Below are positions 1 through 32,469 of a DNA stretch of 32,469 nucleotides, one piece after another. The stretch lies in assembly GCA_017410455.1 (NCBI GenBank), contig JAFQQT010000055.1, forward strand, positions 1 to 32,469, given 5' to 3'. The notes under the pieces were generated by a model, which saw only the letters and a program-made list of their open reading frames with translations, did not search any database and was not told the DNA's origin. The position numbers were made by a program, and so were the translations under genes. Source of the stretch: Clostridia bacterium (GTDB taxonomy: Bacteria > Bacillota > Clostridia > Christensenellales > Aristaeellaceae). Positions within the stretch are counted from its first letter, which is position 1, and every line of letters begins with the position of its first letter.

Positions 1-363
1 ATGCAGGCCTTCAGCGACTCGCTGTCCGCCTCCGAGATGCGCACCGCCATGGGCCTGGACGAGATCAACCCCGAGGTGTGGCGGAACCTGGTGGAGTTTG
101 ACAACCTGGCCGAGGCCATCTACATGGGCAGGGAGACCAGCGACCTGACCATTCAGGACTTCCTGACCACCCTGAACTACCTGCAGCACATGGATCTGGC
201 GGACGTCACCGGCGACATCTCGCCCGAGGCCATCGAAGCCGAGCTGAAGGCCATGGAACACGGCGACAGCGACGAGGAGGACGCGCCCCGGCGCGAACCC
301 TGCCGCGTGAAGCTGGACGCCTTCGCCTGCAGGCTGATGGCAGAAGGGGGGCGCGAGGCATGA
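1..363 (+). CDS. Unrecognised acidic protein, possibly a C-terminal fragment
   Basis: The frame is open from the first base of the window, so the ATG at base 1 may be an internal codon and the protein may begin upstream; 120 residues are visible. I do not recognise a family. The visible part looks helical and acidic, with a run of Glu/Asp near residues 83-95 and a basic, Cys-containing tail. No signal peptide or membrane segment is seen. Its stop overlaps the start of the next gene in an ATGA arrangement (bases 360-363), so the two are probably translationally coupled and act together. The function is unknown. Confidence 0.6.
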   Translation: MQAFSDSLSASEMRTAMGLDEINPEVWRNLVEFDNLAEAIYMGRETSDLTIQDFLTTLNYLQHMDLADVTGDISPEAIEAELKAMEHGDSDEEDAPRREPCRVKLDAFACRLMAEGGREA

Positions 364-1424
364 GTTTCTGGCTCACCACCTCCGGCAGGAGCTTCATCCG
401 CCGCCTGACGGATGAGTACCGCCTGCCCAACCAGCGCATCCTGCTTGTTCTGGGGCCGTACTCGGAGGAGATCCTGCGCATGCGCCTGAAGGAGCTGGCA
501 GCGCCGCTGCTGCGCATCTGCACCTCCTATCCCGACCTGGACGCCCTCTGCCCCACCATCCCCGGCAAAGGCAACAGCCTCATCCTGCTGCAGACCCTTT
601 TCAGCGCCCTGCCCGACCCCATGGCGCGCCTGAAGGCCTACTGCCGGCGCAACCAGCTGACGCTGATGTTCGCGCCCTTTGAGGTCGCGCCCCTGGACTA
701 TGCGCAGGACCTGGATCTGGCCATCCGCCTCTCCCCCCACTGGAAGGAGGGCGGCCCTGGCTGGGAGTGGGTCGTCCGCATCGCCGATGAATCCGCCCGC
801 ATCCTCAGCGGCGGGGCCTACAGCTGCTACATCGCCCTGCGCAGCCTGATGATGGACAGCCTCTGCCAGAAGAAGGGCGCACTGCCCGACATTGCCCAGT
901 GCGTGTCCGACCTGTGCCACAATGACACCCGCGAACTGCGCCTGGCCCGCCGGCTCCTGCAGGAGAACATCATCGACAATGAGCTCATCCAGGAGCGCTG
1001 GATCATCCTCTGGTCCATGGGTCTGGCCGCCTGCGTTGACGGTGCCTGGCAGTACGCCTGTCAGCTGCTGGAACAGCCCCGGCTGATCAATCAGCTGCAG
1101 AACCGCATCCAGCTGGCCCGTCTGCGCACGCTGTCCACCGTCTGCCAGGCCTGGGTCGAGTACTGCACCACCGCCTATGAGCTTCCCGCCTGGAGCGGCG
1201 GCAATGCGCCCAGGACGTGGTACCCCGTCAGCGTCCGCGAGGCGCTGGTCAGCAAGCGCGTGCAGGATCCCGACGCGACCCTCTGCACCCGCGTGGTTCA
1301 GCTGCGCAACTGGATCCACCACGGCGAGGACCCCGAAAAGCTCTACCAGAACCGCGTCGCTGCCATGCAGACAGCCATGCAGGTCGTCCGCCGGCTCCTG
1401 CCCTGCGGAAGCGTCCGCAGCTGA
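360..1424 (+). CDS. Unrecognised protein with a C-terminal HEPN-like motif
   Basis: This is a 354-residue soluble protein with no signal peptide and a fairly high Cys and Trp content. I do not recognise a family over the full length. Near the C-terminus, Arg316-Asn317 followed by His321-Gly322 fits the RN-x3-HG signature of HEPN domains, which are often RNases or nucleotide-transfer domains in toxin and defence systems. The motif sits between predicted helices, as in HEPN folds. The N-terminal half has alternating hydrophobic stretches (for example around residues 25-40 and 95-105) that could form an alpha/beta domain. The gene is coupled to the preceding one by a 4-base overlap. It ends before a convergent gene, with no clear terminator. 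The HEPN reading rests on one short motif and is tentative. Confidence 0.6.
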   Translation: MSFWLTTSGRSFIRRLTDEYRLPNQRILLVLGPYSEEILRMRLKELAAPLLRICTSYPDLDALCPTIPGKGNSLILLQTLFSALPDPMARLKAYCRRNQLTLMFAPFEVAPLDYAQDLDLAIRLSPHWKEGGPGWEWVVRIADESARILSGGAYSCYIALRSLMMDSLCQKKGALPDIAQCVSDLCHNDTRELRLARRLLQENIIDNELIQERWIILWSMGLAACVDGAWQYACQLLEQPRLINQLQNRIQLARLRTLSTVCQAWVEYCTTAYELPAWSGGNAPRTWYPVSVREALVSKRVQDPDATLCTRVVQLRNWIHHGEDPEKLYQNRVAAMQTAMQVVRRLLPCGSVRS

Positions 1425-1558
1425 GCGGCAACCGCGCACCCCACGACCAGATAACCACACAGACAAAACGCAGGCCAGTACCGGTTCTTCCGGACTGACC
1501 TGCGCTGCTTTTGCAGGGGATTATTCAGCTTGCCCGTGGTCTGCGTCAATTGGCCGGG

Positions 1559-1599
1559 CGGGAACGATCGGGCGCGCCCTCACAGGCGAGCCGTTCCCG
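1559..1599. repeat. Inverted repeat between convergent genes
   Basis: A perfect 8-base inverted repeat (CGGGAACG at 1559-1566, CGTTCCCG at 1592-1599) encloses a 25-base GC-rich loop. It lies in the 194-base gap between two convergent genes. Neither strand has a T-tract after the stem, so it is at best a non-canonical bidirectional terminator. Nothing else is evident in this gap. Confidence 0.3.
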
Positions 1600-1618
1600 G
1601 ACAGCCTGCAGCACCCGG

Positions 1619-3661
1619 TCACTCCGCAGTCAGCACGCAGTCGGTGTAGACCACATCGCCCACCGTCAGGGTCACGCCGGCAGGCACGACCACCTGGCTG
1701 TCGCCCTCGATGGTCAGGGTGGTGATGAGGGAGGTGCCATTCACCTGCCACACAGCGCCGTCCTTGACGGTCATGTGGATGGCGTTGGCGCCGTTGCTGC
1801 TGACCATATTGACGACCTGACCGATGGACCAGTACTCGTTGATGGTGAAGTAGGTGTTCTGATACTGCTGGGCGAAGGCCGCAGCTTCCTCGGCGTTGTC
1901 AAAGGCAAAGCTGCCGTTGGCCTTCACCAGGGCCGCGCCCTCGTAGGTGGCATGGATGGCCGCGGTGGAAGCCGCCGCACCGGTGTACTGCGCGCCCGCG
2001 CCGAAGGTGACGTACAGCGCGCTGCCGTTGAGGGTGTCAGAGCCGGAGCCGTTGTAGATGTTGCCGGTGTAGGCGCCGTTGGTGAAGGTGAAGGTCTGCA
2101 CGGAGCTGTCCACGCCGGCAGCAGCGGTGTTGAAGCCGGCAGCTTCCTGATGGTAGGGCTTGAAGTTCTGCACGCCGCCGTTGGTGTTCATGGGATCGGT
2201 GGTGGACATCATGCCGCCGTTGGTGGCGTCGTCGTTGTCCATCACCTGGATCAGCACGCCGCCGTTGGTGATGTGGGCGTTATCGATGGTGGCAGTGGTG
2301 GCCTGGCCGCCGTAGCCGCTCTTGATCAGGAAGGTGGCCCAGCCGCTGTCCACGATGGTGCCCTTATCGATGGTGATGCGGTTGGCGTTCTGCATGGCCA
2401 TGAAGGCGAAGGTGTCGGAGTGGATATCCGTCACCACGTCCTCAGCGGGCGTGTAGGTATCGATGACGTCGCCCATGGCGTTGACGATGTCGTAGGTCTT
2501 GCCGGCCTCCAGGGCGGTGTAGGTGCCGCGGCCGCCGTTGTAGATGGTGGCGTAGGTGCCCACGCGGAAGGTCGCGCCATAGAAGGTTTCCACCGCGCTG
2601 CCGATGACGAAGGAGCCGTAGCCGGAGCCGTAATTGACCGTGTAGGGGTTATCGAGGGTCTCGGTGATCTGGCCGCCCTCAGCCTGCAGGGGATACTGGC
2701 TCTCATCGCCATTGGTCAGGGTCAGGGAGCTGTTGTACACGTTCAGCTGCATGTTGGTGCCGGCGTCGGTGGACAGCACAGCCCACGCGCCGGAGGAGGT
2801 GGCAGAGTCGATCACGTTGACGGTGGAGTCCACGCCCATGATGTTCAGGCAGCGAGCGTTACCCATGATGCCCAGGATCCACGGCGGGGCCGCCATCAGC
2901 GCCTGGTCGGGGGTGGAGAGGTACTCCCTGTACAGCGTGCCGCCGGCGGAGTGCAGGGTGGAGTTCTTGACCGTCAGGGTCGCGCCGCTGTCAACGAACA
3001 TGGGCATCACAGCCACGCCGGCGGTGTTGACGGTGGCGTTCTCCAGCACGACCTCAGCCGTATCGCCGAAAACGGCAATCGCCGTGCCCTTGCCGGAGAA
3101 GTCGCAGGTATTGGTGCCGTCGGCATCGGTGATCATCTCGATCACCGCGTTGGAGATGGTGTACTTCGCGCCCACGACGATGATGGCGTTGTGACCGGCC
3201 ACATCGTCGGTGATGCTCACGCCGTCAGCAGCCGCAGCGTCATAAGCGCCGCCGGAGATGCGGTCGGCAGCGGTCTTCTCCGCGTCCACGCCATCGGTGG
3301 TCACGAACAGGGCCGCGTCGTAGGCATAGTCATTGCCCTGGATGGAATCGGCGTTGGTGCCGCCGCCGTTCCAGGAGCCCAGCTGACCCTCGACGGGGTC
3401 GCCGCCCATGCCGGGAATACCGCTGGAGCCGCCGGCAGAGTCGCCGTCGGAGGCAAAGTCATCCGCAGGCATGCCGCTGGAGGCACCGTCATCGGCGGGC
3501 ATGCCGCTGGAGGCGCCGTCGCCTGCGGGCATGCCGCTGGAAGTGCCGTCGCCTGCGGGCATGCCGCTGGAATCGCCGCCGGACGCGTCCTCGGACAGGC
3601 CAGTCAGGCAAACGGTACAGCCCAGCAGCACCGCCAGAAGAACCGCAAGGAAACGCTTCAT
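1619..3661 (-). CDS. Secreted beta-helix-like surface protein with N-terminal repeats
   Basis: The 680-residue protein starts with a Lys/Arg plus hydrophobic signal sequence (residues 1-20). This could be a lipoprotein signal ending LLG-Cys15 or a type I signal. A disordered Ser/Gly/Asp-rich segment follows, with four 10-residue repeats (about residues 28-67). The rest is rich in Gly, Thr, Asn and Val, with recurring short strands of the kind 'TLTVKNSTL' and 'TITIDKGTIVDSGWATF'. This pattern is typical of right-handed beta-helix proteins (pectate-lyase-like or adhesin-like). No catalytic signature, LPXTG signal or S-layer domain is seen at the C-terminus, so how it is retained is unclear. The start has a GGAGGT site about 9 bases upstream. 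A role as surface adhesin or glycan-binding protein is inference. Confidence 0.8.
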   Translation of the reverse strand: MKRFLAVLLAVLLGCTVCLTGLSEDASGGDSSGMPAGDGTSSGMPAGDGASSGMPADDGASSGMPADDFASDGDSAGGSSGIPGMGGDPVEGQLGSWNGGGTNADSIQGNDYAYDAALFVTTDGVDAEKTAADRISGGAYDAAAADGVSITDDVAGHNAIIVVGAKYTISNAVIEMITDADGTNTCDFSGKGTAIAVFGDTAEVVLENATVNTAGVAVMPMFVDSGATLTVKNSTLHSAGGTLYREYLSTPDQALMAAPPWILGIMGNARCLNIMGVDSTVNVIDSATSSGAWAVLSTDAGTNMQLNVYNSSLTLTNGDESQYPLQAEGGQITETLDNPYTVNYGSGYGSFVIGSAVETFYGATFRVGTYATIYNGGRGTYTALEAGKTYDIVNAMGDVIDTYTPAEDVVTDIHSDTFAFMAMQNANRITIDKGTIVDSGWATFLIKSGYGGQATTATIDNAHITNGGVLIQVMDNDDATNGGMMSTTDPMNTNGGVQNFKPYHQEAAGFNTAAAGVDSSVQTFTFTNGAYTGNIYNGSGSDTLNGSALYVTFGAGAQYTGAAASTAAIHATYEGAALVKANGSFAFDNAEEAAAFAQQYQNTYFTINEYWSIGQVVNMVSSNGANAIHMTVKDGAVWQVNGTSLITTLTIEGDSQVVVPAGVTLTVGDVVYTDCVLTAE
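3461..3580 (-). repeat. Four 30-bp in-frame tandem repeats
   Basis: Four consecutive 30-base units (starting at 3461, 3491, 3521 and 3551) share the core GGGCATGCCGCTGGA or a close variant. On the coding strand each encodes a 10-residue unit of the type SSGMPAGDGA. The repeats lie just after the signal peptide of the beta-helix-like protein and probably form a flexible spacer from the membrane. Because the units are in frame and nearly identical, copy number could change by slippage without breaking the gene. Confidence 0.9.
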
Positions 3662-3893
3662 GAATCATCTACCTCCGTTTTTGTTGAGATTGCGCTGATG
3701 AGGCTGGCTGCATCCGTCGCACCGTGCCACGGCAAACGCCGGCCTTCTCCACGGGTACGCCTGCGTTTCCTGCACGCCGCCGGCTGCGGCTTCTGCGTTC
3801 TGCCAACAATCATCTTAATGATGATATATCACATGATTATGCACAGCAGGTGAGCATTCGTATCCAATGCGATTGCATGCAGCGCTGCAGGTT

Positions 3894-5300
3894 TTACGCC
3901 CGGAACAGCTCCCGGATCTTCAGCTTGTCGATCTTGCCCGTAGCGTTCAGGGGCATCTGTTCGAGGATCCGGATCTCCGTGGGCATCTCGAGCTTGTTGA
4001 GCGCCGCCCTGACGGCTTCCTCATCGTAAGCGGCTCCCTTCCTGAGCACGATGGCCGCCACCGGCACCTCGCCGTTCTTCTCATCCTCCAGGCCGATGAC
4101 TGCCACCAGATCAACAAAGGGCAGCTTCAGCAGCTTTTCCTCAATGTCCAGGGGGGAGAGGTTGTTGCCGTTGCGGATGATGATCTCCTTCTTGCGGCCC
4201 GAGATGTGCAGGTAGCCCTCCTCGTCGAAGTAACCCAGATCGCCGGTGTGGAAGAACTTGCTGCGGTCGATGGGCGCTTCGCCATAATAGCCCAGGAAGA
4301 GTGCCGGGCCCTTGACGGTGATCTCGCCGTCGGCCTCGATCTTCACGCGGTTCATCGGCAGCACGCGGCCCACGGAACCGGCGCGCTTTTCGTCGGGCTC
4401 CTGGGAGCCTGCGCCGGAAATGCCCGCGATCTCCGTCATGCCGTAAGCCGGCACGAGCTTGGTCTTCAGGACGTCCTGGATATACATGAACTGCTCGAAG
4501 GTCACCGGCGCGCCGGCGATGACAAAAGCCTTCATGGAGCTGGTGTCATAGCCCTTCTGGCGCTGGACGTCCGCCATCATCAGCGCAAAGGTGGGCACGA
4601 AGCCGAAGCGGGTGATGCGGTACTTCTCGATGCACTGCAGCACATAATCCGGGGTGACCTCCCTGGGGAAGAAGAGCGGGCAGCGGCGCAGAACGCCATC
4701 GACGATCTGCGTGAAGCCGAACACATGGAAGATGGGCAGCAGCTGCATGCCGCTGTCGCGCTTGGCGTAGCCTGCCGCGGGCCGGTAGTTCCGCTGATGG
4801 TTCACATAGCCGTACTGGCAGAGCATGACGCCCTTGCTCCTTCCGGTGCTGCCGGAGGTGAAGATCATGATGGCAGGCGCGAAGATGTCAATCTCCGGCC
4901 TTTCGATTTCACCGCACAGCTCGTCAAAGGGGATCTCCTCGCCATCGATGACAAAGCCCTCTCCCACGCTGTCCAGAGCCAGCTTGAGCGGCACGTCGAT
5001 CCCCAGCTCTTCCTTGCACTTGGCAATGGGCGCATGGGGATCGAACATCACCGCCACCGCACCCAGGTACTGCGTGGCCAGGAAGACCATCACGGCATTG
5101 ATGGTCCTGGAGCCGGAAATGCCGACATAGTCGCCCTGCTCAACCCCCTTCTCCCGCAGGAACGCCGCCACCGCGCGCACCTTCTGCAGGGTTTGCGGAG
5201 CCGTATAACGCCTTGTTTCGGAATGGAGGAACACCTTGTTGGGGCAGGTTTTTGCAAAGCTCTCCAGATAGCTGATCAGACCACGTTTTACCGGTCGCAT
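3894..5300 (-). CDS. Acyl-AMP ligase / acyl-CoA synthetase-like protein
   Basis: This is a class I adenylate-forming enzyme of the FadD/AMP-binding family, which activates a carboxylic acid with ATP for transfer to CoA or a carrier. The phosphate loop IFTSGSTGRSKG, the A5 motif AYGMTE, the HTGDLGYFDEEGYL segment, the hinge region GRKKEIIIRNGNNLSP and the C-terminal catalytic lysine (Lys456 in NATGKID) are all intact. At 468 residues it is a stand-alone ligase with no fused carrier or transferase domain. I chose the ATG at 5300 because the GGAGG at 5311-5315 is 10 bases away; the ATG at 5309 would sit only 1 base from it. It is divergent from the SDR/MBOAT genes and followed on the same strand by the beta-helix gene. 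The substrate cannot be read from sequence. A paralog lies at 20058-21512. Confidence 0.88.
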   Translation of the reverse strand: MRPVKRGLISYLESFAKTCPNKVFLHSETRRYTAPQTLQKVRAVAAFLREKGVEQGDYVGISGSRTINAVMVFLATQYLGAVAVMFDPHAPIAKCKEELGIDVPLKLALDSVGEGFVIDGEEIPFDELCGEIERPEIDIFAPAIMIFTSGSTGRSKGVMLCQYGYVNHQRNYRPAAGYAKRDSGMQLLPIFHVFGFTQIVDGVLRRCPLFFPREVTPDYVLQCIEKYRITRFGFVPTFALMMADVQRQKGYDTSSMKAFVIAGAPVTFEQFMYIQDVLKTKLVPAYGMTEIAGISGAGSQEPDEKRAGSVGRVLPMNRVKIEADGEITVKGPALFLGYYGEAPIDRSKFFHTGDLGYFDEEGYLHISGRKKEIIIRNGNNLSPLDIEEKLLKLPFVDLVAVIGLEDEKNGEVPVAAIVLRKGAAYDEEAVRAALNKLEMPTEIRILEQMPLNATGKIDKLKIRELFRA

Positions 5301-5509
5301 ACGAAACATACCTCCTGATTTTTCATTTGTTCTCAGCAACTCTGCTCCGGAACGATTGCGTTCCGCAGCGGAAACAGATGCTGTTGATGTGAACCCTCTG
5401 TGAAATATTATTTCGACATGCCGTTCAATTCCCCTTCACATTCAATCACCATCAAAGCCACTGTACGTCCTCATTTTCATGCTGTTCGTCCAACAAACGT
5501 CCATTCCTC

Positions 5510-5538
5510 TTGCGTTTCGTCCCTGTATCCGATATAAT
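5510..5538 (+). promoter_or_regulatory. Predicted sigma-A promoter for the SDR/MBOAT operon
   Basis: A perfect TATAAT lies at 5533-5538, with TTGCGT at 5510-5515, separated by 17 bases and located 46 bases before the SDR start. The surrounding 5400-5580 region is clearly more AT-rich than the flanking genes. The -35 matches only 3 of 6 consensus bases. Confidence 0.55.
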
Positions 5539-5584
5539 TGTTGCAAATATTCAGCTGATCATCACATACAGGGAGGATACCATC

Positions 5585-6313
5585 ATGAGGCTTATTCACA
5601 AAGTCGCCATAGTAACAGGCGGCGCATCCGGCATCGGTCTGGCCATCGCTGACCGTTTCAGGGAAGAAGGCGCGACCGTCTGCGTGTTCGATATTGCAGG
5701 CGGCGAGGGCTGCTATCATGTGGACGTCACCAAAGAAGACATGATCACCGCCGCCGTGGACGACGTGATCCGCCAGCATGGCCGGATTGACATCCTGGTC
5801 AACAACGCCGGCACGTCCGGAGCGGATCTGCCCACACACCTGATGGATGCTGACGCCTGGGACGCGGCCTTCGCCGTCAACGTCAAGGGCGTGATGCTCT
5901 GCACCAAGGCGGTTCTGCCCCACATGATCCGGCAGGGCGGCGGCAGCATCGTCAATCTGTCCTCGATCTATGGCACCCACGGCACCAAGGGCTCCCTGAC
6001 GCCCTACCACGCCACCAAGGGCGCCGTCCTCGCCCTCTCCCGGCAGGACGCTGTCACCTATGGCGGCAACAACATCCGCGTGAATACGCTGCTGCCCGGC
6101 GCCATCGCCACCCCGCTCCTGGAGGAGTACGGCAACCGCGTCTTCCCCGGCGGCTTTGCGCAGTATGAGAGCTACGCCTCCCGCCACACGCCCCTGCGCC
6201 GCATCGGCGAGCCGAAGGACGTGGCCAACGCCGCCCTGTTCCTGGCCAGCGACGAGGCGAAGTTCATCACCGGCGCTGAACTGGTCATCGACGGCGGTTT
6301 CACGGTCTGGTGA
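5585..6313 (+). CDS. Short-chain dehydrogenase/reductase (SDR)
   Basis: A 242-residue classical SDR oxidoreductase using NAD(P)H. It has the cofactor motif TGGASGIG (residues 11-18), the NNAG motif, a catalytic Ser (probably Ser127) and the YHATK active site (Tyr141, Lys145). The C-terminal GAELVIDGGFTVW is typical of FabG-like and sugar-alcohol dehydrogenases. The acidic residue after the second strand (VFDIAGG) suggests NAD rather than NADP. The start at 5585 follows GGGAGG by about 8 bases; an upstream frame extension lacks such a site. It is cytoplasmic. It precedes the MBOAT gene by 80 bases on the same strand, so it may be co-transcribed and may make or modify the donor group, but this is inference. 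FabG-like, glucose-type or 3-hydroxyacyl substrates cannot be told apart here. Confidence 0.9.
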   Translation: MRLIHKVAIVTGGASGIGLAIADRFREEGATVCVFDIAGGEGCYHVDVTKEDMITAAVDDVIRQHGRIDILVNNAGTSGADLPTHLMDADAWDAAFAVNVKGVMLCTKAVLPHMIRQGGGSIVNLSSIYGTHGTKGSLTPYHATKGAVLALSRQDAVTYGGNNIRVNTLLPGAIATPLLEEYGNRVFPGGFAQYESYASRHTPLRRIGEPKDVANAALFLASDEAKFITGAELVIDGGFTVW

Positions 6314-6393
6314 GCCCTTATCGGCCTGCCGGGCTGCACCGCAGGCCCCGTTTTTCCCGATACCGATGATGTAATGCTGCGAGGAAATCATCC

Positions 6394-7755
6394 ATGCTCT
6401 TTTCCAGTCTGACTTTTCTGCTCTACTTTCTGCCCCTGGTGATCCTGCTGCACTATGTGCTGCCCAAGCGGTTTCAGAATGCGTTTCTGCTGCTGGCCAG
6501 CCTGGTGTTCTACGCCTGGGGCGATGCGCAGCAGGTGCCGCTGTTTGGCACGCTGCTGCTGGCAAACTGGGGCTGCGGGCGGCTGATCGACGCCGCGAAG
6601 GCGCCCCTCGCGCGGCGGCTGTTCCTCACCGCAGGCCTGGTGCTGGACTTCGGCGCGCTGTTCTTCTACAAATACATCGCCTTCGTGTTCGACGTTCTGG
6701 GCCTGGAATCCGGCTTTGTTTCCGGCATCACGCTGCCGCTGGGCATCAGCTTCTTCACCTTCCAGGCGGCGGGCTACCTGGTGGACATCTATCGCCGGGA
6801 GACGCCGGCGGAGAAGAGCTTCATCAACTTCGGCGCGTTCCTTTTCCTCTTCCCACAGCTCATTGCAGGCCCGATCATCCGCTACAGCGATATGTCGCAG
6901 GCCCTGCACGAGCGGCGGCGGCCCAGCGCGCAGAAGCTGGAGAGCGGCATGGGGCTGCTGGTGGCGGGCCTTGCGGCCAAGGTGCTGCTGGCCAATCCCC
7001 TGGGCGAGGCGTTCAACGCCCTGTATACGCCGGATGCGGACTCCCTGCGCACCTGGGCGGCGATGCTGGCATCCATCATGCAGATCTACTTCGACTTCAT
7101 GGGCTATTCCGTCATGGCCGTGGGCCTGGGCAGGATGATGGGCTTTGAGTTCACCCGCAACTTCAATCACCCCCTGGCCGCCACCTCCGTTACGGAATTC
7201 TGGAAGCGCTGGCACATCACCCTGAGCGTGTGGTTCCGGGACTATGTGTACATCCCTCTGGGCGGAAGCCGCAAGGGCCCCCTCCGGACGCTTCTGAACT
7301 CCTTCATCGTCTGGAGCCTGACGGGCCTGTGGCACGGCGCGGCATGGAACTTCCTGCTGTGGGGCATTTCCTTCTTCGTGCTGCTGACGCTGGAGAAACT
7401 CACCCAGAAGCTGCGCGCCAGATGGCCCGGCTGGGTGAAGTACCTGCTCACGGCCCTTGGCATCTCCACCAGCTGGCCGCTGTTCATCACCGCAGATCTG
7501 AGCGGCTACGGGGAGTTCATGGCCTCGCTGTATTCCTTCCGCTTCAGCGCGGAGAGCCTCTTCTGGCTGCGGGAATACGCCGCCATCATCCTGCTGGGCA
7601 TGCTCTTCTGCGCCCCGCCGGTGGTGGAGGGCCTCAAGCGCCTCTGCCGCCGCCATGCCTGGCTGCGCGTGGCGGCCGTGGCGGGCACGCTCCTGCTGTG
7701 CATCGCCTCGCTGGTCAAGTCATCCTACAATCCGTTCCTGTACTTCCGCTTCTGA
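6394..7755 (+). CDS. MBOAT O-acyltransferase (AlgI/DltB-like)
   Basis: A 453-residue polytopic membrane protein of the MBOAT family, which carries acyl groups across the membrane for transfer to extracellular polysaccharide. It opens with the family's LFSSLTFLLYFLPLV start and contains TLPLGISFFTFQAAGYLVDIYR, FPQLIAGPIIRY, TEFWKRWHITLSVWFRDYVYIPLGG and LWHGAAWNFLLWG. The last motif holds the invariant histidine, His314. Its length matches bacterial AlgI homologs (about 450-500). A GAGG site lies about 9 bases upstream. The next gene, a DHHW protein, starts 6 bases after its stop, an arrangement well known in Firmicutes (MBOAT, DHHW, SGNH, DUF4358). The acyl group and acceptor are not visible from the sequence. 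Confidence 0.95.
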   Translation: MLFSSLTFLLYFLPLVILLHYVLPKRFQNAFLLLASLVFYAWGDAQQVPLFGTLLLANWGCGRLIDAAKAPLARRLFLTAGLVLDFGALFFYKYIAFVFDVLGLESGFVSGITLPLGISFFTFQAAGYLVDIYRRETPAEKSFINFGAFLFLFPQLIAGPIIRYSDMSQALHERRRPSAQKLESGMGLLVAGLAAKVLLANPLGEAFNALYTPDADSLRTWAAMLASIMQIYFDFMGYSVMAVGLGRMMGFEFTRNFNHPLAATSVTEFWKRWHITLSVWFRDYVYIPLGGSRKGPLRTLLNSFIVWSLTGLWHGAAWNFLLWGISFFVLLTLEKLTQKLRARWPGWVKYLLTALGISTSWPLFITADLSGYGEFMASLYSFRFSAESLFWLREYAAIILLGMLFCAPPVVEGLKRLCRRHAWLRVAAVAGTLLLCIASLVKSSYNPFLYFRF

Positions 7756-7760
7756 GAGGG

Positions 7761-8861
7761 ATGAAGATGCTGAACTTACGGAAGATGCCGGCATTCTGCC
7801 TGGCAATGCTGATGCTGATCGCGCTGGCCGTCACCCAGTGGCTGCTGCCGGCCCAGGAGATCAGCGAGATGGAGAACCGCGTCCTGGCGCAGAAGCCCAC
7901 GCTGACTCCTGACCGCTTCTGGTCGGGCGCATACGCCACGGAGCTGGAGCAGTTCGCAGCGGATCAGATGCCCCTGCGCGACGGTTTCGTATCCACCTAT
8001 GCCACGATGCAGGCTATCCTGGGCCGCCGGACGTCCAACGACGCCCTGCGCGGCAAGGACGGGTTCCTCTTTGACACCTCCGCCGTCTACACCCAGCGCA
8101 ACCTCAGCCAGAACACCGACGCCCTCAGGGGCCTGGCGGAGCAGTCGGGCAAGCAGCTCTGGGTGCTGGCCGTGCCCACCGCCGCTGCGGTGTATGCCGA
8201 GAAGACCCCGGCCTACGCTCCCCTGGGGGATGACGAGGCCAGCCTGGCCGCCGTTGCGCAGGAGGTGCAGCTGATCCCGCTGCTGGACGCCATGCGCGCC
8301 CGGGAGGATCAGCAGCTCTACTACACCATGGATCACCACTGGACGGCGGCGGGCGCCCGCGTCGGCTACGAGGCGGTGTGCAGCGCGCTGGGGCTGGAAG
8401 TGCAGCCCGAGGGAAACATCGTATCCCGGGAGGGCTTCTACGGCAGCTTCTACGCCCGCTATCCGCTGCCCTGGCTGAAGGCCGACGTGCTGACCTATGA
8501 GGCCCCCGAAGGCGTGCGCCTCCTCATCGACGGCGTGGAGCAGGATACCCTGGCAGATGAAGCGGCCCTGCAGGGCCGGGACAAATACGCCGCGCTCCTC
8601 CACGGCAACCACGGCTGCATCGAGCTGATCAACGATGGCGTGGATTCCGGCGTGCTGCTGGTGATCAAGGACTCCTACGCCAATGCGCTGCTGCCCCTGC
8701 TGGCCAGGAATTATCACCGCATCATCGCGGTGGATCCCCGCTATTTCACCGGCGATATCATCGCGCTGGCAACACAGTATGAAGGAGAGGATATTCTATG
8801 CGTATGTGGAATCGGCACGCTGGCCTCCAGCCGCATCATCGCGCTGATGGAAGGCTTCTGA
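7761..8861 (+). CDS. DHHW-family protein (AlgX/AlgJ-like O-acylation partner)
   Basis: This 366-residue protein has an N-terminal signal-anchor (about residues 9-28), so the body lies outside the membrane. It carries the family-defining Asp191-His192-His193-Trp194 and, near the C-terminus, VIKDSYANALLPLLARNY with Asp304 and Ser305. This layout resembles AlgX/AlgJ SGNH-like domains that complete O-acetylation of polymers with MBOAT proteins. It starts 6 bases after the MBOAT stop, and a GAGAGGG run covers the site. The last 64 bases overlap the next gene in another frame. The likely role is to take the acyl group from the MBOAT side and pass it to a surface glycan; that is inferred from family and neighbours. 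Confidence 0.92.
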   Translation: MKMLNLRKMPAFCLAMLMLIALAVTQWLLPAQEISEMENRVLAQKPTLTPDRFWSGAYATELEQFAADQMPLRDGFVSTYATMQAILGRRTSNDALRGKDGFLFDTSAVYTQRNLSQNTDALRGLAEQSGKQLWVLAVPTAAAVYAEKTPAYAPLGDDEASLAAVAQEVQLIPLLDAMRAREDQQLYYTMDHHWTAAGARVGYEAVCSALGLEVQPEGNIVSREGFYGSFYARYPLPWLKADVLTYEAPEGVRLLIDGVEQDTLADEAALQGRDKYAALLHGNHGCIELINDGVDSGVLLVIKDSYANALLPLLARNYHRIIAVDPRYFTGDIIALATQYEGEDILCVCGIGTLASSRIIALMEGF

Positions 8862-9568
8862 CGCTGCTGCTCCTGGCGCTGCTGATGCTGGGATGCGTCG
8901 CAGCGCAGGCCGAAACGCCCTCGCAGGGCGTGTGCCACCCGGATTACCCCGCTCCCCTGGCGCCGGAGCACGAACCCACCGGCGATGAGTACTTCACCGA
9001 CGCGGTCTTCGTGGGCGACTCGATGATGGAATATGTGGAGCTGCTGGGCGAGATCCCCACGGCCGAGTACGTCTGGCAGATCGGCATGGGGCCGGCAACG
9101 GTGGGCATCAAGCAGTTCCGCGTCCGGGGCGAAACGGAGAACTTCTCCGCGCTGGAGATGATCGCCCGCTGCGAGCCCCGCAAGATCTACATCATGCTGG
9201 GCGCCAATGGCCTGGACTGGTACCCCTCCGACACGGTGATCGCCGACTACGAGGTGATGGTGGATCAGCTCATCGCCCTCTGCCCGGAGGCGATGATCTA
9301 CGTCCTCTCCGCACCTCCCGGCTCAACCTCCATGATGGACCAGCTGGGCATCGTACCCGGGCGCTACGCGGACTTCGCCACCAAGCTGGAGGCGCTGGCC
9401 GCACGCAGGGACCTCTATTTCCTGGATCTGTACAGCATCCTGGTGGATGAGAAGGGCGCGCTGCCCAGGGTGTACGATTCCGGCGACGGCTTCCACATGA
9501 CCACCGCTGCCTATCAGCTGATGATCGACATGGTGCGCCGCCACACCGTGCCCTACCCCAACGAATGA
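8798..9568 (+). CDS. Secreted SGNH/GDSL hydrolase-like protein
   Basis: A 256-residue SGNH-fold protein with the nucleophile block VFVGDSMM (Ser75), the block III motif MLGANGLDW and the catalytic DGFH (Asp230, His233). This complete set suggests an active esterase or acyltransferase. The N-terminus is long and rich in Arg and His, followed by a hydrophobic stretch ending LMLGC (Cys33), a possible lipobox that departs from consensus. The chosen start is backed by AGGAGAGG about 7 bases upstream, although it makes the gene overlap the DHHW gene by 64 bases; no later start would keep the export signal. It acts outside the cell, probably trimming or transferring acyl groups on the same glycan as the MBOAT module. 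Confidence 0.9.
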   Translation: MRMWNRHAGLQPHHRADGRLLTLLLLALLMLGCVAAQAETPSQGVCHPDYPAPLAPEHEPTGDEYFTDAVFVGDSMMEYVELLGEIPTAEYVWQIGMGPATVGIKQFRVRGETENFSALEMIARCEPRKIYIMLGANGLDWYPSDTVIADYEVMVDQLIALCPEAMIYVLSAPPGSTSMMDQLGIVPGRYADFATKLEALAARRDLYFLDLYSILVDEKGALPRVYDSGDGFHMTTAAYQLMIDMVRRHTVPYPNE

Positions 9569-9586
9569 TAACGGAGGACAACGACG

Positions 9587-10063
9587 ATGAAACTCAGCAA
9601 GATCGCCCTGGTTCTGTGCCTGCTGATGCTGTGCATGGCGCTGACGGGCTGCGGCAGCACGCAGGCGAAGATCGACGGCATGACCTGCGCGCAGATCGCC
9701 GAAAACGTGCAGGCCGCCGCGTCCTTTGTGGCGCTGACGGACGTGAACGAGAGCTACCTGGAGAAGTACCTGTGGGTCGACGCGGAGAACCTGGAGGACT
9801 GGGTGATGCGCCGCGACGCCACCCGCGCCACGCCCGAGATGATCCTGGTGCTGAAGGTCAAGGCCGGCGTGGACGTGGCGGAGATCCGCCAGGCCGTTCA
9901 GGACTACCACGACGAGCAGACCGCGACCTACCGCGGCTATCAGCCGGCCCAGATGCCCAAGCTGGAAAGCGCCAGCGTCATGGTGCAGGGGCAGTACATC
10001 GTGCTGGTCGTGTCCCCGGACGCCGCCAGCGTCAACGCTGCGCTGGGCAGCGGCTGGAAGTGA
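9587..10063 (+). CDS. DUF4358 lipoprotein
   Basis: A 158-residue lipoprotein with a clear signal and lipobox (ALTGC, Cys22). The remainder matches DUF4358, a family of small Firmicute proteins that commonly sit next to MBOAT and DHHW genes. Typical features are the early 'ADV/ENV' helix and the VLKVKAG strand followed by an EIRQAVQDY helix. No catalytic residues are known. It starts 18 bases after the SGNH stop with GGAGG about 9 bases upstream, and is the last gene of the operon before a strong terminator. It may be an accessory or scaffold protein of the acylation complex; the exact job is not established. Confidence 0.85.
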   Translation: MKLSKIALVLCLLMLCMALTGCGSTQAKIDGMTCAQIAENVQAAASFVALTDVNESYLEKYLWVDAENLEDWVMRRDATRATPEMILVLKVKAGVDVAEIRQAVQDYHDEQTATYRGYQPAQMPKLESASVMVQGQYIVLVVSPDAASVNAALGSGWK

Positions 10064-10068
10064 TCTTC

Positions 10069-10104
10069 AAGGCCTTGAAACACCTGTGTTTCAGGGCCTT
10101 TTTT
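10069..10104 (+). terminator. Rho-independent terminator of the first acylation operon
   Basis: A 15-base stem (10069-10083 with 10086-10100, one G-U pair) with a very tight loop is followed by a T-tract through 10104. It starts 6 bases after the DUF4358 stop and should end transcription of the SDR/MBOAT operon. Confidence 0.93.
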
Positions 10105-10183
10105 GCTGCCTGCGATACCGTTTTTGCAGCATTCTTCTTCATATTCAGGCACGATTTTACAAGTTTGTGTGTTCGATATTACA

Positions 10184-10212
10184 TGTACACGCCGAAACAC
10201 CAGGGCTATAAT
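10184..10212 (+). promoter_or_regulatory. Predicted sigma-A promoter before the membrane protein/GH3 pair
   Basis: A perfect TATAAT is at 10207-10212 and TGTACA (4 of 6 matches to TTGACA) at 10184-10189, with a 17-base spacer. It lies 124 bases before the next start, in an AT-rich gap after a strong terminator, so it probably drives the two genes at 10337-14189. The long leader shows no riboswitch that I can recognise. Confidence 0.6.
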
Positions 10213-10336
10213 TGTAAAAGGTGGGTGAACAACGCATGAACTTTTCGCGTATAGATGACTGTACTTTCCTTTTGTATTGTCATCGCGTCATCCCATCGGC
10301 TGGCAATCCCATTTCACATATATTAGGAGTGATCGC

Positions 10337-11008
10337 ATGAGTGAACAAGTGCAAAGCAAACTGAACCGGATGAAGAAGACCGCCAAGACCCTCAAGACCC
10401 TGACCACCATCACCTCGCTGCTGGTGGTTGTGCTGCTGGTGCTGTATCTGCTGCTGCCTGCCGCCAACCTGTATCTGGAGGGCAGCAGCTCCAAGTACGG
10501 CCGCGCAGGCGGTTACAACTATTATGGCTGGCAGCTGACCATCATCGGCTACGGCTATCCCCCCGTTGCGGCACTGGCCATGCTGGAGAATGCGGCGCTG
10601 CTGGCTGGCGACTTCATCCCCACCAGCTACGACTTCTATCCCAACACCACGCTGATCACGGCCATCATCGTGCCCATCATTGCGATGATCGTGCTGGGCA
10701 TCGTATCCGCCTTTATGAAGAACCGTGGCAAGGCTGTGTGTGAGTGGCTCACCTCCGGCGTGCTGATCTACGCCGGCGTGACGCTGGCCAACTGTGTAAA
10801 CCACGCCATCCCCATGGCCACCAACACAGGCACCACCACCTTCAGGAACAGCTACCTGATCCCCGCGGTCAACGCCGGCACCTTCACCACCTGCATCTTC
10901 CCCATCCTGATCTGCGCAGCGCTGGTCGCCATCGCGCTGTTCAAGGCTTACCGCGGCGTGTTCCTGCTCCAGCAGCGCGCCTACGCACGCAAGAACATCC
11001 GTAACTAA
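10337..11008 (+). CDS. Polytopic membrane protein, unrecognised
   Basis: A 223-residue protein with a basic N-terminal cytoplasmic segment and about four predicted membrane spans: roughly residues 24-46, 113-134, 140-160 and 185-207. The loop after the first span is rich in Gly and Tyr (around residues 55-75). I do not recognise a family. The start at 10337 has TTAGGAG about 7 bases upstream; the frame is open further upstream but lacks a site there. It sits 40 bases before a GH3 enzyme that is itself anchored in the membrane, which suggests a partner, for example for membrane placement or stability. No transporter motif is seen. Confidence 0.8.
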   Translation: MSEQVQSKLNRMKKTAKTLKTLTTITSLLVVVLLVLYLLLPAANLYLEGSSSKYGRAGGYNYYGWQLTIIGYGYPPVAALAMLENAALLAGDFIPTSYDFYPNTTLITAIIVPIIAMIVLGIVSAFMKNRGKAVCEWLTSGVLIYAGVTLANCVNHAIPMATNTGTTTFRNSYLIPAVNAGTFTTCIFPILICAALVAIALFKAYRGVFLLQQRAYARKNIRN

Positions 11009-11048
11009 CAGGGCACATGCTCTGTAGTGAATAAAAGGAGGAATACCC

Positions 11049-14000
11049 ATGAAGAAGACCAAGATCAAGTTCATCGCGATCCTCTCCGGCATCGCGGCGT
11101 TCGTGCTGGCCTTCACCGCCATCGCCTCCAGCGTGATGACTTCCATGTCCAACGATATGGATACTCTGCTGGGCAAGGGCAAGGCTGTGAAGATCTCCAG
11201 CGCCGACCTGGATGGTCAGTACTACGACTACCAGTTCGACACTGAGGAAGAGGCCCTGAAGTACGCTCAGGCCGTCACTCAGAAGACCGCCGAAGAAGGC
11301 ATGGTCCTGCTGCGCAATGACGACAGCGCCCTGCCCCTGAAGGGCGACGCCCTGAAGGTGACCCTGCTGGGCTACTACGGCTGGCACAACAACATGTCCG
11401 GCGGCGAAGACCCCGCCACCACCTACGGCGCTGTGTCCCTGTACAAGGGCATCGAGGAGAACACCAAGATCCTGGTGAACCCCAACTCCAGCGATCAGGT
11501 GCTGGGCATGCTGGTTGAGACCGAGAGTGAGTCCTGCGGCCAGACCTGCGTGAACACCTCCTACACCGATTACGGTTCCGAGTTTGTTGCTCAGGCCCTG
11601 GATGCCTACAAGGATTCCTACGCTGAGTACAACACCGCCATCGTGACCATCAAGCGCAACTCCGGCGAAGGCAACGACCAGGTCATGAACGTTGCTTCCT
11701 CCACCGTTGCCAACCCCGACGGCACCTCCTACGTGGAGGACGAGTTCAACCGCACCGGTCTGACCCTCACCCTGCGTGAGATGGCCCTGATCGACTACGC
11801 GAACAAGAACTTCGACACCGTCGTCATCGTCATCAACGCTGCCAACACCATGGAGCTGGGCTTCCTACAGGAGTCCGACCCCAACATGAGCGTTGTTGAT
11901 GGCCGCACCATCTACACCGATCCCTACGGCTCCGGCATGACCATGGACGTCACCAACGTCAAGGCTGCCATCTGGGCCGGCTGCTGCGGCTCCCAGGGCG
12001 GCTACGCGCTGGCCAACATCCTGACCGGCGACGTGAACCCCTCCGGTCACCTGCCGGACATCTACGCCCGCACCCTGCGCAACGATCCCTCCTACGTGAA
12101 CTTCGGTTCCTTCTCCTACGAGAACAGCGCTGAGCTGGGCTCCTACGCCGACACCACCTGGTTCGTCGAGTACGAAGAGGGCATCTACATCGGCTACCGC
12201 TACCACGAGACCGCGGCCGCCGAAGCTGCCAAGGGCAACTACGAAGGCTATGACTACAACACCGAGGTCGTGTATCCCTTCGGCTACGGCCTGAGCTACA
12301 CCACCTTCAGCCGCGAGTTCGTCGGCACCCCCACCTATGACGCTGCCACCGAGACCTACACCTTCCAGGTGAAGGTCACCAACACCGGCTCCGTGGCCGG
12401 CAAGGGCGTTGCGCAGATCTACGTCAACGTGCCGTGGGAGAAGGGCCAGGTCGAGAAGGCGCACGTCGTCCTGGGCGGCTTCGCCAAGACCGAGATGCTC
12501 CAGCCCGGCAAGAGCGAGACCCTGACCATCGAGATCAAGCGCGACTACTTCGAGTCCTACGACTACCTGAAGGAAAAGGCCTACATCCTGGATGCGGGCG
12601 AGTACAAGTTCTACCTGGCCTCTGACGAGCTGGGCTCTCACAGCTGGGAAGCCATCGACAAGATGTCCGCTGCCGACCAGAAGAAGGTCGTGTGGTCCGA
12701 GAAGCTGGACAAGAAGGTCGTCTACAACACCGAGAAGCGTGCTTCCGACTCCGTGCTGGCCACCAACGCCATGGACGAGGAGCTGAACTGGAAGTTCAAG
12801 ACCTGGAACGAGAACGTCACCCCCGGCGACGGCTACATCTACGACTTCACCCGCGCCAACTTCAAGGGCTCCTTCCCCACCGCGCCTCAGGGTCAGGACC
12901 TGGTCGTGACCAATGAGTACGCCAAGAAGTACATCGCCAAGTACGTCGTGGCTGAGGACACCGAGAACGTCACCGACGAAGACGGCAACGTCATCACCTC
13001 CGTGCCTCCCATGAACGTGAACAACACCTCCTACACCCTGTCCGACATGCGCGGCGTGGATCTGGACGATCCCAAGTGGGTTGACTACATCCAGCAGTTC
13101 ACCGCCGAGTCCCTGGCCAACATGTACGGCAACGGCGGCTGGGGTATGCCTGGCGACGCTGAGAACGGCGTGCCCGCTACCTTCGACACCGACTCCCCCT
13201 ACGGCTACTACGATCACTCCGGCGTTGCTTCCAACAACAACCGCTGGTACTGCGGCGCTCCCATGCTGGCTGCTACCTTCAACGTGAAGCTGGCGGCTGA
13301 GGTTGGCGACGCCTTCGGCGAGGAAGCCAACTGCCTGCGCAATGAGGAAGCCGGCGTTGAGCGCATCAACGGTATCTATGCCTTCGGCATGAACCAGCAC
13401 CGCTCCGCTTTCGGCGGCCGTAACTACGAGTACTACTCCGAGGATCCCGTGCTGTGCGGCAAGATGGGCGCTGCTGAGGCTTCCGCCGTCGCCGCCAAGG
13501 GTCTGGTCGTCTACATGAAGCACTTCGTCCTGAACGATCAGGAAGCTCACCGTCAGGACAACGGCTACTGCTCCTTCGTCAACGAGCAGGCCTTCCGTGA
13601 GGTCTACCTGCGTGCCTGGGAGCTGTACATCAAGGAAGCCGAGTGCGAGATGAAGTACTATGATCTGGTGGACAACGAGTACGTGATGGTCACCAAGAAG
13701 ATCAGCGCTGCCAACGGCATGATGACCGCCTACAACCGTATCGGCGGCACCTACTCCGGCGCCTCCCTGTGCATCAACCGCATCCTGCGCGCTGAGTGGG
13801 ACTTCACCGGCACCATCCTGACCGACGCCGGCGGCGAGCCCCACACCTACATGACCTCTGACCTGGCCCTGCGCCGCGGTCAGCAGCTGTGCCTGGCCAA
13901 CAATGGCGAGACCGGCCTGTACGACATCACCAGCCCCGTGGCCACCACCTGGCTGCAGAAGTCCGGCACCTACCTGCTGTACAACGTTGCCAACTCCAAC

Positions 14001-14189
14001 GCCATGCAGGGCCTGGCTCCTGGCGATTCCGTCTACTACGAGACTTCCCCCTGGAAGCTCTGGCTGAACGCTGCCTGGATCATCGCCATCTCCTTCGCGG
14101 TTGTGGTCGTTGTGATCGACATCCTGGTCGCCACCAACGTCATCAAGCTCAAGGCCAAGACCAAGAAGGCTGAGGAAGATCAGTACTGA
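11049..14189 (+). CDS. Membrane-anchored, circularly permuted GH3 glycoside hydrolase
   Basis: This 1046-residue protein has GH3 domains in swapped order. The C-terminal GH3 domain (KTAEEGMVLLRN, about residues 79-90; PFGYGLSYTTF from residue 410) and a FnIII-like domain (about 430-530) come first. The TIM-barrel part, with GGRNYEYYSEDP (about 790), KHFVLNDQEAHRQ (about 824) and the predicted nucleophile Asp926 in ILTDAGG, comes last. The usual TDW is TDA here. This permutation is known in some Clostridia beta-glucosidases. A membrane span lies at each end (about residues 8-30 and 1008-1031), with a Lys-rich tail after the second, so the enzyme should form an extracellular loop tethered twice. 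Codon use is rich in GCT, CGT, GGT and GTT compared with neighbours, which suggests high expression. The sugar specificity is unknown. Confidence 0.93.
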   Translation: MKKTKIKFIAILSGIAAFVLAFTAIASSVMTSMSNDMDTLLGKGKAVKISSADLDGQYYDYQFDTEEEALKYAQAVTQKTAEEGMVLLRNDDSALPLKGDALKVTLLGYYGWHNNMSGGEDPATTYGAVSLYKGIEENTKILVNPNSSDQVLGMLVETESESCGQTCVNTSYTDYGSEFVAQALDAYKDSYAEYNTAIVTIKRNSGEGNDQVMNVASSTVANPDGTSYVEDEFNRTGLTLTLREMALIDYANKNFDTVVIVINAANTMELGFLQESDPNMSVVDGRTIYTDPYGSGMTMDVTNVKAAIWAGCCGSQGGYALANILTGDVNPSGHLPDIYARTLRNDPSYVNFGSFSYENSAELGSYADTTWFVEYEEGIYIGYRYHETAAAEAAKGNYEGYDYNTEVVYPFGYGLSYTTFSREFVGTPTYDAATETYTFQVKVTNTGSVAGKGVAQIYVNVPWEKGQVEKAHVVLGGFAKTEMLQPGKSETLTIEIKRDYFESYDYLKEKAYILDAGEYKFYLASDELGSHSWEAIDKMSAADQKKVVWSEKLDKKVVYNTEKRASDSVLATNAMDEELNWKFKTWNENVTPGDGYIYDFTRANFKGSFPTAPQGQDLVVTNEYAKKYIAKYVVAEDTENVTDEDGNVITSVPPMNVNNTSYTLSDMRGVDLDDPKWVDYIQQFTAESLANMYGNGGWGMPGDAENGVPATFDTDSPYGYYDHSGVASNNNRWYCGAPMLAATFNVKLAAEVGDAFGEEANCLRNEEAGVERINGIYAFGMNQHRSAFGGRNYEYYSEDPVLCGKMGAAEASAVAAKGLVVYMKHFVLNDQEAHRQDNGYCSFVNEQAFREVYLRAWELYIKEAECEMKYYDLVDNEYVMVTKKISAANGMMTAYNRIGGTYSGASLCINRILRAEWDFTGTILTDAGGEPHTYMTSDLALRRGQQLCLANNGETGLYDITSPVATTWLQKSGTYLLYNVANSNAMQGLAPGDSVYYETSPWKLWLNAAWIIAISFAVVVVVIDILVATNVIKLKAKTKKAEEDQY

Positions 14190-14208
14190 TAACCCTGAGG
14201 TAATATCC

Positions 14209-14238
14209 GGAAAGGCTGTCCGCAAGGGCAGTCTTTCC
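14209..14238 (+). other. Stable RNA hairpin with GCAA tetraloop after the GH3 gene
   Basis: A 13-base stem (14209-14221 with 14226-14238, two G-U pairs) is closed by a GCAA tetraloop, a GNRA type. It lies 19 bases after the GH3 stop and 35 before the next start. There is no T-tract, so it may stabilise or process the mRNA, or terminate weakly. Confidence 0.6.
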
Positions 14239-14273
14239 CACTATTGAGATGAAGCACGAAGGAGGGGAGGCCG

Positions 14274-16058
14274 TTGAAGGAACGCATCAGAATCATTCTG
14301 ATCGCGCTGCTTTGCGCGGCGTCACTCCCCGCCTTCGTGCTTTCAATGTATGCCGCAAGGCATGAGGAAGCCTGGAACCCCTCCCCTGTTCAGGTCTGCC
14401 TGGAACAGGGCGAGGGTTTTGTGGCCAGGGCCTATATCCAGCAGGTCGAATCGGCGGGCGAGGCCGTCTTCCAGCTCCGGCTGCAGGAGAACTACGAGAT
14501 CGTCGCCTGCTCCTACCCGGACTATGCCATCACCGCCTCCCCGGATGGATTCACGCTGCTGACGCTCAGGAACGTCCGCTATCCCCAGCGGATCACCGTG
14601 CGCTGCCAGATCCCGACCTCCGTGATCAGCTACGACCCCAACGGCGGGAGCTTTGCGGCCAGCGGCAGCGCCGAGCCCCTGCGCGTCGCCTACGGCCCGT
14701 CGGTACACCTGCGGGTCAACACCGTCAGCGGCGCGGAGAGGATCATCCGGGACGACTATGTGCTCACGGGCTGGAACACCGCCCCCGACGGCAGCGGGCA
14801 GCACATCGGCCTGGGGAGCCGCGTCACGGCGGAAAAGAACCAGGAGATGACGCTCTACGCCGAATGGGCCCGGGAGACCCCGCTGGACCACTTCACCTGG
14901 GCCGAAACGGCGGATGGCGTTGCCCTCACCGCGTACCTGGGCGCGGGCGGCGCGTCCCTCGTGCTGCCCGATGACATCGGCGGCAGGCCAGTCACCGAAA
15001 TCAGCGCCGGGTTCGCCAGCGATATCACCCTGGAGCAGCTGGTGATCCCCGATACGGTGCTGCGCATCGCTGAAGGCGCATTCCGTGATTGCGCCATCGG
15101 GCACATCTTCTTCTCCGATACCCTGCAGCAGGTGTCGGACGCAGCCTTCCCGGGCAGCCGTCCCCGGTACTGGCACATCAACGCGGTCATTGCCCCGCGC
15201 TATCAGAGCATCAGCGACATTGCGACCTTCGCGGACAAGATGGATCTGCTGCTCCTCCACCAGGACGAAAGGAAGCTGTTGCTCTTTTCTGGCTGCAGCA
15301 TGAGCTTCGGCATGGATTCGCAGCTCCTGGCCGACGCCTGCCCGGATTACACGGTGCTGAATCTGGGCGCGGTGGGCGGCACGAACGCCCAGTTCCAGTT
15401 CGAGTGCATCCTGCCTTACATCCGCAGCGGGGACGTGCTCATCCACGCCCCCGAGCAGGCCAGCCCCTACCAGCTGATGAGCAAGATCAGCTGCGGCAAC
15501 CGCATCTTCATCGCCGTGGAGGGGAATTTCGATCTGCTGGCTCAGGTGGACATGACCACCCTGGGCGAGGGTGCCTTCGATTGCTTCTACGCCTTCAACA
15601 ACAAGCGCATGGCGATGGAGCCCTGCACCTACGAAGACCAGATGATCCCGCTGAATGCGTACGGCGATAATGCCGAGGTACGCGCAGGCGCCAACAAGAC
15701 CCGCTTCGATGAGGAATACGGCCTGCTGACGGAGCTGATCACCGCAGACGGGCTGGACCGCCTGGCCGGTTACTACGACCGCATCCGGGCGGCCGGGGGC
15801 GAGGTCTACCTGTCCTACGCGCCGATCAACTCCCTGTGCTGCGGGGATGCGGGACAGATCGCGGACTTCGCCGCCCGCTGGGAGCAGGGCATGCAGGCCC
15901 GGGGGTACGAAACCATCTCGGACCTGAATGACTACGTCATGGACGCGAAGTATTTCTACGATGCGGATTACCACCTGACCAGCTCCGGCGCAGAGATCCG
16001 CGCCCGGATGCTCACCCGGGACCTTCTCAGGAAGCTGCCCGGGGCCAGCGCAGAATAA
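14274..16058 (+). CDS. InlB-repeat / LRR / SGNH-like fusion surface protein
   Basis: The 594-residue protein begins with a signal-anchor (about residues 5-27). An InlB B-repeat (Listeria/Bacteroides repeat) follows at about 117-198, from VISYDPNGG to TLYAEW. A short BspA-type leucine-rich stretch (about 205-305, including LPDDIGGRPVTEISAGFASD) comes next, then an SGNH-like domain from about 330. That domain has FSGCSMSFG (Ser342; the Asp of GDS is Cys) and a C-terminal FYDADYHLTSSGA with Asp563 and His567. It is therefore a probable surface esterase/acyltransferase with binding modules in front. The start is TTG at 14274, supported by GGAGGGG about 6 bases upstream. It is a paralog of the protein at 17800-19236, which carries LRR on the other side of the SGNH domain, and it precedes an MBOAT gene. 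Confidence 0.85.
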   Translation: MKERIRIILIALLCAASLPAFVLSMYAARHEEAWNPSPVQVCLEQGEGFVARAYIQQVESAGEAVFQLRLQENYEIVACSYPDYAITASPDGFTLLTLRNVRYPQRITVRCQIPTSVISYDPNGGSFAASGSAEPLRVAYGPSVHLRVNTVSGAERIIRDDYVLTGWNTAPDGSGQHIGLGSRVTAEKNQEMTLYAEWARETPLDHFTWAETADGVALTAYLGAGGASLVLPDDIGGRPVTEISAGFASDITLEQLVIPDTVLRIAEGAFRDCAIGHIFFSDTLQQVSDAAFPGSRPRYWHINAVIAPRYQSISDIATFADKMDLLLLHQDERKLLLFSGCSMSFGMDSQLLADACPDYTVLNLGAVGGTNAQFQFECILPYIRSGDVLIHAPEQASPYQLMSKISCGNRIFIAVEGNFDLLAQVDMTTLGEGAFDCFYAFNNKRMAMEPCTYEDQMIPLNAYGDNAEVRAGANKTRFDEEYGLLTELITADGLDRLAGYYDRIRAAGGEVYLSYAPINSLCCGDAGQIADFAARWEQGMQARGYETISDLNDYVMDAKYFYDADYHLTSSGAEIRARMLTRDLLRKLPGASAE

Positions 16059-16095
16059 GCCGGCAGACACACGCCCGACAGGAGGGAACATCGGC

Positions 16096-16329
16096 ATGGC
16101 GGACAGCGTGATCCTCAACACCCCGGTGCTGCTGCTGCTCTTTGCAGCGGCGCTGTTCCTGTGCGTGTTTGACAGGCTGCGCAAGGCCACAAGGGGCTGG
16201 TTCTCCGTGGTCGCCGCCATCCTGGCGGTGGCTGGCGCCGCCTGGGCGCTGATCCTGGGCGCAGGGACAGGGGAAGTGCTGACGGTGCTGCTGCTGTTCC
16301 TGTGCCTGAATCTGGAGGGTTGGAAATGA
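16096..16329 (+). CDS. Small two-span membrane protein coupled to MBOAT
   Basis: A 77-residue protein with two likely membrane spans (about residues 8-24 and 37-72, the second perhaps two short helices) and a short basic loop between them. A GGAGGG site lies about 8 bases upstream. Its stop overlaps the next MBOAT start in an ATGA arrangement, so the two are translationally coupled. Small membrane proteins coupled to MBOAT acyltransferases are known in the dlt operon (DltX), but this one does not obviously match DltX. A role as accessory subunit of the acyltransferase is inference. Confidence 0.75.
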   Translation: MADSVILNTPVLLLLFAAALFLCVFDRLRKATRGWFSVVAAILAVAGAAWALILGAGTGEVLTVLLLFLCLNLEGWK

Positions 16330-17786
16330 ACTTTAACTCTCTGGCCTTTTTGATCTATCTGCCCATCGTCGTGGGCGGGTACTGGCTGCTGCCCCACAGG
16401 GCGCGCAAGGTCTGGCTGCTGGCCGCCAGCTATTTCTTCTACGGCTACTGGAACCCGGCGTTCATTTTTCTGCTGCTGTTTTCCACCGCGGTGGACTACC
16501 TGTGCAGCGTGGGCATGGACAGGCACCGGGGCAAGCCGCTGGTCATGAAGCTGCTGATGATGACCAGCGTCATGATGAACCTGGGGCTGCTGTTCTCCTT
16601 CAAGTACTTCGACTTCTTCGCCGAGAACATCAACCTCCTCAGCGCCGCGCTGGGCTGGAGCTACCGGGTGCCGCAGCTGGGGCTGATCCTCCCGGTGGGC
16701 ATCTCCTTCTACACCTTCCAGACGATGAGCTACACCATCGACGTATACCGCGGCGACGTGCCGGCGGAGAAGGATCCCATCGCTTTCGCGCTGTTCGTGA
16801 CCTACTTCCCGCAGCTGGTGGCCGGCCCCATTGAAAGCGTCAGCAACCTCCTGCCGCAGCTGAAGAAGGAGCACACCTTCAGCCGGGAGGACTTCACCGC
16901 CGGCGTGCGCATCCTGCTGTGCGGCTTCTTCCGCAAATGCGTGGTGGCGGATTACTGCGGCATCCATGTCAACGCCGTGTTTGCCGACCTGGGCAGCGCC
17001 AATGCCCTGGCTATTGCCCTGGCGGGGAGCCTGTTCTGCATCCAGATGTACTGCGATTTCGCCGGATATTCCGAGATCGCCACCGGCTGCGCCCGGATGA
17101 TGGGCGTCCGCCTGATGCGCAACTTCGACCGGCCCTACCTCTCCCAGAGCTACACCGAGTTCTTCCGCCGCTGGCACATCAGCCTCAACCGCTGGTTCAC
17201 CAGCTATGTCTACATCCCCCTGGGCGGCAGCCGGAAGGGCGTGCTGCGCAAGAATCTGAACATCATCATCGTCTTCGCCCTGTGCGGCTTGTGGCACGGT
17301 GCGCGCTGGACCTATGTGCTGTGGGGGCTGTATGCGGCCATGTGGCTGTGCATCGAGAACGCGCTGGATATCAAAAAGCGCTTCGGCCCCCGTTGGCAGA
17401 CGCCGCTTGGCCGCCTCACCCGCAGGACCTACATGTTCCTGATCTTCATCCCCGCCGCGCTCCTGTTCCGCGCCGAAAGCCTGCAGCAGGTGGGCGTCAT
17501 CTTCAGCCGCCTGTTCACCGAGGTGGGGTTCGGCGAACAGTATGTGGCCGACAGCTTCCGCAGCCTTTCCATGAACGGCCTGACCATGGCGCAGATCCTG
17601 CTGAGCATCATCTGCATGGCCCGGATCTACACCCTTACGGAGAACGACCTGATCGTTTCGTCCGAGGGCACCCGCCGGGGGCAGCGGACGGCCGGTTACG
17701 CATTGCTGCTGCTGGTGATCGCCCTGGGGTGGATCGCCCTGCTGGCCACCGACGCGGCGGCGGGCTTCGCCTATTTCCAATTCTGA
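16326..17786 (+). CDS. Second MBOAT O-acyltransferase
   Basis: A 486-residue polytopic membrane protein of the MBOAT family. Motifs include NFNSLAFLIYLPIV at the N-terminus, LPVGISFYTFQTMSYTIDVYRG, YFPQLVAGPIES, TEFFRRWHISLNRWFTSYVYIPLGG and LWHGARWTYVLWG with the invariant His324. It is clearly related to the MBOAT at 6394-7755, but closer in layout to AlgI-type proteins with longer C-terminal spans. I chose ATG at 16326 (GGAGG 7 bases upstream) over an upstream GTG at 16302. It lies between two SGNH/LRR fusion proteins, which are the likely periplasm-side partners in place of the DHHW protein of the first module. The donor and acceptor are unknown. Confidence 0.95.
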   Translation: MNFNSLAFLIYLPIVVGGYWLLPHRARKVWLLAASYFFYGYWNPAFIFLLLFSTAVDYLCSVGMDRHRGKPLVMKLLMMTSVMMNLGLLFSFKYFDFFAENINLLSAALGWSYRVPQLGLILPVGISFYTFQTMSYTIDVYRGDVPAEKDPIAFALFVTYFPQLVAGPIESVSNLLPQLKKEHTFSREDFTAGVRILLCGFFRKCVVADYCGIHVNAVFADLGSANALAIALAGSLFCIQMYCDFAGYSEIATGCARMMGVRLMRNFDRPYLSQSYTEFFRRWHISLNRWFTSYVYIPLGGSRKGVLRKNLNIIIVFALCGLWHGARWTYVLWGLYAAMWLCIENALDIKKRFGPRWQTPLGRLTRRTYMFLIFIPAALLFRAESLQQVGVIFSRLFTEVGFGEQYVADSFRSLSMNGLTMAQILLSIICMARIYTLTENDLIVSSEGTRRGQRTAGYALLLLVIALGWIALLATDAAAGFAYFQF

Positions 17787-17799
17787 TGGGGGGAGAGCC

Positions 17800-19236
17800 A
17801 TGAAGCGCAGAATTTGTCTGATCCTGGCCATCGTGCTGCTCTTCCCCGCCCTGATCGTGGGCTGCGACCTGAGCCAGCCCGCCGTCTACGGCGATACCTA
17901 CTACGCGCAGCTGCCCCATCTGTGGCAGAAGCTGCAGGACGCACCGGGCCGCAAGATCGTCATCGTCGGCGGCAGCAACGTGGCCTTCGGGGTGAATTCC
18001 GCCGCGCTGGAAGCCATGCTCCGGCAGCACGGGCATGATTACACGGTCTGCAACTTCGGCCTGTATGCCGCCGTGGGCACCAGCGCGATGCTCTCCCTGT
18101 CCGAGCCCTTCATCCGCGAGGGGGATATCGTGGTGCTGGCCATCGAGCCCACCAGCGAGACCTTCTCCACCTACTTCGGCGCAACCGCCATGCTCAAGTG
18201 CGCCGAGCAGCACCCGCAGATGCTGCTGCACCTGAACGCACAGCAGCGAAGCAACGTGGTGGGCAACTACATCGCCTACATGCAGGAGCGGGCCGCCATC
18301 CGCCGCTCGGGCGTTCTGCCCGACCCCAGGGGTGCATATACCCGGGCCGCCTTCGACGAAAACGGCGACATGGTCTTCGACCGCGCCGGCAACGCCATGC
18401 CCCTGGGGTATGACACATCCGCCCCCATCGACCTGGCCGCCTTCGCCTGCGAGGACGCCTTTGTCCAGCAGGTGAACGACTACATCGCCTCCGCTCAGGC
18501 AAAGGGCGCACAGGTGGTCATGAGCTTCAGCCCCATGAACCGCAGCGCCATGGCCGACGCCTCCCAGCAGACGGTGTACAGCTTCTACCAGCGCCTTGCG
18601 GAGACCTTCCGCTGCGCCATCATCTCCGATCCCAACGACTACATCATGGACAGCGGCTGGTTCTACGACACCAACTTCCACCTGAACAGCGCGGGCGCGA
18701 CCATCCGCACCTGCCAGCTGGGCTGCGATCTGCTGACCTGGCTGGGGACATCCGCGCAGACGGCCTTCGACATGCCCGAAATGCCCGCATCCATCGCCGA
18801 CGCCGGGGAGGATGCTGCAGACAGCGGCGATTTCCTTTTCCAGGCCGTGGGGGAGGCGGGGCTGGAGATCTGCGGCCTGACCGCCCGGGGCCTCGAAAAG
18901 GAGCAGCTGACCGTTCCCGCTTCCATCGACGGCAGGACTGTGGTGGGCGTCACCGCCGACGCATTTGCGGGCAACACGCGCCTGCAGGCGCTGACGCTGC
19001 CCGCAACCATCGAGCGCATCCCCAACGGAGCCTTCTCCGGCTGCACGAGCCTGACCCGGCTGACGCTGCTGCACCGGGACAAAACGCCCGACGTGGGAGC
19101 AGGGCTCTTTGATGGCGCGCCCGATCTGATGGTCTGCGTGCCGGCTGACGCCTATCCCATGTACAGGGATGGTGCGGGATGCGCCGCCAACGCCTGGGAG
19201 GCCTTCACTGACCGGATCGTGACCATCTCCCCCTGA
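17800..19236 (+). CDS. SGNH-like lipoprotein with C-terminal LRR domain
   Basis: A 478-residue predicted lipoprotein: basic start, hydrophobic stretch and lipobox LIVGC (Cys22). An SGNH-like domain follows with IVIVGGSNVAFG (Ser59) and FYDTNFHLNSAGA (Asp290, His294). From about residue 340 to 470 comes a BspA-type leucine-rich domain, including LPATIERIPNGAFSGCTSLTRL. It shares the ISDxNDYxMDxxxFYDxxxHLxSxGAxIR block with the 14274-16058 protein. GGGGAG lies about 6 bases before the ATG, and the gene starts 13 bases after the MBOAT stop. It most likely completes acyl transfer to, or removal from, a surface glycan. The LRR may bind the glycan or a protein partner. The GDS block is GGS here, so activity needs the Ser/Asp/His set to be confirmed. 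Confidence 0.87.
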   Translation: MKRRICLILAIVLLFPALIVGCDLSQPAVYGDTYYAQLPHLWQKLQDAPGRKIVIVGGSNVAFGVNSAALEAMLRQHGHDYTVCNFGLYAAVGTSAMLSLSEPFIREGDIVVLAIEPTSETFSTYFGATAMLKCAEQHPQMLLHLNAQQRSNVVGNYIAYMQERAAIRRSGVLPDPRGAYTRAAFDENGDMVFDRAGNAMPLGYDTSAPIDLAAFACEDAFVQQVNDYIASAQAKGAQVVMSFSPMNRSAMADASQQTVYSFYQRLAETFRCAIISDPNDYIMDSGWFYDTNFHLNSAGATIRTCQLGCDLLTWLGTSAQTAFDMPEMPASIADAGEDAADSGDFLFQAVGEAGLEICGLTARGLEKEQLTVPASIDGRTVVGVTADAFAGNTRLQALTLPATIERIPNGAFSGCTSLTRLTLLHRDKTPDVGAGLFDGAPDLMVCVPADAYPMYRDGAGCAANAWEAFTDRIVTISP

Positions 19237-19299
19237 AGCTGGCGGGAAAGCCACTTATTTCACACGCAGATACAGCTCCTATGACCAAGGAGGTCAGGC

Positions 19300-20019
19300 A
19301 TGAGAATCAGGATTGCATTATGCGACAATGACAGCAAGGCGCTGCCCATTGTCGCAGGAGCCGTGGACGCCTCGTTCCAGGCCCACGGGTTTCAGACGGA
19401 CATTCATCGCTTTCAGGAGGCCAGCGCCCTGCTCAGCGCGCTGGAGGAAACGCACTATCAGCTGCTGCTCCTGGGCATTGAAATGCCGGATATGGACGGC
19501 ATTGAGCTGGCGCAGAAGATCCGTGCCAGCAGCATCGACGCACAGATCGTCTTTGTTTCCGAGGCGGAAAGCCGCGTGTTCGAGGCCTTCCAGGTGCAGC
19601 CGCTGGGCTTTGTGCGCAAGAGCCACTTCCTCGGCGACGTCTCCGCAGTGGTCGAGCTGTTCCTCAAAACCCTGGAGCAGAAGAAGAAGGACGAATACCT
19701 GGAGTTCACCACCCGCACCGGCCTTCTGCTGCTCAGGAGCCGCCAGGTTTCCTTCATCGAGGGCAGCAGGAACTATCAGCTGCTGAACGTGGAAGGCCGC
19801 AGCAACCCCGTCGTGCTCAAGATGACCATGGACAAGCTGGAGCAGATGACCAGCCCCCTCGGCTTCATCCGCATCCACAAGGGCTTCCTGGTCAACTACC
19901 AGCACATCCAGCAGCTCTCCTCCACCACCGCCGTGCTGCAGAATGGCGTTACGCTGCCCATCGGCCGCAGCAAGGCGCAGGAGGCAAAGCGCAAATACCT
20001 GTCGCTCATCGAAAAGTAA
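19300..20019 (+). CDS. LytTR-family regulator with degenerate receiver domain
   Basis: The 239-residue protein has a CheY-like receiver (about 1-125) and a LytTR DNA-binding domain (about 135-239, with FIRIHKGFLVNYQHI and LPIGRSKAQEAKRKY). In the receiver, the position of the phospho-acceptor Asp in LLLLxIEMPDMDG is Gly59 (codon GGC at 19474-19476). The acidic patch (Asp9, Asp11), the Ser of FVS and the Lys of FVRKS are kept. It is therefore a receiver that should not be phosphorylated in the usual way. AAGGAGGT lies upstream of the start. No histidine kinase is nearby. LytTR proteins often control cell-surface or secretion genes; here it follows the second acylation module and could regulate it. 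Confidence 0.92.
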   Translation: MRIRIALCDNDSKALPIVAGAVDASFQAHGFQTDIHRFQEASALLSALEETHYQLLLLGIEMPDMDGIELAQKIRASSIDAQIVFVSEAESRVFEAFQVQPLGFVRKSHFLGDVSAVVELFLKTLEQKKKDEYLEFTTRTGLLLLRSRQVSFIEGSRNYQLLNVEGRSNPVVLKMTMDKLEQMTSPLGFIRIHKGFLVNYQHIQQLSSTTAVLQNGVTLPIGRSKAQEAKRKYLSLIEK

Positions 20020-20021
20020 CG

Positions 20022-20050
20022 AAAAAGACCACCCGCACAAGGGGGTGGTC
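20022..20050 (-). terminator. Terminator of the second acyl-AMP ligase gene
   Basis: On the minus strand an 8-base perfect stem (GACCACCC at 20050-20043, GGGTGGTC at 20034-20027) with an 8-base loop is followed by TTTTT at 20026-20022. It lies 7 bases after the ligase stop. On the plus strand no T-tract follows, so it serves mainly the minus-strand gene, though the stem may also slow transcription from the LytTR gene. Confidence 0.85.
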
Positions 20051-20057
20051 GCAGACC

Positions 20058-21512
20058 TCAGCCGCGCCTGCGGGCTGAGAGCATGTCCCTGATCAGCACC
20101 CGGTCGGGCTTGCCGCTGGCCGTCAGGGGAATCCGGGAAACAAAGGCATAGAGCACCGGGCATTCATTCTTCGCAAGATCCGGGGTGAGCGTCCGTGCCT
20201 CCCCGTCCGCCACGACCATCGCCGCAGGGACTTCGCCCTGGCGATCATCCGCAATGCCCACGACAACAGCGTCCCGCACGCCCGGAAGGGCCAGCAGCGC
20301 CTGCTCAATCCGCGCGGGCGAGAGGTTGTTGCCGTTGCGGATCAGGATGTCCTTGATCCGCCCCGTCAGGTGGAGGATGCCATCGCCATCCACATAGCCC
20401 AGGTCGCCGGTGCGGATCATCTCCTCCTGAGGCATGGGCGAACCGTAGTATCCAAGCATGCGCGCAGGGCTATTGACGAGGATTTCGCCCTCCTCGCCCG
20501 GCGCAGCCGCCGAGCCATCCGCGCGCCGGATCATCCATGTGGTCCGGGGATAGAACCGGCCATTGCCGCGCAGGCGCAGCTCCTGCGGATCCAGGCTGGA
20601 GCCGATGGAGATGCTCGCGCATTCGGACATGCCGTAGGCCTGGATCAGCGTCATCCCCAGCCGCGCTTCGGCAAAGGCATACTGTTCGGGCGTGATGGGG
20701 CTGCCGCCCACAAAGCCCACGCGCAGGGAGGACAGGTCATAGCCCCCGCAGCGCTCCGCCATCGCCAGATACAGCGAGGGCACGCCGTTCATCCGCGTGA
20801 TCCGCTGCTCCTGGATGGTCGCAAGCAGGCCGGGCACATCCGCCCGGGGCGTGAAGCATGCGCTGTAGCCAAGGATGACCGTCCCCAGCAGCAGCACCAT
20901 GCCGAACACATGGTGGAAGGGCAGCGATATGAGGGCGATATCATCCTGCCGGTAATCGCCAAAGGGCTCGGCGTCCACGAGGTTGCTGATCAGATTGGCC
21001 TCGGTGAGCACCACGGCCTTGCTCTTCCCGGTGGAGCCGGAGGTGAAGATGATGAAGGCGGGCTCATGGGCGCTGGGCAGCACGCTGCCTTCCCCCACCG
21101 GGCCGGTCTTATGCAGGTCGAGCACCGTCTGTCCACCGCCCGGGCGAAGGAGCCAGTCGATGCGGAAGGTACCGTCCTCCGCCTGCGCGATATACGCCTC
21201 CACGGGGATCGGCGTTTCCGTGTGGGCCAGGGCCTCCTGAACCGGCTGACGGGGATCAAGCAGCACCACCACCGCACCTGCGGCCCGCAGCGCCAGCAGC
21301 GCAATGGCCGTCAGGGCGCGATTGCTGCAGGCGAGGGCCACATAGGCACCCCCGCCGAGCCCTTCGCGCCGGAAATAAGCGGCAGCCTGCTCCGTCAGGG
21401 CAAGCACCTGCGCCGTGTTCAGCCACTCATCGCCGCCGAACAGCCGCTTCCCCGGCTCCTGTTCCGCCCGCTCCCGCAGCCGCTGCAAGAGCCCCTTTTC
21501 AGCGTCCCCCAT
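20058..21512 (-). CDS. Second acyl-AMP ligase / acyl-CoA synthetase-like protein
   Basis: A 484-residue class I adenylate-forming enzyme. It shows the phosphate loop IIFTSGSTGKSKAVV, the A5-type AYGMSE, a TGDLGYVDGDGILHL segment, the hinge GRIKDILIRNGNNLSP and the catalytic Lys468 (TASGKPD). It shares the unusual RNGNNLSP hinge with the ligase at 3894-5300, so the two are paralogs. The GGAGG at 21519-21523 lies 6 bases before the ATG at 21512, which settles the start. It is a single-gene unit with its own terminator, divergent from the GH3 at 21679. No carrier protein is fused or adjacent, so acyl-CoA or a carrier encoded elsewhere is the likely product. The substrate is unknown. Confidence 0.88.
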   Translation of the reverse strand: MGDAEKGLLQRLRERAEQEPGKRLFGGDEWLNTAQVLALTEQAAAYFRREGLGGGAYVALACSNRALTAIALLALRAAGAVVVLLDPRQPVQEALAHTETPIPVEAYIAQAEDGTFRIDWLLRPGGGQTVLDLHKTGPVGEGSVLPSAHEPAFIIFTSGSTGKSKAVVLTEANLISNLVDAEPFGDYRQDDIALISLPFHHVFGMVLLLGTVILGYSACFTPRADVPGLLATIQEQRITRMNGVPSLYLAMAERCGGYDLSSLRVGFVGGSPITPEQYAFAEARLGMTLIQAYGMSECASISIGSSLDPQELRLRGNGRFYPRTTWMIRRADGSAAAPGEEGEILVNSPARMLGYYGSPMPQEEMIRTGDLGYVDGDGILHLTGRIKDILIRNGNNLSPARIEQALLALPGVRDAVVVGIADDRQGEVPAAMVVADGEARTLTPDLAKNECPVLYAFVSRIPLTASGKPDRVLIRDMLSARRRG

Positions 21513-21678
21513 ACATTTCCTCCACTGTGCCGCGTGCTGTATCGCTCTTTGCACGCTGGTATCTTATAGGAAAAGTGTAGCAAAAAACATACCGGATGTC
21601 AACGGCGCAGGGCATGCATTTCGTCCCTGCGCATCCAGCCCATACAGAACGATTCTCAGCAGAAGAGGAGGAATCCCG

Positions 21679-24069
21679 ATGCGTCATTCCGATCTGATCC
21701 GGCAGCTCTCCCTGGAGGAGAAGTGCGCCCTGCTCTCCGGCGCGGATGTGTGGCACACCCACGCCATCCCCCGGTTGAACATTCCCGCCATGACCCTGTC
21801 CGACGGCCCCAGTGGCCTGCGCAAGCAGGCGGCCGCTGGCGATCATCTGGGCCTGAACGCCTCCACGAAGGCAAGCTGCATCCCCTCGGCGGCAACGCTG
21901 GCCAACAGCTGGTCCATCGAGGCAGCAGAGGCCATGGGCGAAGTGGTGGGCACGGACGCTGCCGCCCAGGATGTGCAGGTGCTGCTGGGCCCGGGTCTGA
22001 ACACGAAGCGCAGCCCCCTGTGCGGCCGCTCCTTCGAGTACTATTCTGAAGACCCCTACCTCGCAGGCAAGATGGCCGCCGGCTTCATCCGGGGCGTGCA
22101 GCGTATGGGCGTGAACGCCTGCGCGAAGCACTTCTGCGCCAACAGTCAGGAGCTGCTGCGGATGCACAGCGACTCCGTGGTGGATGAGCGCACCCTGCGG
22201 GAACTCTACCTCACCAACTTCGAAATCGCCGTCAGGGAAGGCAAGCCCGGCGCGGTGATGACCTCCTACAACCGCCTCAACGGCACCTACACCAACGAGG
22301 ATCAGCACCTGCTCAGCGACGTGCTCCGGGGTGAGTGGGGCTTTGACGGCATGGTGGTGACGGACTGGGGCGGCTCCAACTCCTACACCGCGGGCGTTCG
22401 CGCCGGCATGTGCCTGGAGATGCCCGCCGCGGGCGACGACAGCCCCTGCCAGCTGCTGGCAGCCCTCAAACAGGGCGAGATCGACGAGGCCGCCATCGAC
22501 CAGCGCGTGGATGAGCTCCTCAGCATCATCCTGGCCAGGCGCCCCGCAGGCGTCACCACCGACCCCGCCTCGCAGCACGAGGCCATCCGCAAGGCGGCCG
22601 AAATGAGCATCGTCCTGCTGAAGAACGAGGGCCTGCTGCCCCTTGATCCCCAGGCGAAGGTGGCGGTCATCGGCGACTTCGCCGGCGTGCCCCGCTATCA
22701 GGGTGCGGGCAGCAGCATGGTCAACGCCGAGCGCATCGAAACCGTCGAAGCCCTGCTGCCCGGGTACTTCCCCAACTGCGTGGGCTACGCGCCCGGCTTT
22801 GAGCGGCTGGACGTGCCCAACGCCGCGCTGACGGACGCAGCCCTTGTGCTGGCCCGTCAGGCCGATGTGGTGCTGCTGTGCCTGGGCCTCCCCGAGGGTT
22901 TCGAAACCGAGGGCCTGGACCGCACCCACATGCGCCTGCCCCAGAACCAGATCGATCTGCTGGCGAAGGTCGCCGCCATCAACCCGAACATCGTGGTGAC
23001 CCTCAGCGCCGGCAGCGCGGTGGAAATGCCCTGGGCAGAGCAGTGCAAGGCCATCGTCTTCGGCGCGCTGGGCGGACAGGCGGCGGCCTCGGCGATGCTC
23101 AACGTCCTGACCGGCAAGGTCAATCCCGGCGGCAAGCTGTCAGAGACCTTCCCGCTGGCCTACAGCGACATGCCCGTCAGCCGCTACTACCCCGGCACGG
23201 AGGCCACCGCCGAGTACCGCGAGGGCCTCTACGTGGGCTACCGCTACTTCACCACGGCGGAAAAGCCCGTGCGCTTCCCCTTCGGCCACGGCCTGAGCTA
23301 CACCACCTTCGCATACAGCGACCTGGCGCTGACCGATGCCGCCGCGACCTTCACCCTGGAAAACACCGGCAAGGTGGACGGCGACGAGGTCGTGCAGCTC
23401 TACGTCACCCTGCCCGGCGCGAAGGTCTTCCGCCCGGCGATGGAACTCAAGGGCTTTGCCCGCGTCCACCTCAGGGCCGGCGAAAAAAAGCAGGTCGCCA
23501 TCCCCTTTGATGAATACACCTTCCGCTACTTCAACGTCAAGACCGGCAAATACGAGGTGGAAACCGGCGACTACGAGATCCGCATCGCCGCCTCCAGCGA
23601 AGACATCCGCCTGCGGGGCAGCCTGCACGTTGCCGGCACGGATGCGCCCGCCCCCTACGCGGACGACGCCATCCGCCCCTACCTGACCGGCGATGTGCTG
23701 ACCATCCCTGACGAAGCCTTTGAGGCCCTGCTGGGCCACAAGCGCCCCGCCGCCAAGTGGGACCGCACCGCCCCCCTGGACATGAACGACGCCATCTGCC
23801 AGATGGCCTACGCGAAGAATCCCCTGTGCCGACTGGCGGCGAAGATCCTCGGCAACATGATCGACAGCGCCGTCCGCAAGGGCAAGCCCGACCTGAACCT
23901 GCTCTTCATCTACAACATGCCCTTCCGCGGCATGGCGAAGATGATGGGCGGCATGATCTCCACGGCGATGGCGGAGGACATCTGCTTCATCGCCAATGGC
24001 CACTTCTTCCGCGGCGCGGGCAGGCTGGCCCGGCATTTCTTCACCCGCCCGAAGCTGACGAACAAATAA
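21679..24069 (+). CDS. GH3 beta-glycosidase, canonical domain order
   Basis: A 796-residue GH3 enzyme with no signal peptide, so probably cytoplasmic. Domain order is standard. The TIM barrel (about 1-300) has LSDGPSGLRKQ, CGRSFEYYSEDPYLAG, KHFCANSQE (Lys150-His151) and the nucleophile Asp229 in VVTDWGG. The alpha/beta C-domain (about 310-545) has AAEMSIVLLKNEGLLPL and PFGHGLSYTTF, and an FnIII-like domain covers about 550-650. A further tail of about 120 residues is rich in Met, Ala and basic residues and may form helices. GAGGAGGAATCCCG supports the start. It probably releases terminal sugars from imported oligosaccharides; the linkage is unknown. The GtrA-like gene follows 13 bases later, so the two form an operon. 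Confidence 0.95.
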   Translation: MRHSDLIRQLSLEEKCALLSGADVWHTHAIPRLNIPAMTLSDGPSGLRKQAAAGDHLGLNASTKASCIPSAATLANSWSIEAAEAMGEVVGTDAAAQDVQVLLGPGLNTKRSPLCGRSFEYYSEDPYLAGKMAAGFIRGVQRMGVNACAKHFCANSQELLRMHSDSVVDERTLRELYLTNFEIAVREGKPGAVMTSYNRLNGTYTNEDQHLLSDVLRGEWGFDGMVVTDWGGSNSYTAGVRAGMCLEMPAAGDDSPCQLLAALKQGEIDEAAIDQRVDELLSIILARRPAGVTTDPASQHEAIRKAAEMSIVLLKNEGLLPLDPQAKVAVIGDFAGVPRYQGAGSSMVNAERIETVEALLPGYFPNCVGYAPGFERLDVPNAALTDAALVLARQADVVLLCLGLPEGFETEGLDRTHMRLPQNQIDLLAKVAAINPNIVVTLSAGSAVEMPWAEQCKAIVFGALGGQAAASAMLNVLTGKVNPGGKLSETFPLAYSDMPVSRYYPGTEATAEYREGLYVGYRYFTTAEKPVRFPFGHGLSYTTFAYSDLALTDAAATFTLENTGKVDGDEVVQLYVTLPGAKVFRPAMELKGFARVHLRAGEKKQVAIPFDEYTFRYFNVKTGKYEVETGDYEIRIAASSEDIRLRGSLHVAGTDAPAPYADDAIRPYLTGDVLTIPDEAFEALLGHKRPAAKWDRTAPLDMNDAICQMAYAKNPLCRLAAKILGNMIDSAVRKGKPDLNLLFIYNMPFRGMAKMMGGMISTAMAEDICFIANGHFFRGAGRLARHFFTRPKLTNK

Positions 24070-24082
24070 GGAGGAACACAGC

Positions 24083-24673
24083 ATGCAAACCATCATCGAC
24101 GCCTGGAAGCGCTTTGAACAGAAGTACCCCCGCCTGTCCAAGTGGATCCGCGAGGGCGGCCTGTTTGTCATCGTATCCAATGTGATCACGGTCTTCAAGT
24201 ACCTGATCCTGACCTTCCTGCCCCTGGCCTTCAGGGACCTGTGGGCCATTGACTTCGGCTGGCCCGGCATCGAGGCGGAGCTCTTCGGGCAGCCCTTCAC
24301 CTGGAACATCTTCGGCTATGCGGTCAAGGAGGGCGGCGCTGCCATGGGCGGCCTGGGCTACTTCATCGCCTACATGATCGCCATGGTCATCGGCGAGGCG
24401 ATCAACTTCCCCATCCAGCGCAGCCTGGTCTTCCGCAGCAAGCGCCCCGTGGGCCCGCAGATTGCCTGGTATGTGGCGGCCTTCTGCGTGGTGACGGTGA
24501 TCGTGAACTCCATCAACTGCATCTGGGTGGATGTGGCCGGTCAGTGGGTGGCCCCGTGGCTGTACAACATCGGCACCACCGTCCTCAACGGCGGCGTGTC
24601 CATGGTGGTATTCTTCATCGTCAACAAGATCATCTTCCCCGAAGGCGAGGCGGATTCCGCAGCCAGGGAGTAA
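24083..24673 (+). CDS. GtrA-like membrane protein
   Basis: A 196-residue protein with about four membrane spans. It contains FGYA..GYFIAYMIAMVIGEAINF followed by PIQRSLVFRSKRP, which resembles the GtrA family pattern (membrane helix, then NFxxxRxxVFR). GtrA proteins are thought to move lipid-linked sugars across the membrane or to assist glycan assembly. The first 20 residues are charged and cytoplasmic. It lacks the usual short GtrA length (about 120-150), having an extra region after the first span. A GGAGG site lies upstream. It is the last gene of the GH3 operon; a strong terminator follows. Confidence 0.72.
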   Translation: MQTIIDAWKRFEQKYPRLSKWIREGGLFVIVSNVITVFKYLILTFLPLAFRDLWAIDFGWPGIEAELFGQPFTWNIFGYAVKEGGAAMGGLGYFIAYMIAMVIGEAINFPIQRSLVFRSKRPVGPQIAWYVAAFCVVTVIVNSINCIWVDVAGQWVAPWLYNIGTTVLNGGVSMVVFFIVNKIIFPEGEADSAARE

Positions 24674-24745
24674 GACCACAGCTTCTCCCTCCGGGAAATC
24701 GGGGAAGTCTTCGTGAAGTTTACACACAGGCTTTCCCACCCGAAA

Positions 24746-24781
24746 CTCCCGACAGGCCATCGGCTTGCCGGGAGCTTTTTT
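24746..24781 (+). terminator. Rho-independent terminator after the GtrA-like gene
   Basis: A GC-rich stem of about 12 base pairs (starting CTCCCG at 24746, ending CGGGAG at 24774) with one A-C mismatch and one G-U pair is followed by TTTTTT. It closes the GH3/GtrA operon, 72 bases after its stop. Confidence 0.85.
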
Positions 24782-24821
24782 GCCGCACGGACATCCCGTT
24801 GCACCCCCCGAATAACACAGG

Positions 24822-24861
24822 CAGCCGTGACGCACGGAGTCGCCCTCCCGCGTCACGGCTG
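24822..24861. terminator. Inverted repeat between convergent operons
   Basis: A perfect 12-base inverted repeat (24822-24833 and 24850-24861, loop 16 bases) lies between the GtrA-like gene and the convergent sugar operon. On the plus strand it is followed by GTTCTT; the minus strand has only GCCTGTGTTATT. It may be a weak terminator for either side, most likely the sugar operon ending at 24898. Confidence 0.5.
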
Positions 24862-24897
24862 TTCTTATGCTGTCAACCCCCGCAGGGTGGCTGTTGC

Positions 24898-26019
24898 TTA
24901 CTCCTTTTCGGGTTGGAAGAGTGAGAAGGGCCTGTAGAGTTCCCGCCGCTTCCGGGCGCCGGCGAGCATGTTGCCCACATTCACCTTCGGCTTCCTGCCC
25001 TGAGCGATCTTCCACACATAGCGCACCATATGCGCCGCCATACCAAAGGGCAGAAGGATCTTGTATTTCTCACATACGGGCCAGAGCATGTAAGCCTTGC
25101 GGGTCAGGACGGCGAGGAATTGCCTTACCATGCCCTTCTCGCCCACCTTGAAGCTCTCCTCATCGGTGATCAGCTTTGCCTGATTCACCCGGTCGCTGTC
25201 CCGCAGGAAAACATCCTCCATCAGCGTTTCCAGATATGCCTCATCCACGCCTTCCGCCCAGCTGACCCGGGGCGCGCCCAGGTAGCGGATGCTGAGCGCC
25301 ATCAGCAGCTGTGCAAATTTCCACAGCCCCAGCTCCTTCAGCGGGGATTCGAACAGTTCCAGGAATTCCTGCTCCTCAAAATGCGCGCAGAGCACCGCCC
25401 AGTCGCAGAGGTTGCGGAGCGTGAAGCCCACGTTAATCCAGTGATAAGCGCCATGGGTGAGCAGGATCAGCCCATGATGGAAGGGCTGCAGGCACATGCA
25501 CTCGTCCCGCTCCACCGCCTGGGCGATCATCTCGTCCACATACCGCTCGATGGGGTGATTCTCCGGGAAGCCCGGCGCACGCCAGTGCAGCTCCCACCAG
25601 GAAGAACCCGTGTCGTAGCGCACATGATGCTCCTGCATATCCTTGTGGCCCTGGAAGCCCTCGGCCTCCATCGCAGCGCACGCCCGCTCCAGATCCTCCT
25701 TCCGGACGATGAGATCCACATCGCCCATCTGCCTGCGCGTTGGCTCCGGATAATAATGGCTGGCATTCACCCCCTTGAGCGTCACATAGGGGATCCCATG
25801 CTTCGTCATCAGCCTGTGCAGCTGCTGGTGTGCAATCGTCACTTTGATATTCTGCCGGATCACGTTCCAGAACAACGGGTTCTCCTCCGGGGGGAGGAGG
25901 GTGAGCACCGCCTGCTGCCTCGCCTCCCGGATCACCTCCGGGGTGATCACGGTATCCGTTGCCTTTCCGAACAGCGATGCGGCCAGCTGCTCCAGAAGAA
26001 TCTGCTGCGCCTGTGTCAT
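24898..26019 (-). CDS. NTP_transf_5 nucleotidyltransferase-like protein
   Basis: A 373-residue protein of the 'uncharacterised nucleotidyltransferase' NTP_transf_5 family. It has the LKG motif (residues 81-83) and Gly99-Asp100-Val101-Asp102 in MGDVDLIV, where the two Asp should bind metal. The middle contains EHHVRYDTG and ELHWR, also usual in this family. Members occur in capsule and exopolysaccharide loci, but the substrate is not established. The start at 26019 follows AAGGAAAA at a long spacing; an upstream extension overlaps the epimerase gene and is not conserved-looking. It is the last gene of its operon, 22 bases after the epimerase stop. Confidence 0.82.
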   Translation of the reverse strand: MTQAQQILLEQLAASLFGKATDTVITPEVIREARQQAVLTLLPPEENPLFWNVIRQNIKVTIAHQQLHRLMTKHGIPYVTLKGVNASHYYPEPTRRQMGDVDLIVRKEDLERACAAMEAEGFQGHKDMQEHHVRYDTGSSWWELHWRAPGFPENHPIERYVDEMIAQAVERDECMCLQPFHHGLILLTHGAYHWINVGFTLRNLCDWAVLCAHFEEQEFLELFESPLKELGLWKFAQLLMALSIRYLGAPRVSWAEGVDEAYLETLMEDVFLRDSDRVNQAKLITDEESFKVGEKGMVRQFLAVLTRKAYMLWPVCEKYKILLPFGMAAHMVRYVWKIAQGRKPKVNVGNMLAGARKRRELYRPFSLFQPEKE

Positions 26020-26041
26020 TTCGTCAGTTTTCCTTTCCGGG

Positions 26042-27097
26042 TCATACCCGATAGAACGCCTTATACCACTGGGCGAACCTCCGCAGGCCCTCGCGCAGGG
26101 GGGTGGCCGGCCGGAAGCCGAAGTCCCGCTCCAGGGCGGATACGTCGGCGTAGGTGACGGGCACGTCGCCAGGCTGCATGGGTACCAGCTCCCTGTGGGC
26201 GTCGAAGTCGTAATCCTCGGGCAGCACGCCCGCGCGGACCAGCTCCTGCTGCAGGATGTCCACAAAGTCCAGCAGGTTCTCCGGGCTGTTGTTGCCGATG
26301 TTGTAAACCATGTAGGGCGGCAGCGGCAGGCCGTCCTCGCCCGTGACCTTTTCCGGCGCGTGCTGCATGACGTTCACCACGCCGGTGACGATGTCGTCCA
26401 CGAAGGTGAAGTCGCGCTGGCAGTTGCCGTAGTTGAAGATCTGGATGGTCTCGCCGCGCAGGAGCTTGTTGGTGAAGCCGAAGTACGCCATATCCGGGCG
26501 GCCGGCGGGGCCATAGACGGTGAAGAAGCGCAGGCCCGTGGAGGGGATGTTGTAGAGCTTGGAATAGGCGTGGGCCATCAGCTCGTTGGACTTCTTCGTC
26601 GCCGCGTAGAGGCTCACGGGGTTATCCACCTGATCGTCGGTGGAATAGGGGATCTTCTTATTCGTGCCATACACGCTGGAGGAGGACGCGTACACCAGAT
26701 GCTCCACCGGGTGATGGCGGCAGGCTTCCAGGATGTTGTAGAAGCCGATGATGTTCGACTCGATGTATGCATCCGGGTTGGTGATGGAGTAGCGCACACC
26801 CGCCTGCGCCGCCAGGTTCACCACGATGGCAGGCTGATGCTCCAAGAAGATGCGTTCAATCAGCGCCCTGTCCGCCAGATTCCCCCGGATGAAGGTGAAC
26901 GTGTCGAACTTCGCCAGTTCCTGCAGGCGGTATTCCTTCAGCGACACATCGTAGTAATCATTCATGCTGTCCAGGCCGATGACGGTGATATCCTCCGCCA
27001 TTTCGTACAGACGGCGCACCAGATTCGCGCCGATGAAGCCCGCCGCGCCAGTCACCAGGATCGTCTTGCCCGTAAGGCTCACGTTGAATTCAACCAT
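26042..27097 (-). CDS. UDP-glucuronate 4-epimerase
   Basis: A 351-residue extended SDR that interconverts UDP-glucuronate and UDP-galacturonate. It has the NAD motif TGAAGFIGANL, DSMNDYYDVSLKEYRL, NLAAQAGVRYSI, YASSSSVYG, the active-site YAATKKSNELMAH and FFTVYGPAGRPDMAYF followed by RDFTFVDDIV. These blocks are hallmarks of the UDP-glucuronate 4-epimerase (CapI/GAE) group rather than GalE. GGAGGG lies 8 bases before the start at 27097. It follows the nucleotidyltransferase gene by 15 bases, in an operon with a uronic-acid-type kinase. It would let the cell use either uronate to make the other nucleotide sugar. Confidence 0.92.
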   Translation of the reverse strand: MVEFNVSLTGKTILVTGAAGFIGANLVRRLYEMAEDITVIGLDSMNDYYDVSLKEYRLQELAKFDTFTFIRGNLADRALIERIFLEHQPAIVVNLAAQAGVRYSITNPDAYIESNIIGFYNILEACRHHPVEHLVYASSSSVYGTNKKIPYSTDDQVDNPVSLYAATKKSNELMAHAYSKLYNIPSTGLRFFTVYGPAGRPDMAYFGFTNKLLRGETIQIFNYGNCQRDFTFVDDIVTGVVNVMQHAPEKVTGEDGLPLPPYMVYNIGNNSPENLLDFVDILQQELVRAGVLPEDYDFDAHRELVPMQPGDVPVTYADVSALERDFGFRPATPLREGLRRFAQWYKAFYRV

Positions 27098-27112
27098 CCT
27101 GCATTCCCTCCG

Positions 27113-27850
27113 TCATTTGGTGATGCCCCGGTAGATCGCCTGCACCTGCTGGTAGCTCTCCAGATTGCCGACGTCATAGCGGCTGCCGGGCATCTCCATC
27201 GAATGCACCGGGGACTGGGTGCACAGCCAGGCGATGTAGCTGCCGGGGGCGTCGGTGCCGCAGCCCTGCGCGATGCCCACCCTGACCAGCTGCGCATCCC
27301 TGCGCGTGTAGAAGTAGAAGGGGGGCGTTGCCCAGTGGGATCTGGGTTCGGCGGGCTTCTCCTCCATGGAGAGAACCCGGTCGTTTTCATCCACCAGCGC
27401 CACGCCGCATTTATGAAGCTTCTCCCCGCTCGGCTCATGGTAGCGCATCACGCAGGAAGTGCCCTTCTGCAAGGCATAGGCAATGAACGTCGTCAGCGAA
27501 AAGTCCAGCACATTGTCGCCTGCGATGACCAGCATATCATCATCCAGGCCCAGCTGATCGATGGCGAACTGGATGTCCCGCACCGCGCCCAGCCGGGTCT
27601 CATTGGCAGAGGTGCCGTCATCCACCACGGTGATCTTCTGCGGCTTCCCCTGCGCCCAGGCAGTGAAGTGGTCAGCATACTTGTGGTTGGAGATCACCAC
27701 ATACTCGTCCACCAGACCCGCCGTGTCAATATCGTCCACCAGCCAGTCCAGGATGGTCTTCTCCCCCACCTGCAGCAGGGGCTTGGGGAAGTTCTCCGTC
27801 AGGGGGTACAGGCGGGTCGCATAGCCCGCGGCAAGGATCAGGCACTTCAT
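27113..27850 (-). CDS. Sugar-1-phosphate nucleotidyltransferase
   Basis: A 245-residue member of the NTP_transferase superfamily, with ILAAGYATRLYPLTENFPKPLL at the N-terminus (the signature nucleotide-binding loop), VIAGDN as metal-binding motif and a VLSMEEKPAEP lysine block. It lacks the left-handed beta-helix of GlmU. The start at 27850 has GAGGAGG 8 bases upstream. Nucleotide specificity cannot be read directly. Between a GHMP uronate-type kinase and UDP-glucuronate 4-epimerase, UTP and uronate-1-phosphate are the most likely substrates, which is inference. dTDP-glucose-type and GDP-sugar enzymes share the same motifs. Confidence 0.88.
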   Translation of the reverse strand: MKCLILAAGYATRLYPLTENFPKPLLQVGEKTILDWLVDDIDTAGLVDEYVVISNHKYADHFTAWAQGKPQKITVVDDGTSANETRLGAVRDIQFAIDQLGLDDDMLVIAGDNVLDFSLTTFIAYALQKGTSCVMRYHEPSGEKLHKCGVALVDENDRVLSMEEKPAEPRSHWATPPFYFYTRRDAQLVRVGIAQGCGTDAPGSYIAWLCTQSPVHSMEMPGSRYDVGNLESYQQVQAIYRGITK

Positions 27851-27863
27851 CTTGTTGACCTCC

Positions 27864-29036
27864 TCACAGCACAACGCCGTCCGCGCTCTCGCACAGGTGG
27901 AAGGAGTACTTCCCCTCCAGCTGCGGGAACGCCTTCAGGTACGCCTCGCTGATCTCCCGCTCGACGGACTCGGCATACGCCGGGTCGATCAGCGCCATGC
28001 AGCAGCCCTTGAAGCCAGCGCCGGAGAAGCGTCCGCCATAGACGCCATCGGTGCGCCGCATGATCTCATAGAGCAAGCGCAGCTCGTCCGAGCCGGTCTC
28101 CCAGTTGTAGATGGAGGAATGCCCGCTCTCAAAGGACAGGCGGCCGTAAGCCTCGATATCGCCCTGGCGCCAGGCCTCAGCGCCGCGCCGCACGCGGTCC
28201 TGCTCGCCATAGTAGTGCTCTGCGCGCCTGCACCAGGTTTCCGGCAGGCGATCACGGTAGCGGTCAAAGACCTCCCGGGGCACATCGCGCAGCCGCGCCT
28301 CACTGAACTTGCCATACGCCATGCCGGAATAGGCCATCAGCGCATAGGCGGCAGACTTGGCCTCATCCACGCGCATGTTGAACTTGCTGCCCGCCAGGTT
28401 CCGCTCGATGCCCGAAAAAGCAACGGCGATCCGGCAGGGCTTCATATCCGCATGCCTGGGGATCAGCTCAAAACTGCCGTCCTGCGTGTCCAGGTACAGC
28501 AGGTGATCCTTCTTCGACAGCACCTCGCAGCTCTGGTCCAGCGTACCCACGGACACGCCCACGTAGTCCCGCTCGGCCTCCAGGGCAATCCGGATGATCT
28601 CCTGCTGCTCCAGCGCGATCCCGTTGACCTTCGCCAGCGCGGAAAGGAAGGCGATGATCACCGCCGCCGAGGAGGACAGGCCGCCGATGGGCATGGTTCC
28701 CTCAATCACGCCGCACAGGCCCACATGGAGCATGTAATGCTTCGAGAGCGCCCACGTCGCGCCGCGCAGGTAGTCGGCCCAATCGCCGGTGGGCCGCTCG
28801 TCCACCTGATGGATGTGCCACTGGGCGCGCTTGCTGAACTGCAGCGAGGACAGTTCGATCACGCCATTGCGCTTCGGGCCATAGGCGATGTGAACGCCCT
28901 TGTCGATGGCCAGGCCGGTGACCAGCCCGTACTGATGGTCCACATGCGCGCCAATGGGGCAGACGCGATAGGGGCAGAAAGCCAGATCCGCCGGATCACG
29001 ACGGTAGATCTCGCTGAATGTGTGAACGCAGCTCAT
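27864..29036 (-). CDS. GHMP sugar kinase, likely uronic-acid (galacturonokinase-like)
   Basis: A 390-residue GHMP kinase related to galactokinase. The substrate-binding block reads CPIGAHVDHQYG instead of GRTEYNGG-type galactokinase residues. The ATP-binding GGLSSSAAV and the C-terminal GRFSGAGFKGCC motif are intact. From memory, plant galacturonokinases carry a closely similar GAHIDHQGG block, so phosphorylation at C1 of galacturonate or glucuronate is the best guess. The operon position before a sugar-1-P nucleotidyltransferase and UDP-GlcA 4-epimerase fits. I used the ATG at 29036, preceded by GGAAGG. A heptose or fucose kinase is the main alternative. No signal peptide: cytoplasmic. Confidence 0.85.
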   Translation of the reverse strand: MSCVHTFSEIYRRDPADLAFCPYRVCPIGAHVDHQYGLVTGLAIDKGVHIAYGPKRNGVIELSSLQFSKRAQWHIHQVDERPTGDWADYLRGATWALSKHYMLHVGLCGVIEGTMPIGGLSSSAAVIIAFLSALAKVNGIALEQQEIIRIALEAERDYVGVSVGTLDQSCEVLSKKDHLLYLDTQDGSFELIPRHADMKPCRIAVAFSGIERNLAGSKFNMRVDEAKSAAYALMAYSGMAYGKFSEARLRDVPREVFDRYRDRLPETWCRRAEHYYGEQDRVRRGAEAWRQGDIEAYGRLSFESGHSSIYNWETGSDELRLLYEIMRRTDGVYGGRFSGAGFKGCCMALIDPAYAESVEREISEAYLKAFPQLEGKYSFHLCESADGVVL

Positions 29037-29173
29037 CCTCGCACCTTCCTTCGCAGGGCATCCAGGCACAGCCGGATCCGCGGCACAGCGGCCGCAGGCG
29101 GATGCCCATCGTTATCATTCTACACCTTTCGGTCATTCTCCTGCCTGCCCGTGGCGGATAATCGCCGCAGCAA

Positions 29174-29210
29174 GCAGGGCCTGCCCTCCGCTGTGGAAGG
29201 CAGACCCTGC
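29174..29210. repeat. Imperfect inverted repeat between the two sugar operons
   Basis: A stem of about 16 base pairs with two mismatches (left arm from 29174, right arm ending 29210) lies 28 bases after fucU and before the kinase gene. No T-tract follows on the minus strand, so termination is uncertain. The 201-base gap around it also holds a TAGAAT at 29122-29117 on the minus strand as a weak -10 candidate for the kinase operon, without a good -35. Confidence 0.4.
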
Positions 29211-29237
29211 AGCATATGGCACGCGCCCCGCGGCTGC

Positions 29238-29663
29238 TCAGCGCACGACGCCCTTTTTGAGGATGATGTTGGCATACTGCGCCGTTTCACCCGTGGCCAC
29301 GACGCAATAGGCCTGCTTCGCGCGCTCGTAGTAGGCGAAGCGCTCGGCGAAGGAAAGCTCCGCATCCGGTTCGGCCGCGGACAGCACCGCCCGGTAATCC
29401 TCCCAGATGACCGGCTTCACGTCGTCGCCGGGCACGACCTCCATCAGCACGAAGTTGCTCCGGTCGTACTGATCCAGCGGGATCAGCTGCAGGATGCCCT
29501 CCAGCAGCGGCACGGTTCCGATCCCGTCCGCCCGGATGACCCGCTGCCCCACGCTGTGGGCGGGGAAATGCGCGTCCGCCAGCACGATCTCGTCGCCATG
29601 GCCCATTTCGCTCAGTATCTTCAGCAGTTCCGGGGAGATCAGGGGGCAGATTCCCTTCAGCAT
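29238..29663 (-). CDS. fucU: L-fucose mutarotase (FucU/RbsD family)
   Basis: A 141-residue protein matching FucU: MLKGICPLISPELLKILSEMGHGDEIVLADAHFPA contains the catalytic His of MGHGD and the His of DAHFP, and SFAERFAYYERAKQAYCVVATGE matches the C-terminal Tyr-containing block. It speeds the exchange of alpha and beta L-fucose. The start has TCCTCC complement (GGAGGA) 7 bases upstream. It is the fourth gene after gmd, fcl and manC, a location that points to use or recycling of fucose next to GDP-fucose synthesis. RbsD (ribose pyranase) is the alternative, but the length and SPELL/MGHGD context favour FucU. Confidence 0.85.
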   Translation of the reverse strand: MLKGICPLISPELLKILSEMGHGDEIVLADAHFPAHSVGQRVIRADGIGTVPLLEGILQLIPLDQYDRSNFVLMEVVPGDDVKPVIWEDYRAVLSAAEPDAELSFAERFAYYERAKQAYCVVATGETAQYANIILKKGVVR

Positions 29664-29678
29664 TGGCGTTTCCTCCTG

Positions 29679-31013
29679 TCACTTGTGCTTGCCGTAGCGT
29701 TTTTCCAGCGAGTACTTGCGCTTATCGGCGGCGGAGATGTCCTGGCCGACCTGCACCTCGATGAGCGTCATGCCCGTGCGGGCAATGACCGTGTGACGGC
29801 AGCCTGCAGGCAGGCGCACCATCGTGCCGGGACGCAGGCTGATCTCCGCGTCATCCACCACCGCGATGCCCTCGCCGCTGACCACCGTCCAGGTTTCGTC
29901 GCGGTGCTCGTGGCTGTGGTAGTGCAGGCGATGGCCGGGCAGCAGGGTGATCCGGATGGTCAGGCTGTCGTGCTGCACATCCAGGACATTGAAGCTGCCC
30001 CAGCTCTTCTCGGCGAACATCACCTGCTGGTGAATGTCGTCCACGAAGGGCTTGATATAGCTGGACTGTTCTTTGTCCGACACCAGAATTCCTTCCGGGC
30101 TGGCGGAAATGATCACATTTTTCAGCCCCATGCACAGGATCGGCACGTTCAGGTCGCTCAGCACATGGACATTCTCGCACCCATCATTCATGCGCACATC
30201 GCCCACGGTGTGCTCCTCCATCGCCTCCGTCAGCGTGTTCCAGGTGCCCAGATCCGCCCACTGGCCGTTGTAGCGCACCACGGCGATGTCCGCTTCCTTC
30301 TCCACCACCGCGTAGTCGAAGGAGATCTTCGTGACCGTTTCATACCGGGCCAGCAGGTCGCTGTAGCCGTTGAAGTCGATCAGCCGATGGGCGGTATCCA
30401 GCACATGGCGGAGCCGGAAGGCAAACACGCCGCCGTTCCACAGCGCGCCCTGGCTGATGTACTCCGCCGCCGTGGCCGCGTCGGGCTTCTCCCTGAAGCA
30501 GTCCACATGGCTCACAGCGTCCTTGCTCTTGGGGATGATGTAGCCGTACTTTTCGCTGGGGTAGGTGGGCTCGATGCCCATAAGGACGAGGTTCGCCTCG
30601 CCTGCCTGCGCCAGCTCGTGCATCCTCTTCAGCGTCTGGAAGTACCCCAGCTCCACATAAGGGTCCACCGGGCAGACCACGACCGCCTCGTCCACGCCCA
30701 CGCCCTTGACATCGTGCAGGTAGGCCGCCGCCAGCGCAATGGCCGGGAAGGTATCCCGGCGGGCGGGCTCCACGCACACACCCACGTCATCGCCCAGCTG
30801 GTTGCGGATGGCGCTGACCTGCGTCTTCGACGTGGCGATGGTCACCGTCGCGGTGGGATCGACCTCGCGGATCTGCCGGTACACGCGCTGCACCATGGAT
30901 TCGTACGTGCCATCCTCCCGGCGGAAGATCTTGATGAACTGCTTGGAGCGGATGTCGTTGGACAGCGGCCACAGGCGCTTGCCGGAGCCGCCGGAAAGCA
31001 GGATGAAATGCAT
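29679..31013 (-). CDS. manC: Mannose-1-P guanylyltransferase / mannose-6-P isomerase
   Basis: A 444-residue type II bifunctional enzyme. The N-terminal nucleotidyltransferase domain has LSGGSGKRLWPLSND (residues 6-20), CPVDPYV, YPSEKYGYI and EKPD. The C-terminal cupin domain (about 330-435) has LHYHSHEHRDETWTVVSGEG, the metal site of phosphomannose isomerases, and LPAGCRHTVIA. It makes GDP-mannose from mannose-1-P and probably also interconverts fructose-6-P and mannose-6-P. AAAGGGG lies 7 bases before the start. It stands between fcl and fucU with 21- and 15-base gaps. The usual PADH near the active site is PVDP here, a mild departure. No phosphomannomutase is in the window. Confidence 0.93.
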   Translation of the reverse strand: MHFILLSGGSGKRLWPLSNDIRSKQFIKIFRREDGTYESMVQRVYRQIREVDPTATVTIATSKTQVSAIRNQLGDDVGVCVEPARRDTFPAIALAAAYLHDVKGVGVDEAVVVCPVDPYVELGYFQTLKRMHELAQAGEANLVLMGIEPTYPSEKYGYIIPKSKDAVSHVDCFREKPDAATAAEYISQGALWNGGVFAFRLRHVLDTAHRLIDFNGYSDLLARYETVTKISFDYAVVEKEADIAVVRYNGQWADLGTWNTLTEAMEEHTVGDVRMNDGCENVHVLSDLNVPILCMGLKNVIISASPEGILVSDKEQSSYIKPFVDDIHQQVMFAEKSWGSFNVLDVQHDSLTIRITLLPGHRLHYHSHEHRDETWTVVSGEGIAVVDDAEISLRPGTMVRLPAGCRHTVIARTGMTLIEVQVGQDISAADKRKYSLEKRYGKHK

Positions 31014-31034
31014 TTGTGTCCCCTTTCTGCGCGC

Positions 31035-31979
31035 TTAACGCTCCGCGCGCATGGGATTGTTCAGGAAGTCCTCGTAGGACAGGCGGACGCCATCCTCCAG
31101 CTCGGTCCGGTAGGTCCAGCCCAGGGCCGTCGCCTTGCTCACGTCCAGGAGCTTGCGGGGCGTGCCGTTGGGCTTGCTGGTGTCCCAGAGGATCTCGCCC
31201 TCGTAGCCCACCACCTTCGCCACGATCTCCGTCAGCTCGCGGATGGTGACCTCCTTGCCCGTGCCCGCGTTGACGGTTTCGTTCCCGGAGTAGTGGTTCA
31301 TCAGGAACACGCACAGGTTCGCCAGGTCGTCCACGTACAGGAACTCGCGCAGGGGGCTGCCGTCGCCCCAGCAGGTGACGCTGGTCTTGCCCTCCACCTT
31401 CGCCTCATGGAAGCGGCGGATCAGCGCCGGCAGCACATGGCTGTGGGTGGGGTGATAGTTATCGTTGGGGCCGTAGAGGTTGGTGGGCATGAGGCTGATG
31501 TAATCCGTGCCGTACTGGCGGTTGAGGTACTCGCAGTACTTCAGGCCGCTGATCTTGGCCAGGGCATAGGCCTCGTTGGTGGGCTCCAGGGCACTGGTCA
31601 GCAGGCAGCTTTCCGGCATGGGCTGGGGCGCCAGGCGGGGATAGATGCAGGACGAGCCGAGGAACTCCAGCTTCTTGCAGCCGTTCTTCCACGCGGCGTG
31701 GATCACGTTCATCTCCAGCATCATGTTGTCATACATGAAGTCCGCCAGGGCGCTCTGGTTGGCAACGATACCGCCGACCTTGGCCGCAGCAAGGAAAACG
31801 TATTCCGGCTTTTCCGCCGCGAAGAAGGCCTCCACCTGATCCTGACGGGTCAGGTCCAGCTCCGCGTGGGTACGGGTGATGATGTTGGTGTAGCCCTGCC
31901 GCTCCAGCTCGCGGACAATGGCGGAACCCACCATGCCGCGGTGACCGGCGACGTAGATTTTCGCGTTCTTCTCCATCAT
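31035..31979 (-). CDS. fcl: GDP-L-fucose synthase
   Basis: A 314-residue NADP-dependent epimerase/reductase turning GDP-4-keto-6-deoxymannose into GDP-L-fucose. It shows [12 protein letters not shown] (cofactor loop), [29 protein letters not shown], the YALAK active-site motif and [14 protein letters not shown], all hallmarks of the Fcl/WcaG family. Length matches the family (about 310-320). The first of two adjacent ATGs (31979) is 7 bases from AGAGGTG and is preferred over 31976. It starts 15 bases after gmd. Confidence 0.96.
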
Positions 31980-31994
31980 GGTCGTGCACCTCTG

Positions 31995-32469
31995 TTACTG
32001 CGCAGCCAGCATGGCCTTTTCGCGCCTGGCCAGGGCACGGTCGTGCTCGGCCATGATGCGCACCAGCTCGGCGTAGGTGGTCTTCTGGGGATTCCAGCCC
32101 AGCACCGTGCGGGCCTTGGTGGGATCGCCCCAGAGGTTGTCCACATCGGTGGGACGGAACCACTGCGGGTTGACACACACCAGCATCCGGCCCGTTTCCG
32201 CGTCGTAGCCCTTCTCATCGATACCCGTGCCCTCCCAGCGGATGGTGATGCCGTTGGCGGCGAAGGCCTTCTCGGTGAAGTCGCGCACGGTGTGCTGTTC
32301 GCCGGTGGCGATGACGAAATCCTCGGGGGTCTCGTGCTGCAGCATCAGCCACATGCACTCCACGTAGTCCTTCGCATAGCCCCAGTCGCGCAGGCTGTCC
32401 ATGTTGCCCAGTTCCAGATGATCCTGAATGCCCTCAGCGATGCGGCCGGCAGCCAGGGTGATCTTGCGG
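31995..32469 (-). CDS. gmd: GDP-mannose 4,6-dehydratase (C-terminal part)
   Basis: The frame stays open to the window edge; about 158 C-terminal residues are present, and the cofactor loop and active site lie outside. RKITLAAGRIAEG, LGNMDSLRDWGYAKDYVECMW, EDFVIATGEQHTVRDF and RPTDVDNLWGDPTKARTVLGW are diagnostic of GMD. It catalyses the first step from GDP-mannose to GDP-L-fucose. It is the first visible gene of the gmd-fcl-manC-fucU operon. Confidence 0.97.
   Translation of the reverse strand, partial: RKITLAAGRIAEGIQDHLELGNMDSLRDWGYAKDYVECMWLMLQHETPEDFVIATGEQHTVRDFTEKAFAANGITIRWEGTGIDEKGYDAETGRMLVCVNPQWFRPTDVDNLWGDPTKARTVLGWNPQKTTYAELVRIMAEHDRALARREKAMLAAQ

Follow-up and report, generated by a model that had tools for sequence, protein, structure and literature searches.

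Two acid-activating ligases lie on either side of two MBOAT modules in this locus, which raises the question of whether the ligases belong with these modules and, if so, what they would supply to them. The window is the whole stretch of DNA analyzed, a contig of 32,469 nucleotides from a Clostridia bacterium (JAFQQT010000055.1), and the features of the locus are listed in Table 1. The first-pass annotation had described two paralogous minus-strand ligases sharing the hinge RNGNNLSP around about 15 kb of plus-strand genes, and this layout was recovered: LigA and LigB are full-length AMP-binding plus AMP-binding_C proteins, both carry the hinge, and they flank about 14 kb in which all called genes (5585–20019) are on the plus strand. 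Pfam searches, in which the gene calls of LigA and LigB had slightly longer starts and that of MBOAT2 a longer one, also confirmed two distinct MBOAT modules, the DHHW, SGNH, and DUF4358 partners of module 1, and the LytTR regulator, and the GH3 protein described as tethered has a hydrophobic segment at both ends. The InlB/LRR/SGNH fusions assigned to module 2 correspond to two large proteins with Listeria-Bacteroides repeat and LRR matches that fall short of the Pfam cut-offs, and the SGNH domain of SGNH_LRR is indicated by an AlphaFold model and not by Pfam. The SDR gene between LigA and MBOAT1, the sm77 gene, and the gene for the hydrophobic protein are additions to the earlier list.

Table 1. 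Features of the ligase–MBOAT locus, with positions in the window.
Feature	Position	Strand	Evidence
LigA, AMP-forming acyl/aryl acid ligase, 468 aa	3894..5300	-	PF00501 2.9e-52, PF13193; motifs; clade with L073, L074
Short-chain dehydrogenase/reductase (SDR)	5585..6313	+	PF13561 8.4e-61; 54% identical copy in L074
MBOAT1 (module 1), His motif GLWHGA, C-terminus FLYFRF	6394..7755	+	PF03062 3.4e-31; motifs; tree
DHHW/AlgX-type SGNH protein	7767..8861	+	PF14286 3e-20, PF16822 7.3e-16
Second SGNH protein (GDSL_2, SGNH1), N-terminal hydrophobic segment	8798..9568	+	PF13472 5.1e-15
DUF4358 protein, lipoprotein-like N-terminus (by eye)	9587..10063	+	PF14270 6.6e-17
Terminator-like hairpin closing unit 1	10069..10100	+	14-pair stem and T tract; consensus match only
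Hydrophobic protein, no Pfam family	10370..11008	+	Kept 5' of GH3 in L297 (57%)
GH3, reversed domain order, hydrophobic segment at both ends	11049..14189	+	PF01915, then PF14310, then PF00933
LRR_SGNH, repeat/LRR and C-terminal SGNH-like domain	14274..16058	+	Ser, His not invariant in family
sm77, small membrane protein	16096..16329	+	4-base overlap with MBOAT2 start
MBOAT2 (module 2), His motif GLWHGA, C-terminus FAYFQF	16326..17786	+	PF03062 1.6e-29; tree
SGNH_LRR, SGNH-fold domain, then LRR	17800..19236	+	Invariant S59, D290, N292, H294
LytTR response regulator	19300..20019	+	PF04397 7e-13, PF00072 7.8e-12
Terminator-like hairpin 3' of LigB	20027..20050	-	Consensus match only
LigB, AMP-forming acyl/aryl acid ligase, 484 aa	20058..21512	-	PF00501 7.9e-60; model pLDDT 88

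LigA and LigB are 37% identical and are reciprocal best matches, forming the closest pair in the genome. LigA retains SGSTG, YGMTE, TGD, the hinge, and the C-terminal Lys in the motif alignment, the LigB model has a full-length adenylate-forming fold, and the two-domain architecture and catalytic motifs place both enzymes in the ANL superfamily, with the fold modelled for LigB only. Structural matches to the LigB model, which lie within about 2 Z units of one another, span acid ligases of many kinds, and no substrate was inferred from it. The top NCBIfam models for both proteins are CoA ligases, and CoA would be the most likely acyl acceptor. DltA models were outside the best 25 NCBIfam models of either protein, which limits LigA to at most 135 bits and LigB to at most 122 bits against DltA cut-offs of 476 and 560. 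Acetate-specific enzymes have a pocket-closing Trp at the A5 motif, whereas the A5 motif of the ligases is YG.[ST]E, with the Gly invariant in 17 of 17, and no acetate–CoA ligase model was among the best 25 for LigA or LigB. It is thus quite unlikely that the ligase only recycles acetate to acetyl-CoA for ordinary O-acetylation of the Pat/Alg type, even though passages of PMC9487903 describe known DHHW/PatA1 and AlgI systems as acetylating and the ligase is missing in most relatives.

In a GTDB scan covering the best 80 of 329 ligase relatives, an MBOAT adjoined all 14 close relatives (module 2 in 13 and module 1 in one) and 1 of 66 distant ligases; close and distant were separated by identity (≥33% versus ≤31%) along a line drawn after the scan, and MBOATs next to the distant ligases were sought with only the genome's own four MBOATs as queries. 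L076 and L077 are near-identical, so the loci are not all independent. In the MBOAT2 tree, which leaves out short pieces (≤250 aa, including L074), the family ligase occurs in a single clade, where 23 of 24 rows have it, as do 10 of the 11 rows found via the SGNH–LRR partner alone; G682 is the one apparent loss. Of 59 regions sampled across the MBOAT2 family at large, 47 had no AMP ligase within spans of at most about 9–10 kb per side, some of them cut by contig ends (L256, L259, L266, L277, and L290 among others), and an MBOAT2 match is missing in nine of these 47. L249, on the same contig as L081, is counted in the 59 and is out of the tree; L298, which overlaps L297, is out of the 59, as its shared MBOAT2 is out of the tree; L192 and L205, weaker class matches in which no family ligase was seen on viewing, lie outside the 59. 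Other ligases were tried as cassette members and rejected, with no MBOAT cassette in the stretches viewed from ten genomes (308–361 bits); these are part of 15 other class genomes at E ≤ 1e-90, the L194 stretch being only 5.3 kb and L164–L168 being left out.

Because all 14 close relatives adjoin an MBOAT and the link tracks MBOAT2 phylogeny, the association of these ligases with MBOAT modules is real, as the first-pass annotation had proposed. That annotation had also held that MBOAT modules occurring without the ligases as a rule would count against its proposal, and this is so in the wide MBOAT2 family and in module 1, where four of the six loci inspected (G016, G030, G024, and G009) have no ligase and two (the window and G007) have one, weaker MBOAT1 matches being outside this count; it is not so in the MBOAT2 clade of the window. 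Among the loci compared, an arrangement with two inverted ligases occurs only in the window, as might be expected of a chance neighborhood or of hitchhiking in sugar or envelope islands; linkage in 23 further loci of several families, with a one-gain phylogeny, contradicts this explanation and leaves it very improbable. Among uncultured bacteria, the conserved ligase–MBOAT gene set is carried by some, and many of these are of animal gut origin.

The two modules do not seem to form one system bracketed by two ligases, and this part of the earlier proposal was rejected on the terminator-like hairpin at 10069–10100, the separate ligase histories, and the occurrence of the modules apart in the relatives inspected. 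The ligase-free module 1 loci and the finding of inverted ligases in the window and G007 alone also speak against such a system. LigB grouped with MBOAT2-cassette ligases from the same family of genomes, whereas LigA clustered with L073 and L074. The hairpin 3' of the DUF4358 gene, a consensus match only, and the conserved module 2 order in G983 (L297), which keeps the hydrophobic protein, GH3, SGNH proteins, sm77, and MBOAT2, point to two separate units, one for each module. In module 1, a DHHW protein adjoins the MBOAT in the window and five relatives by Pfam match and gene order. The SDR copy in L074 lies between the family ligase and MBOAT2; as a fixed cassette part the SDR was rejected, because only L074 and the window have it in the cassette, against 0 of the 57 regions sampled, whether these hold the family ligase or not.

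As for a carrier, a carrier HMM scan of six-frame ORFs found no acyl-carrier gene in the window, in agreement with the first reading of the locus as unlike dlt in this respect, and none was found beside the family ligase in the loci scanned. PF00550 matches in the genome are on C21 and C64 only, and at least one occurs in each of 14 cassette genomes and exactly one in 8 of them, counts that are lower bounds because PF00550 missed the genome's own carrier-like gene on C2 and the carrier of L306. Among the 20 ACP regions fetched (of 29), none was within a ligase locus. L303 and L306 are sister loci with a different ligase and a carrier gene; as the family-ligase loci show no carrier and these two do, one MBOAT–SGNH chassis appears to be combined with three donor supplies, namely none, a ligase alone, and a ligase with a carrier. 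A Dlt-like route, in which the ligase loads its acid onto the housekeeping fatty-acid ACP and the MBOAT uses acyl-ACP, would need no dedicated carrier gene, and it would fit both the PF00550 match in every cassette genome and the pairing of the same MBOAT family with ligase and carrier in L303 and L306. However, the best models of LigA and LigB are CoA ligases, DltA falls outside their best 25 while the genome's own DltA-like protein on C2 scores 314 bits with the DltA model, and no carrier gene was found next to the family ligase; we therefore regard this route as improbable.

The GLWHGA motif of the catalytic His and the C-terminal FxYxxF acyl-shuttle motif, both traits of PatAB-type envelope acyltransferases, are present in 15 of 15 complete MBOATs. 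No SGNH domain was matched by Pfam at E up to 1 in SGNH_LRR or 12 relatives, and hhalign gave no match to the SGNH1 and DHHW profiles; the AlphaFold model (mean pLDDT 89) predicts an SGNH fold at residues 32–317, before LRR matches at about 338–478, and gives long structural alignments with DltD. Its catalytic S59, D290, and H294 are invariant in 13 of 13 aligned sequences, as would befit a Ser–Asp–His partner. LRR_SGNH shares the SGNH-like domain (hhalign 99.9%); activity of both proteins was not supported, since some family members have lost catalytic positions, L082 those of Ser and His and L097 that of Ser. The FxYxxF motif is absent from the window sm77 and nine other aligned copies, with a near-match, Leu first, in L076/L077. 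Weak sm77 homologues abut ligase-free MBOAT2 genes in L299, L301, and L069 and, at E 0.001–0.008, in L257, L270, and L278, and L251 has a clear copy and no ligase. Given the missing motif and these homologues, sm77 was rejected both as a DltX and as a carrier substitute specific to the ligase. A BLAST search at 40 bits, which finds sm77 in 8 of 10 ligase regions and 0 of 47 others, would by itself miss the ligase-free homologues.

The presence of GH3 close to the cassette in 10 of the 14 loci scanned, the many esterases among SGNH folds, and the animal gut section named for 6 of 14 records would also be compatible with degradation, in which GH3 and SGNH proteins strip sugars and acyl groups off dietary glycans and the acid set free is activated by the ligase to enter metabolism. 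This is unlikely in view of the MBOAT acyl-shuttle motif, intact in every complete case, and of the single N-terminal hydrophobic segment in each module 2 SGNH protein of the window.

The sequence shows the gene linkage and its phylogeny, the intact catalytic and acyl-shuttle motifs, an SGNH fold by modelling, and loci in which no carrier gene was found; beyond this, we propose as a reasonably probable model that the ligases make non-acetyl acyl-CoA for export of the acyl group. Each ligase would activate a non-acetate carboxylic acid in the cytoplasm, most likely to the CoA thioester, and the neighboring MBOAT, with no carrier protein dedicated to this step, would draw the acyl group from CoA and move it onto its own C-terminal FxYFxF tyrosine at the outer face of the membrane. 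From this tyrosine the group would pass to the serine of an SGNH partner that is anchored, namely SGNH_LRR for module 2 and the DHHW protein or SGNH1 for module 1, and the partner would attach it to a polymer outside the cell, probably a glycan. LigB would supply MBOAT2 and LigA would supply MBOAT1, so that a single cell may put a different acyl group on each of two polymers. More tentatively, this may represent a third class of envelope acylation, a carrier-independent, ligase-fed MBOAT–SGNH system with its own ligase clade and a swappable donor supply on one MBOAT–SGNH–LRR chassis, here with two ligases of different subclades, two MBOATs, two polymers, and two non-acetyl acyl groups.

The Dlt pathway (DltA ligase, DltC carrier, DltB MBOAT, DltX, and the SGNH protein DltD) shares the adenylating ligase, MBOAT, SGNH protein, and acyl-tyrosine motif. 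In contrast to Dlt, neither the window nor the scanned family-ligase loci yielded a DltC-type carrier gene, the window has no DltX and FxYFxF sits on the MBOAT C-terminus itself, LigA and LigB are not DltA-like by NCBIfam score, and the window has two SGNH-like proteins with LRR. Pat/Alg/Wss-type O-acetylation (PatAB, AlgIJX) shares the MBOAT C-terminal FxYxxF, the SGNH partner, and the absence of a carrier; passages on these systems describe them as drawing on acetyl-CoA (PMC9487903, PMC9558356) and mention no ligase gene, whereas the ligase is part of the cassette in the window. Like B. cereus PatA1/PatB1 (DHHW) in O-acetylation of the secondary cell wall polysaccharide, module 1 combines an MBOAT and a DHHW protein; it differs in its extra SGNH and DUF4358 proteins and in the ligase that accompanies it in the window and G007. 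The NCBIfam name of TIGR03098 likewise denotes an AMP-forming acyl-CoA ligase linked to a different system, that of exosortase A, but LigA scores 135 bits against its cut-off of 592. An SGNH–MBOAT operon and an acyl-CoA-ligase operon are mentioned separately in passages of PMC12419801, and no published ligase–MBOAT–SGNH cassette was found among titles and abstract openings, in a coverage outside which most subscription journals lie.

In the passages of the literature covered, MBOAT–SGNH systems use either acetyl-CoA, with no ligase mentioned, or DltA and a carrier. The combination of ligase and MBOAT without a carrier suggests another way to feed such machines with groups other than acetate. 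If this is true, a dedicated ligase without a carrier would let the MBOAT receive a selected acid, perhaps one from host or diet, straight from acyl-CoA, and the sister loci with no ligase, a ligase, or a ligase and carrier would offer a ready genetic test of MBOAT donor choice. A wider surface chemistry would then be expected on uncultured Clostridia.

The window is the complete contig C42 of a 3.3-Mb genome in 93 contigs. Its two AMP-forming ligases, LigA and LigB, share 37% identity and are each other's nearest relative within the genome. Every gene called between them lies on the plus strand, in the order SDR, MBOAT1, DHHW, SGNH1, DUF4358, a hydrophobic protein, GH3, LRR_SGNH, sm77 (a membrane protein of 77 aa), MBOAT2, SGNH_LRR and a LytTR regulator. 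The first-pass annotation had proposed this interval as one candidate surface-glycan acylation system bracketed by the ligases. On the basis of terminator-like hairpins (single sites being suggestive only, because 18 were found and 10.4 expected) and of genome G983 (region L297), where the hydrophobic protein (57%) and GH3 (73%) are followed by SGNH_LRR, LRR_SGNH, sm77 and MBOAT2, we read it as two putative units: SDR through DUF4358, with LigA divergent, and the hydrophobic protein through LytTR, with LigB convergent.

Features of the window and of compared regions (L017 and L018 from the same genome)
Feature	Region	Position	Strand	Content
Repeat protein	window	1619-3661	minus	680 aa; signal-like N-terminus; SSGMPADDG-like repeats
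LigA	window	3894-5300	minus	AMP-binding and AMP-binding_C matches
Terminator-like hairpin, strong	window	10069-10100		3' of DUF4358
GH3	window	11049-14189	plus	C-terminal domain precedes N-terminal domain; hydrophobic segment at each end
LRR_SGNH	window	14274-16058	plus	repeat/LRR, then SGNH-like domain
SGNH_LRR	window	17800-19236	plus	SGNH-fold domain, then LRR
Terminator-like hairpin	window	20050-20027	minus	3' of LigB
LigB	window	20058-21512	minus	AMP-binding and AMP-binding_C matches
Sugar-nucleotide genes	window	26042-32468	minus	GDP-fucose-type set: GDP-mannose dehydratase, epimerases, FucU, GHMP kinase, nucleotidyltransferase; nucleotidyltransferase with mannose-6-P isomerase and cupin domains
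Dlt-like set	L017 (C2)	8777-16658		carrier-like gene, DltA-like ligase, MBOAT, DltD-like protein; two further adenylation proteins; GH3-like genes on both sides (read by eye)
Single run	L018 (C64)	4486-10231		Radical-SAM-like gene (read by eye), PqqD, AMP ligase, carrier, polytopic membrane protein without Pfam match
Piece of similar repeat protein	L019	13648-13983		read by eye
Fused SGNH-like proteins	L069	5543-8470		both module 2 proteins in one 975-aa ORF
Tandem family ligases	L079	8293-11146		two in one cassette, one from each main subclade
Chloramphenicol-acetyltransferase-family gene	L296	4999-5655	minus	PF00302, 6.6e-41; between family ligase and MBOAT2
Ligase and carrier	L303	12596-14660		different AMP ligase and adjoining acyl-carrier gene (12596-12856) beside MBOAT2/SGNH_LRR chassis
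Ligase and carrier	L306	3009-4716		as L303; carrier 4471-4716

When GTDB contigs were scanned with the ligase alignment, 329 relatives were detected, and the best 80 were kept. Among these best 80 of 329, an MBOAT adjoins the ligase in all 14 of the closest loci (33-58% identity to LigA); 13 carry MBOAT2 together with one or both of SGNH_LRR and LRR_SGNH; the remaining locus, L073 (contig C6 of G007, from the window's genus), carries module 1 (MBOAT1, DHHW, SGNH1 and DUF4358). No MBOAT cassette was found in the other 66 kept loci, a generic MBOAT lying about 3 kb off in one (L142). GH3 occurs in 10/14 of the closest loci, whose record titles name Clostridia, Firmicutes or uncultured bacterium, with a gut section in six. 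The tightest form is L085, where LRR_SGNH, ligase, sm77, MBOAT2 and SGNH_LRR run in one direction and the ligase, sm77 and MBOAT2 genes overlap. In L074 the order is LRR_SGNH, SGNH_LRR, ligase, SDR (54% to that of the window) and MBOAT2, which is cut by the contig end. L079 is a second case, besides the window, of two ligases near one system.

To avoid the circularity of ligase-led sampling, an SGNH_LRR profile was used as query, and matched 33/308 genomes of the family (E <= 1e-80), 13/396 of the order and 4/391 of the class (E <= 1e-30), the own genome included each time. The family and order matches gave 58 regions; with L069 and, from three class matches, L204 added, and one overlap dropped, 59 remained. 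A family ligase was present in 10 (L256 being cut by a contig end) and a distant ligase in two, and 47/59 had no AMP ligase. An MBOAT2 tree of 63 proteins pooled these regions with the window and the loci from the ligase scan. On it, two changes account for the distribution of the family ligase (shuffled mean 18.9), namely a gain at a 98/94 clade and a loss in L251; the ligase accompanies 23/24 rows of that clade, and 10/11 of those found via SGNH_LRR only. Thus most of the wider MBOAT2 family comes without a ligase, and a single MBOAT2 clade is marked by the ligase with hardly an exception. Outside the window, all 22 module-2 loci have the ligase on the MBOAT strand. GH3 relatives occur in 6/10 ligase-bearing and 30/47 ligase-free SGNH_LRR regions, and frames of about 1000 aa in many family-level matches.

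Five genomes with MBOAT1 relatives accompanied by DHHW, SGNH1 and DUF4358 were inspected. A ligase adjoins module 1 only in G007, and no LigA match at E <= 1e-50 was found in G016, G030, G024 or G009. In the MBOAT1 tree the window and G007 pair at 99/95, consistent with module 1 having acquired LigA once in this genus. In B. cereus, the DHHW/PatA1 pair is known to act in O-acetylation of the secondary cell wall polysaccharide (PMC9487903).

The 17 aligned ligases form a single clade (100/100) on a long stem, in which LigB groups with MBOAT2-cassette ligases from the same family of genomes and LigA with those of L073 and L074. SGSTG, YG.[ST]E, TGD or SGD and the C-terminal Lys are kept in 17/17. 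For LigA and LigB the top-scoring NCBIfam models are those of CoA ligases, all short of their cut-offs; the C2 protein encoded elsewhere in this genome instead scores as DltA-like (314 bits, likewise under the cut-off). The structural model of LigB (mean pLDDT 88) has a full-length adenylate-forming fold, with 4-coumarate:CoA ligase ranked first and many ligases of aryl, dicarboxylic and fatty acids within about 2 Z. The Gly of the A5 motif is invariant where acetate enzymes have Trp, and this residue argues against acetate as the substrate.

From the observed linkage and motifs and the modelled folds, we consider a route from ligase through MBOAT to SGNH protein probable. The ligase would produce an acyl-CoA, both CoA and the acid being putative; MBOAT would shift the acyl group onto its own C-terminal tyrosine, presumably in that direction; and the SGNH partner would pass it to an extracellular polymer, the candidate acceptor. 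The main alternative is that the ligase loads the housekeeping ACP. In agreement with the first-pass annotation, the window yielded no carrier gene. PF00550 matched once in eight of the 14 cassette genomes and three or four times in six, counts that are lower bounds because PF00550 did not pick up the C2 carrier of the window genome. A carrier HMM from 16 carriers, which recovers 22/22 control loci (16 being its own training sequences), was run on the window and the cassette loci, translated in six frames (ORFs of >=50 aa), and gave only two matches at E <= 0.1, in L303 (5.3e-7) and L306 (3.6e-10). Each adjoins a distant ligase, scoring 130 (L303) and 158 (L306) bits with the family profile vs 435-758 for members (106 for a cut member). 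Both carriers contain the Ser motif WDS and match NCBIfam acyl-carrier models below cut-off; PF00550 matches that of L303 and not that of L306. These pairs are an apparent independent donor supply. The L018 run looks like another ligase-carrier-membrane set.

Our literature search returned no paper that we recognised as covering this cassette. A Dlt system has a carrier, a DltA-type ligase and DltX, whereas tests for each found none of the three in the cassette, and for this reason we place the probable ligase-MBOAT-SGNH route with MBOAT-SGNH acylation, as a new form of it, and not with Dlt systems. Taken with the ligase distribution, the carrier HMM result shows one MBOAT chassis with three donor supplies: no ligase, a family ligase without a carrier, and another ligase with a carrier.
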